NCBI GenBank assembly: GCA_937921255.1 | Contig: CAKZSO010000013.1 | Location: 45,495-109,494 of the forward strand | Length of the DNA stretch: 64,000 nt | From: Candidatus Bipolaricaulota bacterium | Lineage (GTDB): Bacteria; Bipolaricaulota; Bipolaricaulia; Bipolaricaulales; Bipolaricaulaceae | Direction of reading: 5' to 3' | Part shown: one piece after another, positions 1 through 64,000 of the stretch | Position numbering within the stretch: position 1 is the stretch's first letter | How the letters are laid out: each line of letters opens with the position of its first letter | Made by a program: the position numbers and the translations under genes | The notes under the pieces: model-generated | The model's input: only the letters and a program-made list of their open reading frames with translations | What the model was told of the DNA's origin: nothing | Databases searched by the model: none

Positions 1-1220
1 GGGAAGAGGCGGACCACCACGAGCGCGCGGTGGCGGCCTACCTTGCGTTCATCGAGACGGGGATGGGCGACGACCCGTTCTTCCAGCGCCTGCTTGCCCT
101 CGCCCCCCAGAGCGCCGAGGCGCGGTACGCGCGCGCGGAGGCCTACCGCCAGGCCGGGAACTGGGTCGCGGCGGAAGGGGAGTACCGGCAGGCGATCGAG
201 CTCCGGCCGGAGCTTGTGGCCGCCCACATCGGCCGGGGGGACGTCCTGATGGCGATGGAGCTCTACCGCGCGGCCGCCGAGGCGTACCAGACCGCCCTCG
301 GCCTCCAGCCGGGAAACCTCGCGCTCAGCCTAAAGCTCGCCACCGCCTACGTGCGCGACAACCAACCCGCCCTCGCCGAGCCGCTGCTCCAGGAGGTCCT
401 CGCCCGCGAGCCCAACAACGCCACCGCGCTCCTTCTCCAGGGCGACATCCTCCTTGGGCAAGGGGACATGAGCGGGGCCATCTCTCGCTACGACCTCGCG
501 TACCGACGCGGGCTGTCCGCGGATGCCCTCCTCAAGCTGGCGGGAGCGTACCTCGCCTCCGGCCAAGTCGCGGAGGCGAAGAAGAGGTACGAGGACGCCG
601 TCCGCGTGTTCCCGTACCGAAGCGAGGGCTACCTCGGGCTGGGCGACGTGCACGCCCGTGAGGGAAACAAGGACCGAGCGCTCGCCTCGTACCGTCAGGC
701 CCTGCAGCGCGCGGTGGCTGTCTCGCTCAAGGAGTCCATCGCCCGCAAGATCGTGGAGCTCGATCCGACCGATCTTCGGACCCGCTACCTCCTCGCCGGC
801 TACTTCCGCGAACAGTACAAGTACGACGGGGCGATCTCCCAGTACGAGGCAATCCTCGCCCTCTCCCCAGGAAACCTCGACGCTTTGGTCGGCCTCGGGG
901 ACTGCTACCTGGCCAAGGTCCAGTACGACCGGGCCCTCGACTACTACCGGCAGGCGCTGGCCGCGGCCACGACGGCCCAGCAGAAGGTCCCAATCTATTC
1001 CCAGATGGTGAAGGTCGAGGAGAGCCGCGCGGGAGCAGGGGGCCCACTCGGCCCCCTGGGGCTCGAGTTCCTCTGGCAGCGCGCCCAGCTGTACGCTGAG
1101 CTCGTGCGCTACCAGGAGGGGGTCACCGACCTCAAGAGGATCCAGGCCGCGGATCCCACGTTCCGCGCCGCGGAGGTGGCCGCGCTCCTCGAGCGACTCA
1201 CGCTGACCCAGACCCGATGA
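1..1220 (+). CDS. TPR-repeat protein, 5'-truncated by window edge
   Basis: This is a tetratricopeptide-repeat protein. At least 396 residues consist mostly of consecutive 34-residue helix-turn-helix units with the usual pattern of small residues and a late proline (A..Y..A..L.P). It is probably a protein-protein interaction scaffold, and no catalytic domain is visible. The ORF track starts at a GTG at base 30. The same frame is open back to base 3 (EEADHHERA), so the gene very likely begins upstream and its N-terminus, including any signal peptide, is missing. Its stop overlaps the start of mazG (ATGA), so it is the first visible gene of a five-gene overlapping operon ending with rnc. The repeat fold is clear; the specific role is unknown. 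Confidence 0.85.
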   Translation, partial: EEADHHERAVAAYLAFIETGMGDDPFFQRLLALAPQSAEARYARAEAYRQAGNWVAAEGEYRQAIELRPELVAAHIGRGDVLMAMELYRAAAEAYQTALGLQPGNLALSLKLATAYVRDNQPALAEPLLQEVLAREPNNATALLLQGDILLGQGDMSGAISRYDLAYRRGLSADALLKLAGAYLASGQVAEAKKRYEDAVRVFPYRSEGYLGLGDVHAREGNKDRALASYRQALQRAVAVSLKESIARKIVELDPTDLRTRYLLAGYFREQYKYDGAISQYEAILALSPGNLDALVGLGDCYLAKVQYDRALDYYRQALAAATTAQQKVPIYSQMVKVEESRAGAGGPLGPLGLEFLWQRAQLYAELVRYQEGVTDLKRIQAADPTFRAAEVAALLERLTLTQTR

Positions 1221-1843
1221 GCGAGGCCCGCGATCCAGCCACGGCTCTGCGCGATCTGGTCGAGGTGGTCGCCCGATTGCGGGGGCCCGAGGGATGCCCG
1301 TGGGACCGCGCCCAGACGCACCGCTCCCTCATCCCCTACCTTCTGGAAGAGGCGTACGAGGCCGCGGCGGCGGTGAGCGATGGTTCGACCGAGGAGATCA
1401 GGGACGAGCTGGGGGATGTCCTCCTCCAAGTCCTCCTCCACTCCCAGATCGAAGCCGAGGCCGGCCACTTCGGGATCGGGGAGGTGGCCGATACGCTTCG
1501 GGACAAGCTCGTGCGGCGCCATCCCCACGTGTTCGGCGGGGGCCAGGCGGGCGCGGCCGATGAGGTCCGGCTTAGGTGGGAGGAGATCAAGGACCACGAG
1601 GGACGCCCCACCCGCAACCCAAGGATCCCCGCGCTCATTAGGGCCGTGAAGTTTGTGGAGATCGAGCAAGCCGCGGGCCGACCGGTTGCCGTGGGGACGT
1701 GGATCCGCCTCCCCGACGGCGCGCCGCCCACGGAGCGGGCGATCGGGGAGATCCTCCTCGAGGTGGTCGCCTTGGCCCGCAGGCACGGCCTGGACGCCGA
1801 GCTCGCGCTTGAGAAGCGCCTTGCGGGGGAGGGCGATGGGTGA
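1217..1843 (+). CDS. mazG: MazG-family nucleoside triphosphate pyrophosphohydrolase
   Basis: Hydrolyses NTPs/dNTPs to NMP plus pyrophosphate, usually cleaning up non-canonical nucleotides. Near the N-terminus it has the MazG signature GCPWDRAQTH followed by LLEEAYEAAAA and DELGDVLLQVLLHS. These supply the metal-binding Glu/Asp residues (EExxE and ExxD). The protein has 208 residues, so it has one canonical MazG domain plus a short divergent tail instead of the two tandem domains of E. coli MazG (about 260). The start is the ATG overlapping the TPR stop. Its 3' end overlaps the next gene by 8 bases, implying translational coupling. Confidence 0.9.
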   Translation: MSEARDPATALRDLVEVVARLRGPEGCPWDRAQTHRSLIPYLLEEAYEAAAAVSDGSTEEIRDELGDVLLQVLLHSQIEAEAGHFGIGEVADTLRDKLVRRHPHVFGGGQAGAADEVRLRWEEIKDHEGRPTRNPRIPALIRAVKFVEIEQAAGRPVAVGTWIRLPDGAPPTERAIGEILLEVVALARRHGLDAELALEKRLAGEGDG

Positions 1844-2108
1844 CCGGTTCGCCCCTCTGCGCTCCCTTCCCCGACCGCTGGATGCCATCACCGCGTGGGT
1901 GGAGTTGGACCCCGAGGCGATCCACTTCCTGGACGCCGTGTTTTCGGCCGGAGAGGGACTCGCCAACGTGCGAAGAGAGTACCGCGACGACGGGGCGCGG
2001 CGGTGGTTCAAGCTGTTCATCGCCCCAGGGTGCGTCGAGGAGGTCCGGGGTACGCTCGCCCGCGTGGCCCACTACGTCCCGGTAGGGGAGATGCAGGTCG
2101 AGCCGTGA
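1836..2108 (+). CDS. DUF4911-like small protein
   Basis: A 90-residue soluble protein. It resembles the DUF4911 family, small proteins with a ligand-binding-like alpha/beta fold: an early ELDPEAIHFLDAVF segment and a later KLFIAPGCVEEV segment. No catalytic motif is recognised. The track lists a longer ORF from 1653, but the ATG at 1836 overlaps the mazG stop, fits the operon's overlap style, and avoids a long low-complexity arginine-rich extension that is only the shadow of mazG. The next gene's GTG overlaps its stop. Function unknown. Confidence 0.7.
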   Translation: MGDRFAPLRSLPRPLDAITAWVELDPEAIHFLDAVFSAGEGLANVRREYRDDGARRWFKLFIAPGCVEEVRGTLARVAHYVPVGEMQVEP

Positions 2109-2623
2109 GGGGGATTCGCCCGCACTACGTGGCCCGCTCGGTCTACGACGTAGATTACGACTCTCTCCTTCAGGACGGAGTCGAGGCGATCGTGTACGAC
2201 CTTGAGAACACCCTGTGCCGATGGCGGGTTTGGGAGCTCGATCCCCCCGTGTGGGCCCTGCTCCGTCGCTTGGAGGCCCAGGGGGTGGGGCTCGCCGTGC
2301 TCACGAACGCCTCCCTTCCTCGTTCCCATACCCTAACCCAGACGCTCGCAGAGCGCGGGATCGTGGTGTTCGGCTCAGCCCGCAAGCCTCTGCCGGGAGG
2401 GTTCCGGGCTGTTCTCGCCCGCCTCCGCGTTCCCCCCCACCGGGCGGCGATGGTGGGCGACCAGCTCCTCACCGACGTCCTCGGCGGCCGCTGGGCGGGG
2501 ATGGTCACCGTGCTCGTCGACCCGCTGAGCGCGGAAGAGTCGGCGTTCACGAAGCTCAACCGGCAGATCGAGCGCCTCCTCGGGAGGCCATCCCCGTCGC
2601 GCTTCCTGTTCAGGAGCGGGTGA
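2105..2623 (+). CDS. yqeG: YqeG-family HAD (class IIIA) phosphatase
   Basis: A 172-residue HAD-superfamily protein of the YqeG type, opening with the typical RPHYVARSVYDVDYDSLL lead-in. Motif I reads YDLENTL where the family normally has DxDNT, so the second acidic residue (general acid/base) is Glu instead of Asp. Motif II (LTNAS), a Lys in SARKPLPGGF and motif IV (VGDQLLTDVLGG) are all present. The GTG at 2105 overlaps the preceding stop. The track ORF from 1895 includes a spurious arginine-rich extension. In many genomes YqeG lies near ribosome/GTPase genes; here it precedes rnc. A phosphatase on a small molecule is likely, substrate unknown. Confidence 0.82.
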   Translation: MRGIRPHYVARSVYDVDYDSLLQDGVEAIVYDLENTLCRWRVWELDPPVWALLRRLEAQGVGLAVLTNASLPRSHTLTQTLAERGIVVFGSARKPLPGGFRAVLARLRVPPHRAAMVGDQLLTDVLGGRWAGMVTVLVDPLSAEESAFTKLNRQIERLLGRPSPSRFLFRSG

Positions 2624-3321
2624 TGGCGAACGCGAGGGAAGCCCATCCTCCCCTGGCCGCCCTCCTCTCCCAGGTCGGGCTCGAGGTCCCCACAGACCTG
2701 CTGCGCCTTGCCCTCACCCACGACTCGTACGCCCACGAACACGGAGGGGAGAGCAACGAGCGCCTTGAGTTTCTCGGGGATGCCGTCCTCGACCTCGCGG
2801 TCGCCGACATCCTCTTCCACCGCTTCCCCGATCGGGATGAGGGCGAACTGTCCAAACTGCGGGCGGTGGCCGTGTCCCAACCCGTACTGGCCGAGGTCGC
2901 GGCCGGGCTCGCCCTGGGGGAACTCCTCCTCCTCGGCCGGGGCGCGGACGAGGGCGGGGCGCGAACGCGGCCCTCGGTTCTCGCCTCGGCACTCGAAGCC
3001 GTGGTTGGGGCGGTCTACCTCCACCACGGCTACCGGGCGACCCGCGCCCTTGCCGAGGCCCTCCTCGGGCCTCAGCTTGTCGCCGCGGGCGCGCACCCGC
3101 CCGACTACAAGTCGCTCCTCCAGGAGCTCGGCCAGGCCAAGTTCGGGACTCTCCCCCAGTACGAGGTCATCGCCACCGAGGGGCCGGAGCACAAGAAGGT
3201 GTTCGCGGTCCGGGTCTCCCTCCCCGCCGGCGAGGCGGTCGGACGCGGCCGGTCGAAGAAAGAGGCCGAAGGGGCGGCGGCGAAGCGCCTCTATCTGCAG
3301 CTGGGAGAGGCTGCGAACTGA
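2623..3321 (+). CDS. rnc: Ribonuclease III
   Basis: Double-stranded-RNA endonuclease for rRNA and mRNA processing. It has 232 residues, the usual length. The catalytic signature ERLEFLGDAVLDL lies near residue 46, with a second acidic patch at SALEAVVGAVYL. The C-terminal dsRBD follows (DYKSLLQELGQ ... GRGRSKKEAEGAAAKRLY). The start is the ATG at 2623, whose A is the last base of the yqeG stop; the longer track start (2215) is a shadow of yqeG. It is the last gene of the TPR-mazG-DUF4911-yqeG operon. A 137-base gap with no gene follows. Confidence 0.95.
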   Translation: MANAREAHPPLAALLSQVGLEVPTDLLRLALTHDSYAHEHGGESNERLEFLGDAVLDLAVADILFHRFPDRDEGELSKLRAVAVSQPVLAEVAAGLALGELLLLGRGADEGGARTRPSVLASALEAVVGAVYLHHGYRATRALAEALLGPQLVAAGAHPPDYKSLLQELGQAKFGTLPQYEVIATEGPEHKKVFAVRVSLPAGEAVGRGRSKKEAEGAAAKRLYLQLGEAAN

Positions 3322-3458
3322 GCTGTTGATCCCCGTCCACCCTCATCGTATCCTTCCCCGACGCCGATCATGCGACGAACGGACACGGCAGCGAATCCCG
3401 CGCACCCCCGCCCTTCCCCCTCCAAGGACCTACCAGCCTTTCCCCAACCGAGGCCCTC

Positions 3459-4733
3459 GTGACGCCCGCCCTCACGTCGTTCGTCGTCCTCGGGGTGACC
3501 CTCCTCTTCTATGTGACTGAGTGGATCCCGCTCGGGGTCACCGCGGTCGGGGCGTGTGTGGCGATGGCCCTGCTTGGGGTGGTCCCCTTCCCCGTGGCGT
3601 TCGGCGGGTTCGCCTCCGACGTCGTGTTCCTCGTTGGGGGGATGGTCGTGGTCGGCGCGGCCCTGGCCGAGACCGGAGCGTCGCAGCTCGTGGGGGAGTT
3701 CCTCCTCCGCCGGGGGGGAGGGAGCGAGCGCAAGCTCCTCGTGGTGGCGATCCTCGCCGCAGCGGTCCTTTCAGCCTTCCTGAACAACACGAGCGTCACC
3801 GCGATGTTCATCCCGGTGATCCTAGGGATGACCGCCTCCTCGGGCGGGCGGATCCGGCCAGGAAACGTCCTGATGCTGATCGCTTTCGCCACAAGCGCCG
3901 GCGGGATGCTGACCCTCGTCGGATCCACCCCCCCGCTCATCGTCCAAGGGGTCCTGCAGGGTGCTGGGTTTCGCCCGTTTGGGTTCTTCGAGTTCGCCTG
4001 GATCGGGTTACCGGTCCTCCTCTCCCTCCTCGGGTACGCCCTTCTGTTCGGGTACCCCATGACACAGCGGGTGATGGGCCGGCGGCAGGCGGGAGTCTGC
4101 CCCGCGTGGGCCGGGGGAAGCGAGTCCTCGCGCCCGCGAAGCAAGGGCAAGATCGCGCTCGCCTCCGGGGTGATGCTCCTCTGCGTGGCCCTGTTCGCAA
4201 GCGAAGCGATCCCTCCTGGACTCACGGCGATGCTCGGGGCCGTCCTCGTCATCGTCACCGGGTGCATCTCGGACAAGGAAACCTATCGGCAGATGGACTG
4301 GAACACGGTATTCGTCCTCGCCGGTTCGATGGGGATCGCGGCCGCCCTCGACAAGAGCGGAGGGGGAAAGCTCCTCGCAGACCTCGTCCTCCAGTCCCTG
4401 GGGCCCTCCGTGTCCCCGTTCACCGTGCTCGCTGCCCTGAGCGGGCTCGGGCTCGCCCTGACTCAGGTCACGTCGAACACCGCCGCCACGGCGCTGCTCG
4501 CCCCGATCGCCCTCTCCTTGAGCCAGCAGATGGGGGTGTCCCCGTACCCGATGATGATGGCCCTCGCCACCGCGTGCGCTGCGGCGTTCGCAACACCGGT
4601 CGCCACGCCTCCCAACACCCTCGTCCTCGTCGCCGGGTACCGGTTCACCGACTACGTCCTCGTGGGGGGGCTCCTCACCCTTCTCTCGTACGGGTTCGTC
4701 CTCCTTCTCGTCCCCTTGATCTGGCCGTTCTAA
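3459..4733 (+). CDS. SLC13/DASS-type anion permease
   Basis: Integral membrane transporter of the ion-transporter superfamily (SLC13/DASS, CitT/ArsB-like), 424 residues with about 11-12 hydrophobic segments. The two inverted-repeat Na+/substrate loops are visible as NNTSVTAMF (about residue 109) and SNTAATALLAPIAL (about residue 345). A GSTPP element follows the first, where family members bind carboxylate or oxyanion. Na+-coupled dicarboxylate or sulfate import is likely; specificity cannot be read here. The GTG start has no strong Shine-Dalgarno. Dicarboxylate import would fit the oxaloacetate decarboxylase operon downstream, but they are separate units. Confidence 0.85.
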   Translation: MTPALTSFVVLGVTLLFYVTEWIPLGVTAVGACVAMALLGVVPFPVAFGGFASDVVFLVGGMVVVGAALAETGASQLVGEFLLRRGGGSERKLLVVAILAAAVLSAFLNNTSVTAMFIPVILGMTASSGGRIRPGNVLMLIAFATSAGGMLTLVGSTPPLIVQGVLQGAGFRPFGFFEFAWIGLPVLLSLLGYALLFGYPMTQRVMGRRQAGVCPAWAGGSESSRPRSKGKIALASGVMLLCVALFASEAIPPGLTAMLGAVLVIVTGCISDKETYRQMDWNTVFVLAGSMGIAAALDKSGGGKLLADLVLQSLGPSVSPFTVLAALSGLGLALTQVTSNTAATALLAPIALSLSQQMGVSPYPMMMALATACAAAFATPVATPPNTLVLVAGYRFTDYVLVGGLLTLLSYGFVLLLVPLIWPF

Positions 4734-4753
4734 CCCTCGCCCTAGCGGCACGG

Positions 4754-4777
4754 TATCATCGGGTCGAGCCAAGGAGG
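4754..4777 (+). promoter_or_regulatory. TATCAT -10 box plus AAGGAGG Shine-Dalgarno
   Basis: TATCAT (4754-4759) lies 23 bases before the ATG at 4783, with a strong AAGGAGG (4771-4777) 5 bases before it. This is the leadered promoter style of the window, in contrast to the leaderless TAnnnT-N6-start genes. Confidence 0.55.
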
Positions 4778-4782
4778 CGATC

Positions 4783-6933
4783 ATGCGCAGACTCATGGTG
4801 TTCGCGGTTGTCCTGACCCTAGGCGTAGGTGCGTTAGGACAGATCGAGGAGTACCGCGACCTTTCGTACGGGAACAAGCCGTTCAACCCCACGGACACGG
4901 GCCTCGTCATGCGGGCCCTCCTCCGCGACAACGATGCCGGGGACCGCGACCCCGTGTACTTCACCCGTATCCAGATCGACAACCTGGGGACGGCCACCGC
5001 GGCGGAGATCGAGTGGGTCGAGCTACGGTTCGAGATTGCTGGCCAGAAGACGGTGTTCGGCCGCTGGGCCGGGTTCCCCATCACCGAGGTCCTCCTCTCC
5101 CGCCCCGCCGAGGAGCGGATGCTCCCCGATGACGGGGAGCTCTGGCTGGAGATCTGGGTCAAGGTGACCGACCGCATCGTTCACGGGCGGACGATCCAGC
5201 CCCGAATTCGGCTGTGGTGGTCGGAGGGAAAAGAGGGCGGGACGATCGAGCTCACGGACGGCGTCCCGGAGACGTTCGTGGTCGAGGGAAGTTTCGCCGC
5301 CCAGGGCCTCCCCGGTCCCGAGGGAGGCGTCCTCAACCCCGGGGACGTGTTCCTCGTGGCCGAGGCCGAGGTGTGGGACACCGAGGACGTGAACACCCAC
5401 CAGCTCTTCGTGACCGCCGTGCGCGTGGACGGACCACGCGACCTCATCTGGACCGTGGACATCAACAATGGAGTAACGCGGATCGAGGTCCCGGCCGGGG
5501 TTGACGTGACGCTCCCCGAACCAGCGTTCGTCGCCTACGACACCTTCGACGAGATCCGCCCCGGATCGGTGAAGGTGTTCGTCACTGTCCCCCCGACGTT
5601 CCTCCCCAAGGACCCGGTGACCGTTGCTCCCACGTGGCGGATCACGGTCCGCGAGGGGCGAGCGGGTCCCCAGGAACAGACGTTCACCTTCAGCGATCCC
5701 ATCCCGGACCGGGTCGTTGCCGCGGGATTCGAAGAGGTTGTGGTGAGTGTTCCCGACGGGGGACGGGTGTTCACGGCCGTCCCAGCCTCCCTCACCTACT
5801 CCACCCTCACCCTCACCGACAGGGACCGCAACCACACCCCGATTCGGGTCGACCACCTCGAGCTCGTCCCCAAGGGGACCGTCTCGTCCCAGATCATCGG
5901 GGTGGAGCTGGCCGACACCCGCGGGAACTTCCTCGGGATCGGGACTGGGCTTGGGAAGTTCGACCTCGTGGCTCCCGACGGGAAGCCCATCCTTGTCGAG
6001 GACGAGGGCACCTTTGCCCTGGCCACGACGCTTTCTCTTGGCGGGAAGATGCCCCTCGGGGGGAGCCTCCTCCTCGCCCACCGGGTGAAGGTCGAGGAGA
6101 AGCTCCCGCGGGAGTACCTCGCCCGCCCCGGAGCGCTCACCCAGTTCTCGGGGGTTCAGGAGGTGGTCCCCCCCAAGGCGATCTTCTTCGGGCAGCCCAA
6201 GATCGCCCTCAAGGCTGACGGCTCCCGGGTCGAGATCTCGACGGACGGGGAGACGGTGGGCACGTTCCAGGGGGTCCTCAAGTACACCCCCACCGCGCCC
6301 CTCAAGCTCGAGGAGGTGTCGCTCCGGCTCGTGGCCGAGAGCCCGTACCGGATCGTAGAGGAGAAGCTCGACCGGGAGAAGGGCGAGCTTTCGTTCAAGG
6401 TTGAGGCGTCACGGGCCCAAGCCCGGGCCGGAAAACTCGTCACGGTCCAGGTGGTCGTGGGCCGCGTCGGGGACCCGCAGGTCGAGGTGGCGGTGGAACT
6501 GCGGAACGTAAAGCTGATTGACTGGGCCGGGATCGAGCTCCCGTTCACTCTCAGCCCAAGCCGAGCCACGGTGACCTTGGCCGCGGTCCGGCTATCCCTG
6601 TCTGCATCCCGTGGTGTGGTCCAACTCTCGGCCAACAGCCCGGTGGTGGGAGAACTGGCGGGCGTGCTGCGTTACGCGGCGCCGGCCGTGTACGGATCGA
6701 TCACGGCTGCCAAACCGTACCGGGTGGCGACGGTCGACCCCAAACCGGGAGCGGTCACGTTCCGGATCGGACTCATGTCGGGAGAGGCACCCGCCGCGGC
6801 GATCGTGTTCACCGCGAACTTCACAGCGGCAACCAGCGCCCAGGTCACGCTCGAGGTGACCGAGCTCCTCGACCAAGCAGGAAGGCCGTTCCCGTACGTC
6901 CTTCCGCTCGACAAAGTGGAGGTGGGTCCGTAG
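4783..6933 (+). CDS. Large exported beta-rich protein of unknown function
   Basis: A 716-residue protein with an N-terminal Sec signal peptide (MRRLMVFAVVLTLGVGALGQ) and no later membrane segment, so secreted or periplasmic. The mature part is rich in alternating hydrophobic/charged beta-strand patterns with repeated Ig-like or cohesin-like modules (ARAGKLVTVQVVVGR; AATSAQVTLEVTELL). The C-terminal half has at least two related blocks in which a hydrophobic strand is followed by an AV(T/S)F turn. No catalytic motif, lipobox or cell-wall anchor is recognised. It has its own promoter and a strong SD. It is probably a surface or adhesion structural protein; I cannot assign a family. Confidence 0.75.
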   Translation: MRRLMVFAVVLTLGVGALGQIEEYRDLSYGNKPFNPTDTGLVMRALLRDNDAGDRDPVYFTRIQIDNLGTATAAEIEWVELRFEIAGQKTVFGRWAGFPITEVLLSRPAEERMLPDDGELWLEIWVKVTDRIVHGRTIQPRIRLWWSEGKEGGTIELTDGVPETFVVEGSFAAQGLPGPEGGVLNPGDVFLVAEAEVWDTEDVNTHQLFVTAVRVDGPRDLIWTVDINNGVTRIEVPAGVDVTLPEPAFVAYDTFDEIRPGSVKVFVTVPPTFLPKDPVTVAPTWRITVREGRAGPQEQTFTFSDPIPDRVVAAGFEEVVVSVPDGGRVFTAVPASLTYSTLTLTDRDRNHTPIRVDHLELVPKGTVSSQIIGVELADTRGNFLGIGTGLGKFDLVAPDGKPILVEDEGTFALATTLSLGGKMPLGGSLLLAHRVKVEEKLPREYLARPGALTQFSGVQEVVPPKAIFFGQPKIALKADGSRVEISTDGETVGTFQGVLKYTPTAPLKLEEVSLRLVAESPYRIVEEKLDREKGELSFKVEASRAQARAGKLVTVQVVVGRVGDPQVEVAVELRNVKLIDWAGIELPFTLSPSRATVTLAAVRLSLSASRGVVQLSANSPVVGELAGVLRYAAPAVYGSITAAKPYRVATVDPKPGAVTFRIGLMSGEAPAAAIVFTANFTAATSAQVTLEVTELLDQAGRPFPYVLPLDKVEVGP

Positions 6934-6939
6934 CGGACC

Positions 6940-6945
6940 TATAAT
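6940..6945 (+). promoter_or_regulatory. Consensus -10 box of tRNA-Glu
   Basis: A perfect TATAAT, 8 bases before the tRNA 5' end, lies in the short AT-rich gap after the exported-protein stop. No convincing TTGACA lies 16-18 bases upstream. Confidence 0.6.
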
Positions 6946-6953
6946 TGAAGGTG

Positions 6954-7026
6954 GGTCCCATCGTCTAGGGGTCTAGGATACCGGGCTCTCATCCCGGAGA
7001 CAGGGGTTCGAATCCCCTTGGGACCA
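6954..7026 (+). tRNA. tRNA-Glu (anticodon CTC)
   Basis: A 73-nt cloverleaf: 7-bp acceptor stem GGTCCCA/TGGGACC, anticodon stem CCGGG/CCCGG around loop CTCTCAT (anticodon CTC, reads GAG), and T arm with GGTTCGAATCC. The 3' CCA is not encoded (ACAC follows), unlike the other three tRNAs in the window. A TATAAT box lies just upstream. Confidence 0.95.
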
Positions 7027-7122
7027 CAGATGGCGCGAGCTCCCCGTCGCGCGTTCGATAGAGTGCTGTTCTGATCGTGCGCGGCTTGAAACGGAGCCCC
7101 TTCAGGATAGTATCGCGTTGCG

Positions 7123-7866
7123 ATGTCGGTTGGCTTGCCCCTTCCTCCTGTGCCCACCCTCGTCTGGTTGGATGAGGTGGACTCAACCCACCGCTACGCC
7201 CTTGATCGGTTCGCGCTCTTTCCCCACGGCCTGGTCGTGGCGGCGAGGCGCCAACGCGCGGGGCGAGGCCGCCTCGGCCGCCGGTGGCACTCCCCGCCGG
7301 GAAACGTCTGCCTGACGGCGGTGGCCAAACCTCCGCACGTCTCCCCAACGGACGAGCTGGCGGGGGGCCTCACCCTCGCGATGGCCGTTTCCGCCTGTGA
7401 GGTACTTGAGAAGAGGGCAATCGAACCCTCGCTCAAATGGCCCAACGACGTGTGCGTGGGGCGGGAGAAGATCGCGGGGGTTCTCGCCCAAGCCGTGTGG
7501 GAGGGGAACCGGTTCGCTGGAGCTGCAGTCAGCTTAGGACTCAACGTGAATATGGACCTCCGGGAGATCACGGCGATTGGCCGGCCGGCGACCTCGCTCC
7601 GAGTGCTGACGGGCAGAGACCACGATCCCGACGAAATCGCACGCCTCGTGGCCACCCGGTTTCTCGAGTGGATCGGGGTCAAGGACCCGTCCCTCCTACG
7701 GGGGGCGGTCATCCGCAGGTCGCAGTACCTCGGGACCACCGTCTCGGTCCGCACTGGGTGCCGCGAGGTCACAGGTCGGGCGCTTGCGCTCGACCGATCG
7801 TTCGCGCTCGTCGTGGCGGACCAAGAGGGGCGGGAGCACACGGTTCAGGTCGGTGACGTGACGTGA
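7123..7866 (+). CDS. birA: Biotin--[carboxyl-carrier protein] ligase
   Basis: Activates biotin to biotinyl-5'-AMP and transfers it to the lysine of a biotin carrier domain. It has 247 residues with the catalytic domain only: DEVDSTHRYAL, the biotin/AMP loop GRGRLGRRWHSPPGNV, LKWPNDV and a C-terminal SH3-like domain. No N-terminal helix-turn-helix is present, so this is a class I ligase and not a repressor. A TTGAAA...TAGTAT promoter (7086-7113) precedes it. Its stop overlaps oadG, and the only visible biotin acceptor (EAMKM in OadA) is in the same operon, so enzyme and substrate are probably co-expressed. Confidence 0.93.
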   Translation: MSVGLPLPPVPTLVWLDEVDSTHRYALDRFALFPHGLVVAARRQRAGRGRLGRRWHSPPGNVCLTAVAKPPHVSPTDELAGGLTLAMAVSACEVLEKRAIEPSLKWPNDVCVGREKIAGVLAQAVWEGNRFAGAAVSLGLNVNMDLREITAIGRPATSLRVLTGRDHDPDEIARLVATRFLEWIGVKDPSLLRGAVIRRSQYLGTTVSVRTGCREVTGRALALDRSFALVVADQEGREHTVQVGDVT

Positions 7867-8081
7867 TGGGGGAGGGCCTCCAGCTCCTCGTGGTCGGTGT
7901 GGGTGTCGTGTACCTCTTCCTTGGGCTCCTCGTCGTCGTCCTGCGGTTGCTGGCGCGGCTTGCGGGCAGGCCCATGGGGACGAACACCTCTGACGGGGAC
8001 CGCCAACGGGCCCGCGTGGCCGCGGCGATCGCCGTGGCCGCAACGCGGTTGCGCCCGACCCAAAGGGGGGAGAAGCGGTGA
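7863..8081 (+). CDS. oadG: Oxaloacetate decarboxylase gamma-type membrane subunit
   Basis: A 72-residue protein with one N-terminal transmembrane helix (LLVVGVGVVYLFLGLLVVVL) and a charged cytoplasmic tail. This is the size and layout of OadG, which anchors the carboxyltransferase subunit to the OadB pump and binds Zn2+ through its tail in characterised systems. Identity rests on topology and on position directly before oadA; the sequence itself is poorly conserved. It overlaps birA by 4 bases (GTGA) and oadA by 4 bases. Confidence 0.75.
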   Translation: MMGEGLQLLVVGVGVVYLFLGLLVVVLRLLARLAGRPMGTNTSDGDRQRARVAAAIAVAATRLRPTQRGEKR

Positions 8082-9856
8082 CCAAGCGGGTTCAGGTAAT
8101 GGTGACCGCGTTCCGGGATGGGTTCCAGTCCGTGTACGGATCGCGTGTCCTATCGCGGGATTTCCTCCCAGCGGTTGAGGCAGCCCGGGAGGCGGGGTTC
8201 ACCCACTTCGAAGCTGGCGGAGGGGCCGCGTTCCAGTCCGCGCTGTTGTACGCAGGGGAGAACCCGTTCGCAGTGATGGACGCGTTCCGCCGCGCTTCGG
8301 GGCCAGAGGCGAACCTTCAGACCCTCGCCCGGGGGGTCAACGTCGTGGGCCTCGAGTCTCAGCCCCGCGACGTGATCCGCCTCCACGCCCAGCTCTTTGC
8401 CCGGCACGGGATGACGACGATCCGCAACTTCGACGCGTTGAACGACGTGGACAACCTCGTGTTCAGCGGAGAGTGCATCGTCGAGGCGGGGCTCCGCCAC
8501 GAGGTCACGGTGACGATGATGGGCCTCCCGCCGGGGTGCAACGGCGCTCACACCCCTGAGTTCTACCTCGGGGTCCTCCAGAGAATCCTCGATGCAGAGG
8601 TCCCGTTCCACTCCGTGTGCTTCAAGGACGCCTCGGGAACCGCCCCGCCGGCCGTGGTCGGGGAGACGATCCACCGCGCGCGGAAGCTCCTCGGACCAAG
8701 CGTCCACCTCCGGTTCCATACCCACGACAGCGCCGGGGCGGCGGTGGCCTGTTACCTGGCCGCGCTCGAGGCGGGCGCGGACGGGGTTGACCTGTCGCTC
8801 GCTCCCGTCTCCGGAGGGACCTGTCAGCCGGACGTGGTCACGATGTGGCACGTTCTGCGCGGGAAGGGCTACGACCTCGGGCTCGACGTCGCCAAGGTCC
8901 TCGAGGTGGAGGAAGTGCTCAAGGAGTGCATGCGGGATTACTTCGTCCCCCCCGAGGCGCGGGCCGTGGAGCCGCTCATCCCGTTCTCCCCAATGCCCGG
9001 AGGGGCTCTGACCGCGAACACCCAGATGATGCGGGACAACGGGACGCTGGATCGCCTGCCGGAGGTCATCGCGGCGATGGGCGAGGTGGTGCGGCGGGGA
9101 GGGTTCGGCACGTCCGTCACCCCCGTGTCCCAGTTCTACTTCCAACAGGCGTACAACAACGTCCTCCTCGGGCCGTGGGCGAAGATCGCCGATGGTTACG
9201 GGAAGATGGTCCTCGGGTACTTCGGCCGGACGCCGGTCCCCCCCGATCCGGAGATCGTCCGCCTGGCCTCCGAGCAGCTGAAGCTGGAGCCAACCACAGC
9301 CCATCCCCTTGAGCTCGACGACGCGGACCCCAAGAAGGGCATCGCCCCGGCCCGGGCGCTCCTCGAGCGCGAACGCCTCCCCGTAACCGACGAGAACGTG
9401 TTCATCGTCGCCACATGCGGGGCAAAGGGCGTAGAGTTCCTCCACGGCCGGGGCAAAATGGTGGTCCGCAAGTCGGAGGAGAAAACCGTGGCCAAGGAAC
9501 CGGCCTCGGAGGCGCTCACCGTCCGCGTCGACGGACAACCGTTCACCGTCGTCCTGCGGGGCGACCAGGCGATCGTGAACGGGATCCGGCACACGTTTTC
9601 CGTGACCGCGGGCGAGGCCCCGGTTGAGGGTCAGGGCGAACGGGGCCAGCCCGTCGCCTCGCCCCTCCCCGGCACCGTCGTCCGCATCGTGGCCCCAGCC
9701 GGGACGCCCGTCGAAACGGGTTCGACCCTTCTCGTCGTTGAGGCGATGAAGATGGAGAACGAGATCAAGTCTCCCCTATCCGGCGTTGTAGCCGAGGTCG
9801 CCGTCTCGACCGGAGACTCCGTTGCCGCCAAGCAGGTCGTGGCCTGGGTGCGGTGA
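8078..9856 (+). CDS. oadA: Oxaloacetate decarboxylase alpha subunit (carboxyltransferase + biotin carrier)
   Basis: Transfers the carboxyl group of oxaloacetate to biotin, giving pyruvate. It has 592 residues. The N-terminal HMGL-like TIM barrel contains FRDGFQS, the catalytic-Lys region FKDASG and the metal-binding [17 protein letters not shown] domain follows ([10 protein letters not shown] ... [12 protein letters not shown]), then an Ala/Pro-rich linker and a C-terminal biotinyl domain with VEAMKMENE, the biotinylated Lys being about residue 558. The same architecture occurs in pyruvate carboxylase subunit B, but flanking oadG and oadB favour the membrane decarboxylase, which drives Na+ export. 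No biotin carboxylase gene is present nearby. Confidence 0.93.
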
Positions 9857-9860
9857 AGCC

Positions 9861-10997
9861 GTGGACCTCCTAAGGGGAATCGAGAACCTTCTCCAGTCCA
9901 CCGGGGTCGCCAACCTCACCTGGGGGCAGGCGGTGATGATCGCGGTGGGTCTGGTTCTGATTTGGCTCGCCATCCAGAAGAAGTACGAACCGGCGCTCCT
10001 TCTCCCCATCGGGTTCGCCGGGATCCTCGCCAACATCCCGCTGGCCGGGATCGCGGGGCCCGACGGTATCCTCGGGATCCTGTACGGGTTCGGGATCGAG
10101 ACGGGTTTGTTCCCCCTCCTCATCTTCGTCGGGATCGGAGCGATGACGGACTTCGGCCCGCTGATCGCCCATCCCTCGACCGCCCTCCTTGGAGCAGCGG
10201 CCCAGGTCGGCATCTTCGCCACCCTGATCGGGTCGCTGGCGTTGAGCGAGTGGTGGGGACTCGGGTTCACCGTCCGCGACGCGGCAGCGATCGGGATCAT
10301 CGGCGGGGCCGACGGACCCACCGCGATCTTCCTCGCCGCACGGCTTTCGCCGCGCCTCCTCGGGGCGATCGCGGTCGCCGCCTACTCGTACATGGCGATG
10401 GTCCCCCTCATCCAGCCCCCGATCATGCGCCTCCTCACCACCCCCGGGGAGCGGGCCGTCGAGATGGAGCAGCTTCGGGACGTGTCGAAGCGGGAGAAGA
10501 TCCTGTTCCCGATCGTCGTCCTCGGCCTGTGCGCCCTCCTCCTCCCCGCCGCCACGCCCCTCGTGGGGATGTTCATGTTCGGGAACCTCCTCCGGGAGTC
10601 GGGGGTGGTCGAGCGGCTGTCGCGAACGGCCCAAAATGAGCTCATCAACATCGTGACCATCTTCCTCGGTCTGAGCGTGGGTTCCAAGCTCTCCGCCGAC
10701 CTCTTCCTGCGCGTCGAGACGCTGGGCATCCTCGCCTTAGGGCTCGTGGCGTTCGCGGTGGGAACGGCCGCGGGGGTCCTGATGGCCAAGCTGATGCGGG
10801 GACTGGGGAGGCGGGTGAACCCGCTCATCGGAGCCGCCGGCGTCTCCGCGGTGCCGATGGCGGCGCGCGTGGTGAACAAGCTCGGGTTCGAGGCCAACCC
10901 CCAGAACGCGCTCCTCATGCATGCGATGGGCCCGAACGTGGCCGGCGTCCTCGGCTCCGCCGTCGCGGCGGGCGTCCTCCTGGCGCTCCTGGGCTAG
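9861..10997 (+). CDS. oadB: Na+-pumping decarboxylase beta subunit
   Basis: The membrane subunit that decarboxylates carboxybiotin and exports Na+. It has about 378 residues and many transmembrane helices. The Na+-site motif [13 protein letters not shown] (Asp in GGADGPT), [13 protein letters not shown] in the first half, and the C-terminal [15 protein letters not shown] and [15 protein letters not shown] blocks are all characteristic. I chose the GTG at 9861, 4 bases after the oadA stop, over the track start at 9822, which lies inside oadA. Its stop overlaps the convergent pyrH stop by 4 bases, leaving no room for a terminator. Confidence 0.93.
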
Positions 10998-11689
10998 GCG
11001 ATGAGGGAGCCGGTCTCCCCTTGAAGGGCGGCGAGGAGGGCCCCCTTGCCCGCCCGGAAGACAACGATCGGCAGCCCGTGCTCGCCCGCGATTGCCACCG
11101 CCGCCCGGTCCATGACCCGCAGGCCTCGCGCGAGGTACTCGTCGTGGGTGAGGCGAGGTATGCGCTGGGCGTCCGCGACCCGCATCGGATCGGCATCGTA
11201 TACTCCGTCCACCTTCGACCCCTTGACCACAGCGTCGGCGCCCACGGCGAGGGCCCGGACCACCGCCGCGGTGTCCGTGGTCACGAACGGGTTTCCGGTC
11301 CCAGCGGCGAACAGGACCACCTGCCGTGCGTCAAGCGCCGCGCGGGCCCGCCAGGGGTCCACGGCCTCTGCGACCCCCGGGGTGGGGAGGGCGGAGAGGA
11401 GGAGGGTGGGCACTCCCTCCTCCTCGAGCGCGCTGCGCAACGCGACCGCGTTCATCACCGTCGCGAGCATCCCGATCGTGTGCCCAGCGGTGGCCGCCAG
11501 GTGCGTCAGGGCCGAGCCCCGGGCGAGGTTGCCGCCGCCCAGGACCACCCCGACCTCCGCCCCCGCGTCGCGGGCCGCCCGCACTTCACCGGCCACCAAA
11601 CGCAGGCCCCCTCGATCGAGGGGGCCACCGGGTCCCGCGAGGAGCTCGCCGGACAGCTTGGCGATGACGCGCCGGTACCGAAGCTTCAC
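10994..11689 (-). CDS. pyrH: Uridylate kinase (UMP kinase)
   Basis: Phosphorylates UMP to UDP; amino-acid-kinase fold. It has 231 residues with LKLSGE-like [10 protein letters not shown] at the N-terminus, [12 protein letters not shown] (nucleotide site), [23 protein letters not shown] and [11 protein letters not shown]. It is the last gene of rpsB-tsf-pyrH, a classic bacterial order (frr, the usual next gene, is absent here). It overlaps tsf by 4 bases. Confidence 0.95.
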
Positions 11690-12282
11690 CCCACGCCCAC
11701 CTCAAACCGCACGAACCGCCGGAGGACCACCGGCTCCCCCAGCTTGGCCCCAAGGTCAGCGAGCAGGTCCTCGATCTTCAGCCCTGGGTCGCGGATGTAG
11801 GGCTGTTTCACCAGGCAGTTCTCCTCGTAGAACTTCGCCAGCCGCCCCTCGACGATCTTGTCGACGATCTGCGGGGGCTTCCCCTCCTTCTCGGCCTGTC
11901 GGCGTTGAACCTCCCGTTCCGCGGTCAGGACCTCTGGCGGAACGTCCTCCGGCTTGACCCAACGCGGCTTGGCGGCGGCGATCTGCATCGCCACGTTGCG
12001 GATGAACTCGCGGAACGCCTCGGAGTTCGCCGCGAAATCCGTGGAGGTGTTCACCTCGAGCAGGACCCCCACCTTGCCCGAGTGGTGGACGTAGGCCTCG
12101 ATCCGTCCCTCGTTTGCCTCGCGGGACTGGCTCGCCAGGAACTGCTTGCCCTCCATCCGCAGGAGGACCTTCGCCTTCTCGAGATCCCCCCCCGCCTTGG
12201 CGAGGGCTTCCTTGCAATCAACGATCCCGACCCCGGTGTCCGCCCGCAGGCGCTTCACCAACTCCAGGTTCACGTCCGCCAT
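11686..12282 (-). CDS. tsf: Elongation factor Ts, short form
   Basis: Guanine-nucleotide exchange factor for EF-Tu. It has 198 residues. The N-terminal UBA-like domain (LVKRLRADTGVGIVDCKEAL) contains the EF-Tu contact region. A core with the TDFAANSEAFREF element and a C-terminal NCLVKQPYIRD block follow. This is the short EF-Ts type, as in Thermus and cyanobacteria, about 80-90 residues shorter than the E. coli protein. The track ORF runs back to 13032 only because the frame opposite rpsB happens to be open. The ATG at 12282 overlaps the rpsB stop by one base. Confidence 0.95.
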   Translation of the reverse strand: MADVNLELVKRLRADTGVGIVDCKEALAKAGGDLEKAKVLLRMEGKQFLASQSREANEGRIEAYVHHSGKVGVLLEVNTSTDFAANSEAFREFIRNVAMQIAAAKPRWVKPEDVPPEVLTAEREVQRRQAEKEGKPPQIVDKIVEGRLAKFYEENCLVKQPYIRDPGLKIEDLLADLGAKLGEPVVLRRFVRFEVGVG

Positions 12283-13097
12283 CAGTCCTTCCCTTCCTCG
12301 CCGGTCAACTCCTCCCACATCTCCATGAGGTGGGTCTCCGTCTCCACGTTCAGGATCTCGGGCGTGGGCATCGCCTCGGGCGCACCGGCGTCGGCCGGCG
12401 CCGGCTCGACCTGCAACCCCTCCCGACCCTCGATCACGGCATCGGCAATGCGCGCGGTGATGAGGCGCGTCGATTTGATCGCATCGTCGTTCCCCGGGAT
12501 CGGGTAGTCCACCGTGTCCGGGTCGGAGTCCGTGTCGCAGATGGCGACGATCGGAATCCTGAGAAGGTTCGCCTCCCGCACGGCGTGGATCTCGACGGTG
12601 GGGTCGATCAGGTACACCACGCCCGGCAGGCGGTCGAGGTTTCGCAGCCCGTCCAGGTTGCGGCGGAGGTAGTTGAGCTCCTTCTCCAGCTTGATCCGTT
12701 CCTTGAGCGGGAGGCGCTCGTACTTCCCCTCGGCAAAGTTCCTCTCCAGCTCCAGCATGTGCAGGATGCGCCGCCGGATCACGTCGAAGTTGGTGAGACA
12801 GCCCCCGATCCAGCGTTGGTTTGTGTACGGGCTTCCGCACCGCTTGGCCTCCTCCTCGATCGTGGGCTGAACCTGCCGCTTGGTTCCCACGAACAGAACA
12901 GGCCGGCCCGCCGCGGCCTGGCTGCGGACGAACTCGTAGGCGCGCTCGAACAGGTCCAGGGTCTGCCCGAGATCGATGATGTGAATACCCTTCCGTTCGG
13001 TGTAGATGAAGCGTGCCATCTTGGGGTTCCACTTCCGGGTGCGATGCCCGAAGTGGACCCCCGCTTCCAGGAGATCCTTCATCGAGAGAACTGGCAA
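12282..13097 (-). CDS. rpsB: 30S ribosomal protein S2
   Basis: Small-subunit ribosomal protein. The core is unmistakable: [54 protein letters not shown] and GNDDAIKS. I place the start at the TTG at 13097 ([13 protein letters not shown]). A very strong AGGAGGAGG lies about 5 bases before it, and family members carry a similar short lead before SMxxLLEAG; the ATG at 13082 is the alternative. The C-terminus has an acidic Ala/Pro-rich extension of about 45 residues ([17 protein letters not shown]) beyond the usual fold. Divergent from dnaB. Confidence 0.95.
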
Positions 13098-13201
13098 ACT
13101 ACCTCCTCCTTGAGCTTCGGTCCGTGGTGATCGGCCAAGTATAGCCCCCCCCTGGGGGCCGGGCAACGCGCCGAGGCTGGCAGGTTCCTTCCCTGCGCGG
13201 G

Positions 13202-13207
13202 TAAGAT
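13202..13207 (+). promoter_or_regulatory. TAAGAT -10 box, leaderless spacing (N6) to dnaB
   Basis: TAAGAT ends exactly 6 bases before the GTG of dnaB, so transcription would begin at or next to the start codon. No Shine-Dalgarno is present in the 6 bases. Confidence 0.6.
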
Positions 13208-13213
13208 CGTCCC

Positions 13214-14587
13214 GTGGCCGACCGAGGAGATGAGGGGATCCTCCACGTCCCGCGGAACCAGGAGGCGGAACAGCTCGTCCTGGGCTCGGCTCTGCTCGAG
13301 CCGGAGGAGGTGGTCCCCACGCTTGCCGACCGGCTCAAGCCCGAGCACTTCTACTTCCGGGCCCACCAGCTCATCTACCGCACCGTCCTCGACCTGTTCG
13401 AGGAGGGAGAGCACGGGGACGTGGTGGCGGTGGCCAACCGGTTGGAGGAGAGGGGCCAGCTCGCCAAGGCCGGCGGCCGCAGCTATCTCGCCGAGCTGAT
13501 CGGCCAGGTCACCACGACCACCGCAGTCGAGCACTACGCGGGGATTATCGAGGAGAAGGCCCTCCGCAGGTGGCTCATCGACGCCGGGGGGCGGGTGTCC
13601 GAGCTCGCCTACCAGGAGGACCTCCCCCTGGAAGGGGTGATGGACCGGGCCGAGGAGGCGGTGTTCGCGATCGCCGAGCGCCGCTCGGCCCCCAGCTTCT
13701 ACCCAATCCGGGACTTCCTGGAAGGGCACCTCGAGATGCTCATGGAGGTCCACAAGGACCCCCACCGCCGGCCGGTGGCGGCCCTGTCCACGGGGTTTGA
13801 GGAGTTCGACGCCTTGACGTCCGGGTTTCGGCGCTCCGACCTGATCGTCCTTGCGGGCCGGCCCGGGACGGGCAAGTCCTCGCTTGCCCTGGGGATCCTC
13901 CGCCACGCCGCGGTTGCCGAGAAAAAGAAGGTGGGCCTGTTCTCGCTCGAAATGACCAAGGAGCAGATTCTGGAGCGCCTCCTGTGCGCGGAAGCCCAGG
14001 TGGACCTCCAGCGGCTGCGGGATGGGTACCTCCCGGCGTCGAAGTGGGGCCTGATCGCCGAGGCCGCGGGCCGCCTCCACGACGCGGTGATCCTCATCGA
14101 CGACGCATCCACCGCCTCCGTCCTCTCGATCAAGGCCAAGGCCCGGCAGATGATGAAGCGCTACGACGGCCTGGACCTCGTGGTGGTGGACTACCTCCAG
14201 CTCGTGGACGCGGGGATCAAGACCGACGTCCGGGAACAGCAGATCGCCTACATCTCGAGGGCCCTCAAGGCCCTCGCCCGCGAGCTCGCGGTCCCCGTGA
14301 TCGCCTGCTCCCAGCTCAACCGGGCCGTCGAGCGGCGGGAGTCGAAGCGGCCCCAGCTCTCCGACCTCCGGGAGTCGGGGGCGATCGAGCAGGACGCTGA
14401 CCTCGTCGTGTTCATCTACCGCCCCGACTACTACGACGACCCCGACCAGACCGGCCCGGTGGCGGAGACGGAAGTGATCATCGCCAAACAGAGAAACGGA
14501 CCGCTGGGGAAGTTCCGGCTCATGTTCCACAAGAGCTCGGCCACGTTCTACTCCCCAGCCCAGCAGGGACAGGTTGTCCCGTTCTAA
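13214..14587 (+). CDS. dnaB: Replicative DNA helicase DnaB
   Basis: Hexameric 5'-3' helicase at the replication fork. It has 457 residues. The N-terminal DnaB domain ([29 protein letters not shown]) is followed by the RecA-like domain with Walker [13 protein letters not shown], the LFSLEM motif, Walker [21 protein letters not shown] and the terminal [14 protein letters not shown] and IIAKQRNGP motifs. The GTG start has a leaderless-type -10 box directly upstream. A gene coding for the glycine-cleavage H protein follows 11 bases later, an unusual operon partner. Confidence 0.96.
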
Positions 14588-14598
14588 AAGGAGGAAGG

Positions 14599-14982
14599 TT
14601 GATCCCGAAGGAGCTCAAGTACACCCAAGATCACGAGTGGATACGATTGGAAGGGGATAAGGCCTGGGTGGGCATCACCCACCACGCCCAGGGGCAGCTT
14701 GGGGACATCGTGTTCGTCGAGCTCCCCCCGGTGGGGAAAAGGGTTCAACGCGGGAGCCAGATTGCGACAGTGGAATCGGTGAAGGCGGTGGGGGAGGTGT
14801 TCGCGCCGCTGAGCGGCGAGGTCGTGGAGGTGAACCCCGTCCTCGCAGGCTCCCCCGACCTCGTGAACAAGGACCCCTACGGCCAGGGTTGGCTCTTCGC
14901 CCTCCGGCTGGCCGATCCCCAAGAAGTGGGCGGGCTCCTCGACGCCACCGCTTACGAGGCGTTTGTGGGGAGCGGCGGATGA
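14599..14982 (+). CDS. gcvH: Glycine cleavage system H protein
   Basis: Lipoyl carrier that shuttles the aminomethyl group between P and T proteins. It has 127 residues with YTQDHEWIR at the N-terminus, GDIVFVELPPVG, and the lipoylated Lys in ATVESVKAVGEV (about K62). It starts with TTG at 14599 preceded by a very strong AAGGAGGAAGG, 0-4 bases from the start. It overlaps gcvPA by 4 bases. No gcvT or lipoamide dehydrogenase is present in the window. Confidence 0.95.
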   Translation: MIPKELKYTQDHEWIRLEGDKAWVGITHHAQGQLGDIVFVELPPVGKRVQRGSQIATVESVKAVGEVFAPLSGEVVEVNPVLAGSPDLVNKDPYGQGWLFALRLADPQEVGGLLDATAYEAFVGSGG

Positions 14983-16304
14983 ACCCCTACCTCCCCCACA
15001 CCCCTGACGATATCCGGGAGATGCTGGCCACGGTCGGCGTTCCCGACCTAGACGCCCTGTTCGCGGACATTCCCCCCGAGGTACAGCGCCGCAACCGCCC
15101 GCTGGGCCTCGGGGGCCACGACGAGCAGGCCGTCCACGGGCACTTGACTTCCCTCGCCGAGCGCTCGACCGGCCACCGGCTGGTCCCGTTCCTGGGGGGA
15201 GGGGTCTACGACCACTTCGTCCCGGCCGTGGTCGGTCACATCCTCTCCCGCGCCGAGTTCTACACCGCCTACACCCCCTACCAGCCCGAGGTCTCGCAGG
15301 GAACCCTGACCTGGATGTTCGAGTACCAGACGATGATCTGCGAGCTCACGGGGATGGAGGTGGCCAACGCCTCGATGTACGACGGGGCGACCGCCCTCGC
15401 CGAGGCCGTCCTCATGGCCCATCGAGCGACAGGGGGGAGAACCGTCCTCATCCCCCGCTCGCTCAACCCCCACCTGCGCGAGGTGGTCGCCACCTACGCG
15501 TGGGGAGCCGGCCTCACCGTGGCGGAGGTCCCCTACGACGCGCACGGCCGACTCTCCCTCAACGGGATCCCCCCCAATGCCTGCGCCCTCATCGTGCAAC
15601 AACCGAACGCCCTCGGGGTCCTGGAGGACCTGGCAGGACTCAAGGATCGCCTTGGGAAGGCGTTCCTCATCGCGGCGGCGAATCCGATCGCCCTGGCCGT
15701 GGTCGAGCCCCCGGGCGCGTTCGGGGCCGACGTGGTCGTCGGTGAAGGGCAACCGCTGGGGAACCCCGTTGCGTTCGGCGGTCCGTTGTTGGGGTTCTTC
15801 GCGACACGGATGGAGCACCTGCGGCGGATGCCCGGCCGCGTGTCGGGGCAGACCCATGACCTCGACGGGAAGATTGGGTACGTGATGACCTTCCAGACCC
15901 GCGAGCAACACATCCGGCGCGAGGGGGCAACGTCGAACATCTGCACCAACTCCGCCCTGTGCGCCCTGGCGGCCACGGTGTACCTCGCCGCCCTCGGGCC
16001 GGGAGGGCTGAGGCGGGTGGCGCTCCTCTCCTACGAGCGGGCCCACGCGCTTGCAGATCAAATCGCCACGATCCCCGGCTACAGCCTCGCCTTGGCGGGG
16101 CCGTTCTTCCACGAGTTCGTCGTCCGCTGCGCGAACCCGGAGGCCGCAGTCGAGCGGCTCCGTCGGGAGGGGATCGCCGTCCTCCCCCCCAGCTTCCTCC
16201 ACCCCCTCGGGGTTCGCGACGGGTTCCTCGTCGCCGTGACCGAAAAGCGCACCCCCGAGGAACTGGACCGCTTTGTCTCCGCACTGAGAAGGAAGGACCG
16301 ATGA
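14979..16304 (+). CDS. gcvPA: Glycine dehydrogenase (decarboxylating) subunit 1
   Basis: N-terminal half of the split P protein. It has 441 residues opening with MNPYLPHTPDDIREML, then FLGGGVYDHFVPAVVGHI, YTPYQPEVSQGTLTWMFEYQTMICELTGMEV, NASMYDG and, late, TREQHIRREGATSNICTNSALCAL. I use the ATG at 14979, overlapping gcvH, and not the upstream track start. It forms an alpha2beta2 complex with GcvPB; this subunit lacks the PLP lysine. It overlaps gcvPB by 4 bases. Confidence 0.96.
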   Translation: MNPYLPHTPDDIREMLATVGVPDLDALFADIPPEVQRRNRPLGLGGHDEQAVHGHLTSLAERSTGHRLVPFLGGGVYDHFVPAVVGHILSRAEFYTAYTPYQPEVSQGTLTWMFEYQTMICELTGMEVANASMYDGATALAEAVLMAHRATGGRTVLIPRSLNPHLREVVATYAWGAGLTVAEVPYDAHGRLSLNGIPPNACALIVQQPNALGVLEDLAGLKDRLGKAFLIAAANPIALAVVEPPGAFGADVVVGEGQPLGNPVAFGGPLLGFFATRMEHLRRMPGRVSGQTHDLDGKIGYVMTFQTREQHIRREGATSNICTNSALCALAATVYLAALGPGGLRRVALLSYERAHALADQIATIPGYSLALAGPFFHEFVVRCANPEAAVERLRREGIAVLPPSFLHPLGVRDGFLVAVTEKRTPEELDRFVSALRRKDR

Positions 16305-17743
16305 CCACGATCTACGACCAGGGCAGACCGGGCCGGCGGGCCGTTTCCCTGCCCGAGCCCTCCCACCCGGAAGCAGAGATCCTGGACTCCATCCCGACCG
16401 ACCTCCGCCGGCGGACGCCGCCCCGGCTGCCCGAGGTGTCCCAGCCCGAGCTCATCCGCCACTACACCGCCTTGTCCCGGATGAACTACGGGGTGGACAC
16501 AGGGTTCTACCCGTTGGGCTCGTGCACGATGAAGCACAACCCCAGGCTCCACGAAGACCTCGCCCGGCTGCCGGGGTTTGCGGGGCTCCACCCCCTCCTC
16601 CCCGCCGAAGAGTGCCAGGGCGCGCTCGCCCTGCTCTGGGAGATGGGCGAGTACCTAAAGGGGATCACCGGAATGCCGGGGATCACCCTCCAGCCCGCGG
16701 CCGGGGCCCACGGGGAGCTGACGGGAATGCTCCTCTTTAAGAAGTGGCTCGAGGACCGCGGCGAGCTCGGGGCGCGCACGAAGATCCTCCTCCCCGACTC
16801 CGCGCACGGGACGAACCCTGCATCCGCAGCGATGGTCGGGTTCTCGGTCGTCTCCATCCCCTCCGACCGCCGGGGGATGGTCGACCTCAACGCCCTAAAG
16901 CAGGCTCTGGGCCCCGACGTGGCGGGGATCATGCTCACCGTGCCCAACACCCTGGGGATCTTCGAGGAGGATATCCTCACGATCACCCAGCTCGTCCACA
17001 ACGCGGGCGGGCTGTGCTACTTCGACGGGGCAAACCTCAACGCCTACCTCGGCCGGGCCCGGCCGGGAGACATGGGGGCCGATGTGTTCCACATCAACCT
17101 CCACAAGACCTTCTCCACCCCCCACGGCGGGGGCGGACCCGGAGCGGGACCAGTGACCGTGTCCGAGGCGCTCGTTCCCTACCTCCCCGTGCCGGGGATC
17201 GCCCGCGGAGAAGAAGCGTACCATCTCGATTGGAACAAGCCGAAGACGATCGGGCGGGTCCACCCCTACTTCGGGAACGTGCTCGTGATCGTGCGCGCCC
17301 TCGCCTACCTCCTCACCTTGGGCGACGCCGGGATGCGCGAGGTGTCCGGCGGGGCGGTGCTCGCCGCCAACTACCTCAAGGCGAAGCTCAAGGGCACGTA
17401 CAAGCTCCCCTACGACCGGCTCGTCAAGCACGAGTTCGTCCTCTCCGGCGAAGGGCTGGGCCATGGGCTACGAACGCTCGACGTTGCCAAGCGGCTGATG
17501 GACTACGGGTTCCATCCCCCGACGGTCTACTTCCCGCTCATCGTCAAGGAGGCCCTGATGATCGAGCCCACCGAGACCGAGCCGCGGGAGACCCTCGACG
17601 CGTTCGCCTCTGCGCTCGTTGCCATCGCCGCCGAGGCCCGGGAGAGGCCGGAGCTCCTCCGCGAGGCGCCCCACACGGCCCCAGTCCGCCGGCTCGACGA
17701 AGCCAATGCGGTGCGGGAACCCAAGCTCAGGCTGGACCTGTAG
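16301..17743 (+). CDS. gcvPB: Glycine dehydrogenase (decarboxylating) subunit 2
   Basis: PLP-bearing half of the P protein: decarboxylates glycine and loads the aminomethyl group onto GcvH. It has 480 residues. Diagnostic blocks are NYGVDTGFYPLGSCTMKHNP, LQPAAGAHGELTGML, DSAHGTNPASAAM, and the PLP lysine in HINLHKTFSTPHGGGGPG (about K269). The track ORF begins too early at 15959; ATG 16301 overlaps the gcvPA stop. It is the last gene of the dnaB/gcv cluster and converges on the glmM pseudogene remnant with no clear terminator. Confidence 0.96.
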   Translation: MTTIYDQGRPGRRAVSLPEPSHPEAEILDSIPTDLRRRTPPRLPEVSQPELIRHYTALSRMNYGVDTGFYPLGSCTMKHNPRLHEDLARLPGFAGLHPLLPAEECQGALALLWEMGEYLKGITGMPGITLQPAAGAHGELTGMLLFKKWLEDRGELGARTKILLPDSAHGTNPASAAMVGFSVVSIPSDRRGMVDLNALKQALGPDVAGIMLTVPNTLGIFEEDILTITQLVHNAGGLCYFDGANLNAYLGRARPGDMGADVFHINLHKTFSTPHGGGGPGAGPVTVSEALVPYLPVPGIARGEEAYHLDWNKPKTIGRVHPYFGNVLVIVRALAYLLTLGDAGMREVSGGAVLAANYLKAKLKGTYKLPYDRLVKHEFVLSGEGLGHGLRTLDVAKRLMDYGFHPPTVYFPLIVKEALMIEPTETEPRETLDAFASALVAIAAEARERPELLREAPHTAPVRRLDEANAVREPKLRLDL

Positions 17744-17752
17744 GAACCCCGC

Positions 17753-18810
17753 CTAGCTGGGGCGGCGCTCGGGACGGCATCCGGACTCGCCGAGAACCGT
17801 CTGAACGCAAAGCGGATCAAGGGGCTGGCAGACCCGGGTTACAACGCGGCGGAGGATCGCCTCGTCCGGGCCCTCGGCAAACAGCGGATGAGGGGTTGGG
17901 TCCCCGACGGCCGGACGATCTCCTCCCGTTGCGGTGCCCCACCGGAACAGGGACGACGCGAAACCCGTGGTCAAGGAGGTGCCGCTCCGCGCCCGTGTTC
18001 GCGAGTACGGTGAACACGACCGACCGCCACCCGATCTCCCCCCAGACCCGACGAGCGGGGCGAGGGCGGCGATCAACCGGTCCCCCTCAACCACCTGGCC
18101 CCGACTGTCCACCCACATGACCCGATCGCCGTCGCGGTCGAAGGCGATTCCAAGGTCGGCCCTCTCCCTCGGCACCACCTGCTCTAGCAGGTCGGAGGGC
18201 CGCGGCCCCCGTCCGGTTGATCCACGCCCCGTCGGGTTCGGCGCCGAGGAGCACGAGGTCCGCCCCGAGGTCCCAAAACACGTCCGGAGCAACCACGGCT
18301 GTCGCCCCGTACGCCCGGTCAACCGCGATCCGCATCCCCGCAAGCGACAAGTTGGAACGGCCTCCCGCAGGAACGTTCGGTAGACGTCTTCCGCACCGGT
18401 GAGATGGGCAATCCTCCCGCGCCGCCCGGGTTGCGGGGGGACCCCGACGAGCGCTTCCACCGCCTCCTCTTCCTCCGGAGAGAGCTTCGGGCCATGCCAG
18501 TCACAGAACCTAATCGCGTTGTCGGGAGGCGGGTTGGGGGAGGCCGCGTCACCACCCCGAGGTCGTACTCCCCGGAGGCGGACGAGTGAGCGACACTGCA
18601 GGCAACGGGAAGACCGCGCCGTGCACCACGTCCACACCGGCCGCGGCGAGGCCTTGCCCGCACACCCACTTGAGCTCCGGACCCGAGAGCCGCGTGTCCC
18701 AGGCCAGAAACGCGGTCCGGGCCCCGCGCCAGCTCCGCGGTGAGATTCACCCCGGCCACACCGCGCACCCCGTCCGTCCCCAACAGCCGCAGCGCCCTAG
18801 TCCCGGACAA
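17753..18810 (-). pseudogene. glmM: Degenerate phosphoglucosamine mutase (glmM-like)
   Basis: No single frame is open, but family motifs appear in the right order across all three minus frames. They are LLGTDGVRGVAGVNLTAEL (18.8 kb), WDTRLSGPELK with GLAAAGVDVV (18.7 kb), ASPNPPPDNAIRF with PKLSPEEEEAVE (18.5 kb), GMRIAVDRAYGATA with DLGADLVLLGAEPDG (18.3 kb), the metal loop GIAFDRDGDRV (18.15 kb), and FTVLANTGAERHLLDHG (18.0 kb). At least five frame changes are needed. The active-site signature ASHNP reads ASPNP, and the C-terminal phosphate-binding domain (RxSGTEP) is missing. A functional enzyme would convert glucosamine-6-phosphate to glucosamine-1-phosphate. It overlaps the trkH 3' end by 14 bases, so it was once cotranscribed. 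Confidence 0.9.
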
Positions 18811-20266
18811 ACAGGAGCCCCCGCAGGAGCATCAGGACGGGGATGATCTCCAGCCGACCGACCCACATGTTGAACGCGAGGATGATCTTGGCCGCGGTCG
18901 GCATGGTGGAGCGGGTGATCCCCACTGACAGCCCGACGTTGCCCTGGGCCGAAGCAACTTCGAACAGGAGATCGGCCAGTCGGGCGTCGGGGTAGACGAG
19001 CCACGAGAGGAGGAGGACCCCCAGGAGAAGGAAGAACAGCCACAGCGTCGCCAGAACCGCCGCCTCCCCCAAGCGGCGGAACGCGGCGGACTCGGCCAAA
19101 GCCTGCCCCCCCAGCCGAAGGGGGATGAGCGCGTCCGGAGATCGGGCCAGCCGCCGAAGCTGCCAGCCCGCACCCCGCACGAGGAGGAGAAAGCGCATCA
19201 CCTTGATCCCCCCCGCCGTCGAACCGGCCGCCCCCCCGATCACCATCCCGACAACGAGGATCAGCTTCGAGGCCTCGGACCACGATCGGAGGTCCGACGT
19301 CTGAAACCCTGCACAGGTAAGCGCAGAGGTGAACTGAAACACCCCCCCACGGAACGCGGCCGCTGCCGACACCCTCCCCAGCTGGCCGAGGGCGAGGAGA
19401 ACCGTCCCCCCAAGCACGAGCCCCAACAGCGCCCGCGTCTGGGGGTCGGAGGTCAGGGTCCGCGGACCGTGCTGGAACATGTGGTAGTGCACCACGAAAC
19501 TGATCGCCCCCGCAACCATGACGACGACCATCACGAGCTCGATTGCAACAGAGTTGTAGCGCCCAATCGACTCCGGCCAGATCGAGAACCCGCCCGTCGC
19601 GACCCCGGTCATCGCGTGGTTGAGGGCGTCCCAAAGAGGCATCCCCGCTCCCCACAGCCCCGCGACCGCGAGGAACGTGTAAAGGAGGTAGATCCACCAC
19701 ATCGTGCGCACGGTGGAAAGCACCGACGGATGGATCTTCTCCCCCCGGGCCTCGGCGAAGTAGAGGTTGGCCGCAGTCATCCCGGGGCCGGTGATGAGGG
19801 TGATCATGAGGACGATCACCCCGATCCCCCCCACCCACTCCATGAACGACCGCCACCACTGGAGCGTTCGCGGGAGGAGGTCCGGCCGTTGGGCCATCGA
19901 GAGACCCGTGCCGGTGAACCCAGAGACGCTTTCAAACAAGGCGCTGGCCGGGTCGGCGTAGGGAGAGCCTACCAGGTCCGCCGAAGAGAGAAGGAGGGGA
20001 AGGGAACCCAGAGCCGCAACGACGAGCCAGCCCACCGCGGCCACCGTGAGGCCGTGCTTGAGCCGGGCCTCCCCGGACTGCCGAAACGGGAGGTAGAGGA
20101 CGGCCCACACCCCGAGGGAGGCGACAGCCGTCCACCCCAGCGATCCCAGGAGTTGTCCTTCGCCGAAGAGGATCGCCACGGGGAAGGAGAGAAGGGCCAT
20201 CACCCCGACCACGGGGGCGAGGAGTCCCACGTCGCGCAGGACGATCCGCAGGTCCTTGGTTCCCAT
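18797..20266 (-). CDS. trkH: Trk-type K+ uptake channel subunit
   Basis: K+-translocating membrane protein, 489 residues with four M1-P-M2 units. The pore loops are visible as SVSGFTGTGLS, MTGVATGGFS, ALTCAGFQTSD and ASAQGNVGLSVGIT, with the filter glycines. TAGGIKVMRFLLL in the third unit is typical of TrkH/KtrB. It starts 4 bases after trkA, the NAD-binding regulator. K+ import with membrane potential or Na+/H+ coupling is expected. Confidence 0.95.
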   Translation of the reverse strand: MGTKDLRIVLRDVGLLAPVVGVMALLSFPVAILFGEGQLLGSLGWTAVASLGVWAVLYLPFRQSGEARLKHGLTVAAVGWLVVAALGSLPLLLSSADLVGSPYADPASALFESVSGFTGTGLSMAQRPDLLPRTLQWWRSFMEWVGGIGVIVLMITLITGPGMTAANLYFAEARGEKIHPSVLSTVRTMWWIYLLYTFLAVAGLWGAGMPLWDALNHAMTGVATGGFSIWPESIGRYNSVAIELVMVVVMVAGAISFVVHYHMFQHGPRTLTSDPQTRALLGLVLGGTVLLALGQLGRVSAAAAFRGGVFQFTSALTCAGFQTSDLRSWSEASKLILVVGMVIGGAAGSTAGGIKVMRFLLLVRGAGWQLRRLARSPDALIPLRLGGQALAESAAFRRLGEAAVLATLWLFFLLLGVLLLSWLVYPDARLADLLFEVASAQGNVGLSVGITRSTMPTAAKIILAFNMWVGRLEIIPVLMLLRGLLFVRD

Positions 20267-20270
20267 CGGC

Positions 20271-20933
20271 CTAGCCCGTGAGCTGTTCGATCGCCGACTG
20301 GGAGATGTGGCCCTTCGTGAACACGGTCACGTTGTCCCCCGCGCGGATGACCGTGCCCCCCGAGGGGATCACGAGGTCCCCCTCGCGCTCGACGGCGGCG
20401 ATGAGAAGGCCATCCGGTATTAGACCCCCTTTCCCCGCCTCACGAAGGGTGAGGTTGACGAGGGGCGACTGGTCGGTGATCGTGATCCGGAACACCTGCG
20501 CCCCCCCCGGCAGCGCCACCAGGTCGCGGACGTGGGGGTGCCACGCCGAGTGGTAGAGGTAACCCGCGACGATGACGTCGGGGTTCTCCATCACGTGAGC
20601 GCCGAGGCGGCGGAAGAGGTCTGTGTGCTCCGGGTTGTTGACCACCGACACGATCGTCGGGACACCGAGGTCCCCGGCGGCGGCGATGACCATCAAGTTC
20701 GTCGCGTCGTCGTGGGTCGTGGCGATGAGGGCATCGGCCCGCTCGGCGCCCGCCTCGCGGAGGATGTCCGCGGAGGCCGCATCGGCGTTGAACACCAGCA
20801 CGTCGTACCGGCGGATGATCGTCTCGGCCTTTTTGGGGTCCCGCTCGATGACCGCCACGTTGTGCCGGTCGCGCACCGCGAGGTCGATGATCGCAGACCC
20901 GATCCCACCCGCCCCCACGACGATCAGGTACAT
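20271..20933 (-). CDS. trkA: Trk-type K+ uptake regulatory subunit (TrkA/KtrA)
   Basis: Cytosolic RCK protein gating TrkH. It has 220 residues with a single RCK_N Rossmann domain (MYLIVVGAGGIGSAIIDLA; VIERDPKKAE; TTHDDATNLM) and a single RCK_C domain (TLREAGKGGLIPDGLLIAAVEREGDLVIP). It is therefore the half-size form and not the duplicated E. coli TrkA. I use the ATG at 20933; the track ORF to 21569 is a shadow of trmY. Upstream a TACCAT box lies 8 bases before the start. Divergent from trmY. Confidence 0.94.
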   Translation of the reverse strand: MYLIVVGAGGIGSAIIDLAVRDRHNVAVIERDPKKAETIIRRYDVLVFNADAASADILREAGAERADALIATTHDDATNLMVIAAAGDLGVPTIVSVVNNPEHTDLFRRLGAHVMENPDVIVAGYLYHSAWHPHVRDLVALPGGAQVFRITITDQSPLVNLTLREAGKGGLIPDGLLIAAVEREGDLVIPSGGTVIRAGDNVTVFTKGHISQSAIEQLTG

Positions 20934-20999
20934 AGGCTCGCATGGTACCGCTCGGGGTTCGGGCGGTCCAACCGGCTTGGCGCCCCGAACAGGGACTGT

Positions 21000-21005
21000 T
21001 AGCAT
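21000..21005 (+). promoter_or_regulatory. TAGCAT -10 box, leaderless spacing (N6) to trmY
   Basis: TAGCAT ends 6 bases before the GTG at 21012. The start region has no Shine-Dalgarno complement at a usable distance. Confidence 0.55.
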
Positions 21006-21011
21006 GAGGGG

Positions 21012-21599
21012 GTGCGGACGTTCGTGATGGTCAGCCACACCGTGCCCCTCGATGGGGAGTTCTCCCTCTCCGACCTCCCCGGCGGGGCGGGGCGGCTCGA
21101 CGTCCTGTGCCGGGCAGCGAACGACGCGTTCCTCGTCTCCCACGGGATCCGCAAGGAGGTCGCGCTTCACTTTGTGATTCGCGACCAGATCACGATCAGC
21201 CTGTGGGGACCTCGGCTCCGGCACCTCAACCCCGACGAGCGATCCACCGGGGCCCTGTTTCGCGAGGCGTTGCGAGCGGGCCTCGATCTCCCCGTCGGGG
21301 AAGAGCGGCCATCCACCCCGGGGATCACCGTGCGCCGCATCGGACTCGCGGGGCTTCTGGACGACCTTCGCACCGCAGGGAACGCGCCGGTAGTTCTCGA
21401 CGAGGGCGGGGATCCGCTGCGTACAGCACTCATTCCCGAACAAGCGGCGTTCATCCTCTCCGATCACCAGAACTTCACGCCCGCCGAGCACGCCCTCCTC
21501 GCCGGCCTGCCCCGCGTTTCCGTCGGGCCACGGGTGCTCCAGGGACACCAGTGCATCACGCTCGTCCACAACGAGCTCGATCTACGGGAGGCAGGATGA
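21012..21599 (+). CDS. trmY: TrmY-like SPOUT methyltransferase (COG1901)
   Basis: A 195-residue protein matching the TrmY family, which in archaea methylates N1 of pseudouridine-54 in the tRNA T-loop. Family blocks run the full length: VSHTVPLDGEFSLSDLPGGAGRLDVLCR at the N-terminus, FLVSHGIRK, RHLNPDERSTGAL, then STPGITVRR and the C-terminal SPOUT-knot region ILSDHQNFTPAEHALL ... SVGPRVLQGHQCITLVHNELD. The family is mainly archaeal, with scattered bacterial homologues. The gene is otherwise ordinary in composition and heads a trmY-DUF2007-pcm-ltaE overlapping operon. Activity on Psi54 in this bacterium is inference. Confidence 0.85.
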   Translation: MRTFVMVSHTVPLDGEFSLSDLPGGAGRLDVLCRAANDAFLVSHGIRKEVALHFVIRDQITISLWGPRLRHLNPDERSTGALFREALRAGLDLPVGEERPSTPGITVRRIGLAGLLDDLRTAGNAPVVLDEGGDPLRTALIPEQAAFILSDHQNFTPAEHALLAGLPRVSVGPRVLQGHQCITLVHNELDLREAG

Positions 21600-21850
21600 A
21601 CGATTGGGAGGTGCTGACCACGACCATCGGCGAGCCCCAAGCCCAGCTCGTGGCGAGCTTTCTGCGGGGGGAAGGAATCCCTATCCAGTTCAGAAGCCAC
21701 GTTCCACCGTCGGTGTACCCGTTCACGGTGAACGGGCTGGCCGAGGTGCAGATCCTCGTGCCGACAGCGGACCTCGCCCGAGCCCAGGAGGCGCTGGCCG
21801 CGTTCGAAGCGGGAGGAGAGCACGACGGCGGTGAGCACTCCGACCTCTGA
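21596..21850 (+). CDS. DUF2007-type putative signal transducing protein
   Basis: An 84-residue soluble protein resembling DUF2007 (GlnB-like small fold): EVLTTTIGEPQAQLVASFLRGEGIPI followed by EVQILVPTADLARAQEALAAF. It has no catalytic residues. ATG 21596 overlaps the trmY stop by 4 bases, and pcm begins 20 bases before its end. The role of this family is not established. Confidence 0.75.
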   Translation: MNDWEVLTTTIGEPQAQLVASFLRGEGIPIQFRSHVPPSVYPFTVNGLAEVQILVPTADLARAQEALAAFEAGGEHDGGEHSDL

Positions 21851-22487
21851 GCCCGATCTTGGCCGATCCCCAGAGGCCCTCCTCCGCGAGCTTCGGGAGG
21901 AGGGGATTCACGATGCGCGGGTCCTCGCCGCGCTTGCCCGCGTGCCGCGGCACGCGTTCGTCCCCCCTCACCTCCTCCCCCACGCCTACGAGGACCGCCC
22001 GCTCCCGATCGGACATGGCCAGACGATCTCCCAGCCGTACATCGTGGCCCTGTCCACGGAAGCCCTGGCGCTTCGGCCCCTGGACCGGGCGCTCGAGATC
22101 GGGACGGGATCGGGGTACCAGACGGCGATCCTCGCCGAGCTCGCCGGCGAGGTGTACACCGTGGAACGGGTCCCCGAGCTCGCGGCGTCTGCCGAGGAAC
22201 GGTTGCGCACCCTGGGGTACACGAACGTTCGGTTTCGGGTTGGAGACGGGACCCTGGGCTGGCCGGAGGAGGCGCCGTTCGATGCGATCCTCGTCACCGC
22301 GGCCGCCCCGCGGGTTCCGAACCCGCTCCTCGCCCAGCTCGCCCCCGGGGGGCGGATGGTGATCCCGGTGGGGGGGAGGGTCAGCCAAGAACTGGTCCTC
22401 GTCCGCCGCGATGGGGACCGCTGGGTGCAGCGGCGGTTGTGCCCGTGTACGTTTGTCCCCCTGATCGGGGAGGAGGGCTGGACATGA
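21831..22487 (+). CDS. pcm: Protein-L-isoaspartate O-methyltransferase
   Basis: Repairs isoaspartyl residues with S-adenosylmethionine. It has 218 residues with [28 protein letters not shown] (Thr/Ser active site region), SAM motif [15 protein letters not shown], and [27 protein letters not shown]. The GTG at 21831 lies inside DUF2007. Its stop overlaps ltaE by 4 bases. Confidence 0.94.
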
Positions 22488-23524
22488 TCGATCTGCGCTC
22501 AGATACCGTAACCCTGCCCACACCGGCGATGCGGGCGGCGATGGCCGCCGCCGAGGTGGGGGACGACGTGTACGGAGAGGACCCCACCGTCCGGGCACTC
22601 GAGGAACGCGCCGCCGACCTGTTGGGGACGGAGGGGGCGCTCTTTGTCCCGTCGGGAACGATGGGGAACCAAGTTGCGATCGCCTGCCACACCCATCCCG
22701 GCCAAGAGGTCATCGTGGAAGCGGGATCCCACATCTACAACGTGGAGCTCGGGACGATGGCTCGCTTCTCCGGGGTCCAGCCGCGGGTCCTCGTCGGGGA
22801 GCGGGGCGTGTTCACTGCTGACCAGGTCGCCGCCGCGATTCGCCCCGACCTCTACTACCTCGCCCCAACCGGGCTGGTGTGCCTGGAGAACACCCACAAC
22901 GCCGCTGGGGGGCGGGTGTGGCCGCTTGCTGCAGCACGGGAGGTCCTCGCCCGCGCCCGCGCCCGCGGGATCGCTGTCCACCTCGATGGGGCGAGGGTTT
23001 TCAACGCCGCGGTGGCCACCGGGACCCCGGTTCGCGAGCTCGCGAGGGGGTTCGACTCCGTCATGTTCTGCCTTTCAAAGGGGTTGGGCTGCCCGGTGGG
23101 ATCCGTCCTGTGCGGGTCGCGGCCCTTCGTCGCCGAGGCGCAGCGGGTACGGAAGGCCTTGGGCGGCGGGATGCGCCAGGCCGGGATCCTCGCCGCCGCG
23201 GGCCTGTACGCCCTCGACCACCACGTGGGCCGACTCGCCGAGGACCACCTCCACGCCCGGCTTCTCGCCGCGGGCCTCGCCACCCTCCCCGGTCTGTCCG
23301 TGCTCCCGCCGGAGACGAACATTGTCCTCGTCACGATCGAGGCGGGCCCGGACGCGGCGGCCCTCTGCGCGCGGCTCCGGGCCCGGGGGGTGCTCGCCTC
23401 GCCCGCCGGAGCGGGAACCTCCGCCCGGCAGGTGCGGATGGTGACCCACCTCGGGATCTCCCGCGCCGACGTCGAACGGACGGTTGACCTCGTGCGGGAG
23501 GAACTCCGCGCCCCGGGGGAGTGA
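22484..23524 (+). CDS. ltaE: Low-specificity L-threonine aldolase
   Basis: PLP enzyme splitting threonine or allo-threonine into glycine and acetaldehyde. It has 346 residues, opening [20 protein letters not shown], then [45 protein letters not shown] and the PLP lysine in [12 protein letters not shown] (about K199). It starts at ATG 22484. Glycine from this enzyme could feed the glycine cleavage genes about 6 kb away. Last gene of the trmY operon. Confidence 0.94.
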
Positions 23525-23576
23525 CGAACCGACCGTAGGCGCGGCGACCCTGTCCTCGGACCCAAGCCCGCAAGGG

Positions 23577-23602
23577 CGTAGCCTCCATCACGTGAGGCTA
23601 CG
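23577..23602 (+). promoter_or_regulatory. 9-bp perfect hairpin abutting a start codon and enclosing its RBS
   Basis: CGTAGCCTC (23577-23585), an 8-base loop and GAGGCTACG (23594-23602) form a perfect 9-bp stem. The ATG of the next gene starts at the very next base. The only Shine-Dalgarno-like sequence (GAGG) is inside the 3' arm. It could be an RNA switch that hides the ribosome site or, as DNA, a protein operator. Confidence 0.6.
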
Positions 23603-24346
23603 ATGCGTCTGATCGGTGCAGGTCTTGCGGTGGTGGGAGTATGCGTCGCGGGCAGCGCAATGTCGCTCTCGATCGCCTCGTCGGCGCACGGGGTGTGGTT
23701 CGACCTCCCCAGCCTGAACCAGTTCGTTCGCCTCACCAACCAGACCCTCGCCTTCGTGAACGAGCGATCCGGAGGTGATCCCGTTCCCCCCCTGCCCGAG
23801 CTCCGCCACGGCGTCGGGCTGAAGCTGGCCGAGGCCCTCGGGGGGATCGTGCGGGTGGGGATCCAGATGGCGGTAACGAGCGTTGCCACCCGCACCCAGG
23901 GCGCGTGGACAGCGGGAGAGACGTCGCACCCGGTGGACATCTCCCTCGAGGCAAGCCTGGTCGCGTTCTCGGTCGAGCTCTCGCTCGTCCTCATCCCGGA
24001 CGTCCTCACGGCGGGGGTCTCCGTCGGGGGAGGAGTATCCCGAATTCTTTACCGATCAGCGTTTCCTCGTAATCTGCCCACCGACTGGTCGCTCCCCTTC
24101 CTGCCCAAGAACGAGGACACGGCCTACACCGGAAGCGGGCCGCTGGGAACGATTGCCCTCGGGCTATCGCTCCCCCTCGGGCAGGGGATCGCCGTCGGGA
24201 TCGAAGCCGGGTTCCGGGTCGCCCCACCGTGGGTTCCGACCTCCGGCAGCGCCGTTCTAGACCTTAACGCCGACGGGATGGGCGACCCCGTGTGGTTCAC
24301 CGGCCTCTGGCTCGGGGTCATGGTTCGCATGGAGTTCAACCTGTGA
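23603..24346 (+). CDS. Exported protein, possible outer-membrane barrel
   Basis: A 247-residue protein with a Sec-type signal (MRLIGAGLAVVGVCVAGSAMS). The mature part is beta-rich and ends in VWFTGLWLGVMVRMEFNL, with alternating hydrophobics and an aromatic/leucine end resembling a C-terminal barrel strand. Gly-rich strands such as GTIALGLSLPLGQGIAVGIEAGF also fit a small outer-membrane beta barrel. No catalytic motif. It leads a three-gene envelope cluster with two PKD lipoproteins. Family not recognised. Confidence 0.65.
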   Translation: MRLIGAGLAVVGVCVAGSAMSLSIASSAHGVWFDLPSLNQFVRLTNQTLAFVNERSGGDPVPPLPELRHGVGLKLAEALGGIVRVGIQMAVTSVATRTQGAWTAGETSHPVDISLEASLVAFSVELSLVLIPDVLTAGVSVGGGVSRILYRSAFPRNLPTDWSLPFLPKNEDTAYTGSGPLGTIALGLSLPLGQGIAVGIEAGFRVAPPWVPTSGSAVLDLNADGMGDPVWFTGLWLGVMVRMEFNL

Positions 24347-24357
24347 GGGGGTGTGCG

Positions 24358-24975
24358 ATGAAGAAGATCCTGTTGATTGGATGCCTACTGGCTGCGCTCA
24401 TCCTCGGGGGATGCACGCCGAAGTTCCAAGCCCTTCCGCCCGAAGCCCTGTTCGCGATCCGCCCCAGCACGGGCGTCGCTCCCCTCAACGTGGTGTGCGA
24501 CGGATCGCTCTCGTTTGCCGAGAAAGGCAAGCTCGTCGAGTACATCTGGGACTTCGGCGATGGAACCCGGGCCCTGGGGCCAATTGTGTCCCACACCTAC
24601 CGTCGGGGCGGGACCTACCGAGTGACGCTCGAGGTGTACGACGAACAGGGCTTGTCCAGCCGCCGCGTGAGCCAGGTCGAGGTCCAGTTCGCCCTCCCCA
24701 CGGCAAGCTTCAGCCATGCCCCGTGGCGGCCCGGCACAGGAGAGACGATCCGGTTCGATGCCTCCAGCTCCACCACGCCCAACGGGAAGATCGTCGAGTA
24801 CCGCTGGTCGTTCGGAAACGGGGATTGGGACGTTGGAGAAAAGGTCGAGTACATGTACTGGTACGGCGGGGCGTACCCCATCACCCTGACCATCGTGGAC
24901 GAAGTCGGCGCCACCGCCCAGGTCACCCAGACGATCGAGGTCCAGGGCGGGCCGGGCTGCTATACGGGAAAGTGA
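24358..24975 (+). CDS. PKD-domain lipoprotein
   Basis: A 205-residue lipoprotein. The signal peptide MKKILLIGCLLAALILGGC ends in the lipobox LGGC with Cys about 19. Two PKD (Ig-like) domains follow: the first with IWDFGDGTRALGPIVSHTYRRGGTY, the second with YRWSFGNGDWDVGEKVEYMYWYGGAY, each preceded by the F(D)ASxS-type strand. I use the ATG at 24358; the track ORF runs in from the upstream gene. A paralogue follows 10 bases later. Probably a surface binding or spacer protein. Confidence 0.88.
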   Translation: MKKILLIGCLLAALILGGCTPKFQALPPEALFAIRPSTGVAPLNVVCDGSLSFAEKGKLVEYIWDFGDGTRALGPIVSHTYRRGGTYRVTLEVYDEQGLSSRRVSQVEVQFALPTASFSHAPWRPGTGETIRFDASSSTTPNGKIVEYRWSFGNGDWDVGEKVEYMYWYGGAYPITLTIVDEVGATAQVTQTIEVQGGPGCYTGK

Positions 24976-24985
24976 GAGGTGCACG

Positions 24986-25621
24986 ATGAAAAGAAAGACC
25001 GCATGGACGATCATCGCGATCCTCGGGGGGCTGCTGATCCTATCGGGTTGCACGCCCGACCCCGTGGGCCCTGCGAAGATCAGCGTTTCGATCGTGGCCT
25101 CCCCTGGGGAGGGAAGGGCCCCGCTCTCGGTCCACTTCGACGCCAGTCGGTCCGTCGATCCCCTGGGAACGCTCACCGATCACCTGTGGGACTTTGGCGA
25201 CGGGAGCCCCGTGGTGTCGGGCCGGGAAATCCAGCACACCTACGGGCGCGCCGGGGAGTACCTGGTGACGCTCGTCGTGGTCGGCCCGTCGGGGACAGGC
25301 CGCGGAACCACGTTCGTGCGTGCCCTGAACAACCCGCCGACCGCGTCGTTCACGTTTCTGCCCTCCGACCCGTTCAACGAGGAGCCCATCACGTTTGATG
25401 CCTCCGCCTCCTCCGATCCCGACGGAGACATCGCCCGCTACACGTGGGACTTCGGCGACGGGGGAACCGGCGAGGGGATGATCGTGCGCCATACGTACGT
25501 CCACCCCGGCGAGTTCCTCGTCATCCTCACCGTCACCGACGCCGCGGGCGCAGAGGCCCGGGCGACGCGTCTGGTGCAGGTCGGAGACTGCAGCACAGGG
25601 GGTTGCGGCAGACGGAGATAG
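24986..25621 (+). CDS. PKD-domain lipoprotein (paralogue)
   Basis: A 211-residue lipoprotein. The signal MKRKTAWTIIAILGGLLILSGC has lipobox LSGC and is followed by two PKD domains with HLWDFGDGSPVVSGREIQHTYGRAGEY and YTWDFGDGGTGEGMIVRHTYVHPGEF. These are closer to the PKD consensus than those of the neighbour at 24358, suggesting local duplication with divergence. The C-terminus is Cys-containing (CSTGGCGRRR). Confidence 0.9.
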   Translation: MKRKTAWTIIAILGGLLILSGCTPDPVGPAKISVSIVASPGEGRAPLSVHFDASRSVDPLGTLTDHLWDFGDGSPVVSGREIQHTYGRAGEYLVTLVVVGPSGTGRGTTFVRALNNPPTASFTFLPSDPFNEEPITFDASASSDPDGDIARYTWDFGDGGTGEGMIVRHTYVHPGEFLVILTVTDAAGAEARATRLVQVGDCSTGGCGRRR

Positions 25622-25647
25622 AGAGCCCGCTTCCGCACTCACCCTCC

Positions 25648-25697
25648 GCGCCTCCTCCACCCGACTGGGGGAGGCGCTCCCCTTGGAGAAGGGAGGT
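25648..25697. terminator. Hairpins between convergent genes
   Basis: GCGCCTCC/GGAGGCGC (25648-25677) forms an 8-bp stem, followed by a second CTCCC...GGGAG hairpin. They lie between a plus-strand lipoprotein gene and a minus-strand kinase-like gene. There is no T-run, so factor-independent termination is uncertain. Confidence 0.4.
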
Positions 25698-25779
25698 ACC
25701 CCCAAGGGGACGAGTCGCCGGTCGGGCGTCATTCCAAGACCGACCAAACCACGCTGGCGGGGGACCTTCGGCTGTGGGA

Positions 25780-27231
25780 CTACTCGTTGTGGGGAATCCG
25801 CAGGGTGCTGCCGCCGATGAACTCCCGCACAAGGTGGTCGCCGGGAACGAGGGCGCGGTCGTCCGCCTCCCATAGGGTCAGCCCCACCACGTCCGCAAGC
25901 AGGTTCCCAATCCTCCGATAGCGGATCCGCGCATCGAGGAACGTGTCGTAGGGCGCGATCTCGTCGGGTTTGGGCCAGATCCCATCAGGAAGGAAGAACG
26001 GCTTCAGCAGCGGAAGGTCGAACGGCATCCCCCCGTTCACCACGTGATCGGCGAGGCCCATCAGCGGGATGATCGAGAACAGTTCCCCGCTGCGCACGTA
26101 GTGCCAGTGGAGGAGGGTTCCCAGCGGCGGATGGTTGCGGTACTTGACGTCGCGCAACATCCGCCGCAGGAGTCGCACGTCGGTGAACTGCGTCATCCGC
26201 TCGCTCGTCCCGTCGCCCTCGTAGAGCATGTTCGCCGCCTCGATGTAGAGGTAGAACATCGCCTCCCGGGCGATCCCCGCCGTGAGGGGCGGGTACAGGC
26301 CGTGGAGGCAGTCGAGGAGGAGCAACTGGTCCTTCTTGAGCCGCACCGGCTTCGTCCCGACGTGGCGGCCTTCCTTGAAGCTGTAGATCGGCTTCTCGAT
26401 CGTCTGCCCGTCGAGGAGGGCCCGCAGGTGGCGGTTGATGGCCTGGATGTCGAGGGCCTCCGGGGTTTCGAAGTTGCGATCGTTGAGCCAGTCCGTGGGG
26501 TGCTCGACGAGCGGCCAGAAGTAGTCGTCCAAGTTGAGCATCAGGAACTGGAGGCCCTCGCGCGCGAGGCGCTCGAGGAGCTTGACCGTGGTCGTCGTCT
26601 TGCCCGACGACGACGGCCCGGAAACCCAGATCACACGCAGGTCGTCCCGCTCAGCCCGGGCCAACACCTTGCCCGCCGCCTCGTCCACCGACCGCTCGTA
26701 GCGCTCGGTCGCGGCCTCGACCAACGCCGGAAGCCGCCCCGAGCGCACGATCTCGTTGAGCCCGTCGACGCTGTCGCAGCCGTGTTCGCGGTTCCAGGCC
26801 AACGTCTCCCGGTGGAGCGGCGTGGGGTAGCCGTTCCCGACGAACTCGTCCATCGTGATCGCCCCCGCCCGCACCCAGTGCTTGCCCCACCGCCAGCACT
26901 CGTAGGCGTCGGCCACGGTGACGAACCCGAAGCTCCTCAGGACGTGGATCACCGTGTCCTGGATCTCCTCCACCGTGGGGGGGAAGTTGGCGATCCAGTG
27001 CCGGGGGTCGCGGTTCAAGGTCGCCACCACGACGTCGGCGAGGAAGGTCGCGATGTGCTCGTCGTCCCCACACGCGAACAGCCGGTCGTTCACGCCCGGA
27101 ACGTGATCGAGGGAGAACCCGCCTACCGACCGGACCGCGCGCAGAACGGCGTGGATGATCCGGCCCTGGTCAAATGGGACGAGCGACCGGTCGCGCTTCT
27201 GAACCTTGCGGATCCTGTTTTGCACCGCCAC
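25780..27231 (-). CDS. ATP-cone + uridine-kinase-like P-loop protein
   Basis: Residues about 1-90 form an ATP-cone (RKVQKRDRSLVPFDQGRIIHAVLRAVR), a nucleotide-sensing module best known from ribonucleotide reductase. The centre and C-terminus are an NTP-kinase domain of the uridine kinase/phosphoribulokinase type: Walker A SGPSSSGKTTTTVKLLE, LNLDDYFWP and a long C-terminal part with YIEAANMLYEGDGTSERMTQF. It has 483 residues from GTG 27231, the start I choose because a TATAAT box lies exactly 6 bases upstream; the track start at 27351 has no support. Such fusions occur in several bacteria; substrate unproven (nucleoside likely). Confidence 0.82.
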   Translation of the reverse strand: MAVQNRIRKVQKRDRSLVPFDQGRIIHAVLRAVRSVGGFSLDHVPGVNDRLFACGDDEHIATFLADVVVATLNRDPRHWIANFPPTVEEIQDTVIHVLRSFGFVTVADAYECWRWGKHWVRAGAITMDEFVGNGYPTPLHRETLAWNREHGCDSVDGLNEIVRSGRLPALVEAATERYERSVDEAAGKVLARAERDDLRVIWVSGPSSSGKTTTTVKLLERLAREGLQFLMLNLDDYFWPLVEHPTDWLNDRNFETPEALDIQAINRHLRALLDGQTIEKPIYSFKEGRHVGTKPVRLKKDQLLLLDCLHGLYPPLTAGIAREAMFYLYIEAANMLYEGDGTSERMTQFTDVRLLRRMLRDVKYRNHPPLGTLLHWHYVRSGELFSIIPLMGLADHVVNGGMPFDLPLLKPFFLPDGIWPKPDEIAPYDTFLDARIRYRRIGNLLADVVGLTLWEADDRALVPGDHLVREFIGGSTLRIPHNE

Positions 27232-27237
27232 GCCTGC

Positions 27238-27243
27238 ATTATA
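27238..27243 (-). promoter_or_regulatory. TATAAT -10 box, leaderless spacing (N6)
   Basis: A perfect TATAAT on the minus strand ends 6 bases before the GTG at 27231. This implies a transcript whose first codon is at the 5' end. No SD precedes the GTG. Confidence 0.65.
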
Positions 27244-27354
27244 CCGTTCCCCGTTTTCCGTGATCCGTCCGCCGGGGGGCCCCCGGCGGACGAGGCACCC
27301 CTTGCCCATGATCCCACCGCACACGGCCGCGGCCAACAGCCCACAGACCACGGA

Positions 27355-28518
27355 CTACGAGATGGGCATTTCGTAGACCCGCCACGTCTTGTAGAGGCGC
27401 CCCCCCATTGCCTCGCAGGCCCGCAGGATGAGGTCGTTGTCCTCGAGGAGCATCGACGCCTCGCCAGCCCGATATCCCTTCCCCCACGCAATCGTCAGCA
27501 CCTCGTGGAAGAGGACGGCGTCCACCCCCAGCCGACGGTACGGCGGGCGGATCCCGAAGAACATCAACCGCGCCGTGCGGATGCGCCGCCGCTGGGCGAG
27601 GAGGCGCAGCGCCCGCAGGAGGTCGAGGTCAATCACTCGATTCCACCTTGGTCGGAGGACCACGTTGGGGTCTGGGATCGCCCCGATCATCGCCGCCAGC
27701 TCACCGCCCACGTAGGCGAACCGCACGAGGTCGGGGTCGGCGATCGCCTTCAGGCTTCGGGCAAGGGCCTCCGCCTCCGGCTCCGTGATCGGGAGGAACC
27801 CCCAGTTGTCCGCCCAGGCCTCGTTGTAGACCAGAACAAGCCGCTCTACCTCGTCGCGGAGCCGACCCATGTCGAGGGGGCGGGTCTCGATCCCCCGGCG
27901 ACTGCGCGCCGCCTCAACGATCCGTTCCAGGCGGGGGGCTCGGCCCTCCTTGGGCTGGATCCAGTACGCGTGGTAGTCCTTGATCTTGCCCAAGCCGTAC
28001 CGTTCGAGGAGCTCCCCGTAGTAGGGCGGGTTGTGGGTGAGCTCGACCGTGGGCGGAGTGTCGAACCCGTGGACGAGCACCGCTTGGTGCGACTCGTGGG
28101 TCGCGTTCGAGTACCCGCCCGGGCCACGCATCGCGTCCACCCCGCGCTTGGCGAGCCACGCCCGGGCGCTGTCGAGGAGCCCTTCAGTGACCGCGTAGTC
28201 CCGAACCGACTCGTAGAAACCAAAGAACCCAAGGTTCGTCCGGTGGTACGCGTTGTAGCGGTGGTTCACCGCCGCGGAGACGCGCCCGACGGCCCGAGCG
28301 CCATCCCGGGCCAGGAAGTGGGTGACCTCGGCCGTTCGGTGGTAGGGGTGGGCAGGGGTGAGAAGGCCGATCAGACCGAGGAGGCGGCTTCCGAGGAGGT
28401 CCGCGGTGAGGGGGGGGGTCCAATAGGAATCCCCACGGTGGATCCGCCACGGAACGGCGACGAACTCCCTCAGCCGGCGATCCCCAAGCGGGATCTCCTC
28501 GATCGTGATCCGGGCCAT
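27355..28518 (-). CDS. GNAT-fold (YghO-like) acyltransferase
   Basis: A 387-residue protein similar to large bacterial proteins with a C-terminal GNAT-like fold. The N-terminus has FVAVPWRIHRGDSYWTPPL, and the middle has GPGGYSNATHESHQAVLVHGFDTPPTV and NPPYYGELLERYGLGKIKDYHAYW. The C-terminal acetyltransferase-like part has RTARLMFFGIRPPYRRLGVDAVLF and YRAGEASMLLEDN. Substrate unknown. GATAAT lies 8 bases before the ATG. The gap to the downstream kinase gene (123 bases) has that gene's own promoter. Confidence 0.75.
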   Translation of the reverse strand: MARITIEEIPLGDRRLREFVAVPWRIHRGDSYWTPPLTADLLGSRLLGLIGLLTPAHPYHRTAEVTHFLARDGARAVGRVSAAVNHRYNAYHRTNLGFFGFYESVRDYAVTEGLLDSARAWLAKRGVDAMRGPGGYSNATHESHQAVLVHGFDTPPTVELTHNPPYYGELLERYGLGKIKDYHAYWIQPKEGRAPRLERIVEAARSRRGIETRPLDMGRLRDEVERLVLVYNEAWADNWGFLPITEPEAEALARSLKAIADPDLVRFAYVGGELAAMIGAIPDPNVVLRPRWNRVIDLDLLRALRLLAQRRRIRTARLMFFGIRPPYRRLGVDAVLFHEVLTIAWGKGYRAGEASMLLEDNDLILRACEAMGGRLYKTWRVYEMPIS

Positions 28519-28565
28519 GAACGCCCATTATCCCTCGAGCGCACGGAGGGTGCCGGGGAGCCTCC

Positions 28566-28594
28566 TTGACGCTCGCGGGCCGTCTTTGTATAAC
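28566..28594 (+). promoter_or_regulatory. Strong sigma70-type promoter upstream of tRNA-Ala
   Basis: TTGACG (28566-28571), a 17-base spacer and TATAAC (28589-28594): the best -35/-10 pair in the window. The predicted start is near 28601, leaving about 110 bases before the tRNA. Confidence 0.7.
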
Positions 28595-28600
28595 CCATCA

Positions 28601-28712
28601 TCCGTTCGGGCCTTTTCCCGACCGCGTGAGAGGACACGCGGCACGACCGGGCAGCAGGGGGTGAGGGTTCCCGAACCCTCGACCTGAACCCGCAACGTGT
28701 GACTGTTCTGCC
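28601..28712 (+). ncRNA. Structured leader of tRNA-Ala transcript (possible small RNA)
   Basis: Between the predicted transcription start and the tRNA, two perfect hairpins occur: CCGCGTG/CACGCGG (28622-28641, 6-base loop) and GAGGGTTC/GAACCCTC (28663-28680, 2-base central loop). No open reading frame of note is present. It could be a processed tRNA leader or an independent small RNA; I recognise no known family. Confidence 0.35.
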
Positions 28713-28789
28713 GGGGGCGTAGCTCAGTTTGGGAGAGCACCGGCTTTGCAAGCCGGGGGTCGGCGGTTCGATCCCGCTCGCCTCCACCA
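28713..28789 (+). tRNA. tRNA-Ala (anticodon TGC)
   Basis: A 74-nt body plus encoded CCA. The acceptor stem is GGGGGCG/CGCCTCC (one G-T pair), the D arm AGCTCAGTTTGGGAGAGC, and the anticodon stem CCGGC/GCCGG around TTTGCAA (anticodon TGC). The T arm contains GGTTCGATCCC. Confidence 0.95.
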
Positions 28790-28881
28790 GAAGTAGGGGT
28801 CCAGCCAACCCGGGCCTGATCCAGCTGTCCCGCCACACCGTCCCCCTCGGGGGGGCCCTGCGATGGAACCCTCCGTTCGCG

Positions 28882-29127
28882 TCAGCCCAGGAGAGCGTCG
28901 AGGCGGGCCTTGTCGAACCCAATCACGAACTCGCCGTCCACCTCGATCACCGGAACCCCCTGCTGTCCGGTCTTGCGCACCATCTCCATCGCCGCTTGGT
29001 AGTCCGCCGATACGTCAACCTCGGTGTAGGCGATCCCCTTCCCCTCGAGGTACTTCTTCGCCACACCGCACCACGGGCAGGTGGGGGTACTGTAGACGAT
29101 CACTTCGCGCTCGACTTTCTGGTCCAT
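28882..29127 (-). CDS. Glutaredoxin-family protein
   Basis: An 81-residue thioredoxin-fold reductant: VIVYSTPTCPWCGVAKKYLEGKGIAYTEVDV with a CPWC redox centre, the cis-Pro loop GVPVIEVDGEFVIGFD, and the C-terminal helix. It resembles the NrdH/Grx-like small glutaredoxins. Its 5' end overlaps arsR by 28 bases, so it is translated from the same mRNA and is probably under the ArsR operator. Confidence 0.92.
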   Translation of the reverse strand: MDQKVEREVIVYSTPTCPWCGVAKKYLEGKGIAYTEVDVSADYQAAMEMVRKTGQQGVPVIEVDGEFVIGFDKARLDALLG

Positions 29128-29417
29128 ACTGTTCCCTCCTCGGTCAGTTTCTTTCGGATTCCCGGCGGGAGAAGGCGCTTCACCACCGGGGTCAAGCTCA
29201 AGCAGTGCAGCCGGCCGTTGCGGCTTCGGGCCACAAGTCCTGCGCCTTCCAGGAGCCGCAGGTGGTACGAGAAGGAAGAGCTGCTCATCCCCAAGGCCTG
29301 AGCGATCTGGCCGCAGTGAGAGCCCCGGCGGGCCAGCAGGTAGCTCACAATCCGAACCCGCTCCACGCTTCCCAGGGCGGCAAACGCCTTCGTCAGCTCC
29401 GCGATCTCCTGGTCCAC
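29100..29417 (-). CDS. ArsR-family winged-helix repressor
   Basis: A 105-residue DNA-binding protein: ERVRIVSYLLARRGSHCGQIAQALGMSSSSFSYHLRLLEGAGLVARSRNGRLHCLSL is a canonical ArsR helix-turn-helix and wing. A Cys lies just before the recognition helix (SHCGQIAQ) and another in the wing (LHCLSL), placed suitably for thiol or metal sensing. It is divergent from osmC, with a perfect palindrome between them, and cotranscribed with a glutaredoxin. A redox or thiol-stress repressor is the likely role (inference). Confidence 0.88.
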   Translation of the reverse strand: MDQEIAELTKAFAALGSVERVRIVSYLLARRGSHCGQIAQALGMSSSSFSYHLRLLEGAGLVARSRNGRLHCLSLTPVVKRLLPPGIRKKLTEEGTVWTRKSSAK

Positions 29418-29447
29418 GAAGGAATTCTAGCCCCGCCCGCGATATGT

Positions 29448-29469
29448 TTCAACTGTAGTTGAACAGTTG
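29448..29469. promoter_or_regulatory. Palindromic operator, ArsR/OsmC divergent promoter
   Basis: TTCAACTGTAGTTGAA (29448-29463) is a perfect 6-4-6 palindrome. An overlapping second dyad CAACTG...CAGTTG spans 29450-29469. It lies between arsR and osmC, about 30 bases from each start, as expected for an autorepressing ArsR-type operator. Confidence 0.65.
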
Positions 29470-29489
29470 ATACGAGCTGTGCTGTGAGG

Positions 29490-29495
29490 TACCCT
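29490..29495 (+). promoter_or_regulatory. TACCCT -10 box, leaderless spacing (N6) to osmC
   Basis: TACCCT ends 6 bases before the ATG at 29502, which supports that start over the track start at 29484. Confidence 0.5.
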
Positions 29496-29501
29496 CGGCC
29501 C

Positions 29502-29903
29502 ATGGAAGCCAAGGTGAACTGGGAGAAGGGGATGCGGTTCGTCGGGGCCGGGCCGTCGGGCCACCCCGTGGCGATGGACGCGGCGCTGGAAGTGGGTGGG
29601 GAAAACAGCGCGCCGCGCCCGACCGAACTTCTCCTGTGCGCGCTCGGCGGGTGCACGGGGATGGACGTTGTCTCGATTCTGGAGAAGATGCGTACTCCCG
29701 CCCGGAGCCTGGAGATCCTGATCTCGGCCGAGCGGGCCCCGGAGCACCCCAAAGCGTTCAAAAAGGCGCGGATCCTCTTCCGCGCGGAGGGCGTTCCGGA
29801 GGAGAACCTGCGCAAGGCGGCCCAGCTCTCCCACGAGCGGTACTGCTCGGTGGGAAGCTCGCTCTCGGCCGAGATCACGATCGAGGTCGAAGCCCGGCCC
29901 TAG
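29502..29903 (+). CDS. OsmC/Ohr-family protein
   Basis: A 133-residue member of the OsmC peroxiredoxin-like family, which reduces organic hydroperoxides with two reactive cysteines. Both are visible: LLLCALGGCTGMDVVSIL and RYCSVGSSLS, with the Arg/Glu-containing strand AERAPEHPKAFKKARI between them. The ATG at 29502 is supported by a TAnnnT box 6 bases upstream. Divergent from arsR-glutaredoxin, forming a small thiol/peroxide-stress locus. Its stop lies 7 bases from the convergent acyl-CoA synthetase stop. Confidence 0.88.
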   Translation: MEAKVNWEKGMRFVGAGPSGHPVAMDAALEVGGENSAPRPTELLLCALGGCTGMDVVSILEKMRTPARSLEILISAERAPEHPKAFKKARILFRAEGVPEENLRKAAQLSHERYCSVGSSLSAEITIEVEARP

Positions 29904-29910
29904 GAGGAGC

Positions 29911-31974
29911 TCAGAGCACGGTGACCCGGAGGTCCACGGCCACCACGCGGTCCGGGTAGCAGAGAAGGGGGTTCACGTCGAGCTCCCCGATCTCGGGAAA
30001 GTCAGCGGCGAGGTGGCTCACCCTCTCCACAGCTTCCACCAGGCCCGAGAGGTGGACCGCGGGCCGGCCCCGCGCCCCGGCGAGGAGCGGGAACCCCCGA
30101 ATGCTCCGCACGAGGTCCTCCGCCTCCTGCGAAGCAAGCGGAGCCAGGCCGAACGCCACGTCCTCCAGCACCTCCACGAACACGCCGCCCAGCCCAAACA
30201 TCACGAGCGGCCCGAACGTCGGGTCGCGGACGATCCCCACGATGACCTCCTCTCCCGACGGGAGGAGTTCCTGCACGTACACGCCTGCCCCGTCTCCCGG
30301 TCCGTCGGGAAGGAGTTCTGCCAGTTCCCGGTACGCCGCCCGGACCTTGCTCTGGGAGACGCCGATCCTCACTCCGCCCACGTCGGACTTGTGGACAACC
30401 TCCGGCGCGACGACCTTGAGGACCACCTTTCCCCCGATCTCCCGGGCCAGAGAAACGGCCTCAGCCGAACTACGGGCGAGGCGGCCGCGGGCGATGGGAA
30501 CCCCATAGGCGGCGAGGAGGCCGAGCGACTCCACCCCCAGCGGGGAGCGACCACCCGACAGAACCCTCTGGGCACCCGCCCGATCCACATCGAGCGGGCG
30601 ACGCTCGTGCGGACCCCGTTCGCGGACCTCCTGGTACCGGGCGAGGGTGGCGAGCGCCCGCACCGCGCGGCCCGGCTCGAAGTAGGCGGGGATCCCGGCG
30701 TCGTTGAGCGTCTGCTCCGCCACCTCGCCGAGGTCACCGGCCATGAAGCTCACGGCGACCGGCTTCCCGTGCCGACGGTGGGCCGCGGCGACGGACTCGG
30801 CCAGCTGGGCGAAGGTGAGCACGGGGTGCGGCGCGGTGAGCACAAGCCCCATGTCCACGTGCGGGTCGGCGAGGACCCACTCCACCGCGTCGCGGAACCC
30901 ACCGGCCGTCGCATCGGCGAGGATGTCCACCGGGTTCGCCGTGCTGGCGGCAGACGAGAACCTCTTGGACAGCGATTCCACCGTGGTCGGGGACAGGGCA
31001 GGCACTTCGAGGCCGTCGTCCGCGGCGGCGTCCGCGGCGAGGATCGCCGGCCCGCCGGCGTTGCTCACGATGCCCAACCGCCGCCCGCGGGGCAACGGCT
31101 GCTGGGCAAGGGCGACCGCTTCCTCGAACAGCTCCTCCACCGTGTGGACGCGGATGACGCCGCAGCGACGGAACGCGGCATCGTAGGCGCGGTCGGATCC
31201 GGCCAACGCCCCGGTGTGGGACGAGGCGGCCCGCGCGCCGGCCTCGGTGTGCCCAGCCTTCAGGACAAGCACTGGCTTCTCCCGCGTCAGCTCGCCCGCC
31301 ACGCGCAGGAACTCCGTCCCGTCCTCGACCCCCTCGAGGTAGGCGGCGATGACCGCCGTCTCCGGATCACGGGCCAAGCCAGCAAAGAAGTCGGTCTCCG
31401 AAAGCACGGCCTTGTTCCCGAGGGAGATGAACGCCGAGAACCCGAGCTTCCTCTCCCAGGCCCAGTGGAGCACCCCGCTCCCCAACGCCCCGGACTGGGA
31501 GATGAACGCGATTTTCCCCGGCAACGCCCCCCGCGGGGCGAAGGTCGCGTTGAGCCCAGCGCGGGGCGAGACGAGCCCGAACGCGTTGGGGCCAAGCACG
31601 TTCATCCCGTGTTCAGAGGCGATCCGGACTAGCTCCCGCTCCCGCTCGATCCCCACCCCGCCCGCCTCCTTGAACCCGGCGGTGATGACCACCGCGTTGC
31701 GGATCCCCCTCCGGCCGCAGGCATCGAGGGCGCGGAGGGCATCGTCCGGAGCGACCACGATCACGGCCAGGCTCACCGGCTCAGGCAGCGCGTCCACCGT
31801 CGGAACGCAGGGACGGCCGAGGATCTCGGCGTAGCCGGGGTTCACCGCGTACACCGGGCCGGGGAACGCCGCCACGTTCGAAAAGAGCACGCCGCCGATC
31901 TTGTGAGGGGCAGCCGAGGCCCCGACGACGGCAACCGAGCGAGGGGACAAGAACCCTGAGAGATCACGGTCCAT
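29911..31974 (-). CDS. Acyl-CoA synthetase (ADP-forming), fused alpha-beta
   Basis: Interconverts acyl-CoA + ADP + Pi and acid + CoA + ATP; this energy-conserving step of acetate or branched-acid fermentation is common in archaea and some bacteria. It has 687 residues. The CoA-binding Rossmann domain opens LSPRSVAVVGASAAPHKIGG. The alpha-domain phosphohistidine lies in SSHTGALAGSD (H253). The C-terminal ATP-grasp domain (beta part) contains VVLKVVAPEVVHKSDVGGV and ELDVNPLLCYPDRVVAVD. It starts at ATG 31974. Substrate range (acetate or others) cannot be told. Confidence 0.92.
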   Translation of the reverse strand: MDRDLSGFLSPRSVAVVGASAAPHKIGGVLFSNVAAFPGPVYAVNPGYAEILGRPCVPTVDALPEPVSLAVIVVAPDDALRALDACGRRGIRNAVVITAGFKEAGGVGIERERELVRIASEHGMNVLGPNAFGLVSPRAGLNATFAPRGALPGKIAFISQSGALGSGVLHWAWERKLGFSAFISLGNKAVLSETDFFAGLARDPETAVIAAYLEGVEDGTEFLRVAGELTREKPVLVLKAGHTEAGARAASSHTGALAGSDRAYDAAFRRCGVIRVHTVEELFEEAVALAQQPLPRGRRLGIVSNAGGPAILAADAAADDGLEVPALSPTTVESLSKRFSSAASTANPVDILADATAGGFRDAVEWVLADPHVDMGLVLTAPHPVLTFAQLAESVAAAHRRHGKPVAVSFMAGDLGEVAEQTLNDAGIPAYFEPGRAVRALATLARYQEVRERGPHERRPLDVDRAGAQRVLSGGRSPLGVESLGLLAAYGVPIARGRLARSSAEAVSLAREIGGKVVLKVVAPEVVHKSDVGGVRIGVSQSKVRAAYRELAELLPDGPGDGAGVYVQELLPSGEEVIVGIVRDPTFGPLVMFGLGGVFVEVLEDVAFGLAPLASQEAEDLVRSIRGFPLLAGARGRPAVHLSGLVEAVERVSHLAADFPEIGELDVNPLLCYPDRVVAVDLRVTVL

Positions 31975-32159
31975 GGGCAGGGGGCATGGTAGCGGCCTCC
32001 GCGGGATCTCCACAACCCCTGCACCGACCCTCGACACCGCCCGCCGATAGTGCCCTGTGGTTAAAGGTCACCCGAGAGCGCAACCACCCAAATGCCCCTA
32101 ATGCCCGAGAGGGGCCGAGGAGAACCTCGACCCCTCTCCCTCCTTTGGGTAGGCTAACC

Positions 32160-32855
32160 ATGGACATGAAAACGATCCTCGTCGTGGAAGACGAACGGGA
32201 AATCGCGCGGATGGTACAGACGTACCTGATGCGGGAGGGGTATCGGGTGGAGGTGGCGTTCGCCGGCGAGGACGGGTGGGCGATGTTCAACTCCCTCCAG
32301 CCCGACCTGGTCGTCCTCGACCTCATGCTCCCCGGTATGCACGGGCTCGAGATCGCGCGCCGCATTCGCCAGGAGGCTCGGACCCCGATCATCATGCTCA
32401 CCGCGCGGGCCGAGGAGGCAGATCGGGTGGCCGGCCTGGAGATGGGGGCCGACGACTACGTGACGAAGCCGTTTAGCCTCCGGGAGCTCGCGGCGCGGGT
32501 GCGGGCCGTCCTGCGCCGGACCGAGGGGACCACGACCCCCGAGGTGATCCGGGTCGGCGACCTGACGGTAGACCTGGCATCACGGGAGGTCCGCCTGCGG
32601 GGAGCGGCTCTCGATCTCACGCCGACGGAGTTCGACCTGCTCGCGTTCTTCGCCCGCCACCCCGGGCGCGTGTTCACCCGGCGCGAGCTCCTGGAAGCGC
32701 TCCAGGAGAGGACGTACGCGACGCTTCCCCGCACGGTGGACTCCCACGTGAAGAACCTCCGCCACAAGATCGAGCTCGATCCCGAGGATCCCACGCACAT
32801 CCTCACCGTCCACGGGGTGGGCTACAAGTTCCGCCCCGAGGCCGAAGGGGCGTAG
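32160..32855 (+). CDS. OmpR-family response regulator
   Basis: A 231-residue regulator. The receiver domain (TILVVEDEREIA; phospho-acceptor D54 in VVLDLMLPG; K in DDYVTKPFS) is followed by the winged-helix effector (LTPTEFDLLAFFARHPGRVFTRRELLEAL ... VDSHVKNLRHKIE; HGVGYKF). The second in-frame ATG (32166) is a possible start. A TAGGCT box lies just upstream. The partner histidine kinase starts 3 bases downstream. Target genes unknown. Confidence 0.94.
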   Translation: MDMKTILVVEDEREIARMVQTYLMREGYRVEVAFAGEDGWAMFNSLQPDLVVLDLMLPGMHGLEIARRIRQEARTPIIMLTARAEEADRVAGLEMGADDYVTKPFSLRELAARVRAVLRRTEGTTTPEVIRVGDLTVDLASREVRLRGAALDLTPTEFDLLAFFARHPGRVFTRRELLEALQERTYATLPRTVDSHVKNLRHKIELDPEDPTHILTVHGVGYKFRPEAEGA

Positions 32856-32858
32856 ACG

Positions 32859-34238
32859 GTGTCCTTCCGCTGGAAGCTCACGGGCGCCCTCCTCCTCACC
32901 GCGCTCCTCGCGATCGGCGCCGCGTACTGGCTGACCACGAACGGGGTCCGGGAACGGTTCGACGCGTTTCGCCTGGAGCAGCGCCACTTCGAGGTCGAGA
33001 ACCTCGTCCCGTTCCTGGCCGGGTACTGGCGGGACAACAAGAGCTGGTCTGGACTCGAACTCTACTTTCAGCTCGTGAGCTACGTCCGCCGCGGGACCGA
33101 GGTGTTCCAGCGCCCAATCCTCGACCGGATCATGGTCATCGACACCGAGTACCGGGTCGTGGGCTGCTCGGAGCAAGACCGGATCGGGGAGGGCATAGCC
33201 GCCGACCCCCAGATCCGCGAGATCGTGGAGCACTATGGCATACCGGTCATCGTGGACGAAGTTCAGGTGGCGACGGTGATCCCGCTGGACATCGCCAGCC
33301 TCACCCCGCTTGAGCGGGAGTTCCTATCCTCAGTGCGCCAGTCGGCCCTCATCGCTGGGGGGGTGGCCCTGTTTGCGGCAGCGCTCCTCGCGATCGTCCT
33401 CGTCGTCCAGCTTTCCCGACCGCTGCGGCGTCTGATCCTTGCCACGGCCCGCATCGCGAAGGGGGACCTCGCCTACCGGGTCGACATCCGCACCCGCGAT
33501 GAGATCGGGCGCCTCGGCCAGGCGTTCAACGAGATGACCGCCGCCCTCGAAAGCTCAGAGAAGGCCCGCCAGAACCTTCTCACCGATGTTGCCCACGAGC
33601 TGCGGACGCCCCTGTCCGTGGTGCGGGGGAACCTCGAGGGGATGCTTGACGGGGCGTTCCCCCTCACCCCGGAGGGTTTGGCCCCGGTCTACGACCAAAC
33701 CCTCCACCTCGCGGACCTCGTGGAGGACCTCCGTACCCTGACCCTCGCCGAAGCCGGCCGCCTTCACCTCGTGCGCGAGCCGACCGACATCGGCGAGGTG
33801 GCGCGAACCGTGGTCGAGGGCGTGCGTACGGTCGCGGCCGAGGACGGGATCTCGCTCGAGGTGAAGGCGGAGCCGAACCTGATCTCCCACGTCGATCCCC
33901 GCCGGATCCGCCAGGTCTTGGGCAACCTCCTCGACAACGCGCTGCGCTACTCCCCGCGGGGGGGGACGATCACGGTCACCGTGTCCCGGGCCGGCTCCGA
34001 GGTTGTGACGAGCGTGCGCGACCAGGGTACGGGCGTGGCCCCCGAGGACCTCCCCCACGTGTTCGAGCGGTTCTACCAGGGCGACAAGTCGCGTACCGGT
34101 ACCGGAACGGGACTGGGGCTCGCCATCGCTCGCGAACTGATCCAGGCCTACGGGGGACGGATCTGGGTCGAAAACGACGGCGGGGCCGTGTTCACGTTCA
34201 CCCTGCCCCTCCTTGAACCCCCCTTCCCTGAGATCTAA
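32859..34238 (+). CDS. Membrane sensor histidine kinase
   Basis: 459 residues. There is an N-terminal TM helix (LTGALLLTALLAIGAAYW), an extracytoplasmic sensor of about 140 residues, a second TM (ALIAGGVALFAAALLAIVLVV) and a HAMP domain (LSRPLRRLILATARIAKGDL). HisKA follows with phospho-His H246 in DVAHELRTPL, then HATPase_c with N box NLLDNALRYSP, DQGTGVAPEDL and GTGTGLGLAIAREL. It pairs with the preceding OmpR-type regulator. The sensor domain has no recognised ligand fold. Confidence 0.94.
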   Translation: MSFRWKLTGALLLTALLAIGAAYWLTTNGVRERFDAFRLEQRHFEVENLVPFLAGYWRDNKSWSGLELYFQLVSYVRRGTEVFQRPILDRIMVIDTEYRVVGCSEQDRIGEGIAADPQIREIVEHYGIPVIVDEVQVATVIPLDIASLTPLEREFLSSVRQSALIAGGVALFAAALLAIVLVVQLSRPLRRLILATARIAKGDLAYRVDIRTRDEIGRLGQAFNEMTAALESSEKARQNLLTDVAHELRTPLSVVRGNLEGMLDGAFPLTPEGLAPVYDQTLHLADLVEDLRTLTLAEAGRLHLVREPTDIGEVARTVVEGVRTVAAEDGISLEVKAEPNLISHVDPRRIRQVLGNLLDNALRYSPRGGTITVTVSRAGSEVVTSVRDQGTGVAPEDLPHVFERFYQGDKSRTGTGTGLGLAIARELIQAYGGRIWVENDGGAVFTFTLPLLEPPFPEI

Positions 34239-34250
34239 GATCAGGCTGTC

Positions 34251-34733
34251 ATGGACGACGGTTCGTGTTACCACAGTCCGACCCTCGGAGAGCTCGCGTT
34301 CCGCGACGTGGTGGATGAGATCCTCGCGATGATGGCCGCCTCCCCCGACGATCAGTACGAGGTCGTGGTCGGCACCGACTCCCAGACCTACGGCGACGAG
34401 GTGGAATACGTGTCAGCAATCGTCGTCCATCGGGTCGGGCGGGGCGGCCGCTACTTCTGGCGTCGCTTGAGCGACGACCGGCCGATCAGCCTCCGCGAGC
34501 GAATCTACCGCGAGGCGTGGCTCTCCTACGAGACCGCCGAGGAGCTGATCGGGGCGCTCAAGGACCGCGGGGTCAGCGGTTTCCAGCTCGAGATCCACGT
34601 CGACGTCGGCCGCAACGGCCGGACGCGGGACCTCGTGGAGGAAGTGGTGGGGATGATCCTCGGGGTTGGGTTCCGGGTGCGGACGAAACCCGAGGCCTAC
34701 GCCGCCTCCGCCGTCGCGGATCGGTACACGTAA
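34251..34733 (+). CDS. YkuK-family RNase H-like protein (DUF458)
   Basis: A 160-residue protein of the DUF458/YkuK family, predicted RNase H-like fold: EVVVGTDSQTYGDEVEYVSAIVVHR with an early Asp, an EL helix, and the late QLEIHVDVGRNGRTRDLVEEVVGMILGVGF. YkuK is linked to sporulation or ageing in Firmicutes, but its activity is not known. TAAGAT lies 9 bases upstream of the ATG. Confidence 0.82.
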   Translation: MDDGSCYHSPTLGELAFRDVVDEILAMMAASPDDQYEVVVGTDSQTYGDEVEYVSAIVVHRVGRGGRYFWRRLSDDRPISLRERIYREAWLSYETAEELIGALKDRGVSGFQLEIHVDVGRNGRTRDLVEEVVGMILGVGFRVRTKPEAYAASAVADRYT

Positions 34734-34798
34734 CCGTTCACGGGCACGCGGGACACGGCGTGCTCCCCTGTGTCCTGCGTGCGTTCCCCTCCCCGGCT

Positions 34799-34804
34799 TA
34801 GCAT
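34799..34804 (+). promoter_or_regulatory. TAGCAT -10 box, leaderless spacing (N6) to the MurE-type gene
   Basis: TAGCAT ends 6 bases before the ATG at 34811, and no Shine-Dalgarno is present. The same hexamer precedes trmY at the same distance. Confidence 0.6.
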
Positions 34805-34810
34805 GGGCCC

Positions 34811-36247
34811 ATGCCCACGGCATCGGTGCTCCTATCGTCCCTCCCGTCGGCCCGTCCGCTACCCGACGTCAACGTGACCGGACTGGCGTGGGACTCCCGG
34901 CGCGTAGAGGCGGGGAACCTGTTCTTCGCCCTCCCCGGAACCCACAACGACGGCCACCGGTTCATCCCCGACGCCGTCGGGCGCGGCGCGGCCGCCGTGG
35001 TCGGCGAAAAGCACGTCCCGCCGCTTCCCGTTCCGTACATCGTTGTCCCCGATGCCCGCGCAGCACTCGCCCACGCCGCCGCCGCGTTCTACAGCCACCC
35101 CACGGAGAGGCTGCGCACGATCGGGGTGACGGGGACGAACGGCAAGACCACGGTCGTCCACCTCCTCGGGCAGATCCTCCCCGCGTGCGAGACCGTGACC
35201 ACGGTGCGAGTCGAGCAGGAGAACCTGTCGTGCGTGACCACGCCCGAGGCTCCCGACCTTCAGCGGTTGGCGGCGCGGGCCCTGGCCGAGGGAAAGCGAG
35301 CGTTTGCGTTCGAGGCCTCCTCGATCGGCCTCGCCCAGCGGCGCGTGGTGGGGACCTACCTTGCAGCCGCGGTGTTCACCAACCTCGGCCGCGATCACCT
35401 CGACTTCCACGGCTCGACGGCCGCCTACCTCGGGGCAAAGCTCCGCCTGTTCCGCATGCTACCTCCCGACGGCGTGGGGATCGTGAACGTTGAAGACCGG
35501 TACGGAGCCCAGTTCCTCGCCGCGGGCCGCGGGCCGCGGGTCCGGTACGGGATCGACCGGGGCGACGTCCGGACGCGGGGGTTGCGGTTGGACGCCACGG
35601 GCGCGGAGTTCATCATCGAGACCCCGGACAGCTCAGAGCACGTGCGCCTGCCGTTCCCCGGCCGGCACAACGTCGCGAACGCGCTCGCCGCCGCAGCCAC
35701 GGCGTGGGCGCTGGGGGAGCGCCTCCCCGAGATCGCGGCTCGCCTGGAGGAGGCGTCGCTTCCCCTGGGCCGGTTCGTCCGGTTCAGGTTGAGCAACGGG
35801 GCAACGGCGATCGTGGACTACGCTCACAATCCCCATGCTCTGGCGGGAATCCTGTCCTCGCTCCGCCCCCACGCGCGCCAGCTCCTCGTCGTGTTCGGCG
35901 CCAACGGCGAGGCCGACCGAGGGAAGCGCCCCCTGATGGGAAGCATTGTGGGGCAACTCGCGGACCTCGCCGTGATCACCACCGACAACCCGAAGGGCGA
36001 GGACCCGCGCGCGATCGCCGAGGCCGTGGCACGCGGAGTGCGGGCAATCGGGGGGCACTACCGGGTCGAGCTCGACCGGGCCCAGGCCGTGCGCTGGGCG
36101 CTCGACCGAGCGGGCGAGGGCGACGTGGTCCTTCTTGCCGGGAAGGGGCACGAGCGGTACCAGTTCATCGCCCAGGGCGCCGTTCCGTGCTCGGACCTCG
36201 AGCTCGTCCTGTCGGGAGGCTCACGCGCTCCCGATCCGGTCGAGTAG
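34811..36247 (+). CDS. murE: MurE-type UDP-MurNAc-tripeptide synthetase
   Basis: Mur ligase that adds the third amino acid to the peptidoglycan stem. It has 478 residues. An N-terminal UDP-binding domain (DSRRVEAGNLFFALPG), the ATP loop GVTGTNGKTTVVHLL (about residue 108), FEASSIGLAQRR, TNLGRDHLDFHG, and the C-terminal VDYAHNPHAL and GANGEADRGKRPLMG are present. The specificity motif is DNPKGEDP: close to the DNPR of meso-DAP enzymes, with Lys for Arg. Some MurE paralogues act elsewhere; no murF or mraY is adjacent. The 3' end overlaps convergent coaE by 27 bases. Confidence 0.88.
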   Translation: MPTASVLLSSLPSARPLPDVNVTGLAWDSRRVEAGNLFFALPGTHNDGHRFIPDAVGRGAAAVVGEKHVPPLPVPYIVVPDARAALAHAAAAFYSHPTERLRTIGVTGTNGKTTVVHLLGQILPACETVTTVRVEQENLSCVTTPEAPDLQRLAARALAEGKRAFAFEASSIGLAQRRVVGTYLAAAVFTNLGRDHLDFHGSTAAYLGAKLRLFRMLPPDGVGIVNVEDRYGAQFLAAGRGPRVRYGIDRGDVRTRGLRLDATGAEFIIETPDSSEHVRLPFPGRHNVANALAAAATAWALGERLPEIAARLEEASLPLGRFVRFRLSNGATAIVDYAHNPHALAGILSSLRPHARQLLVVFGANGEADRGKRPLMGSIVGQLADLAVITTDNPKGEDPRAIAEAVARGVRAIGGHYRVELDRAQAVRWALDRAGEGDVVLLAGKGHERYQFIAQGAVPCSDLELVLSGGSRAPDPVE

Positions 36248-36823
36248 AGCCCGCGCACGACGCGCGACATCCTCTGGAGACCCGCATCCGTCGAGGATGT
36301 GCACCCGCTCGTCAGAGGGGGGTGCCAGATCCCGTTGCGCCGCGACGCGCCGCTCCACCGTTTCCGCGCTCACGCCGGACGCGAGCAGGCGTCGGCGGCG
36401 CTCGGTCACAGGGACCTCGACCCACAGGAACGCGTCGAACACCGACCGGTCCACGTGCGGCGAGGAGAGGAGAAGCGCACCCTCGACCAAGAGAAGCTTC
36501 GTCCCCTTCGCCGCCTGGTCCGCGGCAGCGCGGGCAACCGCGGCCATGACCTCGGGGTGAACGATCCGTTCGAGGATCCGGCGCGCCTCAGGACTGTCCA
36601 GCGCGATCTCGGAGAGCTTTTGCCGGTCGACGGTCCCGGCCAGGGCGAGGATCCCTCGCCCGAACGCGGCAACGAGGGCCGAGTGGGTGGGCGTACCGGG
36701 CCGGTAGGTCTCCCACGCAAGCTCGTCGCAGTCAAGGCGAGCCACCCCGGGTTGGCGCGCGAGGTCCCGAGCCAGAGTGGACTTCCCCGACCCGGTCGGC
36801 CCAACAATCCCCACGACCTTCAT
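36221..36823 (-). CDS. coaE: Dephospho-CoA kinase
   Basis: Last step of CoA synthesis. It has 200 residues: P-loop VGIVGPTGSGKSTLARDLA, LDCDELAWETYRPGT, then RRILERIVHPEVM, LLLVEGALLLSSP and the late motif SDERVHILDGCGSPEDV. Start ATG 36823 removes the arginine-rich 19-residue lead of the track ORF and lies 7 bases after a TAGGCT box. Confidence 0.92.
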   Translation of the reverse strand: MKVVGIVGPTGSGKSTLARDLARQPGVARLDCDELAWETYRPGTPTHSALVAAFGRGILALAGTVDRQKLSEIALDSPEARRILERIVHPEVMAAVARAAADQAAKGTKLLLVEGALLLSSPHVDRSVFDAFLWVEVPVTERRRRLLASGVSAETVERRVAAQRDLAPPSDERVHILDGCGSPEDVARRARALLDRIGSA

Positions 36824-36830
36824 CTCCCCG

Positions 36831-36836
36831 AGCCTA
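36831..36836 (-). promoter_or_regulatory. TAGGCT -10 box, near-leaderless spacing (N7) to coaE
   Basis: TAGGCT on the minus strand ends 7 bases before the coaE ATG. The same hexamer and spacing precede mutY. A GGGGAG in the gap could also act as a weak SD. Confidence 0.5.
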
Positions 36837-36921
36837 GCCCGTGCACCCGTCTCTGCAACTCGTCCCCAGCCATCCGCCATGACCAGGCGCGCCCCTCCTT
36901 CTCAGAGAACGCGTCCAGTGG

Positions 36922-36944
36922 TAGGATTCAAGCGGAGGTGATCC
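36922..36944 (+). promoter_or_regulatory. TAGGAT -10 box and full-length anti-16S Shine-Dalgarno
   Basis: TAGGAT (36922-36927) is followed by GGAGGTGATCC (36934-36944). This is the complete complement of the 16S rRNA 3' tail, only 3 bases before the GTG at 36948. The transcript probably begins at or next to this SD. Such an extended SD is rare. Confidence 0.6.
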
Positions 36945-36947
36945 ACG

Positions 36948-37322
36948 GTGAAGGAGTTCTCGTTCATCTTGGGCAACAACCCCGGTGTGCTCGCGGAGGT
37001 CTCGGAGGCCCTGGGGGCGGAGCACGTGAACCTGGAGGCGGTGGCCGGCCTCACGGTCCTCGATGAGGGCGTGATCGCGATCGTGACCGACAACCCCGAC
37101 AAGACGCGCAAGGTGCTGCGCGCCAGGGAGATCGAGTTCGAGGAGCGGGAGGCGCTGGTGATGGCGTTGCCCCACCAGCCGGGGCAGCTCGCCTCGATCC
37201 TGGGGCGGCTCGCCGACGAGGGGATCAACGTGCTCTCCTGCTACTGCACCGTGGAGAAGAACCAGATTGTGTTCACCGTGGATAAGGTGGACCGGGCGAA
37301 AGCCATTTTCCGGATCCCCTGA
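36948..37322 (+). CDS. Double ACT-domain protein
   Basis: A 124-residue protein of two tandem ACT domains: FILGNNPGVLAEVSEALGAEHVNLEAVAGL and ALPHQPGQLASILGRLADEGINVLSCYC. ACT domains bind amino acids or small effectors and regulate enzymes or transcription. No catalytic or DNA-binding domain is present, so it is a stand-alone sensor. It is preceded by an unusually complete Shine-Dalgarno, implying strong translation. Partner unknown. Confidence 0.88.
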   Translation: MKEFSFILGNNPGVLAEVSEALGAEHVNLEAVAGLTVLDEGVIAIVTDNPDKTRKVLRAREIEFEEREALVMALPHQPGQLASILGRLADEGINVLSCYCTVEKNQIVFTVDKVDRAKAIFRIP

Positions 37323-37354
37323 CGGCGCTCCCGGCTGAGGGAGCAGAGCAGCTC

Positions 37355-38116
37355 GTGGCCGTGGCGTTCGTCCGGGTGTACGGACAGCTGAACGATTTCC
37401 TCCCCCCGGAGTTGCGCCAGCACGCGATCCCTTACCCGTTTCCGGGGACGCCCGCGGTCAAGGACGCCATCGAGGCCCTGGGGGTCCCCCACGTCGAGGT
37501 CGAGCTCATCCTCCTCAACGGCGAGTCGGTGGACTTCGCGGCCCGACTGGGCGATGGCGACCGGCTCGCCGTGTACCCCAAGTTCGAGAGCCTCGACCTG
37601 CGGGACCTCCTGCGGGTGCGGCGGGAGCCCCTCCGGCGAGTCGCGTTCCTCCTCGACGGCCACCTCGGGAAGCTCGCCCGGTTCCTCCGACTCCTGGGGC
37701 TCGATGCTGCCCACGCAGACGGATGCCGAGACGAGGATCTCGTCGCGTTCGCTGTCCGTGAGGGGCGGATCGTGCTCACCCGCGACCGGGAGCTTCTCAA
37801 GCGTCGCGCGCTCAGCCACGGGTACTGGGTCCGGTCCACAGATCCCGTCGAGCAGGCGCGGGAGGTCGTGCGGCGGTTCGATCTGGCAACTCAGGTGCGA
37901 CCGTTCACGCGGTGTTTGGCCTGTGGCGGAGTCCTTTCCCCGGTGGCGAAGGAAGAGGTCTGCGAACGGATCCCGCCCCGCGTCGCCGCGTGGCGGGATG
38001 AGTACCTCCTGTGCAGGCGCTGCGGGAAGCTCTACTGGGAGGGGACCCACCACCCCCGGCTCCGCGCCACGGTGGACCGGATCCTGGAGGGAACCGCGAT
38101 CACCGGAACAGGTTGA
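37355..38116 (+). CDS. Ubiquitin-like + Mut7-C RNase protein
   Basis: 253 residues. The first about 90 form a ThiS/MoaD-like beta-grasp domain (Mut7-C ubiquitin): VRVYGQLNDFLPPELR ... DAIEALGVPHVEVELILLNG ... LGDGDRLAVYPKF. The rest is the Mut7-C PIN-like RNase: FLLDGHLGKLARFLRLLGLDA with Asp residues, RDEDLVAFAVREGRIVLTRDREL, and a C-terminal zinc ribbon CLACGG ... CRRCGKLYWEGTHH. This fused architecture is known in bacteria and archaea but poorly characterised. GTG start 32 bases after the ACT gene, probably cotranscribed. Confidence 0.87.
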   Translation: MAVAFVRVYGQLNDFLPPELRQHAIPYPFPGTPAVKDAIEALGVPHVEVELILLNGESVDFAARLGDGDRLAVYPKFESLDLRDLLRVRREPLRRVAFLLDGHLGKLARFLRLLGLDAAHADGCRDEDLVAFAVREGRIVLTRDRELLKRRALSHGYWVRSTDPVEQAREVVRRFDLATQVRPFTRCLACGGVLSPVAKEEVCERIPPRVAAWRDEYLLCRRCGKLYWEGTHHPRLRATVDRILEGTAITGTG

Positions 38117-38653
38117 GGCGAAGGAGGGGGAACTCCGCGTCATCGCGGACGACCCCGAACCCGTGGCGGAGGTCGAACGCCACGGGACCGGACGGCCTCT
38201 CCGCGCTCCCCCTCCGAGCGAACGTCTCCACCGCGCTCACCCCTCGGCCGCGCAAGCTCGCGCAGGATGTCCTGGAGGAGGACGCTCCCCCAACCGCGCC
38301 CCGGTGGGGCGGAATGGGAAGAACAGGCAGGCGAGGAACACGGCGTCGTTGCTCGCTGGCCGTGCCGGGTAGTTCTGGATGTTGGGAAGGAAACGCGGGG
38401 GCGCGTACTGGGCCTAGCCCACCGCGTTCCCGTTGGCGTAGAGCAGACGTCCGCAGTCGCCGAACTCGTTGCGCACCCGACGCACCCCGGCGAGCTTCTT
38501 CTCGAAGCTCGCGCCCCTGTGTTCCTTCGCCGGGTCGAGGAGGGGTTCCGCCTACTCCCCGTACAGGCAGTGGTTGCCGCTCCACGGGTGGGCCTCCCAC
38601 TCCGGAGCGTCCCGCAGGTTCTCCTCCGTCAGCGCCGTGATCCGGATCGACAT
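38100..38653 (-). pseudogene. Decayed GNAT acetyltransferase
   Basis: From ATG 38653 the minus strand reads MSIRITALTEENLRD ... GNHCLYGE, TAG, EPLLDPAKEHRGASFEKKLAGVRRVRNEFGDCGRLLY ... NAVG, TAG, AQYAPPRFLPN ... DAVFLACLFFPF. It then needs two frame changes to continue with GRGWGSVLLQDILRELA and SAVETFARRGSAERPSG ... LRHGFGVVRDDAEFPLLRL. These are the blocks of a known GNAT family, in order. Two in-frame TAG codons plus two frameshifts make it a pseudogene. Its end overlaps the Mut7-C gene by 17 bases. An unrelated intact GNAT lies just upstream on the same strand. Confidence 0.88.
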
Positions 38654-38687
38654 CGGACCTTGCTTGCAGAGTCGCCTGAACCGCATT

Positions 38688-39281
38688 CTACGCCTTCCCT
38701 ACGGAGCCCTTGAGCATCAGCCGGACCACGGGCCGGTCCGGCCTCCGCCGCACCACCTCCACAAACCCCGCTTTGGCGTACATCGTCATCGCCCCGGTCC
38801 ACAGCGACGTGTCTCTGCTGCGGACCCTCTTGTCTACGGGGTACGCCTCCAGCGCCACCACGTCCCGCCCACGGGCGAACGCGATCGCGCCCTGGAGGAG
38901 CCCCGTCGCGACCCCTTGGCCCCGGTAGGCCGGGGGGACGACGAAGCACACGATCGACCACACCGGGAGCTCGTCCACGGGCTTCGCCACCGGGGACCGC
39001 CGCAGCCGCGGGAACGCCTCGCGGGGCCCGAGCGACACCCACCCCACCGGCACTCCGTCGCGGTATCCGATCAACCCCGGCGGCGGGTCGCCCGCGGCGA
39101 GGGCCGCGAGCTGCCTCCGGCGGTGCTCGGCCACGGTGAGACCGTTGGGAACGGCCACATGCCCGCTCTCGCGGTAGTACATGCACCAGCAGCTGCGGGC
39201 CATCGCGCAGCCCCGGGCCAAAAACAGCGCCTCCAGGTCCGGCCACCGCTCCGACGTCAACGGATAGACGATGAGGCTCAT
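38688..39281 (-). CDS. GNAT-family N-acetyltransferase
   Basis: A 197-residue acetyltransferase. MSLIVYPLTSERWPDLEALFLARG CAMARSCWCMYY is the lead, with the acetyl-CoA motif VCFVVPPAYRGQGVATGLLQGAIAFAR and a C-terminal AMTMYAKAGFVEV. The Cys/Trp-rich start (SCWCMYYR) is typical of a bacterial GNAT subgroup. Start ATG 39281 is supported by a TATAGT box 6 bases upstream; the track start (39332) is not. Substrate unknown. Confidence 0.87.
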   Translation of the reverse strand: MSLIVYPLTSERWPDLEALFLARGCAMARSCWCMYYRESGHVAVPNGLTVAEHRRRQLAALAAGDPPPGLIGYRDGVPVGWVSLGPREAFPRLRRSPVAKPVDELPVWSIVCFVVPPAYRGQGVATGLLQGAIAFARGRDVVALEAYPVDKRVRSRDTSLWTGAMTMYAKAGFVEVVRRRPDRPVVRLMLKGSVGKA

Positions 39282-39287
39282 CACCGA

Positions 39288-39293
39288 ACTATA
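39288..39293 (-). promoter_or_regulatory. TATAGT -10 box, leaderless spacing (N6)
   Basis: TATAGT on the minus strand ends exactly 6 bases before the ATG at 39281. The intervening bases carry no SD. Confidence 0.6.
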
Positions 39294-39438
39294 GCGCCCG
39301 TGGGCATGTTGTGGCGGCACAAGGCGGCTCACCTAGGGTGACGGTGCCCCCGGTCGGGCCCACCCGGGGTCCCAGGGCGTTGCCCATCTTTCATCCAACC
39401 GCGGGAACAGGGGCCCCCCGTGGCCCTCGGGAAGAGAA

Positions 39439-39460
39439 GGCCGGGCCCGGAGGCCCGGCC
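39439..39460 (-). terminator. GC-rich hairpin after subtilisin-like gene
   Basis: GGCCGGGC/GCCCGGCC (8-bp perfect stem, 6-base loop) is followed on the minus strand by TTCTCTTCC, a weak U-rich tail. It lies 24 bases past the protease stop, in the right place for an intrinsic terminator. Confidence 0.6.
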
Positions 39461-39484
39461 TCCGAAACTTGCTTCCCACTGCGA

Positions 39485-40708
39485 CTACTGGACGGACTTG
39501 TAGGCGTTCACCCTGCCCAACGCGGGGCTGAACCCCGTCGTGGGATCCGCAGTAGAGATCATCTTCTGGGCGATGTCGGCGTTGCTCAGCGTCGGGTAGC
39601 GGGCCTTGATGAGAGCGGCCACCCCGGCCACGTGGGGCGTCGCCATGGACGTCCCGCTCAGCGAGCCGTAGTTCCGCGTCCCGATCCGGTTCGGGTGGTT
39701 GGGGAGGGTGGAGTAAATGCTGACCCCCGGGGCAGCGATGTCCACCCAGGCACCGTAGTTGGAGAAGCTTGCCTTGGCATCGTTCTGGTCCGTGGCTGCA
39801 ACCGCGATGCACTGCTCATAGTACGCCGGGTAGCTCGGGGAGCTTGTGTTGTCGTTCCCCGCCGCTGCAACGAGGACCGCCCCCTTGTTGTAGGCGTAGG
39901 CGACCGCGTCCTGAAGGGTCGTCGAACCGGAGCTTCCCCCCAGGCTCATGCTGATCACGTGGGCACCGTTGTCCGCAGCCCAGATGATGCCACTGGCGAT
40001 CCAGCTGTACTGGCCGCTCCCGTTGTCGCCAAGGACCTTCACGTTCATGAGGCTGGTGTTGAACCCCACGCCAGCAACGCCCTTCCCGTTGTCGGTGATC
40101 GCGGCGGCGATCCCCGCGCAGTGGGTGCCGTGGCCGTAACGGTCATCCACGGTGCGGCTGGTGGTGAAGTTCTTGTTGGCCACGATCTTCGCCATGAGGT
40201 CCTCGTGGTCTTGGTCAATTCCCGTGTCGAGGATCGCGATGCGAATCGTGGACGATCCCTTGGTGAGGTCCCACGCCTGGGGAGCCTGGATCTTGGGGAG
40301 GGCCCACTGATTGACGTACCCTGGGTCGTTGGGGACGTAGTAGGCCACCGCCACGTAGTCCGGCTCGGCGAACTCGACGATACCCTCCCCAAGGTAAGCC
40401 TGCACGAACTCCGGCACCTTGCCAAGAGGAATCCGGACCACCTGAACGTTGATCGCCGGAATGACCTGGACCACCTGTCCGCCCAGCCTGCCGTGAACCC
40501 CTGCCACCGCCTCCGGTGTGGCTCCCGCCTTGAACCGCACCAGAATCTGGTCGGGCGCGAACGTCGCCCCGGGGACACCGGCCGGAGGCCCCGCCGGATT
40601 AAGCGTTCCCCCTGGACCCTCTGGGCCAACCAGATGAGCGCAGCCGGCAAGGAGCGCGCCCAGAGCCACAATGCTTAGAACCGCCCACCCGTTCCACCAC
40701 TTCCGCAT
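39485..40708 (-). CDS. Subtilisin-like (S8) protease lipoprotein
   Basis: A 407-residue secreted serine protease. The signal MRKWWNGWAVLSIVALGALLAGC has lipobox LAGC, so it is tethered to the membrane. An inhibitor-I9-like propeptide follows (DQILVRFKAGATPEAVAGVHGRLGG). The S8 domain has the catalytic triad DTGIDQDHED, YGHGTHCAGIAAA and SGTSMATPHVAGVAAL, with the oxyanion Asn in AAAGNDN. The C-terminus stops just after the catalytic domain (GRVNAYKSVQ). A strong GGAGGTGG precedes the ATG. Confidence 0.95.
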   Translation of the reverse strand: MRKWWNGWAVLSIVALGALLAGCAHLVGPEGPGGTLNPAGPPAGVPGATFAPDQILVRFKAGATPEAVAGVHGRLGGQVVQVIPAINVQVVRIPLGKVPEFVQAYLGEGIVEFAEPDYVAVAYYVPNDPGYVNQWALPKIQAPQAWDLTKGSSTIRIAILDTGIDQDHEDLMAKIVANKNFTTSRTVDDRYGHGTHCAGIAAAITDNGKGVAGVGFNTSLMNVKVLGDNGSGQYSWIASGIIWAADNGAHVISMSLGGSSGSTTLQDAVAYAYNKGAVLVAAAGNDNTSSPSYPAYYEQCIAVAATDQNDAKASFSNYGAWVDIAAPGVSIYSTLPNHPNRIGTRNYGSLSGTSMATPHVAGVAALIKARYPTLSNADIAQKMISTADPTTGFSPALGRVNAYKSVQ

Positions 40709-40858
40709 AGACCACCTCCGAAGAGAAGTGGCCCTATCGCAGGCAGCCGGAGGCCAGCGTCAAGAGGGGGAGCAGCGTCATCTGTCAGGTTCTTTGGGCT
40801 CGTCGCCGCAACCGCACCGCTGCTTCAGCCCGCGCAGAAGTCCTTGTTGGGTCGGGGT

Positions 40859-41362
40859 CTACGCCGCCCCATCGACGTCCCAGTGTCGGAGCTCGAAGTC
40901 GAGGAGGGCCTCCCCGTCGAAGGTGAACCAGCCGGCAAACGGTTCGCCCCGGAGCAACCACGGAAACCAGATCCGGTCGTCGGCCCACATCCGATCGAAC
41001 GGTATCTCCTCCAGGGGAGCCCAAAACGGGGTCGCCTCGTCCGATTCCCGGGGCTCGCCGCGGAGGTCGCTGGCCCGGAACACGTAGACGAGGAGCGCCA
41101 GGCCGTCCGTGAACTGGAAGCGGAGCTCCCCTGAGGGCTCGACCCCGAGCGGGATGATCCCGAGCTCCTCCTCAACCTCCCGCACCGCAGCTTCGAGGGG
41201 GGTCTCCCCGTTCTCAACGTGGCCGCCCGGGCCGTTGACCTTCCCCGCCCCCAGGCCCCGCTTCTTGTGAATGAGGAGCACCTTCCCCTCGCGCACGACA
41301 AACAGGAGGGTCGCCCGCCGCCCCGGCTTCCACGTCGTCCAGTCGGTCCCCTGGTGCCTCAT
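40859..41362 (-). CDS. Nudix hydrolase (MutT/8-oxo-dGTPase-like)
   Basis: A 167-residue Nudix protein. The Nudix box GHVENGETPLEAAVREVEEELGI fits GX5EX7REUXEEXGU. Lead RRATLLFVVREGKVLLIHKKRGLGAGKVNGPGG and C-terminal PWLLRGEPFAGWFTFD resemble MTH1/MutT-like 8-oxo-dGTP pyrophosphatases. A GGGGAAG SD and TAGAAT box lie upstream. Together with mutY nearby it could serve 8-oxoguanine control, but they are separate units. Confidence 0.87.
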   Translation of the reverse strand: MRHQGTDWTTWKPGRRATLLFVVREGKVLLIHKKRGLGAGKVNGPGGHVENGETPLEAAVREVEEELGIIPLGVEPSGELRFQFTDGLALLVYVFRASDLRGEPRESDEATPFWAPLEEIPFDRMWADDRIWFPWLLRGEPFAGWFTFDGEALLDFELRHWDVDGAA

Positions 41363-41482
41363 CTTCCCCGACAGTCATTCTACGCGAGCTTCTCCGGAAC
41401 AGAACCCACCGTGTCGCGCCGCTTGCATCGGGAGTGCCTCCGGACGTAGGATGGCGCGTGGTGCAGCCCTAAGGAGGTTGCG

Positions 41483-43075
41483 ATGCGGAAGCCTACGGCC
41501 AAGTCAGTTGTCGGGCAGATTGTCCTGCTCCTCTCCCTCGTCCTCGCCAGCGGGGCAGCGGGTCTCGGGCAGATGGTCGAACTCACTCGGTGGGCGATCC
41601 CCACCGCAAACTCCCTTCCGTACGGGATCGGGATCGGCCCGGACGGTAAGGTCTACTTCGCCGAATACAACGGAAACAAGATCGGGCAACTCGATCCCGT
41701 GGCCAACGAGATCCGCGAGCGGTCCGTCACCGGCGGGCCGTTCGGGCTGATCGTGAGCCCAAGCGGGTCGTTGTTCTACACTCTGTCGCAAGAGAACGCG
41801 GTCGAGACCCTCGTGTTCACCGGGGGCAGCGGCCGCTGGAACCTCCCGACCCCTGGGGCCACCCCCCAGGCCCTCGTCGCCGCGGCGACCGGGCCAGGCC
41901 AGGTGAACCTGTGGCTCACCGAGCGGAACGGGGGAAGGATCGCCCGGTTCGCGCCGAGCCAGATCCTTGTCACGCTTCCCCTCATCATCACCCCCCCGAC
42001 CGCCGTGGCGCCGGCCACGGTCCAGATCCCGGGTGTGGCGACGCCCGTCACGCCCGAACTTCACCTCGGGAACCCGCTCCTCCCGCCGCCAATCGCGCTC
42101 CTGGTACCCTCCTCCTCGCCTCCGTTCACTGAGTGGGAGGGCGTGGGGGGCCCCGCGATTATGAACCGCGTCGCCGTGGCGCCGGATGGGAGGATCTGGT
42201 TCACCCAGGAGGGCGCGCCCCTCGTGTCGCTTGACCCGAACAACAACACCGCCCTCTATCATGGGCTCCCGTCCGGCACGCGCCCGTTGGGGATCATCGT
42301 CGGCCCGAACGGCTGGGTGTGGTTTACCGACACGAGCCGCCCGGCGATCGGGGTGCTCGACCCCACCACCGGCGACGTCCGCCTGTGGCGGATCCCTGGC
42401 GGGAGCCAGCCCTACGACCTCGTCCGCGATGGCGTGGGCAACATCTGGTTCACCGACCGCTCCGCCAACGCCGTCGGGTATCTGAGCCCGCTCCGGAACG
42501 AGATCGTGATGTACTCCTTGGGGCCAAACGTCCACCCCGTCTTCCTCGTCCTCGACGGCGAGGAGCGGGTGTGGTTCACCGCCGAGCGGGGGAACTATGT
42601 CGGCCGGCTCTCGATCCTCCCCGTCCTCGGCCCGCCTCCGGGGGGCACGGGTGTCCTCCAGATCAACTCGAACCCAAGCGGCCTGCACGTCGTGATCGAC
42701 GGCGCCTTCCGCGGGGTCACCCCGCTTGCCGTGACGCTCCCCGCAGGCACCTACAACGTTCAGCTCCTCATGTTCGGGCTGATCCCCGTCTGGGCGAGCA
42801 CCGAGGTCGTGGTCGCCGGTGTCACCCGCACGATCAACGCCCAGGTGGGCTCAGCTCCGCCGAGCGGTGGCCAGGGCACCTTGCAGGTCAACTCCAGCCC
42901 CGCGGGCCTCGCCGTGCACATCGACGGGACGTACCGGGGCGTGACCCCGCTCACGGTCAGCCTGCCGGCGGGGACGCACACCGTGCAGCTCTACTCCGGG
43001 CCGACCCTGCGCTGGCAGGGGGACGTTCAGATCACCGCCGGGACCACCCAGGTCATCCAGATCACGGTGTGGTAA
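41483..43075 (+). CDS. Exported Vgb-like beta-propeller with two PEGA domains
   Basis: A 530-residue exported protein. Signal peptide about 1-29 (VLLLSLVLASGAAGLG). Residues about 30-390 form a beta-propeller with YGIGIGPDGKVYFAEYNGNKIGQLDP and similar blades (IWFTEG-like; VWFTDTSRPAIGVLDP; IWFTDRSANAVGYLSP). This is the virginiamycin-B-lyase fold. Its catalytic residues are not evident, so lyase activity should not be assumed. Two C-terminal PEGA domains follow (VLQINSNPSGLHVVIDGAFRGVTPL; LQVNSSPAGLAVHIDGTYRGVTPL), usually surface-layer attachment modules. TAGGAT box and AAGGAGG upstream. Confidence 0.85.
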   Translation: MRKPTAKSVVGQIVLLLSLVLASGAAGLGQMVELTRWAIPTANSLPYGIGIGPDGKVYFAEYNGNKIGQLDPVANEIRERSVTGGPFGLIVSPSGSLFYTLSQENAVETLVFTGGSGRWNLPTPGATPQALVAAATGPGQVNLWLTERNGGRIARFAPSQILVTLPLIITPPTAVAPATVQIPGVATPVTPELHLGNPLLPPPIALLVPSSSPPFTEWEGVGGPAIMNRVAVAPDGRIWFTQEGAPLVSLDPNNNTALYHGLPSGTRPLGIIVGPNGWVWFTDTSRPAIGVLDPTTGDVRLWRIPGGSQPYDLVRDGVGNIWFTDRSANAVGYLSPLRNEIVMYSLGPNVHPVFLVLDGEERVWFTAERGNYVGRLSILPVLGPPPGGTGVLQINSNPSGLHVVIDGAFRGVTPLAVTLPAGTYNVQLLMFGLIPVWASTEVVVAGVTRTINAQVGSAPPSGGQGTLQVNSSPAGLAVHIDGTYRGVTPLTVSLPAGTHTVQLYSGPTLRWQGDVQITAGTTQVIQITVW

Positions 43076-43115
43076 ACCGGCCCTGAGCGGGCGCCAGCCC
43101 GGAGCGTCTTGAAGT

Positions 43116-43149
43116 GGGCTGCCTGCTTCCCGAAGGGAGCAGGCAGCCC
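43116..43149 (+). terminator. Intrinsic terminator-like hairpin after propeller gene
   Basis: GGGCTGCCTGCTTCCC pairs with GGGAGCAGGCAGCCC (15 bp with one bulged T, GAA loop), followed by TGTCTT. It is the most stable hairpin I see in the window, 40 bases past the stop. Confidence 0.7.
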
Positions 43150-43219
43150 TGTCTTGGTGCCCCTTCGGAGCCGATCCCCCCAGAGCGCCGCCCCGGGGGA
43201 ACGCGACCACGCTTGAGGT

Positions 43220-43345
43220 GTGAAGACAGCGGTCTCCCTGCCGGATGACCTGTTTGAACGCGCGGATCGGTTCGCGCGGCGGGTGGGTAGGTCGCGGAGC
43301 GAGCTGTTCCAGTACGCTATCTGAGAGTACCTTGCTCGTCGCACC
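43220..43345 (+). pseudogene. Truncated ribbon-helix-helix antitoxin (CopG/MazE-like)
   Basis: GTG 43220 opens MKTAVSLPDDLFERADRFARRVGRSRSELFQYAI, a typical RHH antitoxin N-terminus, then a TGA at 43322. The same frame continues EYLARRTP beyond the stop, exactly as family members do (AI-R-EYLARR), so a CGA (Arg) to TGA change explains the stop. No toxin gene follows; instead direct repeats begin at once. It is too short for the ORF track. A GAGGTG SD precedes it. Confidence 0.75.
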
Positions 43346-43349
43346 CCAT

Positions 43350-43402
43350 GTCATGCGGTCGTCATGGGGTCATGCGGTCGTCATGGGGTCATCGTCATGG
43401 GG
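43350..43402 (+). repeat. 19-bp tandem direct repeat
   Basis: GTCATGCGGTCGTCATGGG occurs twice back to back (43350-43368, 43369-43387), followed by a shortened third copy (GTCATCGTCATGGGG). The unit itself contains an internal GTCATG repeat. It sits just after the broken antitoxin. Confidence 0.85.
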
Positions 43403-43510
43403 TCAGACCTTCACTCTTAGGGTCGTGAACCGACTCAGCGTGCCGGAGGAAGACGCGGGGGAGAACCGGGCGGGAGAGAAGACCAAGAATGAAGACCTGA
43501 ACCCAACGGT
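43403..43510. other. Intergenic remainder, no feature recognised
   Basis: The final part of a 435-base gene-poor gap (43076-43510). I see no credible ORF, RNA or promoter here. The track ORF 43245-43514 is a shadow through the repeat. Confidence 0.5.
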
Positions 43511-44368
<858 letters not shown>

Positions 44369-44452
44369 TGCTCCTCCTTGGGGCTCATGGTAGCGCGGCC
44401 GCTCGATCGCGGCCAAGCGCTGCGATCGGTGGTCAAGGGCCGGACGCAGGGG

Positions 44453-44458
44453 TAGGCT
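44453..44458 (+). promoter_or_regulatory. TAGGCT -10 box, near-leaderless spacing (N7) to mutY
   Basis: TAGGCT ends 7 bases before the ATG at 44466. Same hexamer and spacing as coaE. No SD. Confidence 0.5.
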
Positions 44459-44465
44459 TCCGCCC

Positions 44466-45446
44466 ATGCAGGCGTCTTGCGGCGGGATGGAACTCAGACC
44501 GGCTCTGCTCGCGTGGTACCGGAGGAACGCACGGGATCTCCCGTGGCGGGGAACGCGCGATCCGTACGCGATCCTCGTCTCGGAGGTCCTGCTTCAACAG
44601 ACAAGGGTCGAGCAGGCGCGCGGGTACTACGCCCGGTTTCTAGCAGCATTCCCTGATCTGAACGCCCTTGCCCAGGCATCGGAGGAAGACGTGTTGCGGG
44701 TTTGGGCGGGGGCCGGCTACTACCGGCGGGCCCGGAACCTTCACCGGCTGGCCCAGGCGGTGGCCAAGACGGGGCTTCCTGCAGCGCCAGCGGAGTTGGA
44801 GGAACTCCCAGGGATCGGGCCCTACACCGCGGCGGCGGTGGCCTCGATCGCGTTCGGAAAGCCGGTGGCGGCGGTGGACGGGAACGTGCGCCGGGTGCTC
44901 GCCCGCCTGTTCACGGTCGATGTGCCGAGCGCTCGGTGGTTGCAGGAGACGGCGGAGCGGCTGCTCGACCGTGCCGGCCCGGGGGTGTGGAACCAGGCGC
45001 TGATGGAGCTCGGATCGCTCGTCTGCACGCCGAAGCGCCCCGCCTGTGCGACCTGTCCGGTGGCGCGGTTCTGCCAGGGCAAGGGCGCCGCCGAACGCTA
45101 TCCCCTCCCGCGGGCCAGGCGGCGGACGGCAGTGTCGGCCACTGCACTCGTCCTGAAGGGTGCCGGTGGGTATGTCCTGGAGAGGCGCGACGGGAGGGTC
45201 CTGGGCGGGCTGTGGGGGTTCCCGCTCGCGGAGGGCAAGGGCGCGCGGGAGCACCTGCTCTCCCGGTACGGACTGGCAAGCGCCCGGCCGTTGGGCACGG
45301 TCGAGCACGCCTTCACCCACAAGAAGCTGACGATTCGGGTCTACGCCGCGCCGTGGTCTGGCCCTGACGAGGACCCGAACGCACGTCCCCTGTCTGTGCT
45401 CGACGGGAAGATCCTCGCCCTGGCCGAACGAGGCCCTGGACCCTAG
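44466..45446 (+). CDS. mutY: A/G-specific adenine glycosylase
   Basis: Removes adenine mispaired with 8-oxoguanine. It has 326 residues: LPWRGTRDPYAILVSEVLLQQTRV, the helix-hairpin-helix LPGIGPYTAAAVASIAFG with catalytic Asp in AAVDGNVRRVLAR, and a [4Fe-4S] cluster CTPKRPACATCPVARFC (C-x6-C-x2-C-x5-C). The C-terminal Nudix-like 8-oxoG recognition domain (SATALVLKGAGGYVLERR ... LWGFPL ... VEHAFTHKKLTIRVY) is present. Start ATG 44466 is supported by the -10 box; MELRPALL at 44487 is an alternative. Confidence 0.94.
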   Translation: MQASCGGMELRPALLAWYRRNARDLPWRGTRDPYAILVSEVLLQQTRVEQARGYYARFLAAFPDLNALAQASEEDVLRVWAGAGYYRRARNLHRLAQAVAKTGLPAAPAELEELPGIGPYTAAAVASIAFGKPVAAVDGNVRRVLARLFTVDVPSARWLQETAERLLDRAGPGVWNQALMELGSLVCTPKRPACATCPVARFCQGKGAAERYPLPRARRRTAVSATALVLKGAGGYVLERRDGRVLGGLWGFPLAEGKGAREHLLSRYGLASARPLGTVEHAFTHKKLTIRVYAAPWSGPDEDPNARPLSVLDGKILALAERGPGP

Positions 45447-45454
45447 CACGCTCG

Positions 45455-45537
45455 TCCTCCCCCCTTCGTGGGGAGGATAGAGGAGCGGGGGCTGGAGATG
45501 TGCCCCCTCACCCCGACCCTCTCCCACCGGGGGAGAG
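45455..45537 (+). repeat. Two intergenic hairpins; second is REP-like CTCTCCC-N5-GGGAGAG
   Basis: TCCTCCCC/GGGGAGGA (45455-45477) directly follows mutY and may end its transcript, though no T-run follows. CTCTCCC-ACCGG-GGGAGAG (45519-45537) sits in a C-rich track. The same 7-bp stem recurs at 58838-58858, suggesting a dispersed REP-type palindrome. Confidence 0.5.
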
Positions 45538-45612
45538 AATGGAGACGGCCCCCCGCGGCGAGTTGCACGGGGGAGAAGTGGGGCTCAGAATCTCCCTTCT
45601 CACGGAGGGATC

Positions 45613-46092
45613 ATGAAGGCCATCGCGGTCATAGGTCACAAGGCCTCCGGCAAGACGACGTTTCTCCGGAAGCTCATCCCGGCGCTCGTCGAGCGCGGCT
45701 ACCGCGTGGGGACGGTCAAGCACGTCGCCCCGGACGTGGAACCGGATCACCCTGGCAAAGACACCCAGCTCCACCGCCAGGCCGGGGCGGAACGGGTGCT
45801 CCTGTACTCCGACCTCCACGGCGCCCTGTTCTGGGATCACGATGGGGTTCCGGTGGCCGAGTACCTGGAACGGCACATGGCCGACCTGGACCTCGTCCTC
45901 CTCGAGGGATTCAAGGGCTCGGACTTCCCGAAGATCGAGGTCTTCCGCGCCGGGGAACCGCTCGCGGGCCGGATCCCGGTCCTCGCCGTGGTCTCCGACC
46001 GGCCGGTGCGGGTTCCAGACGGGGTCGAGGTGTTGCCCGTCGACCCGGAGGCCGTGGCCGACTTCCTCGAAGCGGAGATCCTGAGCCCGTGA
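45613..46092 (+). CDS. mobB: Molybdopterin-guanine dinucleotide synthesis adaptor MobB
   Basis: A 159-residue P-loop GTP-binding protein assisting Mo-cofactor maturation: IAVIGHKASGKTTFLRKLI, RVGTVKHVAPDVEPDHPGKDTQLHRQAGAERVLLYS, LDLVLLEGFKGSDFPKIEVFR. A GGAGGGATC SD abuts the ATG. No mobA or moa genes are in the window. It overlaps the MFS gene by 4 bases. P-loop MobB alone may serve other cofactor enzymes. Confidence 0.9.
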   Translation: MKAIAVIGHKASGKTTFLRKLIPALVERGYRVGTVKHVAPDVEPDHPGKDTQLHRQAGAERVLLYSDLHGALFWDHDGVPVAEYLERHMADLDLVLLEGFKGSDFPKIEVFRAGEPLAGRIPVLAVVSDRPVRVPDGVEVLPVDPEAVADFLEAEILSP

Positions 46093-47339
46093 ACTACTTC
46101 GGCCGCGTCGGGGCCTACCCGCGCGATGCGCGGCTGTTCCTCTTGAGCTCGATCCTCACCGGGTTCGTGGGGAGCATCCAGGGGCTCCAGTTCAACCTCT
46201 ACCTGCGGGCGCTGGGCTACGGGCAGGACTTCATGGGGATCCTCGCGTCGATCCCCGCCTTTGTCACGATGGCCCTCGCCCTCCCGTTCGGCCTCGTCGC
46301 CGGCAAGCTCGGGTACCGGCGGGCGATCCTCATCGGGATGATCCTGCAGGCAGGGGGGCTTCTCGCCCTGTGTCTCCTTCCCGACCGACTGCCGCTCGCG
46401 GGGGCGCGGATCCTTGCCGGCGTGGGGGCGACCCTGGCCGGGGTCGTGGGCGCCCCGTTCCTCGCCGCCGCCGTTGGGGACCGAGATCGGGCGCACCTGT
46501 TCGGGTTCCAGGCCGGGGCGAGCATCCTCTCGGGAATGGCCGGGTCCGCACTGGGCGGAGTTCTCCCCGGCCTGTTCGCCCGCGCATTCGACCTTCCTTC
46601 AGAGGGAGTCCTCGCCTACCGCGCCGCACTGCTCTGCACGTTCGCCCTCTACCTCGTGGCGATGGTTCCCATCTCGCGGATCACGGGCTCCGGACGATGG
46701 GAGCGGCCCCAGCTTCGGGACATCCTCGCCCGGTGGTCCCTCGTCCTTCGGCTCGTCACGATTCAGACGACGATTGGCCTGGGGGCCGGTCTCGTGATCC
46801 CGTTCGCGAACATCTTCTTCCGCCTCAAGTTCGGCGCCTCCGACCCGGCGCTTGGGACCCTATTCGCAATCAACGCGCTCCTGATGGGGCTGGGGAGCTT
46901 TGCCGCACCCGCCCTCGCCGCGCGGATCGGCCGCGGGAGGACGGTGGTCCTGTCCCAGGGTCTCTCCCTTCCGTTCCTCCTCCTGTGGGGATTCGGGCCC
47001 ACGCTCGCGTGGGCCGCCACCGGGTACCTCATCCGCACGCCGCTCATGAACCTCGCCGGCCCGGTGTTCTCCCTCCTCGTGATGGAGCTCTTCCCGCCGG
47101 GGATGCGGAGCGGGATGAACGGGATCCTGATGGTATCCTGGAACGCGGGGTGGGCGCTGGGGTCGCTCGCCTCGGGGTATCTCCAGGTAGCACTCGGGTT
47201 CAACTACCTCTTCCCGTTCACCGCAGCCCTGTACTCAGTAGCGGTGTACCTCAACTGGCGGGCGTTCCGGCACCTGGGGGTGGATGCACCACCCCCCGCC
47301 GCGCACGGGGTCGGGGCTACCCACCGCCGGGGGGGATAG
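46089..47339 (+). CDS. Major facilitator superfamily transporter
   Basis: A 416-residue protein with about 12 hydrophobic helices: LFLLSSILTGFVGSIQGLQFNLYLRALGYGQDFMG, the loop LPFGLVAGKLGYRRAILIG (MFS A-motif type), and a second half with LMGLGSFAAPALAARIGRGRTVV. The start is GTG 46089 overlapping the mobB stop; the track ORF from 45468 crosses mobB in the wrong frame. Substrate not deducible; it resembles efflux-type MFS members. Confidence 0.88.
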   Translation: MNYFGRVGAYPRDARLFLLSSILTGFVGSIQGLQFNLYLRALGYGQDFMGILASIPAFVTMALALPFGLVAGKLGYRRAILIGMILQAGGLLALCLLPDRLPLAGARILAGVGATLAGVVGAPFLAAAVGDRDRAHLFGFQAGASILSGMAGSALGGVLPGLFARAFDLPSEGVLAYRAALLCTFALYLVAMVPISRITGSGRWERPQLRDILARWSLVLRLVTIQTTIGLGAGLVIPFANIFFRLKFGASDPALGTLFAINALLMGLGSFAAPALAARIGRGRTVVLSQGLSLPFLLLWGFGPTLAWAATGYLIRTPLMNLAGPVFSLLVMELFPPGMRSGMNGILMVSWNAGWALGSLASGYLQVALGFNYLFPFTAALYSVAVYLNWRAFRHLGVDAPPPAAHGVGATHRRGG

Positions 47340-47341
47340 CG

Positions 47342-47638
47342 ATGAGCGCCCTCTACACCCGGGTCTACGACCTCATCCGTCAGATCCCACCGGGAAAGGT
47401 GGCCACGTACGGGGAGGTCGGGGCGTGGGCTGGCTGTGGGGCGCGCACGGTGGGCTACGCGCTGGCCGCGCTGCGGACGGAGCGGGTGGAACCGCCCGTA
47501 CCGTGGCAGCGGGTGATCAATGCGCAAGGGAAGTGCAGCCTAGGGGAAGAGCAGCAGCGCCTTCTCGAAGGGGAGGGCGTGGCGTTCGGCCCCGATGGGC
47601 GGACCGACCTCGCCCGCTTCAGCTGGGACGGTCCGTGA
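47342..47638 (+). CDS. Alkyltransferase-like (ATL/MGMT-type) DNA-binding protein
   Basis: A 98-residue domain matching the C-terminal DNA-binding part of O6-alkylguanine transferases: YTRVYDLIRQIPPGKVATYGEVGAWAGCGARTVGYALAAL and VPWQRVINAQGKCSLG. The reactive PCHR motif is replaced by PWQR, so it cannot accept alkyl groups. ATL proteins mark O6-alkylguanine for nucleotide excision repair. It starts 2 bases after the MFS stop. A Trp in place of the active Cys is the family hallmark. Confidence 0.88.
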   Translation: MSALYTRVYDLIRQIPPGKVATYGEVGAWAGCGARTVGYALAALRTERVEPPVPWQRVINAQGKCSLGEEQQRLLEGEGVAFGPDGRTDLARFSWDGP

Positions 47639-47650
47639 CCTCGACTCGGG

Positions 47651-48184
47651 CTACGGGACGGCCCATGGGAGGATCGCCAGCGTGACCCACGCGACGAGGA
47701 ACGAAGTCGGGAGGATGACGGTGGTAAGACACGCCAAGTGTCGCGCCAGCCAGCCCAGGCGCGTGACCCCTGGATACCACTCGTCGAAATGAGGTGCAAT
47801 TGTGGGGCTGCGAACCGGCTGGCCCATGAGGAGCCGCAGTCCGCTGCGATGGAACTCCGCTCCAGCGAACTCCCCTTCCAGCTGCCTGAGGAGCCCCTGC
47901 CAGTGGGCGACTTCGCGGGACAAGCGGTGCCGGATCGCAATCCAGTAGGTGCTGATCAGAGCCCCAAATGCCGCCAGCGCCGTGGTCAGGCAGCGCAGCC
48001 CCGGGGTCGCGACGTACCCGTTGTAAGCATCCTCGAGCACGGCGATGCCGAGCACGACACCCAGGATGAGGAGGAGCACGCTGGCGACCAGACATGTCCC
48101 CCCCACATTCCAGTACGTGCGCTCCTTGTTGGCCGCCGTAACGCTCACTGCCTGATACACCGACAACCATTCGTGCAGCTCCAC
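47651..48184 (-). CDS. Four-TM membrane protein, unknown function
   Basis: A 177-residue protein with two TM hairpins: ATCLV-like VGGTCLVASVLLLILGVVLGIAV and LTTALAAFGALISTYWIAI in the first half, and LACLTTVILPTSFLVAWVTLAILPW at the C-terminus. They flank a soluble middle with RLSREVAHWQGLLRQLEGEF. The layout resembles small bacterial RipA-like membrane proteins, but I am not confident. It converges with the ATL gene, leaving 12 bases. Confidence 0.6.
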   Translation of the reverse strand: MELHEWLSVYQAVSVTAANKERTYWNVGGTCLVASVLLLILGVVLGIAVLEDAYNGYVATPGLRCLTTALAAFGALISTYWIAIRHRLSREVAHWQGLLRQLEGEFAGAEFHRSGLRLLMGQPVRSPTIAPHFDEWYPGVTRLGWLARHLACLTTVILPTSFLVAWVTLAILPWAVP

Positions 48185-48314
48185 CGCAGCACCCCCTCAC
48201 AGTTGGGCTTGGCCGAACCTTAGGCGGGAGCGACCCCTTCCCCAAAGAATCGGTTCAGCCTTCGACCGGACATTCGTCCCCCCGGCCGGCCGAGGGTCGC
48301 TACCCGAAGCTGAA

Positions 48315-49820
48315 GTGGCGTTGTTGCCTGATCCCATTGTGTGTTGGCGCGTTCTTATATCTTGCGTTAAACTACGTTTCGCTGTGGGCGGGGTGCCACG
48401 GGGTTCGGAGGACGGAGGGGGATCCGCGCAGGTGCAGCTGGACGCGACGCGTTCTCGAGAGCGTTTCGGGGGGGAATGCGTGGGCGGGACGCTGGGGTCC
48501 ATCCTGGAGTCCATCGCTGACCTCGCGTTGCGGCAGACGTCATTTCGGCGGGTCGTGGTCAGTGTTTATGAACCACCGCTGACCCCGACGGGCGAGCCCT
48601 CTCGTGTGGTGGCGTACGCAGCGCGCGGGCTCGTTCCAGAAGAGGAGGCGGTGCTGCGCCGGTTCGTCGAGCGGGGCGGCACCGTCACTGCCTCACGCTT
48701 CCCCCCTCCCTACCGGATCGGTTCCTCCTACTACATTCCCGCGACAGCGGCTGTGGAAGAGGTGTCCCCCCTTGTGAGGAGCCGCCGTCGGTTCATCGTA
48801 CCGGGGGGCTGGCATCAGGATGATCTCCTGCTCACCCCGCTTGAATTCAAGGGACAGATCCTCGGTGCGATCTCGGTGGATGACCCCCGCGACGGATCCC
48901 GTCCCGCTCCCGCCACGCTCCATGCTCTCGCGGAGCTGGCACGCCTGGCCGTCGCCTCCCTCCGCAGCGCCGGAAAGTCGCGTCGCTTCGACCCGGACCA
49001 ATCCCTGTTCCGCGTCCTGGCCGAGCACTGCATGGCGGGGTTCTTGGTGACGGAAGGGGATCGCCTCTCCTACGTGAACGGGCGGGTCGTGGACCTCTTT
49101 GGCTACTCACGGGAGGAGCTCCTCGCTCTGTGCCCGTGGTGGCAACTCATCCATCCCGACGAGCGGGCAGCGGTCCTCAAGCCGAGGGGGGAACTCCAGC
49201 GGGCGGGGGTGAGGGCCCGCGGCGTCCGCAAGGATGCGAGCACGGTGTGGCTCCTTGTGCGTACCTACCCCCTACAGTGCCTGGACCGCCAGGCCCACTT
49301 GGTGGACTTGCTCGACATCAGCGAGCAAGTTCAGACCGAAGCATTGTTGCGCGAGAAGGCGATGCACGACCCCTTGACCGGCCTCCTCAACCGCCACTAC
49401 TTCGACGAGACCATCTTCACCGAGCTCAAGCGTTCCCAGCGCTACAAGCGCTCGTTCACCCTCCTCCTCACCGACCTCCGGGGGTTCAAGCGGGTGAACG
49501 ACCAACTGGGACATGCCCGCGGGGATGATGTCTTGCGTTCCATTGCGCAGCTCATCCGGCAGACCCTGCGCGAGAGCGACTGGGTCGTTCGGTACGGGGG
49601 AGACGAGTTCCTGATCGTCCTACCCGAGACAGCCGGGCCCGTGGACGCCGTGGTTCAGCGACTGCGGACGGCGGTGGAACTTTGGAACCGCCAACACCTC
49701 CCCGAGGTCCCACTCACGATCGACGTCGGGTGGGCCACCTGGGACCCCAACCAACCCTCTACGATCCGCGAACTCATCGAGGCCGCCGACGCCATGATGT
49801 ACGCCGACAAGCGGCGGTAG
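48315..49820 (+). CDS. GAF-PAS-GGDEF diguanylate cyclase
   Basis: Makes cyclic di-GMP. It has up to 501 residues. A GAF-like sensor (about 60-230; ILESIADLALRQTSFRRVVVSVY ... LEFKGQILGAISVDDPR) is followed by a PAS domain (about 235-345; LAEHCMAGFLVTEGDRLSYVNGRVVDLFGYSREELL) and GGDEF (about 350-495; DPLTGLLNRHYFDE, LLLTDLRGFKRVNDQLGHARGDDVL, active site YGGDEFLIVLPE). No EAL domain or TM segment, so cytosolic. Start uncertain: GTG 48384 is a good alternative, being past a TATAT-containing -10 region. Confidence 0.9.
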   Translation: MALLPDPIVCWRVLISCVKLRFAVGGVPRGSEDGGGSAQVQLDATRSRERFGGECVGGTLGSILESIADLALRQTSFRRVVVSVYEPPLTPTGEPSRVVAYAARGLVPEEEAVLRRFVERGGTVTASRFPPPYRIGSSYYIPATAAVEEVSPLVRSRRRFIVPGGWHQDDLLLTPLEFKGQILGAISVDDPRDGSRPAPATLHALAELARLAVASLRSAGKSRRFDPDQSLFRVLAEHCMAGFLVTEGDRLSYVNGRVVDLFGYSREELLALCPWWQLIHPDERAAVLKPRGELQRAGVRARGVRKDASTVWLLVRTYPLQCLDRQAHLVDLLDISEQVQTEALLREKAMHDPLTGLLNRHYFDETIFTELKRSQRYKRSFTLLLTDLRGFKRVNDQLGHARGDDVLRSIAQLIRQTLRESDWVVRYGGDEFLIVLPETAGPVDAVVQRLRTAVELWNRQHLPEVPLTIDVGWATWDPNQPSTIRELIEAADAMMYADKRR

Positions 49821-49883
49821 GGCCAGCAAACGCCGTGGGAGGACCGAGGCCCTCCCATGATCTACGTGTCTCCTGCTCTGGGG

Positions 49884-49889
49884 CATAAT
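49884..49889 (+). promoter_or_regulatory. CATAAT -10-like box, near-leaderless spacing (N7)
   Basis: CATAAT ends 7 bases before the ATG at 49897; one mismatch from TATAAT at position 1. Confidence 0.4.
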
Positions 49890-49896
49890 CGTCTCA

Positions 49897-50781
49897 ATGG
49901 TCGGCTGGGCGGAGTCGAGGATGTGGATCGTCCGGTTGATCGGCCCGGCTGTGGTCCTCGTATTCACCCTTGAGTGCACCAGTGCGGGCCCCCTCCCAGC
50001 CCGAATGATCCTAACGGGAACCCCTCCGGTTGGACCAACGTGGCTACCTGCAGGCGACGGAGCGCGGATTCCGGCAGGGTGCGGACCGGAGGCGGCACGG
50101 ATCCTCCTCGCCTACTACGACCGGCGGTACGGATACCGGTTCGTGGACGATGACCCCCTCGCAGCGATCCAAGAGCTCCACAGGCGGATGGGAACGATCA
50201 CCGTCACCTGGGAAGGCGTTTCCCAGGGCCTCACCTGGCCGTGGGCGTTCGCCCCCGGTCTGCGCGGGTACATCGAGTCCCGGTGCTCCGGCGGGACGAG
50301 GATCGGGACCCTAAGCGCGAGCCTGAGCACGGCCTTCGCGCGATCGGTGGAACTCGTCCGCCTCGGGGTCCCCCACGTGATCCTGTTCGACTGGCAGAAC
50401 GCGGGGGGGATCTTCCCAAACCACTACGCGGTCGTAGTCGGCTACGACGGAAGCGCGGGCCGCCAGTACCTTGTCCTGAACCCCGGTTGGGGGTACGACT
50501 TCCAGCTCCTCGACCTCAGCGATCCGGGAGTTGCCCCCGTGACCCTGTTCTGGATCGAGGAGCTTCCCCCACCCTCGGAAGCCGAACCGGGTCTCCGGGT
50601 CGGCCCTCCGTCCGCTGTTGGGATGTGGGAACGAAACCACGACGAAACCGTTCAGCTCAGGCCCGTGCTCCGGTTGCACGGCGACCCGGGAAGCACCGTC
50701 CGCTGGCCTCCGTCATCACGGGTTCAGTTCCTCCTACCGGGGGTGACCGACCTCGCAATCGCGATCTGGGACGGACCGTAG
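49897..50781 (+). CDS. Secreted C39-like cysteine peptidase-fold protein
   Basis: A 294-residue protein with a signal/anchor segment (MWIVRLIGPAVVLVFTLECTSAG) and a papain-like C39_2 fold. Cys lies in IPAGCGPEAARILLAYYD, His in FPNHYAVVVGYD and a following polar residue in LVLNPGWGYDF. It lacks an obvious ABC partner, so it is a stand-alone exported peptidase-like protein. The second ATG (49921) would give a neater signal peptide. Target unknown. Confidence 0.75.
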   Translation: MVGWAESRMWIVRLIGPAVVLVFTLECTSAGPLPARMILTGTPPVGPTWLPAGDGARIPAGCGPEAARILLAYYDRRYGYRFVDDDPLAAIQELHRRMGTITVTWEGVSQGLTWPWAFAPGLRGYIESRCSGGTRIGTLSASLSTAFARSVELVRLGVPHVILFDWQNAGGIFPNHYAVVVGYDGSAGRQYLVLNPGWGYDFQLLDLSDPGVAPVTLFWIEELPPPSEAEPGLRVGPPSAVGMWERNHDETVQLRPVLRLHGDPGSTVRWPPSSRVQFLLPGVTDLAIAIWDGP

Positions 50782-50908
50782 CCCCGATCGCGGAGCAAGC
50801 CATGGGGACTGCCAACGAACCCCTGGGCACCTCCGGAGACCCGCGCCGGTCTGGCCGGACAGTTGGCGCAGCGGATCGCTGCCGCTAGAGTAGCGGGGTG
50901 AGCCGCTC

Positions 50909-51889
50909 GTGACCACGCCCACGCGCAACTTGGCCCTGGAGCTCGTCCGCGTCACCGAGGCCGCCGCGATGGCTGCAGGGCGGTTCATGGGACGCGGCGA
51001 CAAGGCCGCCGCCGACCAGGCGGCCGTCGAGGCGATGCGGTTCATGCTCGCGAGCGTGGAGATGGACGGCGTGGTCGTGATTGGAGAGGGGGAGAAGGAC
51101 GAGGCCCCCATGCTCTACAACGGGGAGCGGGTCGGCACCGGAGCCCCACCCCAGGTCGACATCGCCGTGGACCCGATCGATGGAACGCGCCCGCTTGCCA
51201 CCGGAAACCTCAACGCGATCTCGACCGTCGCCATTGCCCCCCGGGGGACGATGTTCGACCCGGGGCCGTTTGTCTACATGAACAAGCTCGCCGTGGGCCC
51301 GGCGGCGAAGGGCCAGGTGGACATCACCGCGTCGGTGGAGGCCAACCTCGCTGCCATCGCCCGCGCCAAGGGGGACCGGATTGAGGACCTCACCGTGATC
51401 ATCCTCGACCGCCCCCGCCACGAGACGCTCATCGCCGACGTCCGCCGCCTCAGGGCCCGGATCCGGCTCATCCCCGACGGCGACGTAGCGGCGGCGCTCA
51501 TGACGGCGTGGCCGGAGTCGGGGATCGACGTCCTCCTCGGGATCGGCGGGACGCCGGAGGGGGTCCTGGCGGCGTGTGCCCTGCGGGCGATGGGCGGGGA
51601 GATCCAGGGGCGGCTTGTCGCCCGCGACGAGTACGAGCTCCGCCGCGGCCGGGACCTGGGCTACGAGTTCGAGAAGACCCTTACGATGGACGACCTCGTG
51701 GCCTCAGACGACGTGTGCTTTGCCGCCACCGGGATCACCGACGGCGAGCTCCTCCGCGGCGTGAAGTACTCCGGCGGCGGGGCAACTACAGACAGCCTCG
51801 TCGTCCGTGGCCTCTCGGGCACCGTGCGCCAGGTACGGGCCACCCACCGGTTGGAGAAGCTGAACCGGATCAGCCCAATCTCTTACTGA
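50909..51889 (+). CDS. glpX: Class II fructose-1,6-bisphosphatase
   Basis: Gluconeogenic phosphatase (Li+-sensitive inositol-phosphatase fold). It has 326 residues: LALELVRVTEAAAMAAGRFMGRGDKAAADQAAVEAMR, VVIGEGEKDEAPML, AVDPIDGTRPLATG, GIGGTPEGVLAACALRAMGGE and the C-terminal TGITDGELLRGVKY. A GGTGA SD lies before the GTG at 50909. Confidence 0.96.
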   Translation: MTTPTRNLALELVRVTEAAAMAAGRFMGRGDKAAADQAAVEAMRFMLASVEMDGVVVIGEGEKDEAPMLYNGERVGTGAPPQVDIAVDPIDGTRPLATGNLNAISTVAIAPRGTMFDPGPFVYMNKLAVGPAAKGQVDITASVEANLAAIARAKGDRIEDLTVIILDRPRHETLIADVRRLRARIRLIPDGDVAAALMTAWPESGIDVLLGIGGTPEGVLAACALRAMGGEIQGRLVARDEYELRRGRDLGYEFEKTLTMDDLVASDDVCFAATGITDGELLRGVKYSGGGATTDSLVVRGLSGTVRQVRATHRLEKLNRISPISY

Positions 51890-51917
51890 GCCGCCAGGCC
51901 ACACCCACAGTTCAACG

Positions 51918-52298
51918 CTACCGCCGGCGGGTGGGGAGGCGGAGGATGTGCCACGACACGCCCAAAGCAACCGCCGCGAGGAGCAGGCGCATCCAGGTCG
52001 CCTGGGCGACGAACGTCGCCGAGATCGCCACCGAGCCCCAGATGATTGCGAGCGTCCCCGCCTTCCACGTCCAGGGAAGGCCCCGCCCGTCCTCGTAGTC
52101 GCGAAGGCACCGGCCAAACAGCCGGTTCCCACGGAGCCAACGGTGAAGCCGCGGCGAACTGCGGGCAAAGAGCCACGCGGCGAGGAGGAGGAACGGCGTG
52201 GCCGGAACGACCGGGAGGATCCAGCCGATGACCGCCAGCCCGACGCAGAGGAGCCCGCACGCGGTGAGGATCAGGCGCCGGACGCGGGGAGAGGCCAC
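51918..52298 (-). CDS. YbaN/DUF454 family inner-membrane protein
   Basis: A 126-residue protein with two N-terminal TM segments (LILTACGLLCVGLAVIGWILP; LLLAAWLFARSS) and two later ones. The DUF454 signature LPVVPATPFLLLAAWLFARSSPRLHRWL, NRLFGRCLRDYEDGRGLP is present. Function unknown. GTG start 5 bases after the upstream glycosyltransferase-like gene, so an operon. Confidence 0.88.
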   Translation of the reverse strand: MASPRVRRLILTACGLLCVGLAVIGWILPVVPATPFLLLAAWLFARSSPRLHRWLRGNRLFGRCLRDYEDGRGLPWTWKAGTLAIIWGSVAISATFVAQATWMRLLLAAVALGVSWHILRLPTRRR

Positions 52299-52303
52299 GC
52301 CCG

Positions 52304-53440
52304 TCAGGCCGGGGCCACCCGGGATGGGCGGCTCCGCGCAAGGGCGGCGATCTCGTCCGCGATGTCGAGCGAGGCGTGGGGGTAGGCGATCTTCCGGGTG
52401 TTCGCCGCGTGGCGGGCGAGCTCGGGGGGGAAGGAGACCCAGCCGGCGAGGGTCGCCCGCACCTCGTCCGGGGTCTTCGCGTACACGCCCGCCCCCGCCT
52501 CTACAACGTACTGTACATTCGCAAGCTCGTTCACCATCCCGCCGGTGAGGATCATCGGAAGGCCCATGATCGCCGCCTCAGCGATCACCCCTGGGCCGGG
52601 TTTCCCAATGAGCAGGTCGGCGCCCCGCATCAAGGTCTCCATGTTCGTCACAAACCCGTACACATGGGCGGGGTCCTGCCACGAAACCTCGCGCAGCCGG
52701 GCGGCGAGAGCCTCGTTCTTCCCGGCCACGATCGCGACCTGAGCCCCCAATCCGTCGAGGGACCGGGCGAGCCGCTCCATCGCCCCCATCCCCTCGGCCC
52801 CGCTCACCACGAGCGCGGTGAGGAGATGCGGGTCCCAGCCGAGCTCCTCCCGAGCCTCGGCCTTCGTCTTCTCAAGGAGGGCGAACTTGGGGTGGGCGGG
52901 GTGGCCCACCAGCCGCAGCTTCTCGCGCGCCAGGCCCAGCTTGATCCCCTTCTCGATCGCGCTCTCCGTCGGCACCAGGCACCGATCCACCTCGGGGTGG
53001 AACCACCCGCTGTGCGGGGAGGCCATGTCCGTGATCACGGTGAGGAGGGGGAGCGAAACGCCCGATGCGCGACGAGCGGCCACCGCGAGCCCGCTGAACC
53101 CAGCGTGGAGGACCACCGCCGCCGACCACGTGGCGTAGGCGCGGCCGAGCGGGCCCTTGCGGCCGACCAGATGGGACAAGCTTCCCCGTCCTACCCTCAA
53201 CGCCATCGCACGGTCGATCGCCGCGACAAAGAGATCGTACGACGGCTGGTGGTGCCGCACCCACCACGGGTAGATCTCCGGGGCGCGGTGGAGGGGGGGG
53301 ATCCCGCACTTCCGGAACACGTCGAAGTACTCGCACTTGAACGTGTCGGGATAGCGGTGGTCGAGCGCCGCCTCGATGGCCCGGCCCGCGGCGCGGTGGC
53401 CGCCCCCCGTGTCCGACATGAGGAACCCCACTCGGATCAT
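52304..53440 (-). CDS. MGDG-synthase-like (GT28) glycosyltransferase
   Basis: A 378-residue GT-B glycosyltransferase resembling monogalactosyldiacylglycerol synthase / UgtP-type enzymes that add sugars to diacylglycerol: VGFLMSDTGGGHRAAGRAIEAAL, PLLTVITDMASPHSGWFHPEVD, VGHPAHPKF and the donor-binding block LIGKPGPGVIAEAAIMGLPMILT. It starts at ATG 53440; the track ORF to 53713 runs through the tRNA. A TATAGT box lies 9 bases upstream. Likely makes membrane glycolipids; product unproven. Confidence 0.88.
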   Translation of the reverse strand: MIRVGFLMSDTGGGHRAAGRAIEAALDHRYPDTFKCEYFDVFRKCGIPPLHRAPEIYPWWVRHHQPSYDLFVAAIDRAMALRVGRGSLSHLVGRKGPLGRAYATWSAAVVLHAGFSGLAVAARRASGVSLPLLTVITDMASPHSGWFHPEVDRCLVPTESAIEKGIKLGLAREKLRLVGHPAHPKFALLEKTKAEAREELGWDPHLLTALVVSGAEGMGAMERLARSLDGLGAQVAIVAGKNEALAARLREVSWQDPAHVYGFVTNMETLMRGADLLIGKPGPGVIAEAAIMGLPMILTGGMVNELANVQYVVEAGAGVYAKTPDEVRATLAGWVSFPPELARHAANTRKIAYPHASLDIADEIAALARSRPSRVAPA

Positions 53441-53558
53441 CGGACGGGGACTATACGCGGACCGAGCTCGCTCGGGCAACCTCCCGGGCCAAGGAAACGT
53501 TCCCCAAGAGCTGCGGAGACGAGGAGCGGGGCGGAAAGACGGCTCAGGAGTCTGCTTC

Positions 53559-53635
53559 TGGTCGGAGCGAGCGGATTTGAACCGCTGACCCCTGGCCCCC
53601 CATGCCAGTGCGCTACCATGCTGCGCCACGCTCCG
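53559..53635 (-). tRNA. tRNA-Pro (anticodon GGG)
   Basis: Minus-strand cloverleaf with 7-bp acceptor stem CGGAGCG/CGCTCCG, D arm GGCGCAGCATGGTAGCGC, and anticodon stem CTGGC/GCCAG around ATGGGGG (anticodon GGG). The T arm is AGCGG TTCAAAT CCGCT, and CCA is encoded. It begins about 120 bases upstream of the glycosyltransferase start on the same strand. Confidence 0.94.
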
Positions 53636-53752
53636 CCGCAAGGGATGGTATCGTCCCCGCCACCCCGCGCCAACCCTCCCGCCGGAACGGACGGCCGCTG
53701 CCCTGGTAGGCACTCCCCCTCGCGGTTATGCTGATTCGCACTGGAGCTTGGG

Positions 53753-56488
53753 ATGACACACGACGCCGATCAACCATGGCACGCGGTTCCCAACGATGAG
53801 CTTCTCCGGAGGTTGGGCACCGGCGACGAGGGCCTGCGGACCGCCGAGGTTGCCCGCCGGCGGGAGGAGTTCGGCCCCAACGCGCTGGATGGCGAGGCGC
53901 CGATCACCCCCCTCCAGGTCCTCGCCCACCAACTCCACCACCCGCTGATCTACCTCCTCCTCGGTGCGGCCGGGGTGTCGGTCCTCGCCGGCCACGCCGT
54001 CGACGCGATCATCATCGGGGGCGTGGTCGTTGTGAACACGCTTCTCGGGGCGGTGCAGGAGTGGCGGGCGGACAAGGCGCTGGAGACCCTGCACCGCATG
54101 GCCTCCCCCCACGCCCAGGTCCGTCGCGACGGGAAGGTCGTGGAGGTGAACGCCGATGAGGTCGTCCCCGGCGACATCCTCCTCCTAGAGACGGGGCACC
54201 GCGTGGCAGCGGACGCCCGCGTGCTCGACGCCGCCGACCTCATCGTGGACGAGTCTGCCCTCACCGGGGAGAGCGAGCCGGTGGCCAAGGCGCCCGGTGT
54301 CCTCCCCAAGGAGACCCCGCTTGCCGACCGGACGAACATGGTGTGGTCCTCCACCGCTGTCGCCGGGGGCCGCGGGACCGCCGTGGTCGTCGCAACCGGG
54401 ATGCGCACCGCCCTGGGAGGGGTGGCGGCCCAGGTGCGGGAGACCGGACGGGAGCAGACTCCGCTCCAGCGGCGCCTGGCCCGGCTAGGCACGGTGCTCG
54501 GCCTCGCGGGGATCGGCCTCGCGGGTCTGGTGTTCCTGATCGGCCTTCTGCGGGGCTTCGCCTGGCTGGAGATGGTCTTGTTCTCGGTGGCCGTGGCCGT
54601 GTCAGCGATCCCGGAAGGGCTCCCGGCGGTGATCAGCATCACCCTCGCCCTCGGCGTGCAGCGGATGGCCCGCCGCCACGCGATCGTCCGTCGTCTCCCC
54701 GCGGTGGAAACCCTCGGCTCGACAACCGTCATCTGCTCGGACAAAACGGGCACGATCACCCGCAACGAGATGACGGTGACCGCCCTGTGGACGCGCCGGG
54801 GGACCCACGAGGTCACGGGGTCGGGATTTGACCCGTCCGGGGAGATCCGCCCGGCGGACGGGGCCGAGGGAACCGACCCCGCAGTGCCGCTTCTTCTTGA
54901 GATCGGCGCCTTGTGCAACAACGCCCAGCTTGGGGAGGAGGGCGGGGCGTGGCGGGTGCAGGGCACCCCCACCGAGGGGGCGCTCGTTGTCGCCGCCCGC
55001 AAGGGCGGGATCCACCCCAAGCGCCCCCGCCTGGGCGAAATCCCGTTCTCGAGCGACCGAAAGTACATGGCCACCCTCCACCCAGCGGAGACGGGGACGG
55101 TCGCGCTGGTGAAGGGGGCCCCGGACCGCCTGCTCGCCTTCTGTGCCCGGATTCAAGATGGGGACGCGGTCCGCGACCTCACAGACAACGATCGGCGGGA
55201 GATCGAGGCGGCGATCGACACGTTCGCCGGCCGGGCGCTGCGGGTCGTGGCCGGCGCCCGGCGGGAGTTCCCCGACGGAAGGGATCGCTTGGACGAGGGG
55301 GACGTGGAGGAGGGGCTGACGTTCGTTGGGCTGTGGGGGATGGTCGACCCGCCGCGGCCGGAGGCGATTCAGGCGGTCGCCGATGCCCAGCGGGCGGGGA
55401 TCCGCGTGGTGATGATCACCGGGGACCACAAGGCCACCGCCGCGGCGATTGCCCGCGAGGTGGGGATCATCGCCCACGGTGAGGAGGTGATCACCGGGGC
55501 CGAGCTCGACGCGATGGCGGACGAGGAGCTCGCGCAACGGGTAGAGCACGTTGGGGTGTTCGCCCGCGTGACCCCAGCCCACAAGCTGCGCATCCTCCAG
55601 GCCCTCAAGGCCCGCGGCGAGATCGTGGCGATGACTGGCGACGGGGTGAACGACGCCCCGGCCCTCAAGGGAGCGGACATCGGCGTGGCAATGGGCAGGA
55701 CCGGAACCGAGGTCGCCAAGGCGTCTGCGGACATGATCCTCACCGACGACAACTTCGCCACGATCGTCCACGCCGTGGAGGAGGGGCGGGTCATCTTCGC
55801 CAACCTGCGCCGGGTGGTGTACTTCCTCATCACGACGAACCTCGGGGAGATCCTCACCCTGACCGCGGCGCTCGTCGTCGGGCTGCCGCTCCCGCTCACG
55901 GCGATCATGATCCTCTGGATCAACCTCGTCACCGACGGGGCGTGTACGATCCCGTTGGGGATCGAGCCCAAGCATCGGGACGTGCTGCTCGGGCCGCCCC
56001 GGCCGCCGCGGGAGGGTGTGCTCCACCTGCCGGTGGTGCGGCGGATGGCCCTCCTCGCCCCGGTGATGGCGGCGGGGACGCTCGGGCTGTTCGCCCACGA
56101 GCTCCGCACAGGCACCGTCGAGCACGCGATGACGGTGGCGTTCGCGGTTCTCGCCGCGTTCCAGTGGTTCCAGGCCCTCAACGCCCGCTCCAGCCGCCTA
56201 TCGGTCCTGTCCGTGGGGCTGTTCACCAACCGGGCGCTGTGGATCGGGATCAGCGTCGCGGTGGCGCTGCAGCTCCTCGTGATCTACACCCCGGTGGGGC
56301 GGACCATGTTCGGCACGGTGCCCCTCACCGCAGTGGATTGGGTCAAGATTCTGGCCGTGGGGGGCTCGATTCTCCTCGTCGACGAGGCCCTCAAGGCCCT
56401 CGGCGTTCACGGAAAGCGGCCGTCGTCTCTCGGCCGGGGGCCCCACGGGGCGCCCGCCGGCGGGGGCCGGGGCGGGTCTTCTCCGTAG
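53753..56488 (+). CDS. P-type cation (Ca2+-type) ATPase
   Basis: A 911-residue P2-type ATPase (PMCA/SERCA/Na-pump-like). The N-terminal cation_ATPase_N domain (PWHAVPNDELLRRLGTGDEGL) is followed by the actuator DEVVPGDILLLETGHRVAADAR with TGES (ALTGESEPVAK). TM4 contains AVSAIPEGLPAVISI, and the phosphorylated Asp D330 is in CSDKTGTITRNEM. KGAPDRLL in the N domain and TGDGVNDAPALKGADIGVAMG complete the core. The C-terminal domain has NLVTDGACTIPLGIEPK and ends in a Gly/Arg-rich tail. Ca2+ export is likely, Na+ possible. GGAG SD. Confidence 0.94.
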   Translation: MTHDADQPWHAVPNDELLRRLGTGDEGLRTAEVARRREEFGPNALDGEAPITPLQVLAHQLHHPLIYLLLGAAGVSVLAGHAVDAIIIGGVVVVNTLLGAVQEWRADKALETLHRMASPHAQVRRDGKVVEVNADEVVPGDILLLETGHRVAADARVLDAADLIVDESALTGESEPVAKAPGVLPKETPLADRTNMVWSSTAVAGGRGTAVVVATGMRTALGGVAAQVRETGREQTPLQRRLARLGTVLGLAGIGLAGLVFLIGLLRGFAWLEMVLFSVAVAVSAIPEGLPAVISITLALGVQRMARRHAIVRRLPAVETLGSTTVICSDKTGTITRNEMTVTALWTRRGTHEVTGSGFDPSGEIRPADGAEGTDPAVPLLLEIGALCNNAQLGEEGGAWRVQGTPTEGALVVAARKGGIHPKRPRLGEIPFSSDRKYMATLHPAETGTVALVKGAPDRLLAFCARIQDGDAVRDLTDNDRREIEAAIDTFAGRALRVVAGARREFPDGRDRLDEGDVEEGLTFVGLWGMVDPPRPEAIQAVADAQRAGIRVVMITGDHKATAAAIAREVGIIAHGEEVITGAELDAMADEELAQRVEHVGVFARVTPAHKLRILQALKARGEIVAMTGDGVNDAPALKGADIGVAMGRTGTEVAKASADMILTDDNFATIVHAVEEGRVIFANLRRVVYFLITTNLGEILTLTAALVVGLPLPLTAIMILWINLVTDGACTIPLGIEPKHRDVLLGPPRPPREGVLHLPVVRRMALLAPVMAAGTLGLFAHELRTGTVEHAMTVAFAVLAAFQWFQALNARSSRLSVLSVGLFTNRALWIGISVAVALQLLVIYTPVGRTMFGTVPLTAVDWVKILAVGGSILLVDEALKALGVHGKRPSSLGRGPHGAPAGGGRGGSSP

Positions 56489-56501
56489 GGCAGGAGGTCG
56501 G

Positions 56502-57953
56502 ATGATCGGGGTCAGCGTGGCGGTGGGGGTCGTAGGCGGGCTGGCAGGGGTTGCCGTGGCGCGCGCGCTTCGGCTGCGGGCCGAGCAACCAGGGGAACCG
56601 GTGAACGCACCGCCCGTGGACGCAGGGCAGCTCGCCGAACACCTCGCGGCGGCGATCCGCTGCCCGACGATCTCCCATCAGGACCCGGCCCAGTTTGATC
56701 CCCGGCCGTTCGCCGAGCTCCGCGGCGCCCTCGAGCGGGCGTTCCCCCGCCTCCACGCGACGCTCAGGCGGGAGACCGTGTCCGAGCACAGCCTCCTCTA
56801 CACCTGGGAGGGCGCCGACCCCTCGCTCCGCCCGGCCCTCCTCATGGGCCACCTCGACGTCGTCCCGGTCGAGGCGGGGGCGGAGAAGCACTGGACCCAC
56901 CCGCCCTTCTCTGGGGCGATCGCGGACGGGTTCGTGTGGGGCCGGGGAACGCTCGACACGAAGGGGAGCGTGGTGGCGATCCTCGAGGCGGTGGAGACCC
57001 TCCTCGAACAGGGGTTCCGTCCCCGGCGCACGGTGTACCTCGCGTTCGGGCACGACGAGGAGGTCTCCGGACGTCGTGGGGCAAAGGTGATGGCTGACCT
57101 CCTCCGCTCCCGGGGCGTTGAACTGGAATGGGTGGTCGACGAGGGGGGAGCGATCCTCGCCGAGGGTTCCGTGTCCGGGGTCCGGGCACCGGTGGCGCTG
57201 GTCGGGGTGGCGGAGAAGGGCTACCTCACCCTCCGCCTCACCGCCGAGGGCCAGGGGGGCCACTCGGCGATGCCGCCCCGGAACACCGCGGTCAGGAGGC
57301 TCGCGCGGGCGGTCGAGCGCCTAGAGCGTCACCCCTTCCCGCCCCAGCTTCGCGAGCCGACGCTTGAGCTCCTCGCCGCCACCGCCCCGCAGATGCCGTT
57401 CGCGAGGAAGCTCGCCCTCGCCAACCTCTGGCTCAGCGGACCGTTCGTGGCCTGGACCATGGCACGGAACCGGACCACCGCCGCCCTCGTCCGGACCACC
57501 GCTGCGGTGACGGTCCTCCAGGCTGGGACGAAGGAGAACGTGGTCCCTCAAACCGCCCAGGCGACGGTCAACCTGCGCCTGCTCCCTGGCGAGTCGGTGG
57601 AGACAGTCCTCGCCCGCGTGCGGCGGGTTCTGGGGCCGGAGGTGTGCGTCGAGCCGGCGTCCGAGGGGTGGAACCCGTCCCCGGTGAGCCCAACCGACGC
57701 CGAGGCATACCGCGCCCTCTCCCGCGTGGTCCGCGGGCTGTTTCCGGAGGCGGTCGTCGCCCCAAACCTCGTCGTCGGGGCCACCGACTCCCGCTACTAC
57801 GCCCCGATCGCCCAGAGCACGCTTCGGTTCGTTCCGATCACCCTCACGCGCGAGGACATGGGCCGGATCCACGGAACGGACGAGCGGATTTCGGTCGAAT
57901 CCCTCGTCCGGTGCGTGGCGTTCTTTGTCCGACTGATCGAGGAGGCAGCGTGA
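56502..57953 (+). CDS. M20-family metallopeptidase (carboxypeptidase S-like)
   Basis: 483 residues. An N-terminal membrane anchor (VSVAVGVVGGLAGVAVARAL) is followed by the M20 catalytic domain: LLMGHLDVVPV (metal His/Asp), DGFVWGRGTLDTKGS (bridging Asp), FGHDEEVSGRRGA (catalytic Glu-Glu) and a late NLVVGATDSRYY with the last metal His region. A dimerisation insert contains GQGGHSAMPPRN. Membrane-tethered dipeptidase or acylaminoacid hydrolase likely. It overlaps the GNAT gene by 4 bases. Confidence 0.91.
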   Translation: MIGVSVAVGVVGGLAGVAVARALRLRAEQPGEPVNAPPVDAGQLAEHLAAAIRCPTISHQDPAQFDPRPFAELRGALERAFPRLHATLRRETVSEHSLLYTWEGADPSLRPALLMGHLDVVPVEAGAEKHWTHPPFSGAIADGFVWGRGTLDTKGSVVAILEAVETLLEQGFRPRRTVYLAFGHDEEVSGRRGAKVMADLLRSRGVELEWVVDEGGAILAEGSVSGVRAPVALVGVAEKGYLTLRLTAEGQGGHSAMPPRNTAVRRLARAVERLERHPFPPQLREPTLELLAATAPQMPFARKLALANLWLSGPFVAWTMARNRTTAALVRTTAAVTVLQAGTKENVVPQTAQATVNLRLLPGESVETVLARVRRVLGPEVCVEPASEGWNPSPVSPTDAEAYRALSRVVRGLFPEAVVAPNLVVGATDSRYYAPIAQSTLRFVPITLTREDMGRIHGTDERISVESLVRCVAFFVRLIEEAA

Positions 57954-58740
57954 CAATCGCAGACCTGAACACAGATCTCGAGCCCCTGTACCGGGTGTGC
58001 CTCGAGGACTGGTCGCCCGAGATGAAGGGTGCCGGAGACCACAAGCGCCGTTGGTACGAGAAGATGAAGGACCACGGCCTGCGGGTGAAGGTGGCCCTCG
58101 ATGACCAGGGCGTGGCGGGCGGGATGATCCAGTACCTCCCGATCGAGCACTCCTTCGCTGAAGGAGAGGACCTGTACATGATCCTCTGCATCTGGGTCCA
58201 CGGGCACGCGGAGGGGCGGGGGAACTTCCAGGGGCAGGGGATGGGCCGGGCCCTCCTCCGCGCCGCGGAGGAGGACGCCCGCGCCCGCGGGGCAAAGGGG
58301 ATCGCGGCGTGGGGCGCGGATCTCCCGTTCTGGATGAGGGCCGAGCGGTTCCGGAACCACGGGTACCGCCAGGCTGATCGGATGGGCATCCAGGTCCTCG
58401 TGTGGAAGCCGTTCGCCCCAGATGCCGTTCCCCCACGGTGGATTCGAACGAAGAACCGCCCCGAGCCCGTCCCGGGCGTGGTGTCCGTGGTGGCGTTTGT
58501 GAACGGGTGCGGCCCGGCGATGAACCTCGTTGCCGAGCGGGCCCGCCGCGCCGCAGCCGGGTTCGGGGACCATGTGCGGTGCGAGATCGTGGACACCTCG
58601 GACCGGGCAACGTTCATCGCGGGGGGATCTCCGACGCCCTGTTCGTCGATGGCAGGGAAGTCCGCACCGGTCCGCCCCCGTCCGAGGAGGAGCTCCGTGC
58701 CCTCCTCGCCCGCCGGGTGCGGAAGCTCCCCCAGCCGTGA
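57950..58740 (+). pseudogene. GNAT + YoaP-like protein, frameshifted in a G-run
   Basis: GTG 57950 opens MTIADLNTDLEPLYRVCLED ... GNFQGQGMGRALLRAAEEDARARGAKGIAAWG, a GNAT domain (about 1-150) of the YoaP-like type. A thioredoxin-like tail follows (NRPEPVPGVVSVVAFVNGCGPAMNL). At 58621-58626 a GGGGGG run breaks the frame. One more G would continue as GISDALFVDGREVRTGPPPSEEELRALLARRV and end at 58740 (track ORF 58402-58740). As written the frame wanders to 58915 in low-complexity sequence. It overlaps the M20 stop. The cause may be a real mutation or a homopolymer sequencing error. Confidence 0.85.
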
Positions 58741-59046
58741 GACACCAGGGGCCCGAGGAGCACGGGATCTCAGACCTGAGCGCGCCCTGAGACCGCTGGG
58801 CACCTCGCCGGAAGGTCCACCACGAGGAGAGAGCCCCCTCTCCCCATCCTCGGGAGAGGACGAGGAGGCACACACGCTCACGCCGTACGGGCGAAGCGAT
58901 GAGCTGAACCAGTAGGGAGTGGTACGGAGAGAGGAACGGCCAATGCCTCGCCACAGGTGGGGTTCTCGGTGAGGGCGTCCACCAGGCGGGCCCCACACAT
59001 CGGGTCCCAGGTCTTGGGAACCTCAACCCAAACCGCGGAACAACCG
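58741..59046. other. 306-base intergenic region with a REP-like hairpin
   Basis: It contains CTCTCCC...GGGAGAG (58838-58858), the same stem as near 45519. On the minus strand next to tlpA there is a short open stretch (WVEVPKTWDPMCGARLVDAL) that might be a gene remnant, but it has no start, family or continuation I can support. No credible gene seen. Confidence 0.5.
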
Positions 59047-59637
59047 CTACAACCAGGGGGCGAGGACGGCGTCGGTCAGGCTCTCGGGGTGACCGATGAA
59101 CCGGATGATCCCCTGCCGATCGAGGAACACGGTCCGCGGAATGGATTCGATCCCAAACAGGTGGGCCACGGCCCTGGACTCGGAGAACGGGGCCCACAGG
59201 TTGATGAACCCGCGAATGCCGTGCGCCTCAAGGAACCGCGCCGCGTCCTCGCGCCGGTAGTCCAGGCTCACCGCCACCACCTTGAGCCCGAACGCCTGGT
59301 ACTTCTGGCGGAGGGCCTCGAGCTTGGGAACGGACACCTGGCACGGCTTGCACCAACTGGCCCAGAAATCGAGGACGACCGGGCAGCCCCGGAACGCGGA
59401 CAGGCTCACTGGGACTCCGGAGAAGTCGGGGAGGGCAAAGTCCGGGGCGCGTTGCCCAACCCCGTAGCCCACTTCGACGCCCGGGGACGATGGTGTGCTC
59501 CCAGGGGAGCAACCGGGCTCGGCCGCCCCCACAGGGGGCGGGAAGGCCCACAGCCCCCCCGCCAGGAAGACGCCGAAGGCCGCTAACCGAAACCCGATTG
59601 CGAATCTGCTCGTCCGCGGGGACCGTTCCCGGTTCAT
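59047..59637 (-). CDS. TlpA/ResA-like exported thioredoxin
   Basis: A 196-residue extracytoplasmic thiol-disulfide oxidoreductase. N-terminal signal/anchor about 10-38 (LAAFGVFLAGGLWAF), then APDFALPDFSGVPVSLSAFRGCPVVLDFWASWCKPCQVSVPKLEAL with redox centre WCKPC, and the cis-Pro loop GIESIPRTVFLDRQGIIRF. Two extra Cys (GCSPG; RGCPV) are outside the active site. The start is confirmed by a TAGCGT box 6 bases upstream. Likely cytochrome or protein disulfide reduction. Confidence 0.92.
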   Translation of the reverse strand: MNRERSPRTSRFAIGFRLAAFGVFLAGGLWAFPPPVGAAEPGCSPGSTPSSPGVEVGYGVGQRAPDFALPDFSGVPVSLSAFRGCPVVLDFWASWCKPCQVSVPKLEALRQKYQAFGLKVVAVSLDYRREDAARFLEAHGIRGFINLWAPFSESRAVAHLFGIESIPRTVFLDRQGIIRFIGHPESLTDAVLAPWL

Positions 59638-59643
59638 GGCCCA

Positions 59644-59649
59644 ACGCTA
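59644..59649 (-). promoter_or_regulatory. TAGCGT -10 box, leaderless spacing (N6) to tlpA-like gene
   Basis: TAGCGT on the minus strand ends exactly 6 bases before the ATG at 59637, with no SD between. Confidence 0.6.
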
Positions 59650-59718
59650 CCCGCTCGTCTGTGGACCTGCCATGAATCAGAGGTGGAACGGTCGTGGACG
59701 CAGCGCCCGAGCGACCCG

Positions 59719-59747
59719 TTGCAGCTAGGAACCCCACAGGTGAGAAT
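59719..59747 (+). promoter_or_regulatory. TTGCAG-N17-GAGAAT promoter of tRNA-Ser
   Basis: A -35 of TTGCAG (59719-59724), a 17-base spacer and a -10 of GAGAAT (59742-59747) put the start about 17 bases before the tRNA. Confidence 0.5.
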
Positions 59748-59770
59748 CGTCCGCATCCGAGGGCGATCGC

Positions 59771-59858
59771 GGAGGGATGGGTGAGCGGACGAAACCGCCG
59801 GTCTTGAAAACCGGTGAGCCGCAAGGTTCCGTGGGTTCAAATCCCACTCCCTCCGCCA
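59771..59858 (+). tRNA. tRNA-Ser (anticodon TGA)
   Basis: Class II tRNA, 85 nt plus encoded CCA. Acceptor stem GGAGGGA/TCCCTCC with discriminator G, anticodon stem CCGGT/ACCGG around CTTGAAA (anticodon TGA), a long variable arm (GAGCCGCAAGGTTCC) and T arm GTGGGTTCAAATCCCAC. Confidence 0.95.
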
Positions 59859-59926
59859 GGAAGAGTCGCAAAGCCCATGTCCCGGGTCGGGAAGCCCGCG
59901 CGGCCTCGGGAGACCTCGGTCGCGGG

Positions 59927-59932
59927 TACCAT
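59927..59932 (+). promoter_or_regulatory. TACCAT -10 box, near-leaderless spacing (N7) to HAD gene
   Basis: TACCAT ends 7 bases before the ATG at 59940, supporting that start over the track start at 59814, which crosses the tRNA. Confidence 0.45.
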
Positions 59933-59939
59933 CGGGCCG

Positions 59940-60545
59940 ATGACCCTCCGGGCGGTGCTGGTGGACATGGACGGAACGATCTGGGAGAACCCGATCCGAA
60001 TCGCCGCCGTCCGCGAGGAGCTCGGCCTGCCCCAGGACGGCCGGCCGATTCTCGACAGCATCGCCGAGCTGCCCAACGACGAGCGGGCAAGGGCGATCGC
60101 CGTCCTCGAGGCCCATGAACGGTACGGGGTCGAGCGGGGTAGCCTCCGACCTGGAGCGCACGAGCTCCTCGACTTCCTCCGCGCGAGGGGCGTGAGATCG
60201 GTCCTCGTGACGAACAACTCGCGGGCGAGCACGGAGGCGGTCCTCGCCCGCCACAACCTCCGGTTCGACCTCGTCCTCACCCGAGACGACGGCCCGCTCA
60301 AACCGGACCCCGAGGCGTTCCTCCGCCCCCTCGCCCTCCTCGGGATGCCACCTCAGGGGGCGCTCGTCCTCGGGGACTCCCACTTCGACTTCCAGGCCGC
60401 GGTCGCCGCGGGGATCCCCACCGTAATCCTCGTCTCCCCGGCAGAGTGGATGAGGTCCTACTTTCCCCTGAATACGCCCTACCACGAGGTCCCGGACCTC
60501 CCGACAGCGCAGAGGGTAATGGAGCGTCTGTTGGACAAGACGTAG
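59940..60545 (+). CDS. HAD-superfamily phosphatase (PGP-like)
   Basis: A 201-residue HAD hydrolase: motif I VLVDMDGTIW, motif II LVTNNSRAS, motif III Lys in DGPLKPDPEAF, motif IV LVLGDSHFDFQAA. The helical cap is short (EELGLPQDGRPILDSIAELPNDERARAIAVLEAHE), as in phosphoglycolate-phosphatase-like class I members. Substrate unknown. It directly follows tRNA-Ser but has its own -10 box. Confidence 0.87.
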   Translation: MTLRAVLVDMDGTIWENPIRIAAVREELGLPQDGRPILDSIAELPNDERARAIAVLEAHERYGVERGSLRPGAHELLDFLRARGVRSVLVTNNSRASTEAVLARHNLRFDLVLTRDDGPLKPDPEAFLRPLALLGMPPQGALVLGDSHFDFQAAVAAGIPTVILVSPAEWMRSYFPLNTPYHEVPDLPTAQRVMERLLDKT

Positions 60546-60589
60546 AGGGGACGCCGTGCGGCGCCCCCTCCGAATCCCCTTGGTCGGCC

Positions 60590-61090
60590 CTACCTACGCC
60601 ACAGGCACAAGGGTGCGGTCCACACGGAGCGAACCACGGCCCCGTACCCACGGTTGAGCTCGATGTCCTCGTCGTCCACGAGATGGATGTCGAACAAGCG
60701 TCGTAGGGAAGAGCACCCCGTGAGCATCCGATACCCCTGCGTCAGGTGGCGATCCAACCTCAGGAGAAGGCTCTCCGCGGTGTCCGACTTCCGCCCCACC
60801 CAGGCAATGATGTCCACGTCGGAGCTGGGCCGGGTACAACCGTCCATTGTACTTCCGTACACGTACACAGCGCGAAACGTGGGTCCCAGACCCGACACGT
60901 ACCGGCAGAACTCCTGCGCCAGGGCGTAGCGAAACGCGGCGTGCGTCGCCGAGTCTCCCGCCCGCAAGCTGGCAAGGAACCCGTGACTATCCTGTCCCTG
61001 GCGGGCTGCAGCCGCACCCAACGCTCGGGCGAGGACCCCATCGTGGCGGATCGCTGGCCCCAAGAGAAGGCTCGGCGTGCTCTCGATCAC
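60590..61090 (-). CDS. Minimal nucleotidyltransferase-domain protein
   Basis: A 166-residue protein with a Pol-beta-type nucleotidyltransferase core: FRAVYVYGSTMDGCTRPSSDVDIIAWVGRK, where GS and the DxD metal pair are visible. A helical N-terminal half (FRYALAQEFCRYVSGLG) and a C-terminal FDIHLVDDEDIELNRGYG follow the core. The start is GTG 61090, overlapping the gdhA stop (GTGA); the track ORF to 61342 is a shadow of gdhA. Stand-alone members occur as MNT-type antitoxins or orphan enzymes; no HEPN partner is present. Confidence 0.82.
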   Translation of the reverse strand: MIESTPSLLLGPAIRHDGVLARALGAAAARQGQDSHGFLASLRAGDSATHAAFRYALAQEFCRYVSGLGPTFRAVYVYGSTMDGCTRPSSDVDIIAWVGRKSDTAESLLLRLDRHLTQGYRMLTGCSSLRRLFDIHLVDDEDIELNRGYGAVVRSVWTAPLCLWRR

Positions 61091-62400
61091 GGGAACACGC
61101 CCCGTAGACGAATGACCTCGACGATCCGCTCCAGCCCCAGCATGAACGCCGAGGTGCGCAGGGAGACGTCGTGCTTCTTCGCGTTGTCCCACACCCCCTG
61201 GAACGCACGGCGCAGGATTGCGGCGAGTCGCTCGTTCGTCTCTCCCTCCTCCCAGTAGAAGTTCTGAAGATTCTGGACCCACTCGAAGTAGGAGACGATC
61301 ACGCCACCGGCGTTGGCCAGAATGTCCGGTGCCACCACACACCCGTGTTCCTCGAGGATCAGGTCAGCCTCGGGTGTGGTTGGGCCGTTCGCACCCTCGA
61401 CAATCACCTGGGCCTTGATCTGCTCAGCATTGGCCTCGGTGATCTGGCCTTCGAGTGCCGCAGGAATAAGCACGTCTACGTCGAGGGTCAGCACGTCGGA
61501 TCCGGGAAGCGCTTGCACGCCGGCAGCGGTGTAACCGGCAATCAGCCGCTGGGGCGAACGGGCGACGTACGCGAGGAGCGCGGGGATGTCGAGCCCGTTG
61601 GGGTTGTACAAGGTCCCCGACACGTCAGACACCCCAACCACCTTGGCTCCCTTCTCGTGGAGAAGCTGCGCAGCCACGGAGCCCACGTTCCCGAACCCCT
61701 GCACCGCCACCGTCGAGCCAGCGATCTTCCGCCCGAGCCGAGCCAGGAGCTCTTCGACCACAATCATCACCCCACGCCCGGTGGCCTCGCGCCGGCCGCG
61801 GGCTCCGCCGACCGCGAGGTCCTTCCCGGTGACGACGCCGTACATCGGCTCGCCGCGGAGGACCGTAGCCGTGTCCATGAACCAGTTCATGATCCGGGAG
61901 TTGGTGTTCACATCGGGCGCCGGGATGTCGTGCTGGGGGCCGACCAGGGGCAGGATCATCGCCGCGTAGCGACGGGTCAGCCGCTCCAGTTCCCCCTCGG
62001 ACATTGTCGTCGGGTCGCACACGATCCCGCCCTTGCCCCCACCCAACGGGATGTCCACCACCGCGCACTTCCACGCCATCCACCCCGCGAGAGCCTTCAC
62101 CTCGTCCATCGTCACGGACGGGTGGTAGCGGATCCCGCCCTTGTACGGCCCCCGCACCGAGGAGTGTTGGACACGGTACCCGGTGAACACCTCGATCCGA
62201 CCATCGTCCATCCGCACAGGGACCGAGACCTCGATCACCCGCTCCGGGCGCTTGACCATCTCCAGGATGTCGGCCGGGTACCCCAGCTTCTCTCCGGCCA
62301 GGTCCACCTGGGCCCGGAACATCTCGTAGGGGTTGACCTCGGCCCGCCCCAGAACCCTCTCTACCGTGGCTTGCGCTTGCCTTGCTTGTTCAGGCGTCAT
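61087..62400 (-). CDS. gdhA: Glutamate dehydrogenase
   Basis: Oxidatively deaminates glutamate to 2-oxoglutarate (or the reverse). It has 437 residues, hexameric type: YRVQHSSVRGPYKGGIRYHPSVTMDEVKALAGWMAWKCAVVDIPLGGGKGGI (catalytic Lys residues), DIPAPDVNTNSRIM, then the Rossmann domain TVAVQGFGNVGSVAAQLLHEKGAKVVGVSD and VEGANGPTTPEAD, ANAGGVIVSYFEW. It matches the NAD(P)-dependent catabolic group. AAGGAGG-containing SD; TAGGCT box upstream. First gene of a two-gene operon with the nucleotidyltransferase. Confidence 0.96.
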   Translation of the reverse strand: MTPEQARQAQATVERVLGRAEVNPYEMFRAQVDLAGEKLGYPADILEMVKRPERVIEVSVPVRMDDGRIEVFTGYRVQHSSVRGPYKGGIRYHPSVTMDEVKALAGWMAWKCAVVDIPLGGGKGGIVCDPTTMSEGELERLTRRYAAMILPLVGPQHDIPAPDVNTNSRIMNWFMDTATVLRGEPMYGVVTGKDLAVGGARGRREATGRGVMIVVEELLARLGRKIAGSTVAVQGFGNVGSVAAQLLHEKGAKVVGVSDVSGTLYNPNGLDIPALLAYVARSPQRLIAGYTAAGVQALPGSDVLTLDVDVLIPAALEGQITEANAEQIKAQVIVEGANGPTTPEADLILEEHGCVVAPDILANAGGVIVSYFEWVQNLQNFYWEEGETNERLAAILRRAFQGVWDNAKKHDVSLRTSAFMLGLERIVEVIRLRGVFP

Positions 62401-62702
62401 CGACTCCGCCCTCCTTGGGGTTGAGCCTAGGCAAGACCGAGGACCGCCACATTGCCACGGTTAGAGGATGTCGCCTTCTGTTTGGCGTCCGTTCTCGTCC
62501 GAACCGCGAAGGGATGGGCTGTCGGGCGGCAACCGGCACAGGTTCGCCGTGGGGATTTTCTGGATGTCAGGCGACAGGCCGGAACGGTTCCTCACGACAC
62601 GCCACCGCACCTCCTGCTGGGATATCCCGTCTGTCAGAGTCCGGTCTGAGCGTGTGTCAGGCTTGGTTTACCCGGCTCGCCTACGGGTCCATCCTCAGGC
62701 GA
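62401..62702. other. Divergent gdhA/crp promoter region
   Basis: 302 bases between gdhA and a Crp/Fnr gene. A TAGGCT box and AAGGAGG serve gdhA. Several TGTCAG/CTGTCAG-like words lie in the crp-proximal part, but I could not resolve a clear dyad. No ORF or RNA gene seen. Confidence 0.45.
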
Positions 62703-63365
62703 ATGGAGAACGTAGGTCGACAGAGCGAGCGCTTGATCGCCGAAGTGGCGAGTCTACCTGGAACGCTGGTCGTCCCCCATCGCTCGGGCGACCTCATCCT
62801 TCAGGAGGGTGGGTTCGCCCCGGGGGTCTACCTCGTCTCCCGCGGTCTGGTCGTGGTCGGTGGGTACGTGCCCGGGGAGTCGCGGGCCGTGGCTCTGGCC
62901 GGTCGGGGCGACCTGTTCGGGCTCGAGGCGTGGCGCTCCTTGCCCCCCCCGCGGTACGAGGGGTTTGCCCGCGCGCTTACCGAGACAGAAGTTCTCTTTG
63001 CCACGGCTGACGCCTGGTTGCGAGCCCTGGATCGGCCGTCGTTCCGCAAGCTTGCTCTGGCAGCCCTCGCAGATCTCGTCCTTGACCAGCGAAAGCTCGC
63101 CCTGCACCGCGACTGCCCCGACCGTGCCCTGGCGTGGGCGCTTGTTCGGTGGGGCCAACCCGCAGCCAGGCAGGGGGAAGTACGGCTCGAGGTCCCGGCG
63201 GCGACCCTCGCCTCGGTCCTCCAGGTGTCCCGCACCGCCCTCCGTCAGGCAGTAACCTGCCTGGCGGATCAAGGGGCCGTGCGGCAGGAGAACGGGCACG
63301 TCGTCGGCCACCTCGGCCGCTTGCAGGAACTCCTCGAGGAAACCCTCACAGCGTCTGCTCGATGA
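62703..63365 (+). CDS. Crp/Fnr-family transcription regulator
   Basis: A 220-residue regulator. The cNMP-binding beta-roll (VVPHRSGDLILQEGGFAPGVYLVSRGLVVVGGY; AGRGDLFGLEAW) is followed by a C-terminal winged helix (PAATLASVLQVSRTALRQAVTCLADQGAVRQENGHVVGHLG). There is no Cys cluster for an Fe-S centre. Divergent from gdhA, so it may control glutamate metabolism (inference). It converges on a second Crp/Fnr gene, the 3' ends overlapping by 20 bases. Start ATG 62703; no good SD. Confidence 0.86.
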   Translation: MENVGRQSERLIAEVASLPGTLVVPHRSGDLILQEGGFAPGVYLVSRGLVVVGGYVPGESRAVALAGRGDLFGLEAWRSLPPPRYEGFARALTETEVLFATADAWLRALDRPSFRKLALAALADLVLDQRKLALHRDCPDRALAWALVRWGQPAARQGEVRLEVPAATLASVLQVSRTALRQAVTCLADQGAVRQENGHVVGHLGRLQELLEETLTASAR

Positions 63366-64000
63366 TCGTGCGGTATAGCTCGGGAGTACGGGCGATCTCC
63401 TCGAGCCGGCCCCGGGCCAGGATCTCGAACCCCCAGCGATGGGTGTTGATCAACCCGCGCTCACGGAACCGACGCAACATGCGCATCAGGGTCTCCAGAG
63501 AGATCCCGAGGAGCTCGGCCATCGTCTGCCGGGTAATGGGCAACTCCAGCTGGACGGTTCCATCGGCGTCCGTCACACCGTACTTGTTGGCGAGGGAGAG
63601 GAGGAGAAGCGCCAGGTTGCGGTCGACCGATTCGGTGGCCTCGCGGGTGAGCTTGAACTCGAGCATCGTCACCTCCCGGGCAAACCACCGGCACAGGTCG
63701 AACAGGGCCGGGGGGTGGTGCTGCAGGAACGCCCGAAGTCGAGCCGTCTCAAAAAACAGCAGCGAGCTGTCAACGATCGTCCGCGCGTACTGGAGGTTGA
63801 CGGGGCTCCCGCCGAGGAAGAACGCCTCCAGGCCATACCATTCGCCCGGTGCCAGAAACCGCAGCACCCGCTTCTCGTGGCTCTGTGGGGCATACTTTCC
63901 AATCGCCACCAACCCATCGCATACCAGGTACACACCGGAAGCGTAGGAGTTCTCCTGGGCAATGAGCTCATCGCCGTCATACCTCAGGACAAGGGCCAGA
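63346..64000 (-). CDS. Crp/Fnr-family regulator, 5'-truncated by window edge
   Basis: At least 195 residues, open to the edge in the same frame (LRYDGDELIAQENSYASGVYLV is the start of the beta-roll), so the true start lies outside. Helix-turn-helix: ITRQTMAELLGISLETLMRMLRRFRERGLINTHRWGFEIL, a strong Crp/Fnr type. No Cys cluster visible. It shares domain layout but little sequence with the convergent Crp/Fnr gene. Confidence 0.88.
   Translation of the reverse strand, partial: LALVLRYDGDELIAQENSYASGVYLVCDGLVAIGKYAPQSHEKRVLRFLAPGEWYGLEAFFLGGSPVNLQYARTIVDSSLLFFETARLRAFLQHHPPALFDLCRWFAREVTMLEFKLTREATESVDRNLALLLLSLANKYGVTDADGTVQLELPITRQTMAELLGISLETLMRMLRRFRERGLINTHRWGFEILARGRLEEIARTPELYRTIIEQTL

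What the first reader, a model, noticed from the sequence alone, without database searches (positions are those of the whole stretch)
13202..59649. Recurrent TAnnnT-N6/N7-start arrangement: widespread leaderless transcription
At least seven first genes have a TAnnnT box ending exactly 6 bases before the start codon: dnaB (TAAGAT), trmY (TAGCAT), the ATP-cone kinase (TATAAT), osmC (TACCCT), the MurE-type gene (TAGCAT), an intact GNAT (TATAGT) and the TlpA-like gene (TAGCGT). Four more have 7 bases: mutY, coaE, the HAD gene, and CATAAT before the C39-like gene. Most lack a Shine-Dalgarno. Genes with a strong SD (4783, gdhA, the ACT and Vgb/PEGA genes) carry the TAnnnT box about 20-30 bases upstream. 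In GC-rich sequence TAnnnT at a fixed distance should be rare, so two promoter/translation classes seem built in. The spacing also helps to choose starts.
Basis: partly seen in the sequence, partly recalled or inferred. Interest (0 to 1): 0.75.

Follow-up and report, generated by a model that had tools for sequence, protein, structure and literature searches.

The report
Leaderless promoters in Bipolaricaulota bacteria
In this uncultured, GC-rich bacterium many genes carry an ordinary sigma-70 promoter box only 6-9 bases before the start codon, so their messenger RNAs probably begin at or within about three bases of the protein start with no ribosome-binding leader; this is known from Deinococcus, Thermus and Actinobacteria, but I found no report of it for this phylum.

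Summary
All eleven boxes are in the sequence as stated. The genome is a Ca. Bipolaricaulota MAG. I called starts from coding potential alone. Over 442 first genes of three family genomes, TAnnnT occurs 49 times at spacing 6-7 against about 8 expected (P 4e-23), and is also in excess at 8-9. In 406 operon-internal genes there is no significant excess at 6-7 and a small one at 8-9. A motif search given no motif finds exactly two signals before first genes, AGGAGG and TA..aT, the same pair in Thermus, and no TA box in E. coli. Near boxes and SD exclude each other (P 9e-10), and a -35 TTG peaks 16-18 nt upstream of the boxes. Boxes are conserved in orthologues. For trkA, all 30 family loci have the box 8-12 nt from the start with no SD; 20 loci outside the family keep the promoter 20-39 nt upstream, 15 with an SD: the leader was probably lost. 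Best explanation: leaderless or near-leaderless sigma-70 transcription beside a leadered SD class. A known mechanism in a phylum for which I found no report; no RNA data.

The parts
13202..13207 (+). dnaB -10 box TAAGAT, 6 nt before GTG 13214
   Evidence: box kept in relatives L001-L011 by inspection of the aligned upstream sequences
21000..21005 (+). trmY -10 box TAGCAT, 6 nt before GTG 21012; -35 TTGGCG 17 nt upstream
   Evidence: no SD in 30/30 family loci, -35 at 17 nt in 28/30
27238..27243 (-). ATP-cone kinase -10 box TATAAT, 6 nt before GTG 27231
   Evidence: TATAAT kept in 29 of 30 family loci, TAATCT in the other, spacing 5-9
29490..29495 (+). osmC -10 box TACCCT, 6 nt before ATG 29502; -35 TTGATA 17 nt upstream
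   Evidence: all ten same-genus loci keep a box at 6 nt, many other genera have an SD leader instead
34799..34804 (+). MurE-type ligase -10 box TAGCAT, 6 nt before ATG 34811
   Evidence: a box 5-10 nt before an in-frame start in 25 of 30 family loci
39288..39293 (-). GNAT gene -10 box TATAGT, 6 nt before ATG 39281
   Evidence: orthologues not examined
59644..59649 (-). TlpA-like gene -10 box TAGCGT, 6 nt before ATG 59637
   Evidence: a box kept at 6-7 nt in same-genus loci with an intact 5' end
44453..44458 (+). mutY -10 box TAGGCT, 7 nt before ATG 44466
36831..36836 (-). coaE -10 box TAGGCT, 7 nt before ATG 36823
59927..59932 (+). box TACCAT, 7 nt before ATG 59940 (reader: HAD gene; product not tested here)
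49884..49889 (+). box CATAAT, 7 nt before ATG 49897 (reader: C39-like; product not tested here)
4754..4759 (+). leadered-class example: TATCAT 23 nt before ATG 4783, followed by AAGGAGG SD
   Evidence: conserved in relatives with a variable spacer

Best explanation
The boxes are -10 elements of ordinary housekeeping sigma-70 promoters placed directly against the coding sequence. RNA polymerase normally starts 6-7 nt after the -10 hexamer, so transcription would begin on the A/G of the start codon (spacing 6-7) or up to about 3 nt before it (spacing 8-9). The mRNAs are leaderless or nearly so and have no SD; translation presumably starts on the 5'-terminal AUG/GUG. A second class of first genes has the same kind of promoter about 15-39 nt upstream and an AGGAGG SD, and operon-internal genes use SD. 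Shown here: box excess and position, -35 partner, exclusion of SD, conservation, a conserved promoter with and without leader at trkA, canonical sigma-70 genes. Inferred: the transcription start itself and the mode of ribosome binding.
For: De novo motif mixture on first genes gives only AGGAGG and TA..aT in own, G005, G020 and (weaker) G070; Thermus pTT27 gives the same pair, E. coli does not; upstream shuffles destroy both. The own operon-internal set gives no TA motif. Spacing excess, mainly in first genes. -35 TTG at spacer 16-18 in 18 of 57 near boxes, about 0.8 per other position. Near box with SD 2/78 against 119/364, P 9e-10. Orthologue footprints. trkA: 30/30 family loci at spacing 8-12 without SD; 20 loci outside the family have the same -35/-10 at 20-39 nt, 15 of 20 with SD. 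Two sigma-70-type proteins in the own genome with the region 2.4 sequence YATWWIRQAI.
Against: No RNA 5' ends or proteome for this organism. Spacing 8-9 would give 1-3 nt leaders rather than strictly none. A small excess at 8-9 also occurs in operon-internal genes (8 against 1.5, P 1e-4), mostly in G020; it may be internal promoters or misassigned operons. Several boxes in the window lack a recognisable -35 (ATP-cone, MurE-type, GNAT, coaE, HAD, C39). Start calls are computational.
Confidence: 0.92

Rival explanations
1. Artefact of start choice and chance: a reader picked starts that happen to follow TAnnnT.
For: Start choice is free in GC-rich ORFs; one letter match in the window (23588-, 85 aa) looks like a chance product of a palindrome.
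Against: Excess persists with starts chosen by coding potential alone, is small or absent at operon-internal genes and absent for control motifs such as ATnnnT, and the boxes are conserved with spacing.
Confidence: 0.02
2. The boxes are real promoters but the starts are mis-assigned: translation begins at a downstream codon behind a short leader.
For: Some genes have several plausible starts; spacing 8-9 is common.
Against: Near-box genes lack SD (2/78); orthologous proteins align from the first residue for most trmY, trkA, osmC and coaE loci.
Confidence: 0.04
3. The TA-rich element is a translational signal (for example a ribosomal protein S1 site) and not a promoter.
For: PMC5397173 raises S1 binding for U-rich signals near -10.
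Against: The element has a -35 at a fixed 17 nt, is also found far from the start in SD genes, and at trkA the same -35/-10 pair stands before a leader outside the family.
Confidence: 0.02

Closest known systems
-10 region adjacent to ORFs in Deinococcus-Thermus (PMC12340547; de Groot 2014 cited there)
   Same: TANNNT about 6-7 bp before the ORF in about one third of genes, beside an RBS class; shown there to act as a -10 element; the same pipeline gives the same two motifs on Thermus pTT27
   Different: Here a different phylum; spacing 8-9 is also common; no expression data
TA-led genes of Zheng et al. 2011 (PMC3160421)
   Same: TAnnnT about 10 bp upstream of the start in high-GC bacteria, read as leaderless
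   Different: Bipolaricaulota is not in the list of groups quoted there; trkA and osmC here suggest gain of leaderless starts, whereas they infer a decreasing trend in evolution
Actinobacterial leaderless transcripts (Mycobacterium tuberculosis, PMC3898074)
   Same: Extensive leaderless transcriptome, paper also discusses TANNNT (only the search entry was seen)
   Different: Unrelated phylum, experimentally mapped there

Membership tests
Leaderless (TA-led) gene class | TAnnnT-type -10 at about 6-7 nt before the start codon, above chance | tested here: met
   49 against 7.8 expected, P 3.9e-23; also 8-9 nt
Leaderless (TA-led) gene class | No Shine-Dalgarno at these genes | tested here: met
   2/78 against 119/364, P 9e-10
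Leaderless (TA-led) gene class | Found at first genes, not inside operons | tested here: met
   no TA motif in the own operon-internal genes; pooled internal genes show no significant excess at 6-7 (4 against 1.5) but a small one at 8-9 (8 against 1.5)
Leaderless (TA-led) gene class | Primary transcript 5' end at the start codon | not testable with these tools
   no RNA data
Sigma-70 promoter | -35 TTGaca-like element about 17 nt from the -10 | tested here: met
   TTG peak at spacer 16-18 in 18 of 57; spacer 17 in 28/30 trkA loci; not every single gene has it
Sigma-70 promoter | A housekeeping sigma factor with the usual -10 contact region in the genome | tested here: met
   two sigma-70 proteins with YATWWIRQAI; residue contacts from general knowledge

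The most novel reading that the evidence does not exclude
Within Bipolaricaulota, single genes switched from leadered, SD-dependent to leaderless expression by loss of the short leader while the promoter stayed in place (trkA between families, osmC between genera), so that this family gained leaderless starts gene by gene rather than inheriting them; and the family uses an 8-9 nt spacing (near-leaderless mRNAs) more than Thermus does.
Probability: 0.55. Interest if true: 0.6.

Novelty: new member of a known kind. Interest (0 to 1): 0.48.

Why it matters
It extends abundant leaderless expression to a phylum for which I found no report in the open-access library searched (one paper holds both terms and makes no such link). 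It affects gene-start annotation in its MAGs. The trkA and osmC cases give direct comparisons of one promoter with and without a leader, which bear on whether leaderless starts are ancestral or gained.

Tried and rejected
A raw genome-wide count of TANNNTN6ATG is uninformative (59 against 50 for the reversed pattern) because background swamps it. Chance and start-choice artefact were rejected by controls. A loss of IF3 or KsgA/RsmA, which from general knowledge could favour leaderless translation, was considered: IF3 has a match in 37/40 family genomes and RrnaAD over its cut-off in 35/40, the own genome included in both, so there is no family-wide loss. Phylum-wide spread: G072 and G057 gave no TA motif; G053, G041 and G074 were too small to judge.

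Full report
What the window is. DnaB (13214-14587) is 95-65% identical to that of eleven MAG records, most of them labelled Candidatus Bipolaricaulota or Acetothermia. The genome held is a 1.29 Mb, 66-contig, 86% complete MAG, GC about 69%.

The observation. Scans of the window for TAnnnT plus 6 or 7 nt plus ATG/GTG/TTG return every gene on the list except the CATAAT case, which is present as written at 49884. Pfam confirms trmY, ATP-cone kinase, OsmC, Mur ligase, GNAT, MutY, CoaE and an AhpC/TSA (TlpA-like) protein. One more belongs: trkA on the minus strand. A naive longest ORF (20271-21569) runs antisense through trmY, but its Pfam domains begin at residue 216, in four of eight relatives the match begins only at residue 174-206, and the start at 20933 has TACCAT 8 nt before it. 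So trmY and trkA are a divergent pair with a box each.

Is it more than chance? I wrote a codon-usage gene finder that picks starts by coding potential only and never looks at signals. Own genome, 170 first genes: 19 boxes at spacing 6+7, 3.4 expected (P 3.7e-9). Three family genomes (own, G005, G020), 442 first genes: 26, 23, 12 and 19 boxes at spacing 6, 7, 8 and 9, about 3.9 expected at each; P 3.9e-23 for 6+7 and 2.9e-10 for 8+9. The 406 operon-internal genes have 4 at 6+7 (1.5 expected, P 0.06) and 8 at 8+9 (1.5 expected, P 1e-4), the latter mostly in G020; I do not know whether these are internal promoters. Five other three-letter control motifs showed no peak at 6 or 7 in the first-gene set.

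Two classes without telling the program. A mixture model that hides the start codon and learns two 6-mers from random seeds finds AGGAGG (4-7 nt) and TA..aT (6-9 nt) in own, G005, G020 and, weaker, G070; the same pair in Thermus thermophilus pTT27; an SD and an A-run in E. coli; no TA motif in G072 or G057; shuffled upstream regions lose both. In the own operon-internal genes it finds SD and no TA box. In the own genome 57 of 170 first genes are assigned a near box (11 nt or less) and 83 an SD. Near box and SD exclude each other: 2/78 against 119/364, P 9e-10. SD genes carry TAnnnT mostly 15-39 nt upstream, as the gene at 4783 does in its relatives.

It is a promoter. TTG occurs 3, 10 and 5 times at 16, 17 and 18 nt upstream of the 57 near boxes, and about 0.8 times at other spacers; this was not part of the model. 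The genome has five Sigma70_r4 matches and at least two sigma-70 proteins with YATWWIRQAI in region 2.4.

Conservation. By inspection of aligned upstream sequences, dnaB, trmY and trkA keep the box in relatives while flanks change. A box 5-10 nt before an in-frame start is present in 25 of 30 MurE-type loci and 30 of 30 ATP-cone loci (TATAAT in 29); mutY, coaE and tlpA keep it in most same-genus loci. osmC keeps it at 6 nt in all ten same-genus loci, while many loci of other genera have an AGGAGG-type leader. This script searched nearby in-frame starts for a box, so single hits can be chance.

A switch at trkA. In 30 of 30 family loci (10 genera by the handles) the box with the best -35 is 8-12 nt from the start (8 in 17, 9 in 10), with the -35 at 17 nt in 28 and 18 nt in 2, and no SD. 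In 20 loci outside the family the promoter, mostly TTGACC-17-TAnnnT, stands 20-39 nt from the start, and 15 have an SD-like 5-mer. The box was chosen by its -35 score.

Novelty. Leaderless genes with this signal are known from Deinococcus-Thermus, Actinobacteria and other groups. In the library searched, one paper holds both 'Bipolaricaulota' and 'leaderless' and does not link them. I therefore rate it a new member of a known kind. The transcription start and the ribosome's mode of binding remain inferred.

Noticed in passing
three family genomes (own, G005, G020): A second spacing peak at 8-9 nt (12 and 19 of 442 first genes) that Thermus pTT27 does not clearly show; in the own genome no in-frame start codon lies 3 nt before the starts assigned spacing 8-11 (0 of 26). 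Near-leaderless mRNAs or a longer discriminator; unexplained.
   Followed up: partly
window 23577-23602: Inverted repeat CGTAGCCTC...GAGGCTACG directly before the ATG at 23603; the left arm is kept in L004-L006. It also produces a probably false TAGCCT-N6-ATG on the minus strand at 23588.
   Followed up: no
L001 (DYGJ01000027.1): Record titled Thermotoga sp. isolate BE2012_65_8 encodes a DnaB 95% identical to this genome's and shares its gene order, so it looks like a Bipolaricaulota contig under a wrong name.
   Followed up: partly
G020 and own operon-internal genes: Small excess of TAnnnT at 8-9 nt before operon-internal starts (8 against 1.5 pooled); possible internal promoters.
   Followed up: no
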